DNA from: Bacteroidales bacterium
GTDB lineage: Bacteria; Bacteroidota; Bacteroidia; Bacteroidales; UBA932
Length of the DNA stretch: 56,860 bases
Direction: 5' to 3'
Assembly (NCBI GenBank): GCA_017443465.1
Contig: JAFRXO010000038.1
Span: 1-56,860 of the forward strand
The notes beneath the pieces were generated by a model. It was given only the letters and a program-made list of their open reading frames with translations, was not told the origin of the DNA and made no database searches. Shown here piece by piece: positions 1 to 56,860 of the stretch; the stretch's first letter is position 1, and each line of letters opens with the position of its first letter. The position numbers and the translations under genes were made by a program.

Positions 1-6
1 ATGTGA

Positions 7-66
7 TTGGGATGTGCGAGGGGTGCGGGGGGGCTTGTGCACCCCCGCACCCCGCGCACATCCCAA
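7..66. repeat. Long GC-rich inverted repeat (hairpin)
   Basis: Two 25-base arms (7-31 and 42-66) pair with a single A/G mismatch (19 with 54) around a 10-base loop at 32-41. The stem is mostly G and C. Neither side carries a run of T, so it does not look like a simple intrinsic terminator. It lies just beyond the tRNA-Lys terminator, between that unit and whatever gene lies left of the window. It could be a dispersed REP-like element or the end of a neighbouring unit. The fold is seen directly; the role is unknown. Confidence 0.7.
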
Positions 67-67
67 T

Positions 68-100
68 AAAAAAGAGGCTGCCCGGAATGGGTAGCCTCTT
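68..100 (-). terminator. Intrinsic terminator after tRNA-Lys
   Basis: On the minus strand the sequence 100-72 forms a 12-bp stem (AAGAGGCTACCC pairing with GGGCAGCCTCTT, one wobble) around a short loop. It is followed by TTTTTTATT (73-65). It sits ten bases downstream of the tRNA 3' end and fits as the end of the rsmD-tRNA unit. Confidence 0.8.
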
Positions 101-109
101 GTCTTTCTG

Positions 110-182
110 TGATCCGTTCGGGGCTCGAACCCGAGACCCCAACATTAAAAGTGTTGTGCTCTACCTACTGAGCTAACGGATC
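110..182 (-). tRNA. tRNA-Lys (anticodon UUU)
   Basis: The minus strand folds as a complete 73-base tRNA. The acceptor stem pairs GATCCGT with ACGGATC. The D-arm (AGCTCAGTAGGTAGAGC) and T-arm (GGTTCGAGCC) are canonical, and the anticodon loop CTTTTAA places UUU at the anticodon. The discriminator base is A, and the 3' CCA is not encoded, so it must be added after transcription. It begins 22 bases after the rsmD stop codon on the same strand, so it is probably processed from the same transcript. The terminator follows directly. Confidence 0.95.
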
Positions 183-204
183 AGAAAGGAGTGCAAAGGT
201 ATCG

Positions 205-759
205 CTATTCGGCCGAATTTGCAAATTTTTCTTCAAAAAAGGTGAAGTGCACCTTGCCGTAAACCTTCTCTTTGACAAAACAGGGATGCGATGAGAATGA
301 ATGACTGCCACCGTGCTCCAGGATAAAATAATTGCCGGGCACCAGAAGCCCGTGCCCCAGGACTTTATCCGGGATAGTCTCAAGCCCGTCCAAAGCATAT
401 GGCGGGTCCGCGAAAGCAATGTCAAAGCGCTGACGGCATCTGGGAAGGAAATCGAAGACATTGTCGTGAACGACTGTCACATTCCGAAGGCCCAGGCGGG
501 AAGCCTCGCGGCGGATAAACGCCGCATTCTCCCTGGACATCTCCACGCACCAGACATTCTCAGCCCCCCTGGAAGCGAACTCGAACGAGACTGCACCTGT
601 GCCGCCGAAAAGATCGAGCACCTTGAGGTCCTCGAATTCATACTCATTGTTAAGCACATTGAACAGCCCCTCGCGCGCGAAATCCGTAGTAGGCCGGGCC
701 GCATATCCGACAGGAGGTTCGACGGAACGTCCTTTCAGCCGTCCACCTATAATCCTCAT
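205..759 (-). CDS. rsmD: 16S rRNA (guanine966-N2)-methyltransferase RsmD
   Basis: This 184-residue protein has the usual RsmD length and signatures. They are the N-terminal RIIGG (residues 2-6), RPTTDFARE (22-30), the SAM-binding loop DLFGGTG (49-55) and the catalytic ADPPY motif (117-121, an NPPY-type methylase IV motif). The family methylates the N2 of a guanine in 16S rRNA during small-subunit assembly, using S-adenosylmethionine in the cytoplasm. Its start codon overlaps the stop of the upstream DUF3822 gene (ATGA), so the two are translationally coupled. tRNA-Lys follows on the same strand, giving a small translation-related unit. The identification rests on motifs and length. Confidence 0.93.
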   Translation of the reverse strand: MRIIGGRLKGRSVEPPVGYAARPTTDFAREGLFNVLNNEYEFEDLKVLDLFGGTGAVSFEFASRGAENVWCVEMSRENAAFIRREASRLGLRNVTVVHDNVFDFLPRCRQRFDIAFADPPYALDGLETIPDKVLGHGLLVPGNYFILEHGGSHSFSSHPCFVKEKVYGKVHFTFFEEKFANSAE

Positions 760-1439
760 ATTACCTCCACCGACTTGAAATAACGGTACAGGGACATCTC
801 CTCATCATGGGACAGAGGAGTCCTGAAGCATATGGTCGAAACCTCGGGATTAAGCTGCAGCTTCTTCATGGCCAGGAAGATGAAATACTCGGCTGAAGTA
901 AAGTCCGGAGCCTGGAAACAATTGGCCAGCAGCAGGCTGCGTCCCTGTGCGACAGCAAGGCACAGCAATCCGTCCCGATAGGATGCGACTATCTTGTTAT
1001 ACTCTTCGCATTCAGGCACGGCCCTGAGGACATACCAGAGTTCCGGCAGAGGCCTGGCCTGGCTCCCGTCAGTCGAGAGAACAGTCTTGGAAATGGCATC
1101 TGAAAGGGAATCCTCAACGGAATCCGAAAAGACCATGACCGCCCCGAACTGAGGCACCTGCACAGATGAGATCCGGTCTGAAGCCTTCAGTCCGCAGACA
1201 GCTCCGAGGGTATCCCTGGCCGAAGCCTCATCGAAAAAGCTCTCCGGAACCAGGGTGCACTTAGGAGTAAACAAGGCAATCTCCACAGTGTCATACCGCA
1301 TCTGGAACTCCGGTGTAGAGAACATCCGGTCCGGCCCCATCCAGGCAGACTTCTTCTGCCCCTCGGGACCGGAAAGACAAAAAGAATATCCACTCAAGGA
1401 AACCTGAATGGATATTCTGGATGGAACTTTAGACTCCAA
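756..1439 (-). CDS. DUF3822 family protein
   Basis: This 227-residue protein resembles the DUF3822 family, which in Bacteroidota is commonly found next to rsmD, as here. No catalytic motif stands out, and its biochemical role is not known to me. The reading frame begins at a TTG (1437-1439) two bases past the upstream stop. The conserved first strand (ISIQVSLSGYSF, residues 9-20) needs a start this far upstream, and the next in-frame Met (residue 34) would delete it. TTG is therefore preferred. The gene overlaps rsmD by four bases. Confidence 0.8.
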   Translation of the reverse strand: MESKVPSRISIQVSLSGYSFCLSGPEGQKKSAWMGPDRMFSTPEFQMRYDTVEIALFTPKCTLVPESFFDEASARDTLGAVCGLKASDRISSVQVPQFGAVMVFSDSVEDSLSDAISKTVLSTDGSQARPLPELWYVLRAVPECEEYNKIVASYRDGLLCLAVAQGRSLLLANCFQAPDFTSAEYFIFLAMKKLQLNPEVSTICFRTPLSHDEEMSLYRYFKSVEVI

Positions 1440-1441
1440 TG

Positions 1442-2149
1442 CTACTCCCAGTTACCTGCGTTGTTGTTCGGCGAGGTAATGCTGCCGACCTGCAGGCCTT
1501 CATACCTGTCGGACTCCCTCCTCTCTGCATCGAGGTTGATGCGGAGCTGGTTGTCGAGTCCCTTGAGAAGCTGCTTGTAAGGCATCTTGGCCTCGAACAG
1601 AGGAACAGCGACACCTGAGACAGTCTTCACGATAGATGACATCTCGATCTTGTCACCACCGGAGAACGGCACGACATCGAGAGAATCTACGCTGAAATTG
1701 GTACGGCCGTTGAACAGAGTATCGCGGACCGGGATCTTGCTTGTCACGGAGAACACGAGGTTCTTGTCACCCTGCTGATAAAGCTTGTACAGGATCTGGT
1801 TAAGCTCCTGCTCATTGACTTTGCGATAGGTCTTCTTGACAGCATCAGTGTGGGCCATGGCGAGGGAGTCATCCCTGGAGCCGACCTGCATGGTAACAGA
1901 CATCTCGCCCTTCTTGTAGAAATCCTTGAGGGAATCAAGGGTGGAAGCGAAATGACCGTTGACACTGTTGAAAGCGACCTGAAGATCACGGATGTCTTTG
2001 AGACGCTGAATACCAACCTGCTCACGGGCAGCTTTCTGCTTGTTGAATTCAACAGGCTTCATGACACTTTTCACGATGAGCCATCCGAGAAGGACGATCA
2101 GAAGAGGAAGGATAAGGTAGCAAAGAAGCTTTTTTACAATACCGTTCAT
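1442..2149 (-). CDS. Single-pass membrane protein, function unknown
   Basis: This 235-residue protein has one strong N-terminal hydrophobic helix (about residues 8-27). A basic/polar, helix-prone region follows (about 30-60) and may form a coiled coil. The rest is a soluble domain rich in Asp-Ser. The helix looks like a membrane anchor rather than a cleaved signal, since no AxA or lipobox is seen. It heads the minus-strand unit membrane protein-DUF3822-rsmD-tRNA-Lys, with only two bases to the next frame. Homologues with this arrangement occur in other Bacteroidales, but I cannot assign a function. Confidence 0.75.
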   Translation of the reverse strand: MNGIVKKLLCYLILPLLIVLLGWLIVKSVMKPVEFNKQKAAREQVGIQRLKDIRDLQVAFNSVNGHFASTLDSLKDFYKKGEMSVTMQVGSRDDSLAMAHTDAVKKTYRKVNEQELNQILYKLYQQGDKNLVFSVTSKIPVRDTLFNGRTNFSVDSLDVVPFSGGDKIEMSSIVKTVSGVAVPLFEAKMPYKQLLKGLDNQLRINLDAERRESDRYEGLQVGSITSPNNNAGNWE

Positions 2150-2212
2150 TATTTTGTGTATTTACTAATTATCCTATTACAGGCATTTATCCGGACAAAG
2201 TTATGAAATTGA

Positions 2213-2244
2213 TTTATCAAATGCAATATAATTTTGTAAATTTG
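2213..2244 (+). promoter_or_regulatory. Bacteroidota-type promoter for the nrnA operon
   Basis: Two tandem boxes match TAnnTTTG: TAATTTTG (2229-2236) and TAAATTTG (2237-2244). A TTTA at 2213-2216, 20 bases before the second box, could act as the -33 element. The nrnA ATG lies only eight bases after the second box, so the predicted message would have almost no leader. The region also separates the divergent gene at 2149. Confidence 0.55.
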
Positions 2245-2252
2245 CAACTGAA

Positions 2253-3302
2253 ATGAATGGAGATTTTCAGATTCTGCACGAAAAAATCGCCTCGTCAGGG
2301 CGTAATGTCATAACAGCACATACGCACCCGGACGGGGATGCGATAGGAAGTTGCTTAGGATTAAAGCATTTCCTGACGGAAACATGCGGAAAATCCGCGA
2401 CGGTAATCCTTCCCGACACCCTTCCGGAAAACCTTTCCTTCCTGTGGGAAGGCGAAAACATAATCGTCGCCTCCGAGAATCCTGAAGCCGCATATGAGGC
2501 AGTCGCCCAGGCCGACATGATATTCATGCTCGACGGCAACTCGTTCGACCGGACCGCGGAACTTGAACAGACAATGCGCTCCGCCGGAGCCTTCAAAGTC
2601 CTTATAGACCACCATCTGGATCCGCACACAGACGAGTTCGACATCATTTTCTCGTCCGATGTCGTCTCCTCCACCTGCGAAGAGCTGTATTATCTCCTTC
2701 TCGAACAGCCCCAGATCCAGTCTGACCCGGCCAAACTGCCCGCAGCCACTGCCAGGGCACTGATGTCCGGGATGACCACGGACACTAACAATTTCGCAAA
2801 CTCTGTCTTCCCCCGGACCCTCAGGATGGCATCGGAACTGATTGCCGCCGGAGTGGACAGGGACTCGATTCTGGAGAATATCTACAACAATTACCGTGAG
2901 AACCGCTACCGCCTTCAGGGATTCCTCCTGGACAAGATAATGAAGATCACCCCCGACGGGGTCGCATACATTATCCTCGACAAAGAGACGGACAGGCTCT
3001 TCGATGTACTGGAAGGAGAGACTGACGGATTCGTGAACATCCCCCTGGGGATCCGCAAGGTCTGCATGAGCATATTCCTCCATGAAGACAACGGGTACTT
3101 CAGGATTTCCATACGTTCCAGGAGGCACATCATGGCCAGCGACATGGCTGTGAAGTACTTCCACGGCGGAGGCCATCCCAATGCGGCCGGAGGGAAGCTC
3201 TGGTTCAAGGAAAGGGACGGACAGGCTCCGGACATATGCTCGAAAGGGGACGCCGCCGCCTACATTGAAAAGATAACCCACGAATTCCTCTGCGGAAAAT
3301 GA
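2253..3302 (+). CDS. nrnA: DHH-family oligoribonuclease/pAp phosphatase NrnA
   Basis: This 349-residue DHH/DHHA1 phosphoesterase carries HTHPDGDAIGS (residues 23-33), the family DHH motif (119-121) and the C-terminal DHHA1 glycine loop GGGHPNAAGG (about 304-313). NrnA-type enzymes degrade short RNA oligonucleotides, and many dephosphorylate 3'-phosphoadenosine 5'-phosphate using Mn2+. Length and motif order are typical. The gene opens a long plus-strand operon and overlaps the next gene by four bases (ATGA at 3299-3302). A near-leaderless promoter precedes it. Confidence 0.9.
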   Translation: MNGDFQILHEKIASSGRNVITAHTHPDGDAIGSCLGLKHFLTETCGKSATVILPDTLPENLSFLWEGENIIVASENPEAAYEAVAQADMIFMLDGNSFDRTAELEQTMRSAGAFKVLIDHHLDPHTDEFDIIFSSDVVSSTCEELYYLLLEQPQIQSDPAKLPAATARALMSGMTTDTNNFANSVFPRTLRMASELIAAGVDRDSILENIYNNYRENRYRLQGFLLDKIMKITPDGVAYIILDKETDRLFDVLEGETDGFVNIPLGIRKVCMSIFLHEDNGYFRISIRSRRHIMASDMAVKYFHGGGHPNAAGGKLWFKERDGQAPDICSKGDAAAYIEKITHEFLCGK

Positions 3303-3850
3303 AAAGAGCCCTGACATATGCTTACATATGCCTCCTGGCCGCGGTGGTACTTCTCGTCTCATGCGAGAAAGACACTGACACTATTTTCGCCAACCAGGAA
3401 AAGGCAATCGACTCATATGTCACCTCTTTCCTCAACGCCAATCCCGACACAAAGGTCATATACAAGAACAAAGTCGTACGCCTGGTTGTCCAGGAAGGAA
3501 CAGGGCTCGACTCCCTCTCTTCCAAGGGGAAATTGACGGTCAACTACGCCGGATACGCCTTCAGCGGAGGAATCTCCAAGAATTCCCTCTTCGCCACCAA
3601 CCACGAAGCCACGGCACAGGACGCCGGCTGGAGCCTTTCCGGTGAAGGACTCTATGAACCGGTCCAGATAGACATGGGTTCAGACGAACTGGTAGATGGA
3701 CTAAAGCGCGGATTGGAAGGGGTTAAGGCCGGTGAAGAGTGCCTTATCCTCATTCCCGGAAAATACGGCTTCGGAAAAAGAAAAATCGGCACGATTCCTG
3801 CAAATTCTGCTCTGGCCTACTACGTGTGGGTCCTCAGCTTAGACGAATGA
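3299..3850 (+). CDS. FKBP-type peptidyl-prolyl isomerase lipoprotein
   Basis: This 183-residue protein has a signal peptide ending in the lipobox LVSC (Cys22), so it is predicted to be a lipoprotein of the envelope. Residues about 78-183 form an FKBP domain, with the opening strand KLTVNYAGYAFSGG and the late motif GLKRGLEGVKAGEE. FKBPs catalyse cis-trans isomerisation at proline in exported proteins. Its start overlaps the nrnA stop and its stop overlaps the next FKBP gene, so the three are translationally coupled. It is likely a folding factor for surface proteins; the client is unknown. Confidence 0.85.
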   Translation: MKRALTYAYICLLAAVVLLVSCEKDTDTIFANQEKAIDSYVTSFLNANPDTKVIYKNKVVRLVVQEGTGLDSLSSKGKLTVNYAGYAFSGGISKNSLFATNHEATAQDAGWSLSGEGLYEPVQIDMGSDELVDGLKRGLEGVKAGEECLILIPGKYGFGKRKIGTIPANSALAYYVWVLSLDE

Positions 3851-4881
3851 AAATGAAAAAGATATCCATAAAGGCAACCATCCTTGCCGCGATCGTGGCC
3901 CTGCTGGCCTGCGGCTGTGAGAAGACAGAGAACACGAAGGATTACGAGAATGACGTTAAGTACTTCGAGGCATGGGTTTCCACTCACTACCCCAATGCCA
4001 TAAAGAGTCCGCTGGGCGCTTACATCCTGTCTGACACCCCGGGGACAGGAAGGCCGTTCTCCATCGTCTATCCCTTCGCCTCCGTAAACTACACCATCCG
4101 CGACCTGGACGGGAACGTCACCTCGACCACGGACAGGAAGACTGCACAGCAGGTCTTCTCCAGCTATTCCAGATCGGACTACTATGGCCCGAGGCTATGG
4201 ATGCATGCTGCGGGCGCAATCTATTCAGGCCTCTTCGACACAATGGCGAACATGAGGGAAGGCGGTAAAAGGAAGATCGCCATTCCAGGCTGGCTCATTA
4301 CGTACAATTACTATACTGACCCGGAAAAATACCTCTCCGGCAAAGAACAGGGCGCCAACTGCATATATGACGTCTCGATGGAGACAGTGGCGGAAGACCT
4401 CGACAAATACCTTCTCGATTCCCTGAAAAGATATGTTGCCAGGAACATGGAAGGAGTGGACTCCACAAAATACGGATTCTATTATCTCCAGACCAAGGCC
4501 CCGTCGAGTTCAAGGGAGATGCCCAACGACACAACGTTCTACATCAACTACATCGGCAGGCTCCTGGACGGAACCGTATTCGACACCAACATAGCCGACA
4601 CGGCCAAGTTCTACGACATCTACTCCTCCAAGGGCAACTACGAGCCCAAGATTATACGCAAAAACTCGGACTACAGATCCATCACAATGGCAGACATAGG
4701 AGGCTCATCCGCTTCGAATGTCATCACAGGTTTCGCCTACTGCCTGTCGAAGATGAAGGCCTTTGAAGAGGGCACCTGCGCCTTCTACCATGAGTTGGGA
4801 TACGACTACACCGGAAGTGGAAAGTCTATCCCTCCATATTCCCCGCTACGCTTTGACATCCAAGTAGTTCCAAAACCATAG
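3847..4881 (+). CDS. Second, larger FKBP-type lipoprotein
   Basis: The frame is open further upstream, but the start at 3847 (ATGA overlap with the preceding stop) gives MKMKKISIK, a hydrophobic stretch and the lipobox LACGC, so it is preferred. The product is 344 residues. The C-terminal half has a recognisable FKBP domain (INYIGRLLDGTVFDTN, then a GFAYCLSKMKAFEEG segment). The N-terminal half (about 50-170) resembles a second, diverged FKBP fold. Tandem FKBP lipoproteins are common in Bacteroidota. Only the C-terminal domain keeps the familiar core, so the first may be structural. An alternative start is the ATG at 3853. Confidence 0.8.
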   Translation: MKMKKISIKATILAAIVALLACGCEKTENTKDYENDVKYFEAWVSTHYPNAIKSPLGAYILSDTPGTGRPFSIVYPFASVNYTIRDLDGNVTSTTDRKTAQQVFSSYSRSDYYGPRLWMHAAGAIYSGLFDTMANMREGGKRKIAIPGWLITYNYYTDPEKYLSGKEQGANCIYDVSMETVAEDLDKYLLDSLKRYVARNMEGVDSTKYGFYYLQTKAPSSSREMPNDTTFYINYIGRLLDGTVFDTNIADTAKFYDIYSSKGNYEPKIIRKNSDYRSITMADIGGSSASNVITGFAYCLSKMKAFEEGTCAFYHELGYDYTGSGKSIPPYSPLRFDIQVVPKP

Positions 4882-4884
4882 GAC

Positions 4885-6279
4885 ATGCAGGATTCCCGAG
4901 TGGCACCATCAGAACTGGGGTCTAAGAAAATAAGCACCCTGATCAAAGAATACGCAGTTCCTGGCATCATCGCCATGACTGCGTCTTCTTTGTACAATAT
5001 GGTGGACAGCATCTACATCGGGCACATCCCCCACGTCGGTTCATATGCCATCTCCGCGCTAGCCATATGCTCCCCCCTGATGAACCTGGCAGCTGCCCTG
5101 GGCACCCTGGTAGGGATCGGCGCATCCACTATCCTCTCAGTCCTCCTCGGGCAGAAGAATTACGCTGTCGCGAACAAGGTCCTTTCAAACGAGGTGACTC
5201 TCAATGTCATCCTGGGCCTGCTGTTCACCGCGGTGACACTCCCCTTCCTCGACCCGATCCTCTACTTTTTCGGAGCCAGCGAGAACACCCTTCCATATGC
5301 CAGGGATTATATGTTCATAATCCTGCTGGGGAATGTGTTCACCCACCTGTACTTCGGACTGAACAGCATGATCCGTTCGGCAGGGCACCCTAGGCTCTCC
5401 ATGAACCTTACCATATTCACAGTAGTCTCCAACACCATCCTCGACCCCATTTTCATATATGGCCTGCACCTCGGAATCAAGGGTGCTGCGATTGCTACGG
5501 TGCTGTGCCAGATCGTGGCCCTCGGATGGACCTGGAGATGGTTCATGAACCGCGAAAGGTTCATACATTTCCCGAAAGGGATCTTCGGACTGGACTGGAG
5601 GGTGGCCAAGGACTCCCTCGCAATCGGGCTGGGGCCCTTCCTCATGAACTCCGCCTCCTGCATTGTCGCCCTCTTCATCAACCAGCAGCTCAGACGCTAC
5701 GGAGGCGACCTCTCGCTTGGAGCATTTGGAATAATCAGCCGCTTCACATTCCTGTTCATCATGATCGTGGCGGGCCTCAACCATGGGATGCAGCCTATCG
5801 CTGGCTACAATTACGGAGCGAGGAATTACTCCAGGGTCAGGGAGGTCTATATCCAGACGGTGGCCTGGGCGACACTGGTCAGCTTCATAGGCTGGATCCT
5901 TTCCGAAGCTACTCCCGGCCTGGCGGTCAGGATGTTCACCAACGACAAGGAACTCATCGCAATCTCAGAAAAAGGGATGCGTATGATGAACATAATATTT
6001 CCCGTCGTGGGATTCCAGATGGTTTCCACGAATTTCTTCCAGAGCCTTGGAATGGTCAGCAAATCCATCCTCCTATCCCTTTCCAGGCAACTCCTCTTCC
6101 TCGTGCCGCTCGTATGGTTCCTTCCCAAGATGATGGGGATCAACGGCATATGGTACTCTTACCCCGTCTCTGACCTGATGGCCTTCACCCTGACTCTCAT
6201 CCTCCTGGTCCCGCTACTGCGCAAACTGAAGACGATGAATGACGGGGACGACCCCAGGATACTTGGCAGTACAATCTGA
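4885..6279 (+). CDS. MATE family efflux transporter
   Basis: This 464-residue polytopic inner-membrane protein has about twelve hydrophobic segments in two similar halves. It has the N-terminal MATE features (YAVPGIIAMTASSLYNMVDSI, residues 21 onward) and the GMQPIAGYNYGAR segment in the second half. MATE carriers export organic cations or drugs in exchange for Na+ or H+. The gene starts three bases after the preceding stop and belongs to the nrnA operon. The substrate cannot be inferred from sequence. Confidence 0.9.
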   Translation: MQDSRVAPSELGSKKISTLIKEYAVPGIIAMTASSLYNMVDSIYIGHIPHVGSYAISALAICSPLMNLAAALGTLVGIGASTILSVLLGQKNYAVANKVLSNEVTLNVILGLLFTAVTLPFLDPILYFFGASENTLPYARDYMFIILLGNVFTHLYFGLNSMIRSAGHPRLSMNLTIFTVVSNTILDPIFIYGLHLGIKGAAIATVLCQIVALGWTWRWFMNRERFIHFPKGIFGLDWRVAKDSLAIGLGPFLMNSASCIVALFINQQLRRYGGDLSLGAFGIISRFTFLFIMIVAGLNHGMQPIAGYNYGARNYSRVREVYIQTVAWATLVSFIGWILSEATPGLAVRMFTNDKELIAISEKGMRMMNIIFPVVGFQMVSTNFFQSLGMVSKSILLSLSRQLLFLVPLVWFLPKMMGINGIWYSYPVSDLMAFTLTLILLVPLLRKLKTMNDGDDPRILGSTI

Positions 6280-6291
6280 TAATCACCGACT

Positions 6292-6909
6292 ATGGAAAAA
6301 ATAATGAATTTCGTGATAGGCAGGCAGTACGGCAGCGGCGGACGGCATGTGGCCGCAGCCATTGGCAAGGAACTCGGCATATGCGTATATGACCGGGAAC
6401 TTATCGCCAAGGCCGCTGAGGAAAGCGGATTCAGCAAAGAGCTCTTCCTCAAGAGCGATGAAAAACGAAGCCTCTTCTCCCTGTCCAACTTCTTCGCACC
6501 TTCAGCCGGCAACATCCCGGTAATGGAGAACTACATCAGCGACAATGAGTTGTTCAAGATGCAGAGCGAGGTCATCAGAGGCATCGCGAAGAAAGGTCCT
6601 GCAGTCTTCGTGGGACGGTGCGCCGACTATGTCCTCAGGGACATGGCAAGGCTCTCGGTGTTCATCACGGCTCCCTTGGAGGACAGGATAAAGAGGGTCT
6701 GCGAGCGTGACGGCATCAGTCCTGAAGACGCCGGATCCTTCATAGCGAAGCAGGAGCGTACCAGGGAGACTTATTACAATTATTTCACTTTCGGCAACTG
6801 GGGAGTGGCTTCCAACTACGACCTGTGCGTCGATTCCTCCAAGCTGGGTATTGAAGGGACTGCCAGGATGATAATTGATTTCGCAGCCAGGATGGAGGGC
6901 AACAAATGA
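6292..6909 (+). CDS. Cytidylate kinase-like family protein
   Basis: This 205-residue protein matches the cytidylate-kinase-like family (Cytidylate_kin2). FVIGRQYGSGGRHVA near the N-terminus is a P-loop of the GRQYGSGG type, followed by AAAIGKELGICVYDRELI and a lid-like ERTRETYYNYF segment. The family resembles nucleoside monophosphate kinases, but its physiological substrate is often unproven, so no gene symbol is given. ATG at 6292 or 6304 would both leave the P-loop intact. The stop overlaps the next gene by four bases (ATGA). Confidence 0.85.
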   Translation: MEKIMNFVIGRQYGSGGRHVAAAIGKELGICVYDRELIAKAAEESGFSKELFLKSDEKRSLFSLSNFFAPSAGNIPVMENYISDNELFKMQSEVIRGIAKKGPAVFVGRCADYVLRDMARLSVFITAPLEDRIKRVCERDGISPEDAGSFIAKQERTRETYYNYFTFGNWGVASNYDLCVDSSKLGIEGTARMIIDFAARMEGNK

Positions 6910-8207
6910 TAAAGGACACAGTGGGATCAATCGCCGGCATAATGACCTCGATAGCCGCCCTGGCAGCAAGCATATGCCTGCTGTCCTCATTCTCCAAAGA
7001 TGAGGGCCGCGAACTGCGTCCGCTTTCGGGCACCTTCCCGACAAAGGAGCTGAACAAGACCCTGGACAATGACATGTCGGAGACCCCCGAGATACTCCCG
7101 ATGGACAGGGACATCACCAATTTCATGAGGGAATGGCAGTTCCAGGGGGCTCAGGTCTCGGTTTCAAGGAATGATTCCCTCCTCTTTTCCAAGGGATACG
7201 GCGAGGCCGGCAACGGGATTGCCATGACCCCGGGACATATCCTCCGCCTGGCATCCGTCAGCAAACTGATTACAGCGACCGGGATCATGGTCCTGTGCGA
7301 CAGGGACAGCCTGAAGCTCAGCGACACTGTCTTCGGGCCGGAAGGGATCCTGTCCGACAGCCTGTACACTGCCGCTATCAAGGACCGGAACTATTTCAGG
7401 ATCACAGTAGAAGACCTCCTTCGCCACAAGGGAGGATTCACAACCAGGAGAGGCGACCCGATGTTCACCACAAAGGACATAATAGTCCAGAACAGGTTGA
7501 AATCCCCGCCTGACAGCAGGACCCTGATGAAGATAGTCCTGGGCCGGCCGCTGGATTTCCTGCCGGGCACCTCCCAGAGCTACTCCAATTTCGGCTACCT
7601 GATTCTCTCACTCATAATCGAGAAAGTTTCCGGACAGTCTTACGAAGACTTCATCCAGGAGAACGTCCTCAGGCCGGCAGGCTGCTATGATTTCCACATC
7701 GCAGGCAACCTCCGCAGCGACCGCAGGCCCAACGAAACCTGCTATTTCGTCCCGTCAAATGAACCGTTGATCCCCAAATACGACAACAGCGGGGAATATG
7801 TGGTGCGCTGCTACGGCGGGAATGACATCCACGCTCTCTCCGGTGCAGGCGCATGGACAGCATCATCAGCCGAACTTGCCCGGTTCGTGGCAACCATCGA
7901 CGGCGATCCGCGCCTCCAGGACATTATTACCGAAGACAGCCTGGGAGATATGATCGAGTACTTTGACCCAGACACCTTCTCCCTTGGCTGGAACGACACA
8001 GCGCCGGACAAGGGATGGGACCGTACCGGAACCTTCTCAGGCACAAGCGCCCTGGTCCACCGCTATCCCGACGGGGAGTGCTGGATCTTCATCTCTAACA
8101 CCAGTTCCTGGAGAGGCCCTGCACAGGCCCGGTACACCAGGGAACTGTTCCGCGAACTGCGCGAAAAATACTCCGCAAAACTGCCCAAACAAGATCTTTT
8201 CCGTTAA
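6906..8207 (+). CDS. Serine hydrolase, beta-lactamase/class C-like family
   Basis: This 433-residue protein has an N-terminal hydrophobic segment (about 8-28), so it is exported or membrane-anchored. A beta-lactamase-related domain follows. The catalytic SxxK is S117-V-S-K120 within RLASVSKLITA, and the second triad element is Y226-S-N228 (QSYSNFGY). Members include esterases, D-amino-acid peptidases and penicillin-binding enzymes, so resistance cannot be assumed. It is translationally coupled to the kinase upstream. Eight untranslated bases follow before the sugar kinase start. Confidence 0.85.
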   Translation: MIKDTVGSIAGIMTSIAALAASICLLSSFSKDEGRELRPLSGTFPTKELNKTLDNDMSETPEILPMDRDITNFMREWQFQGAQVSVSRNDSLLFSKGYGEAGNGIAMTPGHILRLASVSKLITATGIMVLCDRDSLKLSDTVFGPEGILSDSLYTAAIKDRNYFRITVEDLLRHKGGFTTRRGDPMFTTKDIIVQNRLKSPPDSRTLMKIVLGRPLDFLPGTSQSYSNFGYLILSLIIEKVSGQSYEDFIQENVLRPAGCYDFHIAGNLRSDRRPNETCYFVPSNEPLIPKYDNSGEYVVRCYGGNDIHALSGAGAWTASSAELARFVATIDGDPRLQDIITEDSLGDMIEYFDPDTFSLGWNDTAPDKGWDRTGTFSGTSALVHRYPDGECWIFISNTSSWRGPAQARYTRELFRELREKYSAKLPKQDLFR

Positions 8208-8217
8208 TTTCAAGCAT

Positions 8218-9390
8218 ATGGACTACATTTCCAGATTCGAATCCCTTTACCACAAGTCTCCAGACGGAACCGTATTCTGCCCTTACCGGGTCTGCCCCAT
8301 CGGTGCACACATCGATCACCAGCTGGGGAAGGTAACCGGCTTCGCAATAGATAAAGGCATCCACATAGCGTTCAGTACCAAGCTCAACGGAGTCGTTGAG
8401 CTGGCTTCGATGCAATTCCCCAAGAGGGCGCAGTGGCACGTGAGGGATGTCCCTCAGAACCGCCGCGGCGACTGGGCGGACTACCTGCGCGGAGCTACCA
8501 GGGAACTTTCCGTTCTCTACCCTCTTCACTACGGAGTCAGCGCCGTCATTGAGGGCGACCTTCCGATCGGAGGCCTCTCATCCTCCGCTGCAGTGACCCT
8601 GGCTTTCCTCTCAGCCATATGCCGTGTCAACCAGATATCACTGAGTCCTGAGGAGATGATCGAGATCGCCCACAGGGCTGAATCGGGATATGTAGGAGTT
8701 TCCGTTGGAAAACTCGACCAGAGTTGCGAAGTCTACTGCCGATCCCGCGAGCTCCTCTACCTGGACACGAAAGACAATAGCTATCAATTGATTCCGGAGC
8801 CGGAAGGGATGAAGCCGTGGAAGGTTATGATCTTCTTCTCAGGGTTGGAGAGAAACCTGGTCTCAAGCCAGTTCAACATGAGGGTGGACGAAGTACGAAG
8901 CGCCGCATATGCATTGGAGGCATATGCCGGAATGCCCTACGGAAAGTTCCGCGACACCCATCTGCGGGACGTGCCGCGCGAGGTATATGACCGCTTCAAG
9001 GACAGGCTCCCCCAGACTTGGAGGGCGCGCGCCGAGCATTTCTACACTGAGTCCGCACGCGTGGAGGAAGGCGTCGCCGCCTGGAGCAGGGGCGATATCG
9101 AGGCGTTCGGAAAGGTTTCTTCGGCAAGCGGACTGTCTTCCATTGAGAACTGGCAGACCGGCGCCGGGGAGCTCAAGACAATGTACGAAATAATAACCCG
9201 GCAGGACGGAGTGTACGGCGGACGTTTCTGCGGTGCGGGCTTCAAGGGCTTCTGCATGGCGATAGTCGATCCCGCATATATGGGAAGCATCGCGGAAAAG
9301 GTTCAGAAAGAATATCTTTCAGCCTATCCTGCCCTTGCAGACAAGTACCTCAGCCATGTCTGCGAAACAGTAAACGGAGTAAGCATATGA
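8218..9390 (+). CDS. GHMP sugar kinase, galacturonokinase/galactokinase-like
   Basis: The frame is open upstream, but the ATG at 8218 (inside a CATATG) gives MDYISRF and a 390-residue protein of normal galactokinase length. Residues 22-35 (PYRVCPIGAHIDHQ) replace the galactokinase signature and recall the PYRICPLGAHIDHQ of plant galacturonokinases. The ATP loop is GGLSSSAA (118-125), and a GAGFKGFC-type motif lies near the C-terminus. Such enzymes phosphorylate a free sugar at C1. The next gene encodes a sugar nucleotidyltransferase and overlaps by four bases, so the pair looks like a salvage route to a nucleotide sugar. D-galacturonate as substrate is inference; galactose or fucose remain possible. 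Confidence 0.8.
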   Translation: MDYISRFESLYHKSPDGTVFCPYRVCPIGAHIDHQLGKVTGFAIDKGIHIAFSTKLNGVVELASMQFPKRAQWHVRDVPQNRRGDWADYLRGATRELSVLYPLHYGVSAVIEGDLPIGGLSSSAAVTLAFLSAICRVNQISLSPEEMIEIAHRAESGYVGVSVGKLDQSCEVYCRSRELLYLDTKDNSYQLIPEPEGMKPWKVMIFFSGLERNLVSSQFNMRVDEVRSAAYALEAYAGMPYGKFRDTHLRDVPREVYDRFKDRLPQTWRARAEHFYTESARVEEGVAAWSRGDIEAFGKVSSASGLSSIENWQTGAGELKTMYEIITRQDGVYGGRFCGAGFKGFCMAIVDPAYMGSIAEKVQKEYLSAYPALADKYLSHVCETVNGVSI

Positions 9391-10109
9391 ATTGCCTGAT
9401 CCTCGCTGCGGGCTACGCTACCCGCCTCTATCCGCTGACAGAGAATTTCCCGAAGCCACTCCTCAAGGTAAAAGGGAAGACGATTCTGGACTGGCTCCTG
9501 GAAGACATACACTCCAGCGCACCGGCGGACAGATATGCAGTTGTAACCAATCACAAATTCGCCGGAATCTTCCGGGAATGGGCCCCTGCCGACGTAGAAG
9601 TCGTGGACGACATGACATCCACAAACGAGACCCGCCTGGGGGCGGTCAAGGACATCCAGTATGCAGTGGAAACCCTCGGGCTGGAAGGTGACACGCTAAT
9701 CCTTGCCGGAGACAACCTCCTGGATTTCAGCCTGGGATTTTTCGTAGAGTACGCAAAAGCCAAGGGTACTTCCTGCATAATGCGCTATTATGAAGAGAAC
9801 AGCGCGAAACTGCACAAGAGCGGCGTCGTGGAAATCGACGGAAATGACAGGATCCTGTCCATGGAGGAGAAACCTGCGGAGCCAAAGAGCCACTGGTGCT
9901 GCCCTCCCTTCTACTGGTACAAGGCCGGGGACATAGCCAGGATTCCTGAGGCGATCGCAGCCGGATGCGGCACTGACGCCCCTGGAGCATATGCAGCATG
10001 GCTTTCAGCCCGCACTGAAGTACATGCCATGCTGATGCCGGGCAGCCGCTATGACATAGGCAACCTTGAAAGCTACAAGAGAGTCTGCGAGACCTATGAA
10101 GGTGCTTGA
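9387..10109 (+). CDS. Sugar-1-phosphate nucleotidyltransferase
   Basis: This 240-residue protein belongs to the NTP_transferase family. The N-terminal nucleotide loop LAAGYATRLYPLT (residues 6-18) and KPLL (23-26) are typical, and AGDNLLDFSLG around residue 110 resembles the metal-binding GDN segment. These enzymes transfer a nucleotidyl group from an NTP to a sugar 1-phosphate. The ATG (9387) lies within CATATG and overlaps the kinase stop, so both proteins should be made together. The base of the NTP and the sugar cannot be told from sequence. It ends the 2253-10109 operon; a terminator follows. Confidence 0.85.
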   Translation: MNCLILAAGYATRLYPLTENFPKPLLKVKGKTILDWLLEDIHSSAPADRYAVVTNHKFAGIFREWAPADVEVVDDMTSTNETRLGAVKDIQYAVETLGLEGDTLILAGDNLLDFSLGFFVEYAKAKGTSCIMRYYEENSAKLHKSGVVEIDGNDRILSMEEKPAEPKSHWCCPPFYWYKAGDIARIPEAIAAGCGTDAPGAYAAWLSARTEVHAMLMPGSRYDIGNLESYKRVCETYEGA

Positions 10110-10151
10110 TATGTTTTAAAATGTAATGAAAAATCCGGTTTCTGCCGGAAC

Positions 10152-10200
10152 AACCGCTAGATTTCACTGATAATAAGTGCATTCTAGCGGTTTATTTTTT
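10152..10200 (+). terminator. Intrinsic terminator of the nrnA-nucleotidyltransferase operon
   Basis: AACCGCTAGA (10152-10161) pairs with TCTAGCGGTT (10183-10192), with extra CACT/AGTG pairing inside the loop, followed by TTTATTTTTT. A smaller TCCGG/CCGGA hairpin lies just upstream (about 10133-10148). Confidence 0.8.
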
Positions 10201-10207
10201 ATATTTG
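10200..10207 (+). promoter_or_regulatory. Putative -7 box upstream of the small peptide gene
   Basis: TATATTTG matches TAnnTTTG and lies 29 bases before the ATG at 10237. It overlaps the end of the terminator's T-run. A clear -33 TTTG was not found at the expected distance, so this is a weak call. Confidence 0.35.
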
Positions 10208-10236
10208 TTATTGAGTTAATTCTATATTTATATAAA

Positions 10237-10368
10237 ATGAAGAAAGAGAAAAGAACCTATGAAGTCCCGGAGACAGAATTAGTACCCGTAAATTTCAGTA
10301 CCGGCATCCTTGATCCTTCCACCCAGAACAAACCGGGAGAAGGAAATGATATAGAGGATGAATATTAA
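10237..10368 (+). CDS. Short acidic peptide, 43 residues, function unknown
   Basis: The first plausible ATG after the -7 box encodes a 43-residue peptide. It opens with MKKEKRTYEVPETELVPVNF and ends with the acidic tail NDIEDEY. There is no signal peptide or membrane helix. Short proteins of the form MKK-x-Y-x-x-P-x-x-E are frequent in Bacteroidales, often beside surface or secreted proteins, but I know of no proven role. It is followed by a fimbrillin-like lipoprotein whose frame overlaps or nearly abuts its end. The A-rich start, the overlap and the family resemblance support translation; a modified or secreted peptide is only a possibility. Confidence 0.6.
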   Translation: MKKEKRTYEVPETELVPVNFSTGILDPSTQNKPGEGNDIEDEY

Positions 10369-10384
10369 TCTGAATAATCATTAT

Positions 10385-12121
10385 ATGAATAATACAATCA
10401 GATGGGCAGTGCTGGCCTTGCTGGCCGGCTGCCTGAGTTCCTGCGCGACACAGCAGGAGTTCGAGGCTCCGGTTCCGGGGCAGCAGAAAAACACCCTGGT
10501 CCATTTTACGGCTTCTCCGCTCCAGACCAGGACGGCATTCGCCGAGCCAGAGGTGGAAGACGGAATCGCGTCTTATCCTACCCTCTGGACGGATAACGAC
10601 ACGGAAGTCGCCATCTCCCTCAACCTCGCTCCGGCAATTATGGCCGGGGTCATCCCCTCCGAGGATTACACGAAGGCCGATTTTGACGCCGATTTCTCAG
10701 AGGTTGAAGCCACAGCTCCATACACTTTCTACGTCTTGAGCCCGGCATCCGCTCTCCAGGCGGTAAGTCCAAGCCGCAAAGCCTTGACTTTCAACATCCC
10801 GACAGTACAGACCCCACTGGCCACTTCGGCCGACGAGGCTGCCCAGCTTCTGGTTGCGAAGTCAGGTGAGACCACTACCATCCCGGAAAAAGTCGATGTG
10901 CGCTTCTCTCACCTCACAGGATATGGCCGCCTGACCCTGAAGAACCTGCCGGGAAGTGCCGAGGTTTCTTCTGTAACCCTTGTTTCTCCTGAGCAGCCCT
11001 GGGCCGGCAGCTGGTACTACAGCACTGAAAACGGCTCTGTCGAGGCTAAGGAAGCATCATCTTCCATTACAGTCAAGAGCGACGCTTCCGGGGACATATG
11101 GTTTGCTTGCGCCCCGGTTGACATGAAGGGCAAGAAACTGAGGATCTCCGCTGCAACCGCCGAAGGTACATATGAGCGTGAAATCACCCTCACCGGGAAG
11201 AATGTCAACTTCACCTCAGGCTATGTTTACAAGTTCTCCGTGAATATGGAGAATGCGACTTTCGTAGAGAACAAGAAAGAAGTTTACTATGAACTGGTTA
11301 CCGATGCTTCTACCCTGAAGGACGGCGACGAGGTCATCATTGCTAATGTACTGAATTCCAAGGTTACATCCTATTATGCCATCAGCACCACGCAAAATAC
11401 TAACAACCGCGGGCAGGTAGCGGTTGAGGTAGAGGACAGCAAGATTTACGACCCTGACAAGACTGTGGAGATCTTCACACTTGCCTCAAAATCATCCGGA
11501 ACCTGGGGACTCAAGACACATGACGACAAGTATCTGTATATCACCTCCGGCAGTAACGACAACTATCTGAGGTCTTCGACCAACACAAACCAGGCTGGCT
11601 CTGCATGGACCATCTCCATTGCATCTAACGGGACAGCTACCGTAACCGCGACCAACACCTATACCAAGACTCTCTGGTACAACAGCCAGAATTCCTGGTT
11701 CAGTGCCTATCGCGCCGATCAAAGCACAAACACACGGATGGTTAAAGTCGCCCTTTACCGCAAAACCGAGGGAGCGGCGATTCCATCTTCCAATGATCCG
11801 ATCCTGCAGGAGGAGACGTTCGGAGCGTACCTTAACGGGGACAACCGCCTCTATACAAAGGGAACGCAGCAGCTGAGCCGGGAATATACCGGCACGACTG
11901 TCACCTTCGCCATCCTTGACCAGACACAGAATTCCATATATGAATTCTCCGGCATTCCGGCTGCCGCCGCGATGGGAGAATCTTTCTCTCTCACCTACAA
12001 TGAAATCCGAGGCAAGAAAACCGCCTCTTCAACCACATATGCTGTTACTGTAGTTGGCGAAGCAGGAGCAAAACTCTGGCTCTCTGACGGAGCAGGAAAT
12101 GGTTTCATCGTCAAAAGGTAG
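10385..12121 (+). CDS. Fimbrillin-like surface lipoprotein
   Basis: From ATG 10385 the protein is 578 residues and starts with a signal peptide ending in the lipobox CLSSC. An upstream ATG at 10358 overlaps the peptide gene and would add nine residues. Residues about 40-290 resemble fimbrillin/Mfa-like proteins (TRTAF, then LWTDNDTEVAISLN). The region after about 300 (YELVTDASTLKDGDEVIIAN) looks like a beta-rich module seen in Bacteroidota surface proteins, followed by a C-terminal beta domain. It is predicted to be exported and lipid-anchored, either as a minor pilus component or as an adhesin. It lies six bases upstream of the M6 protease gene. Confidence 0.75.
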   Translation: MNNTIRWAVLALLAGCLSSCATQQEFEAPVPGQQKNTLVHFTASPLQTRTAFAEPEVEDGIASYPTLWTDNDTEVAISLNLAPAIMAGVIPSEDYTKADFDADFSEVEATAPYTFYVLSPASALQAVSPSRKALTFNIPTVQTPLATSADEAAQLLVAKSGETTTIPEKVDVRFSHLTGYGRLTLKNLPGSAEVSSVTLVSPEQPWAGSWYYSTENGSVEAKEASSSITVKSDASGDIWFACAPVDMKGKKLRISAATAEGTYEREITLTGKNVNFTSGYVYKFSVNMENATFVENKKEVYYELVTDASTLKDGDEVIIANVLNSKVTSYYAISTTQNTNNRGQVAVEVEDSKIYDPDKTVEIFTLASKSSGTWGLKTHDDKYLYITSGSNDNYLRSSTNTNQAGSAWTISIASNGTATVTATNTYTKTLWYNSQNSWFSAYRADQSTNTRMVKVALYRKTEGAAIPSSNDPILQEETFGAYLNGDNRLYTKGTQQLSREYTGTTVTFAILDQTQNSIYEFSGIPAAAAMGESFSLTYNEIRGKKTASSTTYAVTVVGEAGAKLWLSDGAGNGFIVKR

Positions 12122-12127
12122 AAGATC

Positions 12128-14794
12128 ATGAAAAAGAACATACTTATGACAGCTGCCACGCTGTTGCTTTCCATAGTTGCAATGGCTTCCCCCGCCAAAC
12201 CGGGGAGGATCGTCTATACACAGCCTGACGGCTCTACCATCGGGATATACCTGCATGGCGATGAGTATTACCACTGGATGACCGATGACAACGGCAACAT
12301 CGTCGCAGATGATGGTACAGGTTTCATCACGAAACAGGACCAGACGGCTTTGACCAGGCGCAAAACCATGATCGAGCAGGCCAGGACAAAGAGGCAGGAG
12401 AACATGGCGATCATGAAAGCCGCATCATCCAACAATCTGGGCGCTCCGGAAATTCCCGTCCTGCTGATTGGCTTCTCCGGATCCAACAATCAGATCAAAA
12501 ATACGCAGGCACAGTTCGATGCGATGCTCAATACTCCCGGGTATAGCGACAATGGAGCCGTCGGCTCGGTCTATGACTATTACAACGAGAACTCTTTCGG
12601 GCAGTTCAAACCTCATTTCGACGTCCTTCCGATTGTCAACCTAAGCGGCAATGTCTCCACATATGGAAATAACGACTCCAATGCCTACCAAGCGCTGCTG
12701 GAAGCCTGTACTGAACTGGACAGCAAAGTGGATTTTTCCAAGTACGACAACGACGGAGACGGTGTGATCGACTTCATTATTTTCTACTTCGGAGGCTATG
12801 ACGAGGCACAGTGCCCACAGACAAGCGCCTATACAAACTATATCTGGTCACACGCCTCTGACCTCCGTTCTCTGGGCCGGAAAGTTGACGGGAAGACCAT
12901 CGGTAAATATTTCTGCACATCAGAATTGAAAGGCTATACCGGTTCAACAATGTGTTCTATCGGGACTACCTGCCATGAGTTCGCCCACACCCTCGGCCTG
13001 CCCGACTTCTATGATGCCGGCTTCCAGGAAGGAGAAAGCAACACGGAATCTGCCAACATGTACTATTTCGACCTGATGGCCTCGGGCAGTTACAACGTCG
13101 ACTCCACGACCCCACCTTACCTCAATGCCGAAGAACTGATGGAAATCGGCTGGCTGCCCAGCATCCCTGAGATTACTTCGACAGGATCATACAGCCTGCC
13201 GTCCATCAACTATCAGGGCGCTACCTCATATTCCGCCTACATGACAAAGACGTCCACTGCCAACGAATATTTCGTCTATGAAACCCGTGGCGGAACACGA
13301 TGGGATGCCGGCATCCCGGCCGGACTGCTGGTCTATCATTTGGACCGTTCTACTAACAGGATCAGCGGAACAACTACAGCCATCAGCACATGGACGAGCA
13401 ACAGGGTCAACTCCCATGCATCCCACCCATGCTGCTACGTCGTGCCTGCAAGCAATCCCACCGATACCGATCTGTACACAGGATCACTCCGGTCCATGCT
13501 GTTCGGTTCAACGTACAAAAGCTTTTCCCCTACCGACTGGAAGGGGAAAAGTACGGGTTTCCAATTCTCGAGCATAACCTATTCCAACGGAGTAACCACC
13601 TTCAATGCAGCCAATTCCAACTCACTGGGAATCACCGGCACTGTGATGAATTCCGATGGCAACCCGATTCCCGGTGTGACTGTTTCGCTTTCCGCTTCTT
13701 CCGAAATACAGTCCGTAAGGAAACAGGAAAGCGGTCCCATTTTTTCTTTAGCCAAAAAGCTATTCGTCTCAAAGAAGCGCACCGCTTTAATGACCAAGGC
13801 GGATTCACCTCAGACAACGACAACAGACAATAACGGTTTTTACTCTTTCGACCTGGATGAAGCCGGTAATTATGAAGTCACCGCTTCCATGGATGGCTAT
13901 ATCAGCCAGACAGCCGTCGTCTCCGTGACCAGCGTCATTGAAACCCAGGATTTCTACCTGTGGCGCGAGGGAGAAGAGCTCCCCTCCACAATCATTCCTT
14001 TCCCGGAGGACCAGGACGCCTATGTAATCGGTTTCGGTTTGAATACCCTCGCCGCACAGAATCTTTTCCCGGTGTCGGAAATGGCAAAATTCGCCGGGAA
14101 GCAGATCAAGGAGATTTCTTTCTATCTCTATGGAGACAGTTCGACGACGTTCGATGATGTCTATGCCATCCTTGACTACGACTCAAACCGCAAAGCTACT
14201 GTCCGCGTCAATGACGAGGATGTCACAATCAATGGCTGGACGACTGTTGACCTGCGCGACGAGGAACTGGTCATTCCTTCCAAACAGGATATCTATGCAG
14301 GTGTCGGGATAAATAACTGGCAACCAGGCGAAAAAGCCTCTGACGGCAATACGTATTACTATGCCTTCGTAGCCAACTACCTGACAGAAGAAGATGACAA
14401 CGGAAATGTCTTTGTTCCTGACTGGGCTGATGGATGGCCGTACGCCGGTTATGCCTCTGAACTCAATCTGACCTCCACAGGTGAACGCTATGACCAGGAA
14501 GCGGTATTCTGGGTGTACCTGACTGTAGGTGACTATGAAGCTCCTGACACAGGCTACAATTTCATAGCCGATCCCAAGATCGGTAAATACAGCTCGGGGG
14601 ATGTGTTCGACCTGGTACTTAAGGAGACTTCCGGCGACCGGAAGCCTGCATCCTCAGTCGAGTGGTATTTCGACGATGAGCCGGTTCCCGGTACGTCAAT
14701 AACCCTGCCTTCCGGCAGCCACGTAATCGAGGCCAGATTCACTACAGCAGGCGGCAACAAAAAGGTTGTCGAGCTAGAGCTGGAGGTCGATTAG
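12128..14794 (+). CDS. Secreted M6 family metalloprotease
   Basis: This 888-residue protein begins with a signal peptide (MKKNILMTAATLLLSIVAMAS). The zinc motif is H283-E-F-A-H287 in CHEFAHTLGLPDFYD, typical of M6 (immune inhibitor A-like) peptidases, and EIPVLLIGFSG precedes the catalytic domain. From about residue 500 a carboxypeptidase-regulatory-like beta domain starts (GITGTVMNSDGNPIPGVTVSL). It contains a basic insert before a further beta-rich C-terminal domain. Such enzymes cleave extracellular proteins. Tight linkage to the fimbrillin-like gene suggests processing or joint surface function, which is inference. No CATATG occurs from 12666 to 15579, which includes most of this gene, unlike its surroundings. 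Confidence 0.88.
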   Translation: MKKNILMTAATLLLSIVAMASPAKPGRIVYTQPDGSTIGIYLHGDEYYHWMTDDNGNIVADDGTGFITKQDQTALTRRKTMIEQARTKRQENMAIMKAASSNNLGAPEIPVLLIGFSGSNNQIKNTQAQFDAMLNTPGYSDNGAVGSVYDYYNENSFGQFKPHFDVLPIVNLSGNVSTYGNNDSNAYQALLEACTELDSKVDFSKYDNDGDGVIDFIIFYFGGYDEAQCPQTSAYTNYIWSHASDLRSLGRKVDGKTIGKYFCTSELKGYTGSTMCSIGTTCHEFAHTLGLPDFYDAGFQEGESNTESANMYYFDLMASGSYNVDSTTPPYLNAEELMEIGWLPSIPEITSTGSYSLPSINYQGATSYSAYMTKTSTANEYFVYETRGGTRWDAGIPAGLLVYHLDRSTNRISGTTTAISTWTSNRVNSHASHPCCYVVPASNPTDTDLYTGSLRSMLFGSTYKSFSPTDWKGKSTGFQFSSITYSNGVTTFNAANSNSLGITGTVMNSDGNPIPGVTVSLSASSEIQSVRKQESGPIFSLAKKLFVSKKRTALMTKADSPQTTTTDNNGFYSFDLDEAGNYEVTASMDGYISQTAVVSVTSVIETQDFYLWREGEELPSTIIPFPEDQDAYVIGFGLNTLAAQNLFPVSEMAKFAGKQIKEISFYLYGDSSTTFDDVYAILDYDSNRKATVRVNDEDVTINGWTTVDLRDEELVIPSKQDIYAGVGINNWQPGEKASDGNTYYYAFVANYLTEEDDNGNVFVPDWADGWPYAGYASELNLTSTGERYDQEAVFWVYLTVGDYEAPDTGYNFIADPKIGKYSSGDVFDLVLKETSGDRKPASSVEWYFDDEPVPGTSITLPSGSHVIEARFTTAGGNKKVVELELEVD

Positions 14795-14866
14795 GTGATT
14801 AAGCAGCCTTCCGATTCTTCAGTTTAAAACATTCGCCAGACCGGTATCGGCCTAGCGATATTATTT

Positions 14867-14886
14867 ATATGCCCAAATGGGCATAT
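14867..14886. terminator. Bidirectional terminator between convergent genes
   Basis: ATATGCCC (14867-14874) and GGGCATAT (14879-14886) form a perfect stem around AAAT. On the plus strand it runs into ATTTTA, and on the minus strand it is followed by AAATAATA. It lies between the M6 protease and the GH123-like gene, which converge here. Confidence 0.65.
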
Positions 14887-14887
14887 T

Positions 14888-16696
14888 TTACCTGTTCAGG
14901 ACAGCTTCCAGTGACGGGATCAGGTCCGGGAGACTGGTGACATCGATCTGCGAATCACGGAGCGGCAGAAGCATGGACTCCAGTTCGGAAAGAGCCCGTT
15001 CATTACCAGAAGCCTTGTACCTGTCGCGCAGGATGTATATCTTCTCGAAATCCTGGATACCCTGCACAAGTTTCTCGAAACGGATGCTGCTCCTGTTACC
15101 GGGATAGATTGAATAAGTGTCACCGGCAGCCCAGCTGCGGAACCTGGAGTCGAGAAGCGGTTCAAGAGGCCAGCTGATAACCGCCCAGCGAAGATATCCG
15201 TCCACGCCGCGTGCAGCCATGTTCAGGCCGAGCATAACCCCTTCCTCGGGAGTAGAGAAAGTGAAGATATTCGGATGGGGCTCTGCGCAGCAAGTGTAAT
15301 AGGTAGTAACCATACCATCAGCACGCCTTCGAGCGATAGCCTCTTCGGGGAAATCAGCCCTGATACCGATGCAGTAGTACCACAGTTCCTTGTCAAGTTC
15401 CTTGTGATAATTACCTGCCAGCGAAAGCTTGAGGTCAGGGGAAGCCTTGCGCACTACAGCGATAGTCTTGAGCATTGCATCCATTCCGCGCTCATCCATC
15501 GCAATGGTAGTCCTCTCGAACCAGCCCTTCTGTTTGAGATGGGCCACGAAGTCTTTCAGGAAAGGAATCCACAGGTCCTCATATGCTTTCTCACCGGGAG
15601 CGCACTTTATTTCCTGCATAGAGTCCGTTGCCTGGTCGAAATACTTGAAAGTCAAATGCCAGGGAACCATAGAATAGCAGTCGATCTCATCCTTGATTCC
15701 GCATGAGATCATGAATTCGACCCATTTGTCGAAGACATCGTAGCTCCACTGCCAGCTGCCGTCCAGCTTCTTCATCCAGGTAATCATGGACTTGAAGGGA
15801 TCCTCGGTCTGCCCGTTCCATGGCTTGTCTATAATACTGGTAGTGATGACTTTCTGTCCGGCTTTCGCCAGTCTCTCCATGATAGGACGCATGGCATCGA
15901 AATGCTCTTTGCTCCACAGGGGGACCTTGTAATACCTTGCTACGGCAAAGGGATTCTGCCAGAGGTTGAGGTGGAACTTCCAATCCTCAGGATCCGGGAT
16001 GACGTTCTCCCCTGCCTTGATGCTGATATTCAGCACACCGAGGGTATTCTGGCCGCTCTTCAGCGAAAGGGTTCCTTTGTACAGGCCGGGAGCCACATCC
16101 GAAGGGATCTGGCAGGTAAACCATATGGCCTGGGTCTCACGGGGCTGAAGATCCATCGACTTCAGGAAGGGATCGATGCAGTCTGCAACCATGGAAGAAT
16201 CGAATACAGTGAAATCCGGACGTGCACCGCAGCCTGACTTAGCCCCCTCAGGTATGCCGTCAGTCATGACATAGCGAAGGAAACCGGACTCGCACCCTGA
16301 TGCGGGAATGACTGCTCCGCCACGTCCCTTAAGGTCGCTCAGTTCATATTTCAGGTCCTTTACACCGGCAGAGGTATAGATGACTGCCTGGGCCATCACC
16401 CTCTCACCTCTCCAGCCGTTAAGCACAATGGATTTCAAAGGCTTGCGCACAGGAACGGAATGCTTTGCATAACGGGTGTAAGTGTCTCCCCAGGAAAGCT
16501 GGGTGCCTTTCACCACCGCCCACTCCTGGGAATCGGCCTTGGTCAACTGTGGAAGTTCATTGAATGAAGTCAGGGGAAACTGTTCTTGTCCGGTAGGGGT
16601 GTGTCCCTGGGTTTTGTACTGTGCCATCCCCTCAAAGCACATGAGGGTCGAGACCACTATGGCCCCAACCCTCATAAGAATCTGAGAACTCTTCAT
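14888..16696 (-). CDS. GH123/DUF4091-type glycoside hydrolase, secreted
   Basis: This 602-residue protein has a signal peptide (about 1-25), a beta-rich N-terminal domain and a TIM-barrel-like region. The region contains an Asp-Glu pair (D401-E402 in MDERGMDAM), in the place expected for the catalytic pair of GH123 beta-N-acetylgalactosaminidases. The closing SWPLEPLLDSRFRSWAAGDTYSIYPG stretch is typical of DUF4091 proteins. It would remove terminal amino sugars from glycans in the periplasm or at the surface. Substrate preference is not shown, and DUF4091 members also occur in other glycan contexts. The ptb gene lies four bases upstream on the same strand. Confidence 0.8.
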   Translation of the reverse strand: MKSSQILMRVGAIVVSTLMCFEGMAQYKTQGHTPTGQEQFPLTSFNELPQLTKADSQEWAVVKGTQLSWGDTYTRYAKHSVPVRKPLKSIVLNGWRGERVMAQAVIYTSAGVKDLKYELSDLKGRGGAVIPASGCESGFLRYVMTDGIPEGAKSGCGARPDFTVFDSSMVADCIDPFLKSMDLQPRETQAIWFTCQIPSDVAPGLYKGTLSLKSGQNTLGVLNISIKAGENVIPDPEDWKFHLNLWQNPFAVARYYKVPLWSKEHFDAMRPIMERLAKAGQKVITTSIIDKPWNGQTEDPFKSMITWMKKLDGSWQWSYDVFDKWVEFMISCGIKDEIDCYSMVPWHLTFKYFDQATDSMQEIKCAPGEKAYEDLWIPFLKDFVAHLKQKGWFERTTIAMDERGMDAMLKTIAVVRKASPDLKLSLAGNYHKELDKELWYYCIGIRADFPEEAIARRRADGMVTTYYTCCAEPHPNIFTFSTPEEGVMLGLNMAARGVDGYLRWAVISWPLEPLLDSRFRSWAAGDTYSIYPGNRSSIRFEKLVQGIQDFEKIYILRDRYKASGNERALSELESMLLPLRDSQIDVTSLPDLIPSLEAVLNR

Positions 16697-16700
16697 TTCG

Positions 16701-17612
16701 TTACTTACTGACGGACATTACGGCTTCAGCGATAGAGTTCAGTTTAGTGTCAACGCTGTCAGCACGGGAAGCGAGGACACAGGGAGCTGTAGTACCGACA
16801 AGCATACCAGCCTGGCGTACGCCTTCGGCGAGCTTGGAATTGGTCTTCCAGAAGACATTGCCGCTTTCGATGTTCGGGAAGAGCAGGCAGTCGGCATCAC
16901 CGGCAACAGGGCTGACCAGTTTCTTGATTGCAACGGATTCAGCATCGATCGCCACGTCGAGGGCAAGCGGACCGTCACCGATGCAGCCCTTGATCTGGCC
17001 GCGGTCGCACATCTTGGCGAGCTGGGCAGCCTCTACGCATGCAGGCATGCTGTCGAGCATCTGCTCGGAAGCGGCGATGAATGCAACCTTGGGCTTGTCA
17101 ATACCGAAGCTGTGGGCAACGGAAACCATGAAGCCTGCGATCTTCACCTTCTGGCGGAGGTCCGGAAGCGGAATGACAGCCATGTCGCTCATGAATATGA
17201 GCTTATGGTAATTCGGGTTCTCGATAACGCCGACATGGCTCAGGAGCCCCTTCGGCGGAAGGAGACCGGTCTCCTTGTTGAGGATGGCCCTGAGGAACTT
17301 GTCAGTCGAGCAGAGTCCCTTCATCAGGACATCGCCGTTCCCGTCATGCACCATCTGGACGGCCTGGGCGACAGCCTTAAGCTCGACCGGATTGTGGATG
17401 ATTTCGAATTTGGAAGCGTCGAAACCGTTGGCCTCGCACACTGACTTGACCATTGCCTCGTCACCTACGATAGTAGCGGTAACGAATCCGGCTTCAACAG
17501 CCTTGTAGGCAGCTTCGATGGAGTGTTCGTCAACTCCCCAGGCGACTACAAGTTTCTTGCAGATATTCCTCTGCCTGAGTTCCTCAAAGAGTTCAGAGAA
17601 CTTTGTGATCAT
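16701..17612 (-). CDS. ptb: Phosphate butyryl/acetyltransferase family
   Basis: This 303-residue protein matches the PTA_PTB family in the short, single-domain Ptb form. It has VLMKGLCSTDKFLRAIL and LLSHVGVIENPNYHKLIFMSD in the first half and GPLALDVAIDAESVAIK and GTTAPCVLASRADS near the end. The family converts an acyl-CoA plus phosphate to acyl-phosphate plus CoA. It lies 21 bases downstream of the kinase gene on the same strand, so the two should act in series to yield ATP. Its start codon sits inside a CATATG. Whether butyryl-, acetyl- or a branched acyl-CoA is used cannot be told; a true Pta is an alternative. Confidence 0.85.
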   Translation of the reverse strand: MITKFSELFEELRQRNICKKLVVAWGVDEHSIEAAYKAVEAGFVTATIVGDEAMVKSVCEANGFDASKFEIIHNPVELKAVAQAVQMVHDGNGDVLMKGLCSTDKFLRAILNKETGLLPPKGLLSHVGVIENPNYHKLIFMSDMAVIPLPDLRQKVKIAGFMVSVAHSFGIDKPKVAFIAASEQMLDSMPACVEAAQLAKMCDRGQIKGCIGDGPLALDVAIDAESVAIKKLVSPVAGDADCLLFPNIESGNVFWKTNSKLAEGVRQAGMLVGTTAPCVLASRADSVDTKLNSIAEAVMSVSK

Positions 17613-17633
17613 ATGGCTATAGTTTTAATATGT

Positions 17634-18848
17634 TTAGTCTTCAAGGTCTGAGACGAGATGCATAGTGTCGCGGGCGATCACTAGTTCCTCGTCGGTAGTG
17701 ATGAGGGCGACCTTCACCTTGGAGTCAGGCATGGAGATAATAGTGTCCACTCCCCAGGCGACATTGGCCTCATAGTCGAACTTCAATCCCAGATATGTCA
17801 GGTTCTCGCACACGCGGCGGCGAAGGCGGGAATTGTGCTCTCCGATGCCTCCGGTGAAGAAGATGGCATCAACCCCGTTCATTGCGGCCACATATGAACC
17901 GATGAGCTTGATGGTGTCATATGTAAGCTTCTTGAGCACGAGCTTGGCCTTGGGGTCTCCTGCATTGGCGAGTTCGTCCATCTCGCGGGCGTCTGATGTC
18001 TTCTGCGACAGGCCGAGGAAGCCGCTCTTCTTGTTCATGAGGGTCTCCATCTCTTCGGGAGAAAGTCCCTCCTTCTTCTCAATGTAGGTGACCACATTGG
18101 GATCGATGCTCCCGCACCTTGTACCCATAATCATTCCTTCGAGCGGCGTCAATCCCATGGAAGTGTCTATGCACTTGCCGTTTACGATTGCAGTCACAGA
18201 ACTGCCGTTACCGATGTGGCAGGTGATTATCTTGGAATTATTCAGGTCGATGCCTACGAAATCAGCTCCCTTCCGGGCTACGAACTGATGGGAAGTTCCG
18301 TGAGCTCCGTAGCGGCGGAGATGGTACTTCTCATAGTACTCATATGGTATTGCATACATGTAGGCATAATCGGGCATGGTCTGATGGAAGGCAGTGTCGA
18401 ATGTAACTACCTGGGTCACGCCGGGAAGTACCTCTGCGCACGCCTCGATGCCAAGCAGGTGGGCTGCATTGTGAAGAGGTGCGAAATCGATGCACCTGCG
18501 GATCTTATCCTTAACGTCTTCGTTCACAATCGCACTTCCGGAGAAATAATCGGCACCCTGCACGATGCGGTGACCGACAGCCTCGATGTCGTCAAATGAT
18601 TTCAGGACTCCTGTCTCAGCATCTACGAGGGCATCCAGGACGAGCTTCATTCCTGCCTTGTGGTCCGGAATCTCCAGCTCCCTGAAAATCTTGTCCTTTC
18701 CCGGGCGCTTGTACTCGATTCCGCCCATCGGGAGACCGATTTTCTCAACGATTCCCTTTGCGATAAGGGTGTAAACATCATCGCTCTTCATGTCAAGCAA
18801 CTGGTACTTGATGGAGGAGCTTCCGCAATTGATTACGAGAATTATCAT
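17634..18848 (-). CDS. ackA: Acetate kinase (acetate/butyrate kinase family)
   Basis: The chosen start (18848) gives MIILVINCGSSSIKY, the normal N-terminus. An upstream in-frame start at 18881 would add eleven unusual residues and extend into the promoter region. The 404-residue protein has the ASKHA phosphate loop NCGSSS (8-13), RYGAHGTSH, the glycine loop HIGNGSS and FTGGIGEHNS, all typical of AckA. It transfers phosphate from acyl-phosphate to ADP. A well-matched promoter lies upstream, and ptb follows 21 bases downstream. Length and motifs favour acetate kinase over butyrate kinase, although the partner looks like Ptb. Confidence 0.92.
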   Translation of the reverse strand: MIILVINCGSSSIKYQLLDMKSDDVYTLIAKGIVEKIGLPMGGIEYKRPGKDKIFRELEIPDHKAGMKLVLDALVDAETGVLKSFDDIEAVGHRIVQGADYFSGSAIVNEDVKDKIRRCIDFAPLHNAAHLLGIEACAEVLPGVTQVVTFDTAFHQTMPDYAYMYAIPYEYYEKYHLRRYGAHGTSHQFVARKGADFVGIDLNNSKIITCHIGNGSSVTAIVNGKCIDTSMGLTPLEGMIMGTRCGSIDPNVVTYIEKKEGLSPEEMETLMNKKSGFLGLSQKTSDAREMDELANAGDPKAKLVLKKLTYDTIKLIGSYVAAMNGVDAIFFTGGIGEHNSRLRRRVCENLTYLGLKFDYEANVAWGVDTIISMPDSKVKVALITTDEELVIARDTMHLVSDLED

Positions 18849-18878
18849 ATTTCTGATTGAATTTGCCAAAAAGTGCTG

Positions 18879-18910
18879 CAAATTTATGAAAGAATCAGTA
18901 TTTTAGCAAA
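18879..18910 (-). promoter_or_regulatory. Bacteroidota promoter of the ackA-ptb unit
   Basis: On the minus strand TTTG (18910-18907) is followed, after exactly 20 bases, by TAAATTTG (18886-18879). This is a full match to the -33/-7 consensus of the primary sigma factor in Bacteroidota. The predicted start gives a leader of roughly 25-30 bases before the ackA ATG. Confidence 0.75.
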
Positions 18911-18918
18911 AATAAGAG

Positions 18919-20007
18919 ATGAAAGAGGCTGTGGGAATCGAGGGGGTATCGACAGCTTTCGCCGCTGGGGCAGCGACGGGAGCTATTCTTTTTGGCAGGC
19001 TGTCCCTGGCGGGGAGTTTATGGGCAGGCGCATCCATTGTCGGGAGCCTCACATTCGCCACAATGGTACTCCTGCTTCAAAGGCCCCGGAGGCCCTTCAC
19101 CGCCCTGTTTTTCTTCTTCTGCTGCGGACTCACCTGCTATCTTGCGGCCAGTATCTCCTCCCCTGTATCAACCACGGACTTTTTCATAAGGCGGATTGCT
19201 GACGACTGTTCATTGGCATTCAAAGGCCTGCTCGATGACATGCCGTTCCCCCACGAGGAATGCAGGGCAGTAGTCAAAGCCCTCACCACCGGAGACAGGA
19301 CATCCCTCAATCCTTCCACCGTCACCGTTTTCAGGAAAAGCGGAGCATCCCACATCCTGGCGCTCTCGGGGCTTCATCTGGGAATAATCTACATGCTTAT
19401 CACCCGGATTACATCGGTAGCCGGGAATGCTCCCACGGTCCGCGTCTCGAGATATGTGCTCCTGGTCGGACTGTCAGGATTCTACACCCTAATGTCCGGA
19501 GCCTCCCCTTCCCTCGTGAGGGCATTCCTCTTCATCCTGATTTCGGAAACAGCCAACCTTACCGGAAGGCAGAGGAGGCCGCTCAAAGTCTGGTGTTCAG
19601 CCCTGCTGGTCCAGCTCGCAGCAGACCCGACAGCAATCGCCTCCACTGGATTCCAGCTATCCTATCTCGCTATGCTAGGGATCTTTACAGTCTTTCCACA
19701 TATGCAGTCATGGTACCCTGAAAGCAGGCGGTTCGATCCGCTGAAAAAGATATGGGACATGGCAGCCCTGTCCATATCCTGCCAATTGTTTACCGGGCCG
19801 CTGGCCTGGCTCAGGTTCCACGCCTTCCCTATGTACTTCCTGCTCACAAACCTGATAGTCATGCCGCTGACCACATTGGTGATGACATCCGCGCTGTCAG
19901 CCATGCTCCTGGCGGCGGCCGGACTGGAGCCGGTCTTCCTTACCAGGGTCACAGACTCACTCACAGGGGCGATGCTGTACTGCCTGGAAATAATTGCTTC
20001 GATGTAA
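18919..20007 (+). CDS. ComEC/Rec2-type competence channel core, short form
   Basis: This 362-residue polytopic membrane protein contains the ComEC 'Competence' signature H145-I-L-A-L-S-G-L-H-L-G. It also has LMSGASPSLVRAFLF and FQLSYLAMLGIF downstream, as in ComEC channel domains. Full-length ComEC (about 700-800 residues) also has an N-terminal DUF4131 OB-like domain and a C-terminal metallo-beta-lactamase domain. Neither is present, and the frame closes naturally after the last helix. The family moves single-stranded DNA across the inner membrane during uptake. The short form may need a separate nuclease partner. It stands alone between divergent ackA and convergent apbE. Confidence 0.85.
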   Translation: MKEAVGIEGVSTAFAAGAATGAILFGRLSLAGSLWAGASIVGSLTFATMVLLLQRPRRPFTALFFFFCCGLTCYLAASISSPVSTTDFFIRRIADDCSLAFKGLLDDMPFPHEECRAVVKALTTGDRTSLNPSTVTVFRKSGASHILALSGLHLGIIYMLITRITSVAGNAPTVRVSRYVLLVGLSGFYTLMSGASPSLVRAFLFILISETANLTGRQRRPLKVWCSALLVQLAADPTAIASTGFQLSYLAMLGIFTVFPHMQSWYPESRRFDPLKKIWDMAALSISCQLFTGPLAWLRFHAFPMYFLLTNLIVMPLTTLVMTSALSAMLLAAAGLEPVFLTRVTDSLTGAMLYCLEIIASM

Positions 20008-20026
20008 CTGATTCAGGATAAATCGG

Positions 20027-21058
20027 TCAGCGAAGGGAGAATCCTTCTGAACGCCACTCCCTCATCGTGCCTTCGTCATCGTAGATGAGATAGGCTTCGA
20101 CTCCTTCCTCGGAACTTATGAACTCCTTCGCCGCATCGAGACCGATCACCATGCAATATGTGGCATATGCATCGGCGATTGTAGCGTTCCGGGCTATGAT
20201 GGTAGCACTGAGGAGATTGTGCGTAACAGGCCAGCCTGTACGCGGATCGATCGTATGGGCATATTTCTTCCCGTCACGGATGTAGAATTTACGGTAATTA
20301 CCCGAAGTGACCACTCCATATGCACCTCCGTCCGCCTGCCATATGCCGTCGAGGTCGGCTCCGGGAGTATTGTTCCCGTCAACCGGACGGTCGATTCCGA
20401 CGGACCATGGCTTGTGAGAAGGGTTGAATCCCTGACAGAATATTTCCCCGATGTCCACCAGCATATCCTTTACCCCGAGGCTGCCGAGCCACCCGGCAAC
20501 CAGGTCGCAGGTAAAACCCTGGGCGACCGCATTGAAGTTCAGGCGAGGATGGCTCACACCGCTTTCCAACTGCTGCAAAGATGGCATCTCCACCGTTGGA
20601 AGGACCTGTCTTACAGCCTCTTCCTGCTTTCTGAGCGCATCCGGGTCCCTCTGAAGCGAATCAGAAGTAAAGCCGAATCCCCAGAGGTCGAAAAGCGGTC
20701 CGGCAGCCACATTGAAAGCACCCCCGGACCTGGAGTACAAATCATATGAGAAACCGTACAGTTCCCTGAAAATGCCGTTGAAACTGACCTCCTCACCGGC
20801 GTTCCACCGGCTCAGGACAGATGCTTTGTTGTAGCCGGAGAAGGTCGTATCTACCAGGGTGATTATAGAATCAATTCCTGCCTTTATGGCTTCGGGAGAC
20901 ATTCCGACCTTCTTTCCATCCGCACCGCGAAGATTGAGTTTGACAGTATAGATCCCGCCCTGGGCATATCCGCTCACAGCTATATAGTCGTCCCGGACGG
21001 CGCAGGAGGATAACAGACACACCGCCATGAAAAGGACAATATGTGAGCGCAGCTTCAT
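20027..21058 (-). CDS. apbE: FAD:protein FMN transferase ApbE (lipoprotein)
   Basis: The longer frame reaches 21241, but the ATG at 21058 gives MKLRSHIVLFMAVCLLSSC, a proper lipoprotein signal, so it is used (343 residues). ApbE features are the DIGEIFCQG segment, the VVTSGNYRKF region and YAHTIDPRTGWPV, which contributes to the flavin/metal site. The enzyme transfers FMN from FAD to a Ser/Thr of exported redox proteins such as RNF/NQR subunits, using Mg2+. No NQR or RNF gene is nearby. A TAACTTTG box (minus strand 21083-21076) lies just upstream. Confidence 0.92.
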   Translation of the reverse strand: MKLRSHIVLFMAVCLLSSCAVRDDYIAVSGYAQGGIYTVKLNLRGADGKKVGMSPEAIKAGIDSIITLVDTTFSGYNKASVLSRWNAGEEVSFNGIFRELYGFSYDLYSRSGGAFNVAAGPLFDLWGFGFTSDSLQRDPDALRKQEEAVRQVLPTVEMPSLQQLESGVSHPRLNFNAVAQGFTCDLVAGWLGSLGVKDMLVDIGEIFCQGFNPSHKPWSVGIDRPVDGNNTPGADLDGIWQADGGAYGVVTSGNYRKFYIRDGKKYAHTIDPRTGWPVTHNLLSATIIARNATIADAYATYCMVIGLDAAKEFISSEEGVEAYLIYDDEGTMREWRSEGFSLR

Positions 21059-21075
21059 TCGGCAAAGAATTTGCA

Positions 21076-21083
21076 CAAAGTTA
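21076..21083 (-). promoter_or_regulatory. Putative -7 box of apbE
   Basis: TAACTTTG on the minus strand matches TAnnTTTG and lies 17 bases before the ATG. No good -33 element is seen at 20 bases, so confidence is modest. Confidence 0.4.
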
Positions 21084-21140
21084 GCGCAATTGGATGGAAA
21101 AACGAGGTTTTTCGCAATAATTTGACGATATTTGTCGAAT

Positions 21141-22085
21141 ATGAATTTGAAGGTGAAAAGAGTCTTTAAGATATTGTTTGCAGTTGCCATCGCTTCGGCT
21201 TTCATCGTCGGCTGCAAGAAAGACAAGGACACAGAAAGCATCCCCTATCTCCACGGGAGCGTAAGATTCAAATGCCCGACACATGTCAGGCCGGGCTACA
21301 CAGGCACAGCCACAGCATCCGGAGCCATAGCCCCGGACGGATCGAAAGTCAATTACTATTGGGTTGCGACCTGGAGAAAATACATTTACGACACTACGGC
21401 CGTCTATGACATCATTATGCCGAAAGACACCGTAGGCACTTTCTCCCTGTCCTGCTACGCTTACGCCAAGGGCTACAACAACATCAGCTCCACACAGTAT
21501 ATAGTGATTGTGGATGACAATCTCGGCAAGACCATTACCAAATCGGACATTTCCGAGACCGACGACCATTTCACCGATCCTCGCGACGGCACCGTCTACT
21601 ACACTACTGAAGCGAACGGACTTACATGGATGAGGAACAACCTGGCCTACAAGGACTCTGGTGTTCCCTTCAAGGACGCTGAAGCCATGAGGAAAATCTA
21701 CGGTCACTACTACAACTGGAACGAGGCGTCAAGCGCCTGTCCGGAAGGTTGGAGGCTTCCTACCGCCGCAGAATGGGAAGGGCTCTCCGAAGATGCCGGT
21801 GCCCTGATGGTAGATGCCTATTTCAACGGGGAGAGGATGTGGGAGTACTGGCCTGCAGTCAAGATTACAAACTCCACCAAAATGAGCGTACTGCCCTGCG
21901 GATATGCTATTGCAGCCTCCTACAATGCCTTCAAGGGAGAATTCGATTACGCTACGTTCTGGACTTCCGATTCAGTTGACGAGGATTACGCAACCTACAA
22001 GTACATCCACGTCAAACAGCCCAAGGTCTACTCAGCCAAGGGCGACAAGAATTCCTTCCTCGCAAGTGTCAGATGCGTGAAGTGA
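21141..22085 (+). CDS. FISUMP-domain lipoprotein
   Basis: The open frame includes a TTG at 21132, but the ATG at 21141 fits better. It gives MNLKVKRVFKILFAVAIASAFIVGC, a lipoprotein signal, and 314 residues. Residues about 150-314 match the FISUMP module (Fibrobacter succinogenes major paralogous domain): LTWMRNNLAYK, YGHYYNWNEA, CPEGWRLPTAAEWEGL and the closing ASVRCVK. The first part (about 35-130) looks like a small beta domain. FISUMP proteins are secreted or surface-exposed, with no defined activity. The gene converges on lolA with no bases between the two stop codons. Confidence 0.82.
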   Translation: MNLKVKRVFKILFAVAIASAFIVGCKKDKDTESIPYLHGSVRFKCPTHVRPGYTGTATASGAIAPDGSKVNYYWVATWRKYIYDTTAVYDIIMPKDTVGTFSLSCYAYAKGYNNISSTQYIVIVDDNLGKTITKSDISETDDHFTDPRDGTVYYTTEANGLTWMRNNLAYKDSGVPFKDAEAMRKIYGHYYNWNEASSACPEGWRLPTAAEWEGLSEDAGALMVDAYFNGERMWEYWPAVKITNSTKMSVLPCGYAIAASYNAFKGEFDYATFWTSDSVDEDYATYKYIHVKQPKVYSAKGDKNSFLASVRCVK

Positions 22086-22700
22086 TTATCTGAGATCGGT
22101 TATTAAGTAATCTTTATCCAGGGTGGACTCATCGAAACGGAAAGCTGAAAGGCTCTCCGTTTTTTCGTCGAATTTCCATCCGGAGAACACGAAATCGGTC
22201 TGTGTTCCGTCAGCCACTGTTACCGTGGCTCCTTCAAGGACAGAAGATACGAAATAGAGCTTGACCATAGAAACATCGCAGCTGACCTGCGGTTTCATGT
22301 ACACTGCCCAGGCTTTCTTGCCCTGGAATGTGTCAGTTGCCGATTTGGTGCGGACGAAAGCCTTGTCAAGATTGGAAAGCAGAAGGGCCGGATTGGCTGA
22401 GTAGCGCGCGGCACCGTTCTCTTCCACGGACTCCACTACAGCTTCCTTCCCCTCCCTGTCAACAGTCCAGCGGACTTTCCCGTCACACCAGACCTCGAGC
22501 CCGTTGCCGTTCATCCTGAATGCATCGTCCTGCACGGTGACATCTCCGCTGCCCTTGATCTTTGTCTGGGCGTTCACCAAGAAAGTGTAAGCGAAAGATA
22601 CACGTGACTCTCCGACCTTGGCGAAGAACCCGTCAACTGAGGTCTGCGCGAAAGAAGTCAGTGTACTGAAGGCCAGGACTATTGAAATCAATCTTTTCAT
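22086..22700 (-). CDS. lolA: LolA-like outer-membrane lipoprotein carrier
   Basis: This 204-residue protein has a signal peptide (cleaved after about residue 19, SFAQ) and the LolA-like antiparallel beta pattern (YTFLVNAQTKIKGSGDVTVQ, FRMNGNGLEVWCDGKVRWTVD). LolA carries lipoproteins across the periplasm. Linkage to ftsK, which overlaps by four bases (ATGA at 22697-22700), is the standard arrangement in Bacteroidota and supports the call. Sequence similarity within LolA is weak, so the evidence is pattern plus context. Confidence 0.82.
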   Translation of the reverse strand: MKRLISIVLAFSTLTSFAQTSVDGFFAKVGESRVSFAYTFLVNAQTKIKGSGDVTVQDDAFRMNGNGLEVWCDGKVRWTVDREGKEAVVESVEENGAARYSANPALLLSNLDKAFVRTKSATDTFQGKKAWAVYMKPQVSCDVSMVKLYFVSSVLEGATVTVADGTQTDFVFSGWKFDEKTESLSAFRFDESTLDKDYLITDLR

Positions 22701-25168
22701 TGGTTGCTCATAAAGGCTTTAAGGATGCCGTCCAGCGTGTTCAGGTCAGGTACGAGGACTTCACGGGGTTTCGATCCCGACTGTGGTCCCACAATGCCTG
22801 CAGCCTCAAGCTGGTCCATCACCCTACCTGCCTTAGCATAACCCATGCCAAGCCGTCTCTGGAGATCGGACGTAGACCCCTTCTGACTGATAACCACCAG
22901 TTTGGCCGCTTCTTCGAAACGCTCATCCAGGTGCTTCATATCAATCATTCCGGCGCCGTCATCCTCTGATGCCGGGTCGGGTTCCGGCAGGTAGTAAGGC
23001 ACATTGTAGCTCTTCTGCCAACCGGTCTGGGAACCTATGAAATTAGTGATTGCAGTGATTTCATCATTGTCTATGAACGCGCACTGGATACGCTCCATGC
23101 TGCTAGCGCCCGCATAGTAAAGCATATCTCCGCGTCCGATGAGTTTCTCCGCGCCGGGAGAATCCAGGATAGTAGCGGAATCCACCCTGCTGACCACCCT
23201 GAAGGCTATCCTGGTCGGGAAGTTGGTCTTGATAAGACCGGTAATGACATCCACAGAAGGCCTCTGGGTGGCCAGGATGACATGGATACCTGCAGCACGT
23301 CCCTTCTGAGCGAGGCGGATAATCGAAGCAGAGATACTTCTGGCCTGCGCCCTGGCATCGCCGCTGACTCCTCCAGTCATGGTAAGGTCAGCATACTCGT
23401 CGATGATGATAACCATGTAGGGAAGGAAATGGTGCCCGTCTGTAGGAAGCAGATGGCGCTCCTTATACTTCTTGTTGTACTGCTTGATGTTCTGCACCTC
23501 AGCCTTGCTGAGAAGCTCATAGCGGCTGTCCATCTCGATGCAGAGGGACCGGAGGATCTGGTCAGCCAGTGGTGCCTTCTTCACGATGGCATTATTGGCC
23601 TCTTCCTGCTCGTCCGAAGCTGACGGGAGAACCGCCAGATAATGCTTGAGCAGCCTGGAATAGGAGGAGAATTCGACCATTTTCGGGTCGATGAAGACCA
23701 TCTTCAGCTCAGAAGGATGCTTAGCGTACAGCAAGGATGCGATAATGACATTCAGGCACACCGACTTACCCATCTTGGTAGCACCGGCCACAAGCAGGTG
23801 GGGAGCATCAGCCAGGTCGAAGACCTTGACATTCTGGGTAATGGTGTAACCTATCGCGATCGGGAGTTCATACTTGTTGGAGCGGAAGTTGTCATCATTG
23901 AGCATCGCCTTCAGGGGGACGATGGACGGCACGTCATTCGCCACCTCTATACCAACCGAATCAGGGAGCTTGACGGTTCGCACACCGTTCGCGTGAAGGT
24001 ACATCGCTATCTCGTCCTGGAGGTTGGTGATCTGGTTGATCTTCACTCCGGGAGCCGGATAAACCTTGTACAGGGTCACGGTAGGACCTACAATGGCCTT
24101 TACATCGGAAACCTCGATCTTGAAGGTACGCAGAGTCGCGCGTATCTTGTTGTTGTTTCGCTCCAGCTCCTCGCGGGTGACTTCCTGACGGGATTCCGAA
24201 TAGTCCTTCAGGATGTCCAGAGGCGGGAACTGGTACTGAAGCAGACCTATCTCCTTGTCCTTACGGTTATCGAAAGGAGCAAGCGGTTCGCGTATCTCGG
24301 TGTCGATGTCATCACGGACGATCTCCATGCCTTTGGCCGGATTTTCTGAGTCTTCAGGATTCTCTTCATCAAGATCCTTTTCCTGATCAACAGGTGCGAC
24401 AGGATCCTGGGATACTAACTGCTCTACCGGCTGCTCCTGTACTGTGCCGGTAAAAGATTCCTCCTCCGTTTGATATAACGACTCAAATCCTGTCTCCTGT
24501 TTATACTCGGATCCAGGTCCCGTTTCGGACTCGGTTACATAATCATATGCATAATCATCGCGTCCAGGCACCTCCTCGGCACGCGGCTCCTCGGCTCCGA
24601 TGCGGATAAGCCAGTCAGTGAAACGCCTGCTCAGGAAGAACAGCCATATGGCCAGAAGGATTAGGAGAAGGAGGAAGGTAATGACAGGGCCGAACAGATT
24701 GTTGCTCCATCTCACCACAGAGGATCCGCACTCCCCTCCCAGACCTCCGCCGAAAGAATTGTCAGGACCGGCAAGGCTGGCTGCCCAGGACAACAGGAAA
24801 GATGCGATCATGGCACCGAAAACAATTATCAATGTGCCTTTTACGATCGGGAAATACTCTTTTCGGAAAAGCAGGCGGACAGAGACCGCAGCCATGATTA
24901 CAATCAAGGCGAAACTGCCCAGCCCGAAGAATCTGCCGACGAGGAAATTGGCCCAGCGGTAACCCAGCTTCCCGGCAAGATTGTGGACTGATACGTCCTC
25001 TGACATCATCGCCGGATCGGAGAGGAGACTCTGGTCGACCTTCCAGGTAAAAAGATATGAAATACAGGCTATAAGAGTCAGAAGAGTCACAACTGCCATA
25101 AGGCAGCCGGAGATCACCCTTATCTTAGCCTTGTCGGAATCATCCAGGTTTTTCCAGAAAGACAACAT
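22697..25168 (-). CDS. ftsK: DNA translocase FtsK/SpoIIIE
   Basis: This 823-residue protein has four N-terminal transmembrane helices (about 20-185) and a long acidic Glu/Asp/Gln-rich linker (about 205-300). The motor domain has Walker A GATKMGKS near residue 460, and IIIDEYADLTMTGG contains the Walker B. The C-terminal winged-helix gamma domain is SDLQRRLGMGYAKAGRVMDQLEAAGIVG. FtsK pumps DNA at the septum and activates XerCD at dif. Length and domain order are normal. It follows the DUF4290 gene by 12 bases and overlaps lolA. Confidence 0.96.
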   Translation of the reverse strand: MLSFWKNLDDSDKAKIRVISGCLMAVVTLLTLIACISYLFTWKVDQSLLSDPAMMSEDVSVHNLAGKLGYRWANFLVGRFFGLGSFALIVIMAAVSVRLLFRKEYFPIVKGTLIIVFGAMIASFLLSWAASLAGPDNSFGGGLGGECGSSVVRWSNNLFGPVITFLLLLILLAIWLFFLSRRFTDWLIRIGAEEPRAEEVPGRDDYAYDYVTESETGPGSEYKQETGFESLYQTEEESFTGTVQEQPVEQLVSQDPVAPVDQEKDLDEENPEDSENPAKGMEIVRDDIDTEIREPLAPFDNRKDKEIGLLQYQFPPLDILKDYSESRQEVTREELERNNNKIRATLRTFKIEVSDVKAIVGPTVTLYKVYPAPGVKINQITNLQDEIAMYLHANGVRTVKLPDSVGIEVANDVPSIVPLKAMLNDDNFRSNKYELPIAIGYTITQNVKVFDLADAPHLLVAGATKMGKSVCLNVIIASLLYAKHPSELKMVFIDPKMVEFSSYSRLLKHYLAVLPSASDEQEEANNAIVKKAPLADQILRSLCIEMDSRYELLSKAEVQNIKQYNKKYKERHLLPTDGHHFLPYMVIIIDEYADLTMTGGVSGDARAQARSISASIIRLAQKGRAAGIHVILATQRPSVDVITGLIKTNFPTRIAFRVVSRVDSATILDSPGAEKLIGRGDMLYYAGASSMERIQCAFIDNDEITAITNFIGSQTGWQKSYNVPYYLPEPDPASEDDGAGMIDMKHLDERFEEAAKLVVISQKGSTSDLQRRLGMGYAKAGRVMDQLEAAGIVGPQSGSKPREVLVPDLNTLDGILKAFMSNQ

Positions 25169-25180
25169 CGCCTTTAGATC

Positions 25181-25825
25181 CTATTTCTTGTTCCTGTGTT
25201 TGTTTCGTCCGCCCCTTCCATTCCTGCCGCCGGCTATCATATTGGGACGTTGGAAGTTAGCCTCATTTGAAATCCTTGGAAGTACAAGGCCTTCCGGGAT
25301 GGATATCCTCCCTCCGGAAAGCTTCTCGATGTCGGCGAATATGGTTCCGTCGGCCACGCTGTCCTTGTTCCATATCAGATACTGCTGACGCATATAGCAT
25401 GCAAGGGAACGGATCATCTCAGTCTTCATCTGGCCCTCTTCCTGCTCTGCGATCAGGTCTATGATGCTCTCGATATTCCGTCCGTAATGCCTGGCCTTCA
25501 CCGGATTGCTCTGCAGGGGTATAGGCATGGGCCTGAGGTTGATCTGCTCCTCTGTCGGTACAGAATACGGGGAATCTATGTCAAGGTCGAGCCCGGCCAT
25601 TATATAGAGCTGGTCCCAGAGTTTCCTCTCCCAGTTTTCCTCAGAACGCACCTGAGGATTAAGCAGTTCCATCACCTTCACTACGGCCCTGGCCTGTTGC
25701 GTACGCTTCTCCCTGTCAGGAATGTCCCTCAACTGCTCAGACATATTCAGGACATTGCGTCCGTACTCAGGCATCTGCAGTTTCTCTCTCTCGGTGTTGT
25801 ATTCCAGTTTTACAGTTTCTTCCAT
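25181..25825 (-). CDS. DUF4290 family protein
   Basis: This 214-residue protein resembles DUF4290, a Bacteroidota-restricted cytoplasmic family (EYNTEREKLQMPEYGRNV at the N-terminus). The C-terminus is a basic Gly/Arg/Asn/Lys tail (GGRNGRGGRNKHRNKK) that could bind nucleic acid. No enzyme motif is visible. It lies between the nuclease genes and ftsK on the same strand. The start codon is inside a CATATG (25823-25828). Function is unknown; association with cell-wall or division genes is only contextual. Confidence 0.8.
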   Translation of the reverse strand: MEETVKLEYNTEREKLQMPEYGRNVLNMSEQLRDIPDREKRTQQARAVVKVMELLNPQVRSEENWERKLWDQLYIMAGLDLDIDSPYSVPTEEQINLRPMPIPLQSNPVKARHYGRNIESIIDLIAEQEEGQMKTEMIRSLACYMRQQYLIWNKDSVADGTIFADIEKLSGGRISIPEGLVLPRISNEANFQRPNMIAGGRNGRGGRNKHRNKK

Positions 25826-25888
25826 ATGTTTCAGTAATTCTATGAACTACAAATATAATAAAAAACGTCCGCCAATTCAAACCCCATC

Positions 25889-28800
25889 TCATTGTGAGAC
25901 CGGGAATACCTTGTCCTGGTTGACATACCAAAGGTACCCGGAGACATTGTCATGCCCGAGAGCCTTCAGGAGTGACATATAGCCACGGACCTGCCTGACA
26001 TATCTTCCCTCAGGAGCATCTGCATCCGAGGCGGTGAACTTGTAGTCTATCACCACTGTCCCGGCCCCGGTCTCCACCACCCTGTCGGGACGCTGCAAAC
26101 GGCCCCAGGCATCAATCAGGGTAGCCTCATTCCTCACCATGCTCCTGTCAGACGGGAACCATCCCCTCCGGATTGCAGATTCGATCCTGGATTGGAGGAA
26201 TCCTCTGTAAGACGAGGCCTGCGAACTGTCCAGAAGGCCGGAACGGACTGCACTTCCCACTGCCCCGTCCAGATCGGAAGGGATCTCTACAGAGCCGAGA
26301 ATCCCGTGAAGGACTATACCCAGCCTGCGCTCGGAGGCTTCAGGCCCGGTGTGCCCGTCATCCGAGAAATAGTCATATGCATCGCTGCTCAGCGCCAGCC
26401 TCTCTGCCTCGGGGTCAATGGAGACGCACTCATATGCCATGGGCTGCGGAGGCGGTAATGGAGTGTCTTCGCCTTGCGGACGGTTCTGGCGCGGGGCGGA
26501 GAAATCATATGGATTCCCGAGGACGAAGCGCTCGCCGTCACCGTCTTCGCTACGAGTGAAACCGTTCGCGGATTCGGCGGCGAAACGGTGGAGAAGCGAT
26601 GAGAAACTGCTGTTGGAGTACCGCTTCGAAGCGTCCTTGGTTTCTGACGCGGCGCATATGACTGTCAAGCATTTAGATGCCCGCGTGAATGCCACGTAGA
26701 AGGTGTTTATCACATCTACGAAGAGATACCTGCGCTCCCGCGCATATGTTTCGGCGAACGGGGTGAACGGAGTCTTGTCTTTTGAGAGATGTATCCTGAA
26801 CAGGCTGTCAGACAGTCCGGGCATATGCTTGGTAGAGCCGGAGGCACGAGTCCAGAACGTAGAATCGTTACGGAAAGCGAGCTCGTTCCTGTCCGGTTTG
26901 TAGAAATAGATCACATATGGGAATTCCAGGCCTTTGGACTTGTGCACTGTCATTATACGCACCGAATCGCTCCCCAGAGGAGAGGAAATGGAGTCCTTGT
27001 TGTCCTTCCATTCCTCCAGGAAGCCGCCCAGATTGTTCCCGTTACGCGACACATAGTCCGAGACAAGGTCCAGGAACGAATGCACGTACAGGGTCTCGTC
27101 TTTCAGCACCCCGGGAGTCTCCTTTTCGGCCCGCCTGAGGAATTCTTCGCACTCCTCGATTATCGAATTGGAGTTCTCCGGAGACGGAAGCTCCTGATTC
27201 CCGACCATGTACCCGCTTATCCTGTCATTCCTGTCCCTCAGGCAGGACAGCCATGCCACCAGGGAACGCACCAGGGCCGAGGAACGGATCATCAGCGACT
27301 CGTCCGAAACCACAGGCACCCCCTTCCCTATCAGATAGGATGCGACACTTGAGCCTATGTCATTGGTGCGGACCAGGATTGCTATGTCACCATATTCCGC
27401 CCCGCGGCCGAGAGCATCCTCTATGAGGGCATATGCCCGGTCAAGCTGGCTCTCCTGCGGAGTGAAGACAATCTCCACATTCCCGTCCTGGTCTCCGCCC
27501 TTCATGCACTGCTGATGGAGGGACTCTTCGTTGTAAATCCGTGAGACAAGTCCGTCATCTCCAATTCCTTCCGCTGAAAGTGCGGCATCCAGGGAGTCGG
27601 CGGCAAAGCGGAAGAACGAATTATTGAAATCCACCACATTGCGCAGGCTCCTGTAATTGCCTGCGAGGGCTGAAGGACGGATGTCGCAATTGGACATATC
27701 CGCGCCCACTCCCTCGGAAAGGAGCCTCCAGTCAGACCCTCTCCAGCGGTAGATACTCTGTTTTACATCTCCTACTATCAGGGAATAAGGCATATTGGAC
27801 TGGGGCCTTTTACGTGAGAGATAATGGGATTCATGGTCCTGGCTTTCCTGAAGCAGGGGCCTGAGGTTCCGCCACTGGATCATTGAAGTGTCCTGGAATT
27901 CGTCCAGGAGGAAGTCCTCGTACCTTACGCCGATCTTTTCATAGATGAAGGGCGTGTCGGAGTAATTTATGATTCCCTGGAGGACCTCATCCGAATCGGT
28001 AAGGTCCATCACATTCTTCTCTTTCTTCAATTCGTCGAACTGGCGGTACAGGTCCGCGGCTATGCCCAGGTCATGAAGGCCTCCGTAAACCGCATTCGCC
28101 GTCACATATTCCTCCCACGCTCCGCGGTCGGACACGAATGAGGCGAACTCTTTTGCCGCTTGGGCGTAATCCTCCCCGAGCATATGGTCGTATTTCCCCC
28201 TGTCTGAAGCCCTGAAGGGCAATTTCCCTTCAATCAGGCGCTTCCCGGCAGTATTGCCAAAGTCAATGTCTACTCCGGGGACAACTTCAGTGAAGACCTT
28301 CAGCTGGTTGTAGAAGCCGTTGATAAAGTCAGCCGGGGCCAGGCCCGACGCAGATACCGCGTTGAACACTTTTTGGGAGACCGCCCTGAAAGCACCTGCA
28401 TAATCCTTCCTCACCTTGCGGCATAATGTCTCAAGTTCCCTGACCTTCTCGCGGCTGAAACCTTCCGAGGGATCGAATTCTCCGCGGGACTGTTTCATCG
28501 CTTCGACAGCCTCCCGGAACTGGACGGATTTAAGACTTACGGCAGCGTCGTTGAGCCGGCTCTCGACAGCAGCCTTCCGGCCTTCGGAAAGGCTCTCGAG
28601 AGCTCCCTGGGTCAGCCATTCCAGCATGCTGGAGTCTTCCTCGGAGAGGTCATCCAGAATCCTGTCGACGCTTTCGTGGATCAACGACTCCCTGTCCAGT
28701 TCTACCTGATAGGATGCATTCCGCCCGATTTCACGGGAAAAAGCCTTGAGGATGCGCTGGAAGAAGGTGTCGATGGTGCTTACGCTGAAAGAACCGTAAT

Positions 28801-29119
28801 CATGAAGGATGCTCCCGAGGCATCTCGAGGCCGCTGCGGACAATTCTTCCTCACTTGAGAACAAGGGTTCTCCTTCGCAGTCTTTACCCGGAATGAAGAA
28901 CTTGGTAAAAGCGGCCTTACGAGGATCCTTCGCCAGGGCATACAGTTCCAGGAGGATCCTGGATTTCATCTCCCCCATGGCCTTGTTTGTAAAGGTCACC
29001 GCAAGGATATGACGGAACGCATCGGGAACGTCGGGCTTGCCGAGGATACGCCTTATGTAGTTCTTGGCGAGGTTGAAGGTCTTCCCGGACCCTGCCGAAG
29101 CAGTCATTATCTCTATCAT
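25889..29119 (-). CDS. AddA-like UvrD helicase/exonuclease
   Basis: A longer frame exists, but ATG 29119, four bases after the AddB-like stop, gives MIEIMTASAGSGKTFNLAKNY and 1076 residues. The P-loop ASAGSGKT (6-13) begins a superfamily 1 helicase: ILAVTFTNKAMGEMKSRIL, then DEFQDTSMIQW, then VGDVKQSIYRWRG, then MTVHKSKGLEFPYV. The C-terminus has the RecB-type nuclease motif VVIDYKF (about 1023). It should process double-strand ends for RecA loading together with its neighbour. A 63-base gap separates it from DUF4290. Seven CATATG copies lie within 26374-26919. Confidence 0.9.
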   Translation of the reverse strand: MIEIMTASAGSGKTFNLAKNYIRRILGKPDVPDAFRHILAVTFTNKAMGEMKSRILLELYALAKDPRKAAFTKFFIPGKDCEGEPLFSSEEELSAAASRCLGSILHDYGSFSVSTIDTFFQRILKAFSREIGRNASYQVELDRESLIHESVDRILDDLSEEDSSMLEWLTQGALESLSEGRKAAVESRLNDAAVSLKSVQFREAVEAMKQSRGEFDPSEGFSREKVRELETLCRKVRKDYAGAFRAVSQKVFNAVSASGLAPADFINGFYNQLKVFTEVVPGVDIDFGNTAGKRLIEGKLPFRASDRGKYDHMLGEDYAQAAKEFASFVSDRGAWEEYVTANAVYGGLHDLGIAADLYRQFDELKKEKNVMDLTDSDEVLQGIINYSDTPFIYEKIGVRYEDFLLDEFQDTSMIQWRNLRPLLQESQDHESHYLSRKRPQSNMPYSLIVGDVKQSIYRWRGSDWRLLSEGVGADMSNCDIRPSALAGNYRSLRNVVDFNNSFFRFAADSLDAALSAEGIGDDGLVSRIYNEESLHQQCMKGGDQDGNVEIVFTPQESQLDRAYALIEDALGRGAEYGDIAILVRTNDIGSSVASYLIGKGVPVVSDESLMIRSSALVRSLVAWLSCLRDRNDRISGYMVGNQELPSPENSNSIIEECEEFLRRAEKETPGVLKDETLYVHSFLDLVSDYVSRNGNNLGGFLEEWKDNKDSISSPLGSDSVRIMTVHKSKGLEFPYVIYFYKPDRNELAFRNDSTFWTRASGSTKHMPGLSDSLFRIHLSKDKTPFTPFAETYARERRYLFVDVINTFYVAFTRASKCLTVICAASETKDASKRYSNSSFSSLLHRFAAESANGFTRSEDGDGERFVLGNPYDFSAPRQNRPQGEDTPLPPPQPMAYECVSIDPEAERLALSSDAYDYFSDDGHTGPEASERRLGIVLHGILGSVEIPSDLDGAVGSAVRSGLLDSSQASSYRGFLQSRIESAIRRGWFPSDRSMVRNEATLIDAWGRLQRPDRVVETGAGTVVIDYKFTASDADAPEGRYVRQVRGYMSLLKALGHDNVSGYLWYVNQDKVFPVSQ

Positions 29120-29123
29120 ATCC

Positions 29124-32012
29124 CTACCTCCCGCATATGTTCTTGAAATCACAGAACCTGCACGAATCGGTGTCCGTCGCATGGCTGAATCCTACCTGGG
29201 TGGAAGCGATCTCGTCCAGGAGGGAGTCCAGTCCGGAGGTGATTCCTTCGTCAAAAACCTCCCTCGCCCCCTCGCCGAACATCGAGACCACTCCGGTACT
29301 TGGAAGGCCGACCATATGATAAACGGTGTTGTCCAGTTTACCGTGGTAGCCGGAATTCTCCATGAACCTGTCGTAGAGGAACATCTGGATTGCGATCTTC
29401 GGTCTCTTGCCGTCCTTTGTGTCCTTGGCAAAAAGGGCCTCGACTACCTTGCGCGCAGCCGATGCATCAGCCATATGCTTTTCACCGTCAAGCACTGTCC
29501 CGGTCTTGTAATCCACCACCCGAAGAACTCCGGGGATGAATGAATCGACCCTGTCGATGAAACCGTAGAAACGGAATCCTTTCCGCGTCCACGAGCCTTC
29601 CTTCTCCAGGCCGAACACCTCGAAGCCTTTCGCACCGCTGCTGTCAAGGATCTTGATGTCGCACTTAAGTGTCTCAAGGACATATCTTTCTATGAGGGAC
29701 CGGGTCACCAGGTCGCGCCCGCTCACCTGGGGAGACTTCATCTTCTCCTCGATCAAGGCGGAAACCATGGACCTGATTTCCTTGCCCCTTCTGGTCCATT
29801 TCTCAAGGTCTGCCTTCGGAACGAAGACACGGTCCGTAGAAGATCCGTTCAAGAAGATGTCCTGCATCACCTTGTGGAAAATGGTGCCTATCATGCCCCC
29901 GTCCAGGGATTCGGCGACTTCATTCTCAGCCTTCAGTCCCTTCACCTTCTGATAGTAGAACTTGGCCGGGCAAGTGAGATAACTCTCTAAAGAGGTGGCC
30001 GACAAGCCTTTCTGACGTATCAAGGCCACATCTTCCTCTGTCTTCGCTATGTCCTCCAGAGGTGCGACCCTGATGGATGCGGTGGCTACGTAACGCTGCA
30101 TCCTGATTCCGAACCTGTCATGGTACTGGAACTCCAGTTGCTTGATGTAGCGGCTCTCCTCCCCTGTCTTCAGCCCGTCCGCACGGGAATCGCATACCAT
30201 CCACACATTGCGGGCACGTTGGATGAGGCGATAGAAATAATATGCCCACACACGGTCCTGGTGTTCATATGTCGGGAGATCGAATCCGGCCCTGAGCTCA
30301 GGCGGGATGAAGGAGGATTCAATGCTCTTATGAGGGAATATGCCCTCATTGGCAGAAAGAAGGATGATGTTGTCAAAGTCCAGGGCACGGGTCTCCAGAG
30401 GTCCCATGATCTGAAGGCCGCGGAGCGGCTCCCCTTCGAATGGCACGCTAACAGGGGCAAGAAGCTGCTTGAGAAGGCGCACGAAGGTCGCAGGAAGGAT
30501 GGCAAGGGGCCTCTCACAGAGATCCTTGATGGCGATATAGAAAGCCTTTGCGAATGTCAGTTCCAGTTCTTTGGCCTTGAATTCCTTCAAAGCAACGGCG
30601 AAACGAAGGCAAAGTCCTTTAAGATAGAGTCCGAGCTGCTGTATCTGAGATGCTTCCGTGGATTTCGGATCCAGGACCACCGGCCTGAAGACTGCCTTGA
30701 AAAGGGGATTTGACACGAAGTCAGACTCCGGGACATAGAACTTGGAATCCTGGAATATCTGCCTGGTCAGTCCGTCGTCCGAAGCCACGGTCCTGAAGAC
30801 GTCATTAGAGAGGATCGCCCTCACATACCTGTGATAGAATGTCCACTCCCCTCTTGTCTTGCGCATATGAAGCTGCAGCAATGCTATCTGGGACATCAGG
30901 GCGAAGAATGAACTCCCTCCCATCGGGTATCCCATGGTCACGTTGATGTCACGGATTCCGGAAGGTATGGAATTCAAGAGAGGCAGAAGCAGATTCTCAT
31001 CCGGAAGCACTATGGCGGTCCTCTGCCAGTCAGGCTGAGACCCTTCACCTCCTCCGGCAATCAGTTTCTCGAGCAATGAACTTGCGATGCTGGCCTGCCC
31101 CGTCGAGGACGGGACACTGACCACTGAAATCTCAGGCAAAGGCAGCCCCCCGGGATCCAGAGGGAAGTCCTGAGGATAATCTGCAAGGTTCCCGGCCATG
31201 AATCTGGAGGCCTGGTTCGCTGGATCATGGATGATTTCAGAGGAAAAATCCCAGCAGAACCTGGCGATACCGGCACGGCGCATGGCGGTCATAACCTTCT
31301 TCTCACAGCCGTTCAGGGCATTGAGTCCGACGAAGACGAAACTGCTGCAGCCTTTGAATTTCCCTGCCATGAGATCGGCGATCCCATCTCCCACGGCAGC
31401 AAGGGCCCTGTAGGCCATGCCTTCATATGCCATTCCCTTCGACCTCAGGACGGAGTTGAAAGACTTGTAGATTGGATACATCATGTCCCACAAACGCATG
31501 AAGCGGTCTTTCGTGCCTCCTGATGAAATGGATGGTCCCTTGAAATGCCCTATCAGAGCCTCCACGGCAGCACGCTGGGCCTCATTCTCGATCCAGTCGA
31601 AACCGCTGTCGATTGCACGGAACTCGGATATGTTGGTGAATATCCTGGAAGGATCGGCGAGGTACTTGTCCACATCGTCGAAGTCAGACATCAGGATGTC
31701 GCCCCAGAACACGAATTCATCAAGCGGGTCCGGCTGCTGGCGTGCATCCCTGCAGCACTGCTCGTAACAGCCGTACAGCTCCAGCATCAGCGCCGTACGC
31801 GAAGTCTCCCCGAATCCTGTGGCACGATAGAAGAAATCATTCATCGTGTAGATCTGGGGCGCGGCAAAGGCCGTGCGGGATTCGGCTGCACAGATTCCGA
31901 GATATTTCATGAAGAAAGCCATGCTCCTCCTGTTGGGGAAGATAAAGCACCGGCCTGAAATGTCTCCCTCACGGAAATAATGACGTGCGACTTGCTCTAG
32001 AAAAGGTGTCAT
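29124..32012 (-). CDS. AddB-like PD-(D/E)XK nuclease with Fe-S cluster motif
   Basis: The start 32012 gives MTPFLEQVARHYF and 962 residues. Upstream in-frame codons (to 32099) lie in the promoter. The RecB-type nuclease core RVVDYKTG is near residue 830. Four cysteines fit the AddB iron-sulphur staple: one in YLTCPAKFYYQ (about 681) and C951-x2-C954-x5-C960 at the very end. The N-terminal helicase-like part lacks a canonical Walker A, as in AddB. With the AddA-like protein it should form the recombination-initiating complex. The promoter leaves almost no leader. Confidence 0.88.
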   Translation of the reverse strand: MTPFLEQVARHYFREGDISGRCFIFPNRRSMAFFMKYLGICAAESRTAFAAPQIYTMNDFFYRATGFGETSRTALMLELYGCYEQCCRDARQQPDPLDEFVFWGDILMSDFDDVDKYLADPSRIFTNISEFRAIDSGFDWIENEAQRAAVEALIGHFKGPSISSGGTKDRFMRLWDMMYPIYKSFNSVLRSKGMAYEGMAYRALAAVGDGIADLMAGKFKGCSSFVFVGLNALNGCEKKVMTAMRRAGIARFCWDFSSEIIHDPANQASRFMAGNLADYPQDFPLDPGGLPLPEISVVSVPSSTGQASIASSLLEKLIAGGGEGSQPDWQRTAIVLPDENLLLPLLNSIPSGIRDINVTMGYPMGGSSFFALMSQIALLQLHMRKTRGEWTFYHRYVRAILSNDVFRTVASDDGLTRQIFQDSKFYVPESDFVSNPLFKAVFRPVVLDPKSTEASQIQQLGLYLKGLCLRFAVALKEFKAKELELTFAKAFYIAIKDLCERPLAILPATFVRLLKQLLAPVSVPFEGEPLRGLQIMGPLETRALDFDNIILLSANEGIFPHKSIESSFIPPELRAGFDLPTYEHQDRVWAYYFYRLIQRARNVWMVCDSRADGLKTGEESRYIKQLEFQYHDRFGIRMQRYVATASIRVAPLEDIAKTEEDVALIRQKGLSATSLESYLTCPAKFYYQKVKGLKAENEVAESLDGGMIGTIFHKVMQDIFLNGSSTDRVFVPKADLEKWTRRGKEIRSMVSALIEEKMKSPQVSGRDLVTRSLIERYVLETLKCDIKILDSSGAKGFEVFGLEKEGSWTRKGFRFYGFIDRVDSFIPGVLRVVDYKTGTVLDGEKHMADASAARKVVEALFAKDTKDGKRPKIAIQMFLYDRFMENSGYHGKLDNTVYHMVGLPSTGVVSMFGEGAREVFDEGITSGLDSLLDEIASTQVGFSHATDTDSCRFCDFKNICGR

Positions 32013-32017
32013 ATATG

Positions 32018-32048
32018 CAAATATATTTCTTTGGCGCGTTAATTGCAA
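32018..32048 (-). promoter_or_regulatory. Promoter of addBA with virtually no leader
   Basis: On the minus strand TTG (32048-32046) is followed after 20 bases by TATATTTG (32025-32018). The addB ATG is only five bases beyond the -7 box, about where transcription should begin. The message is therefore predicted to be leaderless or to have one or two leader bases. Confidence 0.65.
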
Positions 32049-32084
32049 CTTCCTTCCGGCAATAGCAACAAACATTTCACTGAC

Positions 32085-33380
32085 ATGAAAACTATACATT
32101 ATCTGGCACTCGCAGCCACAGCAACGGTTCTCCTGTCATACGGATGTACCAAGGACCACAACAGGGGCAGGTTCCCGGGAGATAACAGGCCCGATGCAAA
32201 ACCGACCGAGATTGAAGCGGTCCTGACAAATGACTGGACAATAAGATATGTCGGCCGCCAGGACGAGACCCTGGATGACGGGACCAGCGGCCAGTACGAA
32301 CTTTTCTCGGTGACGGCTTCCGCTTCGGCAACCGCCGCCAATTATTACTTCGATATCCTCCGGACTGACAAGACCATGTCAGACGAAAACGGGAACATGT
32401 ACGACGAGCTTACTTATTGGTATGACGGCAAACTCCTCGATTTCTTCGAAGATGACGTCAACATAGCCAACAAGAATGGCAACCAGTCTGTCAGCGGCAG
32501 CAGGGAATTCAGCTGGGACCGTCTCCTGGAAGGGAACTACAGGGTATATGTCTTCGGAGTGGATTCCAAGGGGAACCCCACCGGCAGGTATTCAATCATG
32601 GACCTGGCGCTCAAGCAGGAAGTCCCCACCGAGGATTATTCCAAGTGGCTGGGTAAATGGGAGGTAACCGGCACGAAGAAGGATGACCCCGAATCAACTG
32701 CCACCTACCTGATCGATGTCGTCCAGGCTGAATCCAACTACTCCTACTACATTGATGGCTGGGAGTGGGAAAACGGCACGCCACTCAAGACTGACCTCAA
32801 CGGCACTTGGTTTACCGCCTGGTTCAACAAGAACAACGGATCCATAGTGATCGCCCCGTTCGTGAGCCGTTCCATGACATTTGAAAACGGGTCGGGCCTC
32901 AACAAAGGAATCCCGAATGGTACATATGATTTGATGCTCGCCGGGAACTTCTATTTCAACGGCCTGAGCAGCACCATGAAAGAGGGTGAATACCATTACG
33001 TAGGAGGAGGCATCATCGCCGAGGCCTTCATGGAAAGTGAAGGAGCGGGTGCCATCAAGCCATGGAAGATCACCCTCGATGACTCCGGCTACACTACATC
33101 CTACACTTCGATGCAGTACTGGCTCATCGGCACTGATGACAACGGAGTTGACGTGGAACTGAACCCGGATGTACCTGTATTCCCGCTTACGATGACCAGG
33201 TCATATGTCTCTTCCATCACATCCAAGACTCCTCTCGCACACTCCCCGAAGGTTATCTCCGAGAACCCGATGGGAAGGCCGTCCTACACCAGGACAAGGA
33301 CAACAGGCACCAGGTCAGGAGCGAACGGAAACACCTTCGCAACCAGGAGCGAGATCCGGGCTGCGCAAAACAGGAAATAA
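32085..33380 (+). CDS. Bacteroidota lipoprotein, function unknown
   Basis: ATG 32085 gives MKTIHYLALAATATVLLSYGC, a lipoprotein signal with Cys21, and 431 residues; an upstream in-frame start would put 14 polar residues before it. The mature part is beta-rich with many aromatic residues (YYFDILRTDKTMSDENGNMYD, KWEVTGTKKDDPESTATYLIDV). It has repeated Asp/Asn-Gly turns resembling surface carbohydrate-binding or adhesin modules. The last 30 residues are unusually basic and Thr/Arg-rich. No catalytic motif is seen. It converges on hisS with a 14-base gap. Confidence 0.7.
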   Translation: MKTIHYLALAATATVLLSYGCTKDHNRGRFPGDNRPDAKPTEIEAVLTNDWTIRYVGRQDETLDDGTSGQYELFSVTASASATAANYYFDILRTDKTMSDENGNMYDELTYWYDGKLLDFFEDDVNIANKNGNQSVSGSREFSWDRLLEGNYRVYVFGVDSKGNPTGRYSIMDLALKQEVPTEDYSKWLGKWEVTGTKKDDPESTATYLIDVVQAESNYSYYIDGWEWENGTPLKTDLNGTWFTAWFNKNNGSIVIAPFVSRSMTFENGSGLNKGIPNGTYDLMLAGNFYFNGLSSTMKEGEYHYVGGGIIAEAFMESEGAGAIKPWKITLDDSGYTTSYTSMQYWLIGTDDNGVDVELNPDVPVFPLTMTRSYVSSITSKTPLAHSPKVISENPMGRPSYTRTRTTGTRSGANGNTFATRSEIRAAQNRK

Positions 33381-33394
33381 CTGAAGGATTAACC

Positions 33395-34801
33395 TCAGAC
33401 GCCCATAAAGGCAAGGATACCATCGAGATCAGAGGACAGGAATGTTCTCTGATCTCCTTTTTCAAGGTTCTTGATATTGACCGTACCGGCCTCTGCTTCT
33501 GAAGCTCCAGTTATGGAAAGGAAGGGCACGGACTTGTGCTCGGCATATGCGAACTGTTTCTTGAGCTTGGCTTCCTCGGGGAAGATTTCCACGCTGACTC
33601 CCCTCTTTCGGAGAGCCGCGGCGACAGGCAGGATGTACCTCACCTCCCCGGCTCCCATATTGGCGAACAGCAGGGTTGTGGACGATCCGAGCCTTTCCGG
33701 GAACTTTCCGAGCGCAAGGAGCACGTCATATATGCGGTCAGCCCCGAACGAAATGCCGACTCCGGAGACTCCGGGAAGTCCGAATATGCCTGTAAGGTTA
33801 TCATAACGTCCGCCTCCACAGATACTTCCAATCGCATAATCAAGGGCTTTGACCTCGAATATCGCTCCGGTGTAATAATTCAGGCCGCGGGCCAGGGAGA
33901 GGTCGATCTCAACCTCTGAATCAATTCCCGCAGAACCCGCGAGACTGAAGAGCTCCTCAAGCTCGTCCAGGCCCTTCAGTCCTTCCTGGGAGACTACTCC
34001 GGACGCAGAACCGCCGTTCATCAGACCCCGCATCAAGGCTATCTTCTCACTTGCAGTGCCACTAAGGGTGAGTATAGGTTCGATCACTGCCACCGCCTTG
34101 TCGTCCAAGCCTTTATCCTTCATCTCAGCCTTAACGGCATCGAGTCCGATCTTGTCCAGCTTGTCAATGGCGACGGTAATGTCAGTGACCTTGTCGGGGA
34201 AACCGCAGATTTCTGCAAGGCCGGTAAGGACCTTGCGGTTGTTTACCTTTACAAGAACACGGATATCCAGCAGTGAGAAGACCCTGTCCACTATCTGGAG
34301 GAGCTCCATCTCATTGAGGAGGGAATCCGATCCCACGACATCCACGTCGCACTGGCTGAACTCCCGGTAGCGCCCCTTCTGGGGCCTGTCGGCACGCCAT
34401 ACATTCTGGATCTGGAAACGCTTGAACGGAAAGGCGATCTCATCCCTGTGCTGGACCACGAAACGGGCGAACGGCACAGTCAGGTCATAACGCAGTCCTT
34501 TGCCGCACAGCTCTTTAGAAAGGGCGGCGGCACGCCAGGTCCCGTCTTCGTTGCGGAAAGAAGGCATATCCACACCCGAGAACGGGTCACCCGAATCCAG
34601 GATACGGAAAAGCAACTTATCCCCTTCATCTCCGTACTTTCCGAGAAGGGTGGAGAGATTCTCCATCGCAGGAGTCTCGATCTGGCTGTAACCATATGTG
34701 CGGAACACCGACTTCAGGGTGTCGAAAATATAATTGCGCCTGGCCATTTCATCCTGGCCGAAGTCTCGTGTGCCTTTTGGTATTGAAGGTCTCTGTGCCA
34801 T
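33395..34801 (-). CDS. hisS: Histidyl-tRNA synthetase
   Basis: This 468-residue class II synthetase begins [14 protein letters not shown], the standard HisRS opening. Class II motif 2 is [40 protein letters not shown] and the histidine-binding [14 protein letters not shown] segment are present. It charges tRNA-His. A typical anticodon-binding domain fills the C-terminus. A TAAATTTG box lies at 34838-34831 on the minus strand. Confidence 0.97.
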
Positions 34802-34830
34802 GTTCCGAGCGATAAAATCATTAATTCCCG

Positions 34831-34869
34831 CAAATTTAACAATTATCCCGCGGAATTATCGTAAATTTG
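34831..34869. promoter_or_regulatory. Divergent -7 boxes for hisS and sppA
   Basis: TAAATTTG occurs on the minus strand at 34838-34831 (toward hisS) and on the plus strand at 34862-34869 (toward sppA, 33 bases before its ATG). Both match TAnnTTTG. Neither has an evident TTTG at 20 bases, so each is supported by one element only. Confidence 0.5.
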
Positions 34870-34902
34870 TTGCCTTTAGAAACATTCTAATAGCTGATTG
34901 AT

Positions 34903-36708
34903 ATGAAAAAATTCTGGAAGATGGTGCTCGCAGTCATATGCGGACTGATTATCATGGGCATCCTGAACCTCCTGATCTTCTCCGCCATTTTCGGTGCTAT
35001 GGCGGGGTCTGGCAAGAAGTCAACCCCTTCACTGCCGCGCGAAGGAGTCCTGCGTATCGACATGTCGGCTTTCACGCTGGCAGAACGCACAAGCACGATG
35101 AATTTCAACTTTTCTCCGCTCTCAAGCGGCCAGATGCTCCCCAAGGTAGGCATAAGGAAGGCTGTCAATGCGCTGGCAAAGGCTGCTGAAGACCCCGGAG
35201 TGAAATACGTTTTCCTAAAGACTGACGGTGCCGCCGGCAGCTTCGCTCTTCTTGAAGAATTCCGTGAGGCCCTTGACGCCTTCCGCAAGAGCGGGAAGGC
35301 CATAGTAGCCTACACCGAGATGCCCACTACCGGTTCCTATTATATGGCATCTGTAGCCGACAAGGTCTATATGCTTTCCGGACACGGGGCAGAGTCGATG
35401 TTCCAGGGAGTAGGCGGACAGCTTATCTTCCTCAAGGACATCCTCGACAAACTTGGAGTGAACGTCCAGCTCATCAGGCACGGCAAATACAAATCAGCCG
35501 GAGAAATGTACATCCGCAGCGAGGCCAGTCCTGAGAACATCGAGCAGAACCAGGCTATGATCAGCTCCATATGGAAGAGCATTTCTGACAAGATCACTTC
35601 CAGCCGTGAAATCAGAGCCGAGGCTCTCGACGACGCCATCAACAACATGAAGCTCAGCACTCCCGAATCCTTCAAGGAGATGTCCATGATTGACGGCACA
35701 CTCACACAGGAAGAGATGAAGGCCAAACTCGCCGAGCTGGCAATGGCCAAGGACTATTCCAAGGTCTCGATGATCGAATTCCCCGATTATGTCACCGCCA
35801 AGTGCGTCGAGAACTTCCGCGCAAAGAACAAGATCGCGATCGTATATGCCGAGGGCAACATAGTGGAAGGATCTGACCGTCAGAACATTTGCGGAGAGAC
35901 ATATGCTAAGATGCTCTCCGACATCAGGGCCGACTCCACAATCAAGGCTGTCGTATTCCGCATCAACTCCCCGGGAGGAAGCGTACTCGCATCTGACAAG
36001 ATCAAACGCGAGGTCGACGAACTCCGCAAATTCAAACCGGTCATCGCATCCTACGGCGGATACGCCGCATCCGGAGGTTACTGGATTTCCAACAGCTGCG
36101 ACAAGATCTACTCTGACCAGACCACTCTCACCGGTTCCATCGGAGTTTTCAGCATGATACCTGACTTCAGCAAGACCGCGAAGGACATCGCCCACGTCAA
36201 CGTCCAGTTCATAACCAGCCATAACCACGCCGACATGTATTCCGGACTCCGCCCGCTTTCTGACATGGAGAAAGACTACATGCAAGGCTCTGTAGAGCGC
36301 ATATATGACGCATTCGTCCAGACTGTGTCCGAGGGCCGTTCCCTCGAACCCGACTTCGTGGACTCAATAGCCCAGGGCCGCGTATGGACCGGCTCCGACG
36401 CACTCAAGATCGGTCTCGTGGACGAACTCGGAACCCTCCAGGATGCCCTCCGCTACGCAGCGATGAGCGCCAGTTCTTCATCCGATCCCGACCTGAGCAC
36501 TTGGCAGATAAAGGAATATCCTTCAGAGCCCTCCTTCATGGACGCCCTCATGTCCCAGCTCGGACAGGACAAGAAGGACTACAACGTGTTCGCAGGCACT
36601 CCCCTTGAGAACGCCGGGAGGGCTTTCCTGAACTGGAAAAAGAACTACGCATCCACGGAAAAGGGCACCATGTTCGCCACGATGCCCTTCGATTTCGAAA
36701 TCAAATAG
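34903..36708 (+). CDS. sppA: Signal peptide peptidase SppA (67K type)
   Basis: This 601-residue membrane-bound S49 protease is of the long, two-domain form. An N-terminal helix (about 7-30) anchors it. The predicted catalytic lysine is K197 in RHGKYKSAGE of the first domain. The nucleophile is S390 in GGYAASGGYWIS of the second, preceded by RINSPGGSVLASD. SppA cleaves leftover signal peptides in the membrane. Both catalytic residues are present, so it should be active. It converges on the DUF5107 gene with a 12-base gap and no visible terminator. Confidence 0.93.
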   Translation: MKKFWKMVLAVICGLIIMGILNLLIFSAIFGAMAGSGKKSTPSLPREGVLRIDMSAFTLAERTSTMNFNFSPLSSGQMLPKVGIRKAVNALAKAAEDPGVKYVFLKTDGAAGSFALLEEFREALDAFRKSGKAIVAYTEMPTTGSYYMASVADKVYMLSGHGAESMFQGVGGQLIFLKDILDKLGVNVQLIRHGKYKSAGEMYIRSEASPENIEQNQAMISSIWKSISDKITSSREIRAEALDDAINNMKLSTPESFKEMSMIDGTLTQEEMKAKLAELAMAKDYSKVSMIEFPDYVTAKCVENFRAKNKIAIVYAEGNIVEGSDRQNICGETYAKMLSDIRADSTIKAVVFRINSPGGSVLASDKIKREVDELRKFKPVIASYGGYAASGGYWISNSCDKIYSDQTTLTGSIGVFSMIPDFSKTAKDIAHVNVQFITSHNHADMYSGLRPLSDMEKDYMQGSVERIYDAFVQTVSEGRSLEPDFVDSIAQGRVWTGSDALKIGLVDELGTLQDALRYAAMSASSSSDPDLSTWQIKEYPSEPSFMDALMSQLGQDKKDYNVFAGTPLENAGRAFLNWKKNYASTEKGTMFATMPFDFEIK

Positions 36709-36720
36709 GTCCAGGACGCC

Positions 36721-39648
36721 CTAGCGTTTGACCTTCAGGCCCGGTTCAAGGGCTTCGATCAATGAAGAGACCGTCTCCTTCCTGGAGACGGCTTTTTCAT
36801 ATGCCCCCTGCCAGTCATTCTTCTGGTTCCTGATGCCTGAGAGAAGCTGCTCAGCCTTGGCCTTGTCACCCTTGCGGGCATATGCCACGGCAGTCATCCA
36901 ATCCTGGAGACTGTAATCGATCAATTCATCATATGGCTTTCCGGAACCCAGGTTGTGAGGCCACTCACGGGATTCCTCAAGACGCTTGAGGGCTGTAGAT
37001 GCGCTTCCCTTGTCGAGTGCCTCGGCTGCAAGATGCAGCTTGACATCGCGGTAGAGGCTGTGGGTGTTGGTCTGGCCCTCGAAAGGAAGGATCTCGATCC
37101 CGCGAAGGACCTGGTCGGCTTTCTTGTAATTCCCGATTCCACGGAGACTGCGGACATATGCATCGGTGATGTGGGGATTGGACGGACTGGACTTGTAGAA
37201 CGGTTCCACAGTCGCCAGGGCATCATTATACCTGCTCTTCGAGAGATAGTACTCCGTCAGGAGATTGCAGTACCTCCACTGCCCGGGATCGATCTGCGAC
37301 GCCTTTTTAAGGTCATCGGACGGATCTGAGGATATTCCGGCCCTCCAGGCGTAGAACGGGGCATAATCAGCATCCTTGATATCCCTCACAAGACTTGCGG
37401 CCTCCGGGGTCCGGCCCAGGAAATCCAGAAGAAGCCCCTGCATCCAGCGGCTCTTCCAGCCTCCTCCGTTACTGCAGGCCCACTTGAGGGGTTCCAGGCT
37501 CTCTGTCCTGAAGGGGAAAGCATAGTCAAGCGATTCGGACTCAGCCTTCCTGATGAGGGAAGCATCCTTTTTCAGCCAAGCCCTCCACAAGGACATAAGC
37601 ACATTTTTCTCAGGGCAGGCTGCGATCAGTTCAGCCCCTTCATCATCCAGTCCAAGGCTGTGAAGCCATATGGCGGTCTCAAGGTACTCCTGCCATCTCA
37701 TCTCTTCATGGAAAGTCGCACCGAGTGCCTCGGAAGACATCTTCCCTTCAAGGAATCGGGCGAAATCCGGGAAATGGCAGAGCGGATCTATCCTGGAAAT
37801 CTCCTTCAGGACATCCTCGCTGCTGCCGCCCAGGCGGGCTGCACACAGGGCTTTTATCTCCAGTGCGGAGAGATTCGACGAATTGCCGGAGAGGCTCCTT
37901 TCAGCATACTCACAGGCCTTGGCGTACTGGCCGCGGCGGAAATGTAACCTTGCCAGCTGGGTAAGCGCAGCGCTCCTCAGGTCGGAGGGAATTGCCGCAA
38001 GCTCGAAGCCGTCAATGGCATCATGCATCTTTCCCAGCGCCTCGGAGGCGAGTCCATATACGTAATTCGAAGTTGGGTCATATGTATCAATTGCAAGCGC
38101 TTCACAGGCCGTGTCCCAGGCTTCTTTGCTAAGGCCCTTGCGCAGTTGCAGGAAAGCCTTCATCCCTATTGCAGGAACGAACTTCCCGTCAGCCTTTAGA
38201 GCCTTGTCGGCATGGGCTCCGGCTTCCTCATAGAGGCGCTGTCCGAGACAGTACTTCGCATAGAGATACTGTGCCGAAGCAGTCTCCCAGTCATAATCCG
38301 AGGGCGTTGCGTCCGGCCGGGACAAAAGCTGCGGGTCATCGCTCCAGAGCTCGACACCGCCTATGCAGAATCTGTACGCAGAGGCAGGAACGCTGAAACA
38401 TTCCGGCTGGGACATACCCAGAGACACATCCTCGGAATGAAGCAATTTCCCCTCTTTGTCAAATACTTCCAGCTTTCCTGACAGCTTCTGGAGAGGATAG
38501 ACATTCAGGAAGAGCCCGCCTGCTCTCCTCTCAGGATTCACCACAGCATATTCTGTCGCGGACTCCGCACCTCCTGTCTCGGCATACGGGAACCAGTATT
38601 CTGTCCACTCATCTGTGCCGAATGGCTGGAACAGGAACTGCTTGTAAGGAGTCTTGTGGCTTGAATAATCGTTCTGGTTGAAGAGACGGCCGCTCTGGAG
38701 CTCGACGTACTGGGTGCGCCCGTCCGTAAGCAGTTCTCTCCATATGTCTCCCTGGTCGGAAAGGGCCCAGGTAAAATACTTCCTTCCGAGTTTCTGGTCC
38801 CTGTCGGCGATGTGCATGACTCCTTCTTCATCATCCGGCCACCAGACCGAGAAGAATCCCTTGCCGGAGCCGGCGACATGCATGGACTTCGACGATCCGT
38901 ATTTCTGGTTCTCGTAGATGCGCAGGTCACGGCCCTTTTCATCTACAGGCCACGGGTCTATGCCGCCTCCGTGAGCGACACTGTAGGCTCCCGGATAGAT
39001 CAGGTGCATGTTGTTGGTAGCCTTGACCCCGGAATTCATCCAGGTGTAATAGGGCTGGTAAAGGCCGCTACCGTTGTGCCATATGACCCTGGTGGCCATC
39101 ACTGCCTTGTCGGCGGGAAGACTGATTTCCACCGTCCAGTGGGTCCTGGTCAGCAGGTCGATAGACCCGATATAACAGCTTACCGTGCCGTCTTCCTTCT
39201 TCACAGTCTTGTAATCTACAGGGAAGGCGGTTGACGGAGTGTGTCCGATGATTCCGAAATTGAATTCTATTCCACCGCTGGTCCAGGGGCCGCGCATCGC
39301 TATGTCCCTGAATTTCACTGCATCGTTGTCGTAGAAGATTTCCTTGCCGTTGACCTTGTCATAGACCGACCAGACCTTTCCGCCGATCTCCGGCATTATC
39401 CTGACACGGAGCTTGTCATTCTCCAGGATCACGGTTTTCCACTCCTTCTTTTCAGCGGCGGAGGTAAAGCCGTCATAGCGGAAATATGGATAGATCTTGG
39501 TGGCTTTCGGAATGGGATTCGGGTCCGAAAACGGATATGTTACCATCACTGTGTCTTTCACGGTGACGGACTGGGCTGATGAATCAATGCAGGGAACGAA
39601 GGTCGCCGCCAGCAAGGCAGCCATGGCTATAAATCCTGAATGTCTCAT
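36721..39648 (-). CDS. DUF5107 and TPR-repeat secreted protein
   Basis: This 975-residue protein has a signal peptide (about 1-26). A DUF5107 beta-sandwich domain (about 40-370) follows, with VRIMPEIGGKVWSVYDK and MRGPWTSGGIEFNFG resembling galactose mutarotase-like folds. A long helical region (about 460-960) contains tetratricopeptide-like repeats (for example YGLASEALGKMHDAIDGFEL and ARLHFRRGQYAKACEYAERS). Such proteins often accompany glycan-degrading genes. The fold suggests sugar binding or processing, but no activity is established from sequence. It may begin the carbohydrate-related stretch that runs to 51462. Confidence 0.8.
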   Translation of the reverse strand: MRHSGFIAMAALLAATFVPCIDSSAQSVTVKDTVMVTYPFSDPNPIPKATKIYPYFRYDGFTSAAEKKEWKTVILENDKLRVRIMPEIGGKVWSVYDKVNGKEIFYDNDAVKFRDIAMRGPWTSGGIEFNFGIIGHTPSTAFPVDYKTVKKEDGTVSCYIGSIDLLTRTHWTVEISLPADKAVMATRVIWHNGSGLYQPYYTWMNSGVKATNNMHLIYPGAYSVAHGGGIDPWPVDEKGRDLRIYENQKYGSSKSMHVAGSGKGFFSVWWPDDEEGVMHIADRDQKLGRKYFTWALSDQGDIWRELLTDGRTQYVELQSGRLFNQNDYSSHKTPYKQFLFQPFGTDEWTEYWFPYAETGGAESATEYAVVNPERRAGGLFLNVYPLQKLSGKLEVFDKEGKLLHSEDVSLGMSQPECFSVPASAYRFCIGGVELWSDDPQLLSRPDATPSDYDWETASAQYLYAKYCLGQRLYEEAGAHADKALKADGKFVPAIGMKAFLQLRKGLSKEAWDTACEALAIDTYDPTSNYVYGLASEALGKMHDAIDGFELAAIPSDLRSAALTQLARLHFRRGQYAKACEYAERSLSGNSSNLSALEIKALCAARLGGSSEDVLKEISRIDPLCHFPDFARFLEGKMSSEALGATFHEEMRWQEYLETAIWLHSLGLDDEGAELIAACPEKNVLMSLWRAWLKKDASLIRKAESESLDYAFPFRTESLEPLKWACSNGGGWKSRWMQGLLLDFLGRTPEAASLVRDIKDADYAPFYAWRAGISSDPSDDLKKASQIDPGQWRYCNLLTEYYLSKSRYNDALATVEPFYKSSPSNPHITDAYVRSLRGIGNYKKADQVLRGIEILPFEGQTNTHSLYRDVKLHLAAEALDKGSASTALKRLEESREWPHNLGSGKPYDELIDYSLQDWMTAVAYARKGDKAKAEQLLSGIRNQKNDWQGAYEKAVSRKETVSSLIEALEPGLKVKR

Positions 39649-39693
39649 TATATGGTCGGTAATTATGTGTCAGACAAATATAGTAAAAAGCTC

Positions 39694-41148
39694 CTATGAC
39701 TGGACCGGAGGCTTGTGCCGTACGATTTTGTACCCTATCGCAGCTATGAATATGCTCATCAGCGGAGAGATTATGTTGAAGAAGCAGAACGGAGCATATG
39801 TCAGGGTCGGGATGGAAAGGATAGTCGCCTGAGTCATGCCGCAGCTGCTCCACGGGAACAGAGGAGAAGTAACTGTAGCTGAGTCTTCTACGGAACGGCT
39901 CAGAAGCCTTCCCTCATATCCTTCGTCCTGGAAGATCTTTCCGTAAATCCCGCTGGTAAGTATGATCGAGAGGTACTGGTCGCACACCAGGCCGTCCATA
40001 AGCACTCCGGTGGTGACTGTAGAAGCCACCATTCCGGTCCGCCTGCGGGTAATATGCCGGAGCATTTCCGCGATCCGGGCTATCATCCCGCTCGCCTTCA
40101 TGCACCCGCCGAAACTCATCGCGCATATGATAAGATAGACCGTGTTGAGCATGCCGAGCATCCCCTTGGAAGTCACCAGTTGGTCAACTTCCGGACTTCC
40201 GGTGCTTATGCTTATCGTGTTGTAAACTGTCTCCACTATCCCAACGAAAAGTACCTTGATGGCAGGGCCGCCGGTCACGGCCTCCCCTATCCCGTAGACT
40301 ACCGGTCTCTGGAAAACCAGGGCCGCGATGGCAGCCAGGAGGGAGGAAAGGCCCAGTACGGCTATTGCAGGCCACCTTCGCCAAATCATGACTCCGGTAA
40401 GGACAGGCACTATCATCAGCCAAGGGGTTATGTGGAACCTGGCTGACAGGAGATCCGTGTAAAGAGTGACCTGGGAGGTGTCATTCCCGCCATGGAAGAA
40501 ACCTATGACGGTGAACAGTATCAGGGCAATGGCCATGGAGGGGACGGTCGTCCCCATCATGTACCTTATATGCTCGAACAGAGGCACTTTATTGATCGAC
40601 GAGGCCATGACGGTGGTGTCGGAAAGCGGGGAGATCTTGTCTCCGAAATACGCCCCGGAAATGATCGCGCCGGCGATGATTCCGTCACTGAAACCCTCGG
40701 CCTTCCCGATTCCCAGAAGAGCGACTCCGATTGTGGCGATCGTGGTCCACGAGCTTCCCGTCATTACAGAGACCAGCGCGCATATGACACACGCCGAAAG
40801 CAGGAATACTTTCGGATGGATTATCTTGACTCCGTAGCATATGAATGACGGGACTATGCCGCTGACTGTCCATGTCCCGGAGATCGTACCGATCAGGAAG
40901 AGGATCACCAGCGCAGGCGCGACATCGGCTATGTTCTCCGCGATGGCACGTTCGAAAGCCTTCCATGGAGTCTTGAGCAGCCATGACCCGAGCAGCACGC
41001 AGACCCCTGCCGAGAAAAGCAGGGAGACCTGGCTGGCTCCGAGGATGGAATCGCTTCCGAAAACACTTATGTCCACGGCGAGAAGTCCCACCAATACTAT
41101 GAATGGGATAAGGGAAATCACCGCCTTGGACAGCCTGGTCATATGCAC
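39694..41148 (-). CDS. NhaC family Na+/H+ antiporter
   Basis: This 484-residue inner-membrane protein has about eleven to twelve helices. It has the NhaC-family segments SVMTGSSWTTIATIGVAL and GAIISGAYFGDKISPLSDTT, which form the ion-binding core. These carriers exchange Na+ for protons, and some family members carry malate/lactate. The annotated Met is at 41148; an alternative Met two residues later (41142) lies inside a CATATG. It is preceded on the same strand by the FMN-binding lipoprotein gene with a 19-base gap. Confidence 0.88.
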   Translation of the reverse strand: MHMTRLSKAVISLIPFIVLVGLLAVDISVFGSDSILGASQVSLLFSAGVCVLLGSWLLKTPWKAFERAIAENIADVAPALVILFLIGTISGTWTVSGIVPSFICYGVKIIHPKVFLLSACVICALVSVMTGSSWTTIATIGVALLGIGKAEGFSDGIIAGAIISGAYFGDKISPLSDTTVMASSINKVPLFEHIRYMMGTTVPSMAIALILFTVIGFFHGGNDTSQVTLYTDLLSARFHITPWLMIVPVLTGVMIWRRWPAIAVLGLSSLLAAIAALVFQRPVVYGIGEAVTGGPAIKVLFVGIVETVYNTISISTGSPEVDQLVTSKGMLGMLNTVYLIICAMSFGGCMKASGMIARIAEMLRHITRRRTGMVASTVTTGVLMDGLVCDQYLSIILTSGIYGKIFQDEGYEGRLLSRSVEDSATVTSPLFPWSSCGMTQATILSIPTLTYAPFCFFNIISPLMSIFIAAIGYKIVRHKPPVQS

Positions 41149-41167
41149 TGGAATAACTGGACGGCTA

Positions 41168-41683
41168 TCAGAACTCTATGGTCTGAGAGGGAGCGGTGAA
41201 AGAGTTGATGGTAGCTGTGGCGTCCTTTAGGAAATAGACTGCAGTGTTCTCATCTTCAGCGCTGTACATGCGCTTCAGGCTAGGATTGGCATCCAGCATG
41301 GCGGCCTTTGTCTCCACCCTCGGATCCTCCACCAGAGTCGCTGCGATACGGATCCACTCGCTGCCGTTGAAGGCACAGATTTCCACTTTGGGATTGACAG
41401 CGATCTGCTTAGCCACATTCTTCACGTGACCCGTCTGGATGTAGAGCTTGCCTTCAATGATTTCGAAGGTGCCGAAGGGACGCACGCGAGGCTGGTCGCC
41501 CTCTTCCGTAGCAAGAAAATAATTTCCGCAGCCTTTTACGAAGGAGCAGACTTTCTGCATTCCTTCCTGGTTCGGAGAAGCATAACTGCTGATATCCATA
41601 TCCGTGCTTTTTTTATCGTTCCCTGTTCCGCAGGCAGCCAGCAGCATGGCCGCTGCCATGACAGTTACAAATATTTTTTTCAT
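41168..41683 (-). CDS. Pyridoxamine 5'-phosphate oxidase-like lipoprotein
   Basis: This 171-residue protein starts with a lipoprotein signal (MKKIFVTVMAAAMLLAAC). A split-barrel flavin-binding domain of the PNPOx-like family follows: NYFLATEEGDQPRVRPFGTFEIIEGKLYIQT, then VNPKVEICAFNGSEWIRI. Cytoplasmic homologues bind FMN or F420; export of this fold as a lipoprotein is less usual. It could be a periplasmic flavin or heme-binding protein. It shares a divergent promoter region with the NAGPA gene. The activity is not predictable from sequence. Confidence 0.8.
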   Translation of the reverse strand: MKKIFVTVMAAAMLLAACGTGNDKKSTDMDISSYASPNQEGMQKVCSFVKGCGNYFLATEEGDQPRVRPFGTFEIIEGKLYIQTGHVKNVAKQIAVNPKVEICAFNGSEWIRIAATLVEDPRVETKAAMLDANPSLKRMYSAEDENTAVYFLKDATATINSFTAPSQTIEF

Positions 41684-41714
41684 TTTGTTTGATTATGTTT
41701 GTTTTAAGCTATTA

Positions 41715-41740
41715 CAAAGATATAAAAAATCATATCTTTA
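41715..41740. promoter_or_regulatory. Divergent promoter region with inverted repeat
   Basis: AAAGATAT (41716-41723) and ATATCTTT (41732-41739) form a perfect 8-bp inverted repeat separated by eight bases. The left arm lies in a minus-strand TATCTTTG box (41722-41715) and the right arm in a plus-strand TATCTTTA (41733-41740). Two divergent genes flank it, so one regulator could control both. A CATATG follows at 41746. Confidence 0.5.
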
Positions 41741-41761
41741 CATATCATATGGATTAATACT

Positions 41762-42655
41762 ATGAGACTGATTTTTTCTATGCTGGCCATATGCGCCGGC
41801 ATCACTCTCGGAGCGCAGGACAAGGCTGATTCACTGGCATTTGCGGATGCGGACTGGACTGTCACCGACCTTGGGAACGGAGCAGAGGCAAGAACCGCCT
41901 CGATTCATATGTTCGAAAGCACCCAGTCAATCAGCATCATAAGCTACCCGGCCAGGGGTTTCAAGACGCAACTGATTGAGGGCGAGGGCGTTTCTGATGA
42001 AAAAATAAGCATCAGGAAGGGGCACGCGAATCATTCGGACATAACCTCCAGCCTGGCAGGAGCGGCCGACGCGTCTTTTGCCATAAACGGAAGCTACTTC
42101 AACATGAAAGAGCTCACTCCCACCACCTACACCAGGATCGGCAAGACAGTCTGGGGAGCTCCGGGCGGGAAACTCAGCGCCAGGACGAACGGAGTAGTAA
42201 TGATGAGGGGACACAACCTTGACATCACCACATGCACCGACCCCGAGGCTTACGGGCATATGACCAGAGGATGGAAATATGCACTTGCCTCAGGTCATGT
42301 ACTCATCGAAGACGAAGCCGTAGTCAAATACCCTGACAACCATGCCCCAGGGTTCTATGACAAAAGGCATCCGCGCTCTATCATAGGCATTTCCAAAAAC
42401 GGCCGGGGGAAAACTGAGAAAGTCTTCCTCGTCGTCATCGATGGCCGTTTCCCGGGACAGGCTGACGGAGCGACCATTCCGGAATGCGCCGCCATCGCCC
42501 GTTTCCTGGGCTGCGACGAGGCCATCAACCTGGACGGGGGCGGTTCCTCAACCCTCTGGAGCGAAAAAGCGGGAGTTCTTAACCATCCATATGACAACCG
42601 TGTCTTCGACCATAAAGGCGAGAGACGGGTCCCGAACATAATTATCGCCAAATAA
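41762..42655 (+). CDS. Phosphodiester glycosidase (NAGPA) family protein
   Basis: This 297-residue secreted protein has a signal peptide (about 1-18) and a NAGPA domain: AINGSYFNMKELTPT, RSIIGISKNGRGKTEKVFLVVIDGR and the hallmark NLDGGGSSTLW near residue 260. The family includes the enzyme that uncovers mannose-6-phosphate by cleaving N-acetylglucosamine-1-phosphodiester bonds. Bacterial members act on phosphodiester-linked glycans or envelope polymers. The next gene begins two bases after its stop, indicating one transcript. Confidence 0.87.
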   Translation: MRLIFSMLAICAGITLGAQDKADSLAFADADWTVTDLGNGAEARTASIHMFESTQSISIISYPARGFKTQLIEGEGVSDEKISIRKGHANHSDITSSLAGAADASFAINGSYFNMKELTPTTYTRIGKTVWGAPGGKLSARTNGVVMMRGHNLDITTCTDPEAYGHMTRGWKYALASGHVLIEDEAVVKYPDNHAPGFYDKRHPRSIIGISKNGRGKTEKVFLVVIDGRFPGQADGATIPECAAIARFLGCDEAINLDGGGSSTLWSEKAGVLNHPYDNRVFDHKGERRVPNIIIAK

Positions 42656-42656
42656 C

Positions 42657-43672
42657 ATGAAACGGAACATATACTTCCTGCTCCTCCTGGCCTGTGTATT
42701 GCCCTGCGTGGCTTCGCACAGGGGAGCCGGGGAATCTTCCCTGACCAGGCTGGACGAGGCCGGCCATCTATATATCCTCGATTACAAAGAAGATTACAAA
42801 CTGGACGATGTCATTTCCAGCGGGGTCGTCCCGGTAGATTCCCTGATAGGATTCCTGAGCAAGGCTTTGGCGGGAGGCATGCCGGCGCCGAAGGATATTG
42901 ATGCCGGCAGCGGATGCGCTTCATTCAGGGCATTCTCCCCGGAAGGCGATGCGATGTTCTGCCGGAATTACGATTACAGGCATGACCCGGTCGCCGCAGT
43001 CATCAGGACTGCTCCGAAAACGGCTACAGGTCCCTGGGCATTGCCGACGCCGGCTGGCTGGGAATCAAGCCCGGAGGACTCGAGAATGCCTCCCATATGG
43101 CCGCTTTCCTGCCATATGCCACCCTTGACGGGATGAACGAGAAAGGAGTTGCCATCAGCGTCATGGAACTCAACGGGTACTACACTTCCCAGAAGAACCC
43201 CTCCAAACCTACCGTGGGGACCTCAGTCGCTATCAGGATGATCCTGGACAGGGCCGCGTCCGTCGATGAGGCAATCTCCCTTCTGGAAGGATGCAATATG
43301 CGTTCAGTCAAGGAGAAAAGCGACTTTCATTTCCTCATCGCCGATGCCTCCGGGAAGGCTGTAGTCGTTGAATACGTCGATAATGAAATGAGGGTACTGG
43401 ATAAGTGCATAGTCGCAAATGACCATCTTACCCCGGGAGTCGGTGATGGTCCGGCTTCTTGCCCGCGATACAGGACTATGCAAGCTGCCCTGACCCATTC
43501 GCGTGACACCCTCTCATCCATTGACGCGATGAACCTCCTGTCGCTTGTACGTCAGGGTGGTCACAGGGGAGGAGCCCCGACCCAGTGGTCTGCCGTTTAT
43601 AACCTTGACCGTCTGGAAATGGATCTGTGCGTAAACATGGATTACTCCGACAAACGGCACTTCAGCTTATAA
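42657..43672 (+). pseudogene. Frameshifted linear amide C-N hydrolase (Ntn/CGH-like)
   Basis: Two overlapping frames make up one gene. 42657-43020 encodes a signal peptide and the nucleophile segment SGCASF (Cys87) with FCRNYDY. After about 43021 the homologous sequence continues in another frame (GYRSLGIADAGWLGIKPGGL, then YATLDGMNEKGVAISVMELNG) to 43672. Restoring one base in CCGAAAAC (43014-43021) would rejoin them as TAPENGYRS. The family, related to choloylglycine hydrolase and acyltransferases, cleaves amide bonds. As written, the product would end in a wrong tail without the rest of the domain. A sequencing or assembly error is possible. Confidence 0.8.
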
Positions 43673-43680
43673 ATAGGATC

Positions 43681-44658
43681 TCAGTCCTGGAGTTGCGGGA
43701 CAATCACCTTCCCGGGCATGCTCAATGTGCCGTCCGGCGCGATTATCAATTCCGAGTTTACATATGTCCGCCTCGGGTGTATCAACGTGTCACAGTCGTG
43801 TGCGTGGAAAACGTACATGAGCTTCCCGTCAGTGGTCACCAGCGGAGCTCCGTGGCCGATTCCAACCAGATTTCCGGCATTCGGGAATCCCCTCCTGAAA
43901 ATCGGATTCCCTTCATACTTGGTCCATGGACCGAGGGGAGAAGATGCTGTCGCGTAGCCGACGGCATAGTCCTGGCTTTGATAGTCATTGGCTGAATAGA
44001 GAAGATAGTAAGTCTCTCCATCCTTGAACACGGACGGTCCCTCGGCGACTTTGCCCATTATTGTCTCCCAGGGCTCTTCAGCGCTCAGACACTTTGTCAA
44101 CGTTTCTTCTTTCAGGGACTTAAGATCGTCGTTCATCTCGGCGACCCAGATTACGTTCCCGTCAGTGAAACGGACGAAATAGAGATATGCCTTCCCGTCC
44201 CTGTCGATGAAAAGTGAAGCGTCGATTCCCTGCTCCTCGAGGATCGGTTCCACCTCGTCCTGCACGAAAGGCCCCTCAGGGCTCATGGACGTAGCTACGC
44301 ATATGTGCTCCTCCGCCGAATAGAACATATAGAAAAGATTCCTGGACTCAATGTAATAAACCTCCGGAGCCCAGAACCACTTGGTCCCCCAGCATTTATC
44401 GAGGTCCAGGGCTATGCCTTTCGCGGTCCAGTCAACAAGGTCGTCTGAAACATATACGCGGAAACCATCCTCTCCGGTCCCATATGCATAGTACCTGCCC
44501 TGATAATTGAGTATGAACGGATCGGCGATCTGAAGCTGCGACTTGCCGTCCCCTTCCACGGAACCGGCCCCCCGGTTGCAATTGCAGGAGCCGGACAGCG
44601 TGACTGCCATAAAAACACATATGGGCCATATGATTGCCCTCAGGAGAAAGCGTGGCAT
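43681..44658 (-). CDS. Glycoside hydrolase family 43 lipoprotein
   Basis: ATG 44658 gives MPRFLLRAIIWPICVFMAV and a lipobox-like LSGSC (325 residues); a start seven codons upstream is also possible. The five-bladed GH43 fold is supported by its three acidic residues: D46 in QIADPF, D146 in GIDASLF and E206 in VAEGPSVF. Family members are arabinofuranosidases, xylosidases or galactan-acting enzymes. All three catalytic residues are intact. It is a single-domain enzyme, predicted to be attached to the envelope, and sits among glycan genes. Substrate cannot be fixed. Confidence 0.9.
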   Translation of the reverse strand: MPRFLLRAIIWPICVFMAVTLSGSCNCNRGAGSVEGDGKSQLQIADPFILNYQGRYYAYGTGEDGFRVYVSDDLVDWTAKGIALDLDKCWGTKWFWAPEVYYIESRNLFYMFYSAEEHICVATSMSPEGPFVQDEVEPILEEQGIDASLFIDRDGKAYLYFVRFTDGNVIWVAEMNDDLKSLKEETLTKCLSAEEPWETIMGKVAEGPSVFKDGETYYLLYSANDYQSQDYAVGYATASSPLGPWTKYEGNPIFRRGFPNAGNLVGIGHGAPLVTTDGKLMYVFHAHDCDTLIHPRRTYVNSELIIAPDGTLSMPGKVIVPQLQD

Positions 44659-44734
44659 ATAACGGATTTGATGATTCAAATACGAAGATACTCAAAAAAT
44701 TACGTATATTCACGCACAATAGACCTGAAAGCAT

Positions 44735-46237
44735 ATGAAACATCTCGCAGCCATTCTGTTATGTACCGCAGCCCTGATGTCTGGCGCTGCATGTTCCGGA
44801 AGCAAGATAGGATACGAACCCGATACTGAAACCGTACTCCGAAACCCCCTCAACGGCTGGGTGATGTACCTCGGCCGCAGCTGGGATGATTCGTTCTGGG
44901 AGAAAAACGGCTACGATGCCATGCCCACCTCGTCCGGAGAGACAGTAATGGTCAGTGATTATGCCAACACGGCATATGTCCGCACCAATTGGGTATCCTT
45001 CGAACCCGAAGAAGGGAAATATGCTTGGCTGGATCCGGATTCCAGGTTGAACAAACTCTTCCGCTCCGTCCTGGACAGGGGGATGAAACTCAGCTTCCGA
45101 ATTGTGGTTGATGGCCGCGACCAGCGCCAGAATACCCCGGACTACGTGTTCGACGCCGGAGCCGGGTATTTCACTTCGATGGTTGGCAGGAACGAAGTCC
45201 GTTCCCCTTATCCTGACGATCCGGTGTTCCAGGAAAAATACAGCAAGTTCATCGAGGCGCTTGCCGCCGAATACAACGACATCGACAAGGTTGACTTCAT
45301 CGATGCCTATGGTTTGGGCAAATGGGGTGAAGGGCACAGCCTTGTCTATAAGGATTCCACCAAGAACAGCGAAGTCATGGAGTGGATTACCAGTCTGTAC
45401 GCCCGGACCTTTACTGAGATACCTCTCGTCATAAACTACCACCGCCTGCTCGGTGAGCCCTCGAAGGATGGATGGGGCCCCGCTTCTAAAGTGTCGGAAG
45501 GACTTATCCGTCAAGCTATTGCAAACGGATATAGCCTGCGTCACGATGCCTTTGGAATGAACGGATACTGTCAGGACTGGGAAAAGGATTTCGCTGCTGA
45601 GTGGAAATTCCGCCGCCCCATTATCTTCGAAGGAGGATGGATTACCGCAGCGCACCACCGTTACTGGATCGATCCGAGCGGTGCATACCGCGAAGGGCAC
45701 TCCGAGGATGTACGGATGGGAGAATTCAAGGCGGCAGAAGAAGCTCATGTAAACATGATGGACCTGCGCGTAAACGATGAGATCCGCTCCTGGTTCGGAC
45801 AAGAATTCGACTTGGTCAAACGTTTCGTGGCAGAAGGCGGCTACAGGCTTTATCCTGAATGGGTGAAAGCTCCCGCCAGGGCCTCCGGCACCTTGAGTGT
45901 CAAGTACTCCTGGAAGAATATGGGCTGGGGTTACTGTCCTGTAAACATCCCACAGTGGAACTGGAGGTACACCGTCGGCATAGCCCTGTTGGACTCTGAG
46001 GGACAGCCCGTGAAGAAATGGGCATCAGACGAAACCGACTTGTCTCAGTGGATCAAAGGCAATTCATACCAATATGCTCAGGAGGTGTCTCTCGAAGGCA
46101 TCGCCCCCGGCCGCTACACCCTGGCAATCGGCCTGGTGGACAGGAAATCCGACCTCTCCCCCGGACTGGATGTGGCTGTGGATCCTTCCCTCAAAACCGG
46201 CGGCTGGGTAAAAGTCAGGCAGCTGACAGTGAAATAG
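44735..46237 (+). CDS. DUF4832 family lipoprotein, glycosidase-like
   Basis: This 500-residue protein has a lipoprotein signal (ALMSGAAC). An N-terminal barrel-like region resembles clan-A glycosidase-type DUF4832/DUF4874 proteins (LRNPLNGWVMYLGRSWDD, WLDPDSRLNKLFRSVLDRGMKLSFRI, FIDAYGLGKWGEGH). A C-terminal beta domain follows (about 385-500). E-rich segments such as FEGGW could hold catalytic residues, but these are not proven for the family. The ATG lies in a CATATG (44732-44737). It precedes the pectate-lyase-like gene by 41 bases on the same strand, so a common role in uronic-acid glycan breakdown is plausible. Confidence 0.82.
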   Translation: MKHLAAILLCTAALMSGAACSGSKIGYEPDTETVLRNPLNGWVMYLGRSWDDSFWEKNGYDAMPTSSGETVMVSDYANTAYVRTNWVSFEPEEGKYAWLDPDSRLNKLFRSVLDRGMKLSFRIVVDGRDQRQNTPDYVFDAGAGYFTSMVGRNEVRSPYPDDPVFQEKYSKFIEALAAEYNDIDKVDFIDAYGLGKWGEGHSLVYKDSTKNSEVMEWITSLYARTFTEIPLVINYHRLLGEPSKDGWGPASKVSEGLIRQAIANGYSLRHDAFGMNGYCQDWEKDFAAEWKFRRPIIFEGGWITAAHHRYWIDPSGAYREGHSEDVRMGEFKAAEEAHVNMMDLRVNDEIRSWFGQEFDLVKRFVAEGGYRLYPEWVKAPARASGTLSVKYSWKNMGWGYCPVNIPQWNWRYTVGIALLDSEGQPVKKWASDETDLSQWIKGNSYQYAQEVSLEGIAPGRYTLAIGLVDRKSDLSPGLDVAVDPSLKTGGWVKVRQLTVK

Positions 46238-46278
46238 GTTATTTCAAAGCTCATTAGCATAATATTCTAATAATAACT

Positions 46279-49266
46279 ATGAAAATAAAGATCATATGCT
46301 TTGTGACGGCACTGTGCTGCGCCTGGTCCGCTTCGGCGGTCCGCACCGAAAGCATATATACTCAGAAGCCTGACGATCCGGGGGCCTTGTATTTTACCCC
46401 CGAAGCCTTCGGCATATCGGCCGATGGCAAGAGTGATGTGTCTGAAGCCCTCCAGAAAGCCATCAACCAGGTGAAAACGGAGCAGGGCTTCGGCATCCTG
46501 TTCATTCCGGAAGGGAAATACCGGATCAGCCGCACAATCTATATCCCAGGCGCCGTCCGGGTCATCGGGTACGGGAAGCAGCGCCCCCAGTTCATATTGT
46601 CGAAGAATTCCCCAGGCTTCTCCGAACCACATCCCTCCGACAAGGGCAAAAGCAAGTATATGTTCTGGTTTACCGGAGGCCTCGTCATGGATGAGAACAG
46701 GATCGGGGATGCCGGTGCAGGCACTTTCTACAGCTGCATGTCCAATGTGGACATCAAGATCGAAGACGGTAATCCTGAGGCGGTTGCGCTCCGGACCCAC
46801 TATGCCCAGCATAGCTTCGTGAGCTATATGACAATCGACATCGGAAAGGGAAAGGCCGGATTGTTTGACGTGGGGAATGAGATGGAGAACCTCTCCTTCA
46901 TCGGAGGCGAGTACGGCATCCTGACCACGAAAGCCTCCCCGGGCTGGCAGGTCATGATGGTCGACTGCCGCTTCGAAAAGCAGCGGAAAGCCGCGATCCG
47001 CAGCCAGGAGGGCGGACTTGCAATAGTGAACCTCCAGGCGAAAGACGTCCCCACGGTGTTTGAGATAGAGGAAGGCTTCTGCGACCGCGTGTTCATGGAG
47101 AACTGCCGGTTCGAGAATGTCTCAGGTCCTGCCTTCGTAGTTGCGGTGGAGAATAATTCAAATACTGATGTGACGCTCCGGAACGTCATATGCAGCAAGG
47201 TGCCGGTACTGGTAAGCTATCCGCGCACCGGTGAAAAGACCATCGTATCCGATAAAATATACTGTGTCAGATCTTTCAACCACGGGCTCCAGATGGCCGG
47301 ACTGACTGACGAGCCGGCATATCGGACCGACATGGATATCGTCCCGATGGCTTCCCTGCCCCCTGTACTGCAGAATGACCTGCCGCGGCTTCCCGACATG
47401 GAAACATGGGTGAATGTCAGGGATTTCGGTGCCAAAGGCAATGGAGAGGCTGATGATACCGAAGCCATCCGCAAGGCGATGGCAACCGGTGACAATGTGT
47501 ATTTCCCGACAGGCTGGTACGTAGTTTCCGAGACAGTGAAGATGGGGCCACACACAAAATTCATAGGCCTGCATCCTTTCGCCACCCAGCTGAAACTCTT
47601 GGAAAGCACCCCGGCCTTCAGCGGATTCGGCTCACCCGCAGCCATCCTGGAATCTTCGGAAGGAGGAGACAACTGCCTCAACGGGATCGGAATAAACACC
47701 GGCGCCTTCAACTACCGTGCAGTCGGGGTGAAGTGGATGGCCGGGGAGGCTTCATATATGAATGATGTCAAGTATGTCGGAGGGCACGGCACTATGAGGC
47801 GCCCCACTCCCGGACAGGCCGGCGGATACAGGGGCGGCCGGGGCGGCGCACGCGTCAGCACACCTGAGGAACCGGTTCGCCTTCAGGGCTTTGACACCGC
47901 ATGGGACAACCAGCACTGGAGCCTATGGGTAGATGGCGGCGGTGGCACCTTCAAGGACATATGGACTGCGAACACATATGCCACAAGCGGCTTCCTGGCC
48001 ACGGACACTTCGGTACCCTCGCGCATATATGCGATGAGCATCGAGCACCATGTCCGCAATGAAGTGCGCCTCAGGAACGTTTCCAACTGGAAGATCTACT
48101 GCATGCAGACTGAGGAGGAGAGCGTCGAAAGCAAGGAGTGCCAGCCCATAGAGATGGATGACTGCCACGACATTACCTTCGCCCAGCTGTACATGTTCCG
48201 CGTCATCCGGTTCAACTGGCCATATCACAGTTCCGTGCGCCTGCGCGGCTGCCGCGACATCGAATTCCTGAATGTCCACAACTTCGGCCAGGTGAAGTAC
48301 ACCAACGACATCGCCATATATGACCAGGCGAAGGAGATCGAGGTCCGCCCGTGGGAGTTCGCCCGACTGCTTGTGACAGGGAACGAGTCCGCCTCCTTCA
48401 CGAAAACCAGTAACTCAGGCACGGCAGTCCGTATTGCCGCAGACATGGAATTCTCCGAAGGAATCGCCCATGACAGCAAGGGCAACCTGTATTTCTGCGA
48501 CCACAGGCTGCGCCGCGTCTGGCAATGGTCTCCGGAAAAAGGCCTGAAGCTTCTGGCAGATTTCCCGTGGAAACCCTGCAACATTGCCGTTGACACTCAG
48601 GACAATGTCCTCGTCACCTTCCGCTATGACCGCCAGCCCGGATTCGACGCCGATCCGGCGGATGTGTCAAACCTCCCGGACTCCTACGGCACTTCCTTCA
48701 GCGGCTGGGGCAACTCCGGCTTCGCAATCCGTGCATATGCTATCGATCCTGATGACCCCGAGAACAGCATACGCCTGCTCGACCTTGTAGATATGGGACA
48801 GGTACCTCATGTGGCCAAGGCGCTGTATCCCTCAAACCGCTGGCGTGATTACCATGACTTTTGGGCAAATGTGGTGTTCCGCCCCCAGAAATGCTTCCTC
48901 GCCCCTGACGGCCGCACCATCATCCCGCAGCAGTACGACCTGGCCCGCAGCACTTCGTTGATTGAGGCGGTTCCGGGAAAGAAAGTCTATCTGTCCGACG
49001 ATTATGACCGGAGGGTGATTACAGCTTCAGTCGCTTCCGACGGTTCTCTGTCCGATGCGAAGATATTCGCGGAAAGGGGCGAATTCGGTGTCGCCGTTGA
49101 TGCGGCCGGTAACGTGTACATTGCTGATGGTGAAGTGCTTGTGTACGGACCGGACGGCAGCTATAAACGCACCATCAAAGTCCCGGAACGCCCCTCGGCC
49201 ATGACCATAGTCGGGGACAAACTTTACATAACCGCCCGCAGCGGCTTATATGTACACGGAATCTGA
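46279..49266 (+). CDS. Double pectate-lyase-like beta-helix fused to SMP-30-like propeller
   Basis: This 995-residue secreted protein has a signal peptide (about 1-20). Two pectate_lyase_3/GH28-type right-handed beta-helix segments follow, starting at EAFGISADGKSDVSEALQKA (about 34) and NVRDFGAKGNGEADDTEAI (about 377). A glycine-rich loop sits around 510-530. From about 717 the protein becomes an SMP-30/gluconolactonase-like propeller (EFSEGIAHDSKGNLYFCDHRLRRVW, PCNIAVDTQDNVLVTF, EFGVAVDAAGNVYIADGEV). The combination suggests action on pectin-like polymers followed by lactone or aldonate handling. Catalytic residues in the helix part were not located. Confidence 0.85.
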   Translation: MKIKIICFVTALCCAWSASAVRTESIYTQKPDDPGALYFTPEAFGISADGKSDVSEALQKAINQVKTEQGFGILFIPEGKYRISRTIYIPGAVRVIGYGKQRPQFILSKNSPGFSEPHPSDKGKSKYMFWFTGGLVMDENRIGDAGAGTFYSCMSNVDIKIEDGNPEAVALRTHYAQHSFVSYMTIDIGKGKAGLFDVGNEMENLSFIGGEYGILTTKASPGWQVMMVDCRFEKQRKAAIRSQEGGLAIVNLQAKDVPTVFEIEEGFCDRVFMENCRFENVSGPAFVVAVENNSNTDVTLRNVICSKVPVLVSYPRTGEKTIVSDKIYCVRSFNHGLQMAGLTDEPAYRTDMDIVPMASLPPVLQNDLPRLPDMETWVNVRDFGAKGNGEADDTEAIRKAMATGDNVYFPTGWYVVSETVKMGPHTKFIGLHPFATQLKLLESTPAFSGFGSPAAILESSEGGDNCLNGIGINTGAFNYRAVGVKWMAGEASYMNDVKYVGGHGTMRRPTPGQAGGYRGGRGGARVSTPEEPVRLQGFDTAWDNQHWSLWVDGGGGTFKDIWTANTYATSGFLATDTSVPSRIYAMSIEHHVRNEVRLRNVSNWKIYCMQTEEESVESKECQPIEMDDCHDITFAQLYMFRVIRFNWPYHSSVRLRGCRDIEFLNVHNFGQVKYTNDIAIYDQAKEIEVRPWEFARLLVTGNESASFTKTSNSGTAVRIAADMEFSEGIAHDSKGNLYFCDHRLRRVWQWSPEKGLKLLADFPWKPCNIAVDTQDNVLVTFRYDRQPGFDADPADVSNLPDSYGTSFSGWGNSGFAIRAYAIDPDDPENSIRLLDLVDMGQVPHVAKALYPSNRWRDYHDFWANVVFRPQKCFLAPDGRTIIPQQYDLARSTSLIEAVPGKKVYLSDDYDRRVITASVASDGSLSDAKIFAERGEFGVAVDAAGNVYIADGEVLVYGPDGSYKRTIKVPERPSAMTIVGDKLYITARSGLYVHGI

Positions 49267-49287
49267 TTCCCCCGTCTGACCGCCCTG

Positions 49288-51462
49288 TCAGTCCGGGAGC
49301 CTCCTGACATGATATCTGCCTCTCTTGACGGCAGATATAACGGCGCAGCCTTCATTTTCCGCGACGTCATATGTCATCGTTTTCTTACCATCAGGGAATG
49401 TCACTCTCCACTTTCCCGGAGCCAGGTCGGTCAGAAGCATTTTTTCATATGAACCGCGCGGCAGGGTAAATACGAACCCGCCGTCGATGAAGGCGCCATT
49501 CCTGCTGAACATCACGACCCGCCCGTCAAAGGCAGCACCGACGACCAGGTCGCCGTCTACCCGGGTAACCTTCCCGGTTTTCGCTCCCCTGTCGGCCACC
49601 TGCATGACGTTAAGGAAACAGTCCTCGGCAGCCGCTGCCTGCGGACATATCTCAAGGCGCCAGTGTCCGACATGATCCGGGATGCTCTTTTTCGTAGGGT
49701 CCTCGTAGTTCTTCCCGAACACCCAGAACTCTTTTCCGGGGCCACCGACCGTGGAGATTGAAGCATCAGATGGAAGGAGTGTCGTACAGCGCAGCATCCC
49801 CTCTCCGGCATATGCCGTGGAGACATTGCCCTTTACTAATGGTTCATCCTGTGTGTGGAGCAAAAAGAATTTCTTGAAATCCGGATTGGTTGACACTACA
49901 TGGTCATATACCACCAGTGCTGCAGGCCGGGTTTTGTCATGCATGTCCATGTACACGAATGACCGTCTTACGTCCTTGGCTTTCGATGACCTGTATGCCG
50001 GCGTAATATCGCATTTCAGCAGGGAGAAATCCCCGTCGTTCCAATGGGAAAGGGTCTTCCCGAAAAGATAATCATCAGTAAGCAGATGCTCGAGGTCAGG
50101 GCACTGATGTCCGTAATCGGGGACTCTCTGTCCGCCGTCATTGCCGAATCTTCCTCCGAAATCCTCATCCGGGTCATAGATCAGCAGTCCGTTATGGGCT
50201 ATGGTGCGCTTGGAGTAACAGGTGTTGTGAGGATCGTTGTAACTGGCATAGAAACCACTGTCCAGGGCCAGAGGCTCTTTATAATAGATATAGAAAGTCC
50301 CGGCATCCAGATGTTGGTGATTCCCTACGAACCTCTCTATCATCCTCATCTCGACAACCGCTGCATCCTTGCCCCATCCCGTACGGGAGATCATCGAGCC
50401 TGTCGGTGACCCGAAATACCGCGTAAGCGGCAAACTGTCAGGCGCTTTCATCTCCAGGTCATAATCTCTGCACAGCAAATCGAATATGAGCATATGCGCA
50501 CTTATCTTCGACTTGCGGGCATATTCATATGCGATGTAGGGATCCTTGAAGTAACTGGATGAGAGCATGGAGATATTTGAGTAGTCAGGGTTGTCATAGT
50601 TGTAACAATCCCCTGCAGGCAGGATGAGGTCGTTCCCGAAACGCCGGTATATCATGTCATATATCACGGTCCCGAGATGATCATCAAACACCTTCCCGCC
50701 CCCTGCTTTCTCCAACAGCCACTGACAGCTGAAATCGCCTATCAGCCTGGGACTGATGTATGCCGTACCCTGATGTGAGCCGCTGCCCTGGAAGACATAG
50801 TTCCTGCCCGGGAAGAACTTGCTTTCAAGCAGATCCATTGTTTCGTCGAGCATCTTGGGATACTCATCGTATATGGCAAGTCCGGCTGCGAGGAAGTCCC
50901 TCATGATCATTTTCTCGCTGTAATGACCGCATATGTAAAGGCCCTTGCGGAAAGGCCAGCCGCATTCCATCATCTCGGCGCAGCGGACTATCTGCTCGAC
51001 ATATTCTTTCTTTTGGATCTCCGTCAGAAGCGGGAAGCACCAGTCATATACAAGCGCACCGACGAACATCATCTCGCCACAGGGGCGTGTCATGTCATTC
51101 TCCGTCCCGAAACGAGCCGTTTTCAATGTGTCAAGCATCGATGCTACCGCCCTCTTCCCCGCTTTGGCATCCCCATACAGGAGGAAGTTCAAAGCATCCA
51201 GCTCGGATTGCATCGTCACACCGCGCATCATCATCCAGCTGTCGCTTTTCTTCCAGTTGATCCGCTGCTTTTCCTCAGAGGTCAAAGGGACTGCAATCTG
51301 CCTCATGCGCTGAAGTGTCGCTTGGGCTTCCGGCCTTTTCACCCTTTCCCTGACCGCAGGGATATCAGCTTTCTGGACAAGGATACGTGGGTGGTCAGCA
51401 GGAGGGGTAAAGCTGCTTAACGCTAAAGACAAGACAGTGAAAAGGAGGCAGAACGAGTTCAT
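49288..51462 (-). CDS. Heparinase II/III family polysaccharide lyase
   Basis: This 724-residue secreted protein has a signal peptide (about 1-18). An N-terminal alpha/alpha toroid extends to about 340. The C-terminal beta domain contains GNHQHLDAGTFYIYYKEPLALDSGFY (H382, H384 and D386 region), the hallmark of Hepar_II_III proteins. Such lyases break uronic-acid glycosidic bonds in heparin-, alginate- or pectin-like polymers. The substrate is unclear; proximity to the pectate-lyase-like gene favours a plant or uronate polymer. It converges on that gene with a 21-base gap. Confidence 0.86.
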   Translation of the reverse strand: MNSFCLLFTVLSLALSSFTPPADHPRILVQKADIPAVRERVKRPEAQATLQRMRQIAVPLTSEEKQRINWKKSDSWMMMRGVTMQSELDALNFLLYGDAKAGKRAVASMLDTLKTARFGTENDMTRPCGEMMFVGALVYDWCFPLLTEIQKKEYVEQIVRCAEMMECGWPFRKGLYICGHYSEKMIMRDFLAAGLAIYDEYPKMLDETMDLLESKFFPGRNYVFQGSGSHQGTAYISPRLIGDFSCQWLLEKAGGGKVFDDHLGTVIYDMIYRRFGNDLILPAGDCYNYDNPDYSNISMLSSSYFKDPYIAYEYARKSKISAHMLIFDLLCRDYDLEMKAPDSLPLTRYFGSPTGSMISRTGWGKDAAVVEMRMIERFVGNHQHLDAGTFYIYYKEPLALDSGFYASYNDPHNTCYSKRTIAHNGLLIYDPDEDFGGRFGNDGGQRVPDYGHQCPDLEHLLTDDYLFGKTLSHWNDGDFSLLKCDITPAYRSSKAKDVRRSFVYMDMHDKTRPAALVVYDHVVSTNPDFKKFFLLHTQDEPLVKGNVSTAYAGEGMLRCTTLLPSDASISTVGGPGKEFWVFGKNYEDPTKKSIPDHVGHWRLEICPQAAAAEDCFLNVMQVADRGAKTGKVTRVDGDLVVGAAFDGRVVMFSRNGAFIDGGFVFTLPRGSYEKMLLTDLAPGKWRVTFPDGKKTMTYDVAENEGCAVISAVKRGRYHVRRLPD

Positions 51463-51508
51463 GGTTACTAAGTTTGTTTGTAAAAATAATTATTATTAAA
51501 AAAAATTG

Positions 51509-51525
51509 TAAATTTGTAATTACAA
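51509..51525 (+). promoter_or_regulatory. Promoter box and palindrome upstream of the barrel gene
   Basis: TAAATTTG (51509-51516) matches the -7 element. The perfect 12-base palindrome TTGTAATTACAA (51514-51525) overlaps its end and the expected start site, and another TTACAA follows. This position suits a repressor. The ATG of the barrel protein is at 51543. The surrounding stretch is very rich in A and T. Confidence 0.5.
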
Positions 51526-51542
51526 TTACAATATCACTTATT

Positions 51543-52064
51543 ATGAAAAAAGCACTTAAGACTCTTGTTGTCGCAGCAGCTATGTTGCTCGGCACACAGG
51601 CTTTCGGCCAGGTTACTTTTACATTTGGTTATGAGCAGCCTTCGTATTCCGGAGATGAAATTTCATGGAATTATAACGGCTTCTACACTGGCATTTTGAC
51701 ACAGTTCAATATTTCTGATGTAGTTTACTTTGAGCCGGGGTTACTGTTTGATATGGCTTTCAAAGATGGAGATAACATCTCATATCTGCGTCTTCCTCTC
51801 CATATCGGTGCTGGCATGGCTCTCGGAAACGGCTTCGACCTTTTCGCTACCGCTGGTCCCGGACTCTCCGTAGGTCTTTTCGGCACGGATGATCCCTTCG
51901 ATGTTTATAATCGCTTCGATGTCAACTTCGGTCTTGAAGCAGGAATCCGTCTGAACAGCAAATACGAGTTCCGTTTCGGATATGACTGGGGTCTCCTCAA
52001 GGCTATTGACGACACTAAAGTCCACAGGAATATTATTCATGCAGGTCTCGCATACTGCTTCTAG
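51543..52064 (+). CDS. Small outer-membrane beta-barrel protein
   Basis: The frame is open upstream through the promoter, but ATG 51543 gives MKKALKTLVVAAAMLLGTQAFGQ, a clear signal peptide, and 173 residues. The rest is alternating hydrophobic/polar beta strands with Gly-rich turns (GAGMALGNGFDLFATAGPGLSVGLFG) and a C-terminal aromatic Phe, typical of eight-stranded outer-membrane barrels. It has no other domain. A terminator lies 22 bases beyond the stop. A porin, adhesin or structural role cannot be separated. Confidence 0.82.
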   Translation: MKKALKTLVVAAAMLLGTQAFGQVTFTFGYEQPSYSGDEISWNYNGFYTGILTQFNISDVVYFEPGLLFDMAFKDGDNISYLRLPLHIGAGMALGNGFDLFATAGPGLSVGLFGTDDPFDVYNRFDVNFGLEAGIRLNSKYEFRFGYDWGLLKAIDDTKVHRNIIHAGLAYCF

Positions 52065-52086
52065 GATTTAAAAGACATTACCAATA

Positions 52087-52130
52087 AAAAGCGGGGAGCT
52101 CCGAAATGAAGCTTCCCGCTTTTCTTTTTC
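52087..52130. terminator. Bidirectional intrinsic terminator
   Basis: AAAAGCGGGGAGCT (52087-52100) pairs with AGCTTCCCGCTTTT (52110-52123), one wobble, followed by CTTTTTC on the plus strand. On the minus strand the stem is followed by TATTGG after the T-run. It separates the convergent barrel and CDF genes. Confidence 0.82.
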
Positions 52131-52154
52131 CCGTAATAACGGAAATCCGGATTA

Positions 52155-53258
52155 TCACTCGCTGTAATTGTGGTCTATGACGATTGTCACCTGCATATCC
52201 GGAGCCAATGGCTGTATTTCTTCGGTCAGTCGCCGGCAAAGGGCCGCATCATCGTGGGACGAGATGTCTGGTACCACATCCACAGACAGCATCCTCTCCT
52301 TCTCAGAACAATAGAAAGCGTGTACCTGGACAAGCTCCTTATGGGCAGCTAGTGCCTTCATCACCTTAGCCTGAAGGTCAGTACGCTGGTTGTCTCCTGT
52401 AGCTACGGCATATATGCCCACAGTCATGATGATTCCATGCCGGACGGACATCAGAGTGGAGATCTTGCGTGTGAGGCCGTGGATTTCATGTGCGGACAAG
52501 GTGTCAAGGACGCTGATATGCAATGAACCGATCATCACGTCCGGGCCATAGTTATGGAGGATGATATCGAACACCCCACGGACACCGTCAAAACCCATGA
52601 TCTCCTGCTTGATTTCCTTAATGAGTCCGGGTGAGACCCTGGCACCTAGCAGTTCATTTACAGGAGAAGCCAGCATCTCGATACCCGCCTTGATAATCAA
52701 TATGGAAATCAGGGCACCGAGGATGCCGTCAAGGGATATCCCCCAAATCAGCATGATCCCGGCCGACACTAGCGTAGCCGTAGTGATGATGGCATCGAAC
52801 AGAGCATCCGATCCGGATGCCGTCAGGGCATCGCTTTTCAGCTGCTCCCCTTTCTTCTTGACATACCATCCCAGCAGGAGTTTGACGACAATGGCGACTA
52901 TGATGACGATGAGAGTCGGAGTCGTATAGCTCGGCTCCGCAGGATCAATGATTTTCTTCACCGACTCGATGAGAGAGGTGATTCCGGCGGACAGGACTAT
53001 GACGGAAATAATGATGGCACTGAAGTACTCGATGCGCCCGAAACCAAAAGGATGCTCGCGGTCTGCCGGACGCTGCGACAGCTTAGTGCCTATAATAGTG
53101 ATAACACTTGAAAGGGCATCACTGAGATTGTTCACCGCATCCATGACTATGGCCACGCTGTTCGCGATAAAGCCAACCGCAGCCTTGAATGCCGCTAATA
53201 ACACATTGGCGACAATCCCGATGACACTTGTACGAATGATCTGAGAACTCCGGTCCAT
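52155..53258 (-). CDS. CDF family metal exporter, probably Mn2+-type
   Basis: This 367-residue protein has six transmembrane helices and a C-terminal cytoplasmic domain of the cation diffusion facilitator type, with HPFGFGRIEYFSA after helix 2. The metal site can be read from the sequence. Helix 2 carries N43-x3-D47 (DAVNNLSDALSS) and helix 5 carries D151-x3-D155 (SDALFDAI). This N/D plus D/D pattern is associated with manganese exporters such as MntE rather than Zn exporters (H/D plus H/D). Metal choice is inference. A GAGCATATGCTC palindrome lies just upstream (53267-53278). Confidence 0.87.
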   Translation of the reverse strand: MDRSSQIIRTSVIGIVANVLLAAFKAAVGFIANSVAIVMDAVNNLSDALSSVITIIGTKLSQRPADREHPFGFGRIEYFSAIIISVIVLSAGITSLIESVKKIIDPAEPSYTTPTLIVIIVAIVVKLLLGWYVKKKGEQLKSDALTASGSDALFDAIITTATLVSAGIMLIWGISLDGILGALISILIIKAGIEMLASPVNELLGARVSPGLIKEIKQEIMGFDGVRGVFDIILHNYGPDVMIGSLHISVLDTLSAHEIHGLTRKISTLMSVRHGIIMTVGIYAVATGDNQRTDLQAKVMKALAAHKELVQVHAFYCSEKERMLSVDVVPDISSHDDAALCRRLTEEIQPLAPDMQVTIVIDHNYSE

Positions 53259-53338
53259 ACACGATTGAGCATATGCTCCTGTTTTGCGTTTCTTATATGC
53301 CTTTGAACGATAAAGTTATAAAAAAAACAAAGAAATGC

Positions 53339-53346
53339 TATATTTG
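53339..53346 (+). promoter_or_regulatory. Putative -7 box of the thioesterase gene
   Basis: TATATTTG matches TAnnTTTG and lies 27 bases before the ATG at 53374. No -33 TTTG is at 20 bases. Confidence 0.4.
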
Positions 53347-53373
53347 AATCAAAGGGATAATATAAATACTGAT

Positions 53374-53784
53374 ATGACACTGAAGGATTTCCTCAACTCC
53401 AACGACAGTTTCGCGGCTGGATGCGGGGCGCGGCTCGTAGAAGTCTCTCCAGGGACTGCCGTTGCCATTATGGAAGTGACCCCGGCACATCTAAACGCCG
53501 GTGATGTCTGCCAAGGCGGTGCGATTTTTACGCTGGCAGACCTTGTGTTCGCGGCATTGGTGAATCAGGGCGAAAACCTCACCTTCGCCATTAATTCTAC
53601 TATCTATTACCATATTTCCGCCCACGAGGGGGACACGCTTCGGGCAGAAGGGCGGCTCACCTGCAATCACCATCGTATTCCTTCCGTAGAGGTGGAAGTC
53701 ACGAATCAGGAAGGCATACGCATAGCCACCTTTACCGGACAAGCCTACACCAGCCGCAATCCGATTTGCATTTCTCCTAAGTAA
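53374..53784 (+). CDS. PaaI-type acyl-CoA thioesterase (hotdog fold)
   Basis: The frame extends to 53335, but ATG 53374 (MTLKDFLNSNDSFA) matches the usual N-terminus, giving 136 residues. The hotdog signature is HLNAGDVCQGGAIFTLADLVFAALVN, with the catalytic-type Asp at the start of the helix. PaaI-like thioesterases hydrolyse aryl- or acyl-CoA, for example to rescue CoA. No phenylacetate genes are nearby, so a housekeeping role is likelier. Confidence 0.85.
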   Translation: MTLKDFLNSNDSFAAGCGARLVEVSPGTAVAIMEVTPAHLNAGDVCQGGAIFTLADLVFAALVNQGENLTFAINSTIYYHISAHEGDTLRAEGRLTCNHHRIPSVEVEVTNQEGIRIATFTGQAYTSRNPICISPK

Positions 53785-53818
53785 TACCTGGATCTACTTT
53801 CTCAGTACTGTCAGTAAT

Positions 53819-53851
53819 AGCCACATGACGGCTAGCCACACAATGACGGCT
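53819..53851. repeat. Short imperfect tandem repeat
   Basis: AGCCACATGACGGCT (53819-53833) is followed by AGCCACACAATGACGGCT (53834-53851), the same unit with a three-base insertion. The intergenic stretch 53785-53914 otherwise shows no gene. A role is not evident. Confidence 0.4.
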
Positions 53852-53914
53852 GTTTTCCGCTACAACTCAGTATTTACCGATCAAATTGATGAAGCGGCTC
53901 CACCCGGCCTCACA

Positions 53915-54658
53915 TTAATCATAATATTCTGTGCCTATAACCCGCAAACCTAGACTGAGGGGCATTTTGAAATCATCCCCTCTGTCATATGCATTTTTGA
54001 AATAACCTTTGCAGACCAGTGCCCCTTTACCGACAAATTCAACAAACCGGACTGCAAAGTAATATTTACCCGGTTCCAGGATCAATGTCTCCGGCTCGTT
54101 GAAGACTAGTTTTTTCCATCCGTCATCAATAGTCAGCACAGCTCTATCTGCTTCATCAAGTTTTGCCTCCAATTCCGCCTTGTCCACACGGGTCGGTTTT
54201 CTAATTGAAACCAGGCTGCCCCATTCCTCATCTTTAATTCCACCATAGCTGTTGGAAAGTCCGAAACTGGCTCCAGCCCATCTGACTCCTTTACCCAGAA
54301 TGGTAGTGGATTTTTCTTTCCTCGGCACCACTACGACTTCCGGCAGCGCATTATACACCATGGAGATAAACAGACTGTCCTTTGCTGAGTAATATCGCCC
54401 CGGGGGCAGAGAAACAGTTTCATATGAAACATGGAAGAAACGTATGTCCTCACTTTTGCCTTCAGGGATCCTCAACGAGAAAAAGCCATCGATATCGGAA
54501 ACGGTGAAAACCGAGTCTTTGGGTATACCTATGCTGACATACTCTATGCCTTCTCCTTTCTCATTTACTACCCGGCCGAAAATAGTATGATAACTTTGGG
54601 CGTTGACGATAAATGAGAAAAACAGAAGTGATATGGGAACAAGGTATCGGTTATTCAT
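53915..54658 (-). CDS. Carboxypeptidase-like regulatory domain protein
   Basis: This 247-residue protein has a signal peptide (about 1-20). An N-terminal carboxypeptidase-regulatory-like beta domain (about 25-105) follows: TIFGRVVNEKGEGIEYVSIGI, then FTVSDIDGFFSLRI. The remainder is a beta-rich region without a recognised family (KSTTILGKGVRWAGASFGLSNS marks its start). Such domains in Bacteroidota occur on TonB-dependent receptors and surface proteins, but no receptor domain is present. It is likely periplasmic or surface-located. Confidence 0.75.
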   Translation of the reverse strand: MNNRYLVPISLLFFSFIVNAQSYHTIFGRVVNEKGEGIEYVSIGIPKDSVFTVSDIDGFFSLRIPEGKSEDIRFFHVSYETVSLPPGRYYSAKDSLFISMVYNALPEVVVVPRKEKSTTILGKGVRWAGASFGLSNSYGGIKDEEWGSLVSIRKPTRVDKAELEAKLDEADRAVLTIDDGWKKLVFNEPETLILEPGKYYFAVRFVEFVGKGALVCKGYFKNAYDRGDDFKMPLSLGLRVIGTEYYD

Positions 54659-54695
54659 TTAGTAAGATACTGAGTATCAGAAGATGGGACGTTCA

Positions 54696-54956
54696 TCACA
54701 AGAAGAAGTAGCAGAATAGGACTACCTGGACAAGGAGGATGGCGGGAATGCCGAGAATGAACTTCCTTTTTTGCGTTTTGTGCCGGGAGAAGCTCATGCC
54801 CACGAGTGCGCCGATGCTTCCGCCGATTATGGACAACCAGATGAGGGTTTCCTCCGATATGCGCCACTTCCTCTTTCGGGCCTTCCGTTTGTCCACCCCG
54901 AAGATAATGAAGGTCAGCAGATTGATGCCGATGAGATATATAACTGATTCCCGCAA
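54696..54956 (-). CDS. DUF1294 small membrane protein
   Basis: This 86-residue protein matches DUF1294: FGVDKRKARKRKWRISEETLI, then GGSIGALVGM, then RHKTQKRKF. It has three hydrophobic segments. The frame begins with TTG at 54956, two bases after the preceding stop, and no ATG lies before the conserved first helix. Function of the family is unknown. Confidence 0.75.
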   Translation of the reverse strand: MRESVIYLIGINLLTFIIFGVDKRKARKRKWRISEETLIWLSIIGGSIGALVGMSFSRHKTQKRKFILGIPAILLVQVVLFCYFFL

Positions 54957-54958
54957 GG

Positions 54959-55162
54959 TTATCTCTTTTTAAACCAATCTGCGAGGAACGCAACTATCAT
55001 GACTACATCGAGTAGCAGGATAAAACAAGCGACGATAATTATCGGTTTGTCATTATCCTCTAAACCGCTCATAAAAAGGCTTACACCTCCAATCGTGCAG
55101 AACAGAGGTGCAAGTATCATTAACGCGAGTTTCTTTTTCGTGTCGTTATTCTCGTTTTTCAT
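54959..55162 (-). CDS. Small two-helix membrane protein, function unknown
   Basis: This 67-residue protein has a polar, lysine-rich N-terminus (MKNENNDTKKK), two hydrophobic helices (about 12-32 and 39-61) and a basic end (KKR). No family is recognised. It sits directly upstream of DUF1294 with two bases between frames, so the two are probably cotranscribed. The start is an ATG in ATATATG. Confidence 0.55.
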   Translation of the reverse strand: MKNENNDTKKKLALMILAPLFCTIGGVSLFMSGLEDNDKPIIIVACFILLLDVVMIVAFLADWFKKR

Positions 55163-55287
55163 ATATACGATAAAGATATATAAAAAAACTGAAAATCAAC
55201 CATTTCATCATCGCTGAAAGAGCTATTCAGCACGAATGTCTCATGCTGTTCAAGCATAGACTTCGCTTTCCAGTCATCGCGAAACTT

Positions 55288-56075
55288 TCATGGAAGGAGG
55301 TCGGAAAGAATGGAGTCAAGGTCCGGGTGTGCGTCGTGGACAAGGATTTCTCCGGTCTTGCAATCAATCAGGAATACAGACGGAATGAACTCGACTCCAT
55401 AATCCCGGCCTGCCTTGTGGTCCTTGGCAAAAACATTGACCCATGTCATCCCATTCTCCGCTACGAAGGTTTTCCATTCCTTGGTTTTAGAATCCAGGGA
55501 AACGCTGTATATCTCCAGCCCCTTGTCATGATAACGGTCATACACATCCTTCAGCATGGGAATGGATTGAACGCAGGGGCCGCACCAAGTCGCCCAGAAA
55601 TCCAGGATTACATAGCGATTTGCCGGATTGGCAACGATTGAACTCAGGCTGACACGATTGTCATCCACATCCGAATCCTATGATAGGCGTCATTCAGGAC
55701 CGTTCCTGTCGCACCCGTGCACATGTCCGCCTCATCCTCGGCGCGGACATCGACAATAATGGTACCGGGCTCCAGGAAGAAATCCTTCAATTGCCCCCAG
55801 TCCAAAGGATTGGCATAGACATCCTTTGGATCCACGGCATACAGGTACACGTGGGTCGGAGCCTTGAAACTGGGATGAAACTCGAAAGTCCCATTTTCGA
55901 CAGTAGCCGTGGCGACGACCTTAAATTTGTTCCATGCATCCTGCAATTCAAGCTCGGCTCCATCCTTGACACCTTGGATGGAGCCTTTCACAGTGCAATA
56001 TTCGGGCTGGGGCTTGCAACCGACGAGGCTGATAACCAGGACGGACAGGATTGAAATGATGTGACTTTTCTTCAT
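55288..56075 (-). pseudogene. Decayed DUF4369-TlpA thiol-disulfide oxidoreductase
   Basis: The ATG at 56075 starts a lipoprotein (MKKSHIISILSVLVISLVGC). A DUF4369-like region follows, up to LNDAYHRIRM, and then the frame runs out of homology and stops at 55644. The thioredoxin part (FWATWCGPC in VSLSSIVANPANRYVILDF) lies in another frame from about 55668 to 55288. In intact relatives roughly 100 helical residues separate the two parts; here they nearly touch. An internal deletion with frame change is therefore inferred. The thioredoxin piece might still be made from a GTG at 55668 but would lack a signal peptide. Confidence 0.7.
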
Positions 56076-56197
56076 AAAATCCGACTTAACGGTATAAAGA
56101 TATGCATTATACGAAATAACACAATACAGATTAAGAACTCTCGGGACAGGTGTCCCAAAGACCGGGACGGAGCGCAAAGCGCGAATAACCTTCCAGC

Positions 56198-56791
56198 TTA
56201 TTCGTCTTTCATTATGAGGCGCTCAATGATAGCGTCGCAGGCGCTTAACAGTCGCTTGGCAGAATAATACTCCAGAGCCAATGTCCCCACACATAAAAGA
56301 GCAATGATAATGCCCCTTCTCCACATCAGTTCGGTGCTTATATTCATCGAAGTCATATAGAAGGTCGCCAGAATCACGAAAAGAAAGAAAAGAACGCAGA
56401 TTCCCGTCACCAGAATGACATACCTTTTCTTGAATTCTCGCAGAGATTCTGTCGTTGACAGGATGTCGCCATTGTAAATGTCTTCTTCCCGGATTCCCTT
56501 ATATACCCAGAATACGCCCGGAATGGTCAGCAAGCCGTAAATGATAAGGGAAAGCGGAACCCACCAGTCAAATCCCTGGACATAACATAGGATGATCGCG
56601 ATAATGTATAATGCGATTGTCACCGGAATCGATTTCTTTGAAAGGAACAGCCTGCGAACATCCTTTTTCATCGCATTCTGTATCAGTTGCTCGTTGATTA
56701 TCTGCTGCTTGTCGAACCGTTCCTTCAACGCGGCATAGTCCTGCCGCATCTGCTCCAGTTCATGATTGATATAAAATTCTTCTTTGTTCAT
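56198..56791 (-). CDS. Four-helix membrane protein, function unknown
   Basis: This 197-residue protein has an N-terminal coiled-coil region (about 1-45; LEQMRQDYAALKERFDKQQIINEQ). Four transmembrane helices follow (about 55-72, 78-98, 125-147, 160-178). Proteins of this shape commonly follow a sigma factor gene in Bacteroidales, so a link to such a gene beyond the window edge is possible but not shown. No catalytic motif is seen. Confidence 0.6.
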   Translation of the reverse strand: MNKEEFYINHELEQMRQDYAALKERFDKQQIINEQLIQNAMKKDVRRLFLSKKSIPVTIALYIIAIILCYVQGFDWWVPLSLIIYGLLTIPGVFWVYKGIREEDIYNGDILSTTESLREFKKRYVILVTGICVLFFLFVILATFYMTSMNISTELMWRRGIIIALLCVGTLALEYYSAKRLLSACDAIIERLIMKDE

Positions 56792-56795
56792 GATA

Positions 56796-56860
56796 CTAGT
56801 GATTAAAGATTGGACTTTTTGAGTTCTTACTTGATTCGATGTAGCTGTAAAGAAACATTC
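56796..56860 (-). CDS. Possible 3' end of an upstream gene (truncated)
   Basis: On the minus strand an open frame enters from the window edge and ends in YIESSKNSKSPIFNH with a TAG at 56798-56796, four bases before the next ATG. The spacing suits an operon partner. Another frame also stops within this stretch, so the assignment is uncertain and no function can be given. Confidence 0.3.
   Translation of the reverse strand, partial: MFLYSYIESSKNSKSPIFNH

Follow-up and report, generated by a model that had tools for sequence, protein, structure and literature searches.

CATATG, a six-letter palindrome enriched across the genome of an uncultured Bacteroidales bacterium

The palindrome CATATG recurs throughout a stretch of 56,860 nucleotides from an uncultured Bacteroidales bacterium (the window; contig JAFRXO010000038.1). 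This raises the question of what holds so many copies of one six-letter word in place, and whether composition, coding, DNA modification or a force on the word itself accounts for them.

Counts of CATATG in the window and the genome

The window contains exactly 100 copies, all within 396-54426 (first at 396, last at 54421-54426), against 13.2 expected from a first-order Markov model, and by this ratio CATATG ranks top among all 4,096 hexamers. CATATA has 25 copies. The initial annotation, counting by eye, had given about 100 against 13-14 expected and about 25 CATATA, and the exact counts agree with it. Its view that the whole hexamer matters is borne out by the counts, as is its remark that this enrichment is the opposite of avoidance. 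It also held the phenomenon to be undescribed for this group, and the papers listed in a literature search show nothing on CATATG enrichment there. The observation of strong enrichment is confirmed, and the interpretation offered with it is partly supported.

The sites occupy all three reading frames, as had been stated: 50 read NCA TAT G, 29 read NNC ATA TG, and 12 read CAT ATG. Three more span a start codon. At 17610-17615, CAT precedes the ATG of a minus-strand phosphate acetyl/butyryl transferase ORF (16701-17612), and the sites at 25823-25828 and 44732-44737 span the starts of a minus-strand ORF (25181-25825) and a plus-strand ORF (44735-46237), respectively. The remaining six were tagged intergenic, and four of these (3315, 3325, 3414 and 6971) sit in ORFs 3299-3850 and 6906-8207, which had been dropped from the ORF set. 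The other two lie outside every ORF of at least 300 nt: 41746-41751, upstream of the ORF at 41762, and 53270-53275, between divergent ORFs 52155-53258 (minus) and 53335-53784 (plus). The longest site-free gap, 20743-24549, is bounded by sites at 20743 and 24544; it reflects few opportunities, because the FtsK gene, which lies mostly inside it, uses 2 of 2.

The 2.65 Mb genome (G000, 96% complete) contains 4,230 CATATG, compared with 79 copies of the reversed control GTATAC; a palindrome far above chance genome-wide is also a hallmark of HIP sequences. Detailed measurements come from a 726 kb sample, 27% of this one MAG, from which N stretches were excluded together with contig C8 (L010), which has a single site in 6.5 kb and is likely foreign. 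The sample contains 1,330 CATATG, whereas Markov models of order 1, 2, 3 and 4 expect 145, 333, 621 and 1,100. The last two reach 47% and 83% of the count and are circular, because CATATG is contained in its own sub-words; masking the sites during training lowers the expectation to 123, 239 and 229 for orders 1-3. Shuffling synonymous codons in 565 ORFs gives 263 ± 13 (maximum 296 in 100 shuffles) against 1,223 observed, and two shuffle analyses place the excess at z of about 45 and about 74, in line with the earlier claim that codon preference is insufficient. The refuting condition set in that annotation, a count at the level of dinucleotide and dicodon composition, does not overturn the observation: on the 726 kb, CATATG stays far above both the masked Markov and the codon-shuffled expectation.

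Use of opportunities, spacing and the limits of the word

In this genome and its sister species, both from uncultured gut-type bacteria, most synonymous opportunities for CATATG are taken. Site by site, whatever the codon phase and also at gene starts, a force favours exactly this word. In the 726 kb sample, His-Met is encoded CAT ATG in 175 of 180 cases. CAT precedes ATG starts in 76/410, 98/568 and 92/507 genes under three start-calling schemes, against 7/624, 10/1,005 and 16/829 in 59 relatives; the sister species gives 6/45, 10/70 and 9/67. Protein sequence shifts as well: His-Met and Met-His dipeptides number 180 and 108, compared with 92 and 159 in relatives.

The odds of each base against the synonymous background, measured in this genome, cover positions 1-5, since position 6 offers no synonymous choice. 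At position 2, A is favoured over C, G and T by 22.9, 20.7 and 17.2; at position 3, T over C by 34; at position 4, A over C and T by 33 and 33; and at position 5, T over C by 18. Position 1 is more tolerant, with C favoured over G, T and A by 6.1, 5.9 and 11.8. Tested interior substitutions are thus disfavoured 17-34-fold and outer ones (position 1) 6-12-fold, so that deviation is tolerated most at the outer position, as in HIP sequences. Transitions and transversions are affected alike, which fits recognition of a word.

The force is independent of the distance to the next site, as measured in this genome. Gaps between sites are exponential (1,315 gaps, CV 1.02, KS p 0.42) rather than even, and the fraction of [SPTA]Y[VADEG] opportunities that are used stays at 0.74-0.79 across all distance bins up to 800 bp from another site (103/140 within 50 bp, 135/175 at 400-800 bp). 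Exponential spacing and the lack of a nearness effect argue against an uptake signal, a Chi-like site or a mark set once per kilobase. The bases preferred on the two flanks are close to reverse complements of each other, as expected from a reader of the duplex.

Several variants of the word were considered and rejected. A flanking base shifts enrichment only from 3.6 to 5.3, which leaves no extended motif. With sites masked, CAT-ATG half-sites with gaps of 1-8 stand at 1.02-1.27, against 4.66 for CATATG; among everted half-sites, ATGNCAT stands at 1.33 and ATGCAT falls from 1.83 to 1.24. Avoidance of near misses was likewise set aside: neighbours with no synonymous route to CATATG are near 1 (CAAATG 1.23, CAGATG 0.98, CATGTG 1.10, CATAGG 1.01), and low near-miss neighbours are therefore better read as converted than as avoided.

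DNA between genes bears on the level at which the force acts. Outside every ORF of at least 300 nt there are 7 CATATG in 14.1 kb (2.8 expected), with 3 in 28.4 kb in relatives; outside every ORF of at least 150 nt there are 0 in 6.4 kb (1.2 expected), and strict intergenic DNA of the sister has 0 in 0.9 kb. The strict filter itself also removes sites, because CATATG supplies an ATG on each strand. Gene calls based on codon usage give 98 intergenic sites in 55.2 kb, against 13.5 expected and against 28 in 134 kb in relatives; the DNA between divergent genes has 28 in 16.7 kb (relatives 8 in 39.3 kb). Counts from an ORF set in which real but overlapping ORFs are missing (27 in 25.1 kb, 14 in 6.3 kb in the sister and 6 in 55.8 kb in relatives) include some coding sites and are superseded. 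Since intergenic enrichment varies with gene calling, action at the DNA level is likely rather than proven. Less probably the force acts on RNA, as an unopposed DNA drive should exceed the strict intergenic counts; those counts moved a little weight from the favoured explanation to an RNA-level one.

Distribution among relatives, the phylum and viruses

Among 399 other genus members scanned, only the sister species (G415, 79% complete) matches this CATATG density. In a 52 kb comparison it shares 83% DNA identity and keeps 80 of 107 sites; conservation of CATATG (80/107 and 80/92) compares with 679/1,648 for words of the same composition, and conservation of the flanks does not exceed that of control flanks. 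Certain congeners show avoidance, with 12 copies in 1.6 Mb in G140. Samples from 59 relatives contain no equally strong case (pooled 237 observed, 216 expected); single values are 28 against 9.1 expected in G107, 19 against 8.8 in G220 and 11 against 4.2 in G413. Some of the genomes compared were picked for high or low raw counts and others mainly from the top of an FtsK list, and G407 (3.3 kb) was left out of one survey. Elsewhere in the phylum, the densest seen among 394 other genomes is G619, with 1,075 CATATG in about 2.4 Mb.

At least 80 viral loci contain a triple-CATATG pattern. The seven analysed comprise six from the top ten by observed-to-expected ratio and one that ranks lower. In these stretches, selected for clusters, CATATG stands at 1.6-3.8 times codon expectation, is the top word in none, and leaves Ile opportunities mostly unused (5/23 used). 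Two closely inspected loci are local repeats, and no inference is drawn from viruses.

Explanations and comparison with known systems

The case points to a force on a single six-letter word across a genome. The best explanation, offered tentatively, is a HIP-like force on exact CATATG, independent of spacing and set by a putative protein. This sequence-specific protein would act on DNA, probably as a symmetric dimer reading CAT/ATG half-sites without a gap, and would bias which version is retained where a near miss on one strand or copy faces CATATG on the other. Its likeliest form would be short-patch, site-specific biased repair or conversion, a molecular drive resembling cyanobacterial HIP sequences without a recognisable methyltransferase; such a drive would need no benefit to the cell. 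Its most specific version, put forward with rather more reserve, is a methylation-independent drive whose protein recognises CATATG near misses or heteroduplexes and converts them singly, bringing the genome of one small clade near saturation at synonymous opportunities, including start contexts, and at some amino-acid pairs. Against the drive, neither a candidate protein nor a candidate gene turned up, strict intergenic counts fall below what an unopposed DNA drive should give, and Ile-Trp is not raised (IW/WI 199/170, relatives 292/194). Additive selection on binding sites also predicts an almost identical pattern, and the data do not separate biased repair from selection.

Such additive natural selection is a doubtful but serious contender: CATATG would bind an abundant nucleoid or chromosome protein of the clade, each site giving a small, independent benefit (scaled selection of about 3). 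A word-level force of comparable size acts on GTATAC in this genome (9 observed in that comparison, 118 expected), and spacing independence and weaker outer positions fit binding energy. However, most binding functions should give diminishing returns or spacing, and neither appears up to 800 bp; the benefit must also outweigh the amino-acid changes at His-Met and Met-His, and the cognate protein was not found. The nucleoid-protein site suggested by the initial annotation survives in this form, neither borne out nor rejected.

A HIP-like system whose orphan methyltransferase belongs to an unrecognised family or is missing from the assembly is unlikely. The outer-position tolerance matches HIP1, but the search for an orphan methyltransferase in PF01555, PF02384, PF02086, PF00145, PF07669 and PF05063 returned nothing above cut-off in the 96%-complete genome (PF05063 was also silent in control genomes), and the two PF07669 matches below cut-off are PrmC and a TrmN-like protein. 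The sister, whose assembly is 79% complete, likewise has none over cut-off in the four families searched there (PF02086, PF00145, PF07669 and PF05063, the last with a silent control). The methylation mark proposed earlier is thus not supported. Nor does restriction-modification, with its cognate methyltransferase and site avoidance, describe a word over-represented in both genomes.

A DNA uptake signal, Chi-like site or mismatch-repair strand mark kept at useful density is improbable. The density of CATATG, 1.6 per kb, falls within the 300-2,700 per Mb of HIP1, and ComEC-like and AddA/AddB-like ORFs occur in the window; however, spacing is random, proximity to another site does not lower the use of opportunities, and the ComEC-like ORF (362 aa) falls below the ComEC_Rec2 cut-off. 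The short uptake signal suggested earlier is accordingly disfavoured. An effect on CAUAUG in mRNA, at the RNA level or in translation, is more improbable again, as is an origin in codon and dicodon composition. This reading would suit the 1,223 of 1,330 sites within the ORFs used, the unmasked high-order Markov counts, the scarcity of strictly intergenic sites and the strongly affected gene starts, but it conflicts with the codon-shuffle excess, the use of all codon phases, the symmetric flanks and the sites between divergent genes, and an RNA word would be palindromic only by chance, 1 in 64. Plain context-dependent mutation bias, also raised earlier, is as improbable: exponential spacing and all codon phases would suit it, but a mutation process is expected to favour a particular substitution type, and transitions and transversions at tested positions 2-5 are shifted alike.

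Restriction-site avoidance is likewise a word-level force on a palindrome, with opposite sign here and a strong deficit in the congener G140. Chi sites are short, abundant words in coding DNA and are directional, unlike a palindrome without orientation or spacing effect. The DNA uptake sequences found in Pasteurellaceae and Neisseriaceae, whose genome-wide accumulation is explained by molecular drive in PMC1939737, are described there as longer, non-palindromic and evenly spaced, whereas CATATG is a 6-bp palindrome with exponential spacing. HIP1 and alternate HIPs, as described in Elhai 2015 (PMC4390886), each consist of a single palindrome that reaches hundreds to thousands of copies per Mb, with sporadic phylogeny and greatest deviation at outer positions, and words over-represented in one cyanobacterial strain can be deficient in others; the model given there ties them to DNA methylation. 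The reason for HIP sequences has been unsettled. CATATG resembles HIP1 as a single abundant palindrome that is sporadic, deviates most at outer positions and is deficient in some congeners. It differs in its Bacteroidales host, its AT-core hexamer with almost no extension, the lack of a recognisable methyltransferase and of a visible limit of about one site per kb. CATATG is therefore a HIP-like word near saturation and randomly spaced, a nucleic-acid word force whose effect can be seen in protein sequence and in the context of start codons, and a sister species together with hundreds of congeners without the enrichment makes its origin testable by contrast.

CATATG in the window and in coding DNA

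The palindrome CATATG occurs exactly 100 times in the window, which bears out the initial annotation's estimate of about 100, and 4,230 times in the whole genome (G000), a draft of 2.65 Mb in 81 contigs that is 96% complete and in which the window is the entire contig C2. Its copies in the window start at positions 396, 829, 2491, 3233, 3315, 3325, 3414, 5042, 5064, 5294, 6147, 6378, 6971, 8215, 8616, 8906, 8921, 9384, 9988, 11095, 11169, 12036, 12660, 15580, 16122, 17610, 17891, 17918, 18341, 19699, 20164, 20317, 20340, 20743, 24544, 24645, 25823, 26374, 26431, 26506, 26655, 26743, 26822, 26914, 27430, 28181, 29134, 29313, 29472, 30266, 30864, 31424, 32923, 33202, 33544, 34693, 34935, 35568, 35900, 36798, 36879, 36930, 37155, 37667, 38079, 38741, 39080, 39795, 40124, 40781, 40838, 41140, 41746, 41788, 41906, 42257, 42588, 43094, 43113, 43761, 44300, 44481, 44618, 44627, 44732, 44973, 46293, 47187, 47958, 47975, 48734, 49368, 49446, 49809, 50491, 50526, 50930, 53270, 53986, and 54421. 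The window also contains a ComEC-like ORF (18919-20007, plus strand, 362 aa) that scores below the ComEC_Rec2 cut-off.

A 726 kb sample of G000 holds 1,330 copies, at 1.46-2.15 per kb across all 15 contig pieces. ORFs were taken by simple length rules, with no trained gene finder, and 565 of them contain 1,223 copies vs 263 ± 13 by codon shuffling; codon preference is thus insufficient to explain the word, in agreement with the initial annotation. His-Met is written CAT ATG in 175 of 180 cases, [SPTA]-Tyr-[VADEG] is written NCA TAT G in 728 of 969, and Ile before Cys or Trp, where the preceding codon can end in C, is written C ATA TG in 320 of 449, and these are the three phases of the 1,223 copies (CAT ATG, NCA TAT G, and NNC ATA TG). 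Before residues other than Met, His is encoded by CAT in 903 of 1,946 codons (first 336 kb of G000).

CAT directly precedes the ATG start in 76 of 410 cases in G000 vs 7 of 624 in 59 relatives, and two other start-calling methods give 98/568 vs 10/1,005 and 92/507 vs 16/829. Amino-acid order is also skewed: HM and MH number 180 and 108 in G000 vs 92 and 159 in relatives, IC and CI 313 and 204 vs 374 and 307, and the Tyr triple, forward and reversed, 969 and 828 vs 1,131 and 1,409. The Ile-Trp pair is not raised with the others (IW and WI, 199 and 170 in G000 vs 292 and 194).

Genes carry ninefold more copies than those of relatives (1.71 vs 0.19 per kb), and the intergenic count depends on how genes are called. 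Outside all ORFs of at least 300 nt in any frame, a filter that loses sites because every CATATG gives an ATG on both strands, there are 7 copies in 14.1 kb of G000 (2.8 expected by a first-order Markov model), 0 in 0.9 kb of its sister species G415, and 3 in 28.4 kb of relatives (6.7 expected). Outside ORFs of at least 200 nt there are 3 in 9.5 kb (G000) vs 2 in 18.5 kb (relatives). A limit of 150 nt leaves none in 6.4 kb of G000, where 1.2 are expected, and one in 11.6 kb of relatives. Gene calling by codon usage, which admits clipped gene ends as intergenic, leaves 98 in 55.2 kb of G000 (13.5 expected), 12 in 5.9 kb of G415, and 28 in 134 kb of relatives (37.8 expected). Our guess is that true intergenic enrichment lies between the two filters, at about 4-8-fold over relatives.

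Distribution among relatives

The best 17 of 26 named FtsK relatives are MAGs assigned to Bacteroidales or Bacteroidia; several carry names that refer to animal guts, and two are Candidatus Cryptobacteroides species. The closest named relative, RUG14879 (90% in FtsK), seems to be the same genome as G415. The FtsK of G415 is 92% identical to that of G000 and the next is at most 65%, among the matches listed, so the pair stands apart from other congeners.

Only G000 and G415 (3,353 copies in about 2.1 Mb) exceed 1,000 copies per Mb among 400 genus genomes, a survey that includes G000, was taken from a larger group, and uses rounded genome sizes. G203 ranks third with some 720 per Mb; the count in its sample comes close to the codon-based expectation (37 vs 27). 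No other genome exceeds about 450 per Mb in a phylum sample of 395 that also includes G000. At the low extreme, G140 has 12 copies in 1.6 Mb. Samples of 18.7-20 kb picked for low counts (L141, L142, L145, and L146, from G140, G126, G329, and G068) contain none, and L188 (G252) contains one in 20 kb; the genus therefore ranges from avoidance to near saturation.

Other words also deviate. GTATAC is strongly avoided in the 726 kb sample (9 vs 118 by codon shuffling), although the families searched yielded no methyltransferase, and GTCGAC (103 vs 269 expected) and TATATA (49 vs 120) are low. In congener G107 (L123-L126), ATATAT (33 vs 12.5) and CATATG (28 vs 9.1) are raised, while CCATGG, TCATGA, GCATGC, and AGATCT hardly occur, which may reflect CATG and GATC avoidance. 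TCCGGA exceeds codon shuffling in several congeners (for example G203, 71 vs 29, and G168, 23 vs 7.7), and non-palindromic CATCGG is raised in G089 (L143 and L144, 44 vs 12).

In a 52 kb alignment of G000 and G415 (83% identity), G000 shares 80 of its 107 copies and G415 shares 80 of its 92, vs 679/1,648 for same-composition words, 225/631 for other palindromic words, and 37% of hexamers overall. Conservation of the flanks does not exceed that around control words.

Spacing and candidate causes

CATATG spacing is exponential in the G000 sample, and a neighbouring site does not reduce use of the word where synonymous codons can spell it. Use is 0.74-0.79 in the Tyr class at 0 to 800 bp from another copy, 0.93-1.00 for His-Met across distance, and 0.62-0.81 in the Ile class at 0 to 1,600 bp, with no clear trend. 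Tyr-class use falls beyond 800 bp (20/45 and 5/15), which may reflect islands poor in the word. One such island spans the initial 11 kb of contig C47 (L210:1-11000), uses 1 of 15 opportunities, and codes two SusC-type proteins, with a weak SusD match; it is perhaps a recent acquisition. On C12, a gene of 1,100 codons spells the word at none of its 7 opportunities. Low-use islands are consistent with recent arrivals still awaiting conversion, in which case the process would be slow. A 6.5 kb contig of the assembly (L010), perhaps binning contamination or foreign DNA, contains one copy.

The explanations left all place the force on the word itself: they are biased repair or conversion, additive selection and, with less likelihood, an action on RNA. 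Biased repair or conversion is mildly favoured, because no benefit is then needed for thousands of sites, though the data do not separate it from the other two. Word-specific biased repair or conversion is a tentative explanation, and an RNA-level effect is improbable; the intergenic recount lowered the weight of the former and raised that of the latter. Functions that saturate with density are disfavoured because use is independent of spacing. Checks of flanks and gapped variants found no extended form or gapped half-site. The proposed mutational bias is disfavoured because the tested substitution types are equally affected.

A methylation mark set by an orphan methyltransferase had also been suggested, and the search lends it no support: profiles of six Pfam families (PF01555 and PF02384, run on G000; PF02086, PF07669, PF00145, and PF05063, run on 16 or 17 genomes) gave no G000 match over cut-off. 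This search covered known families in an assembly lacking 4% of the genome, with some short stretches masked, and control genomes matched in 11, 13, 4, 11, 10, and 0 of 14 per family (0 for PF05063). Two weak PF07669 matches in G000 are PrmC and a TrmN-like protein, the latter below its own cut-off.

Comparison with known systems

Among the papers listed by literature searches, none concerned CATATG over-representation in this group of bacteria, Cryptobacteroides included, in line with the suggestion that it is undescribed there. The systems used for comparison are the highly iterated palindromes of cyanobacteria (PMC4390886) and DNA uptake sequences (PMC1939737).
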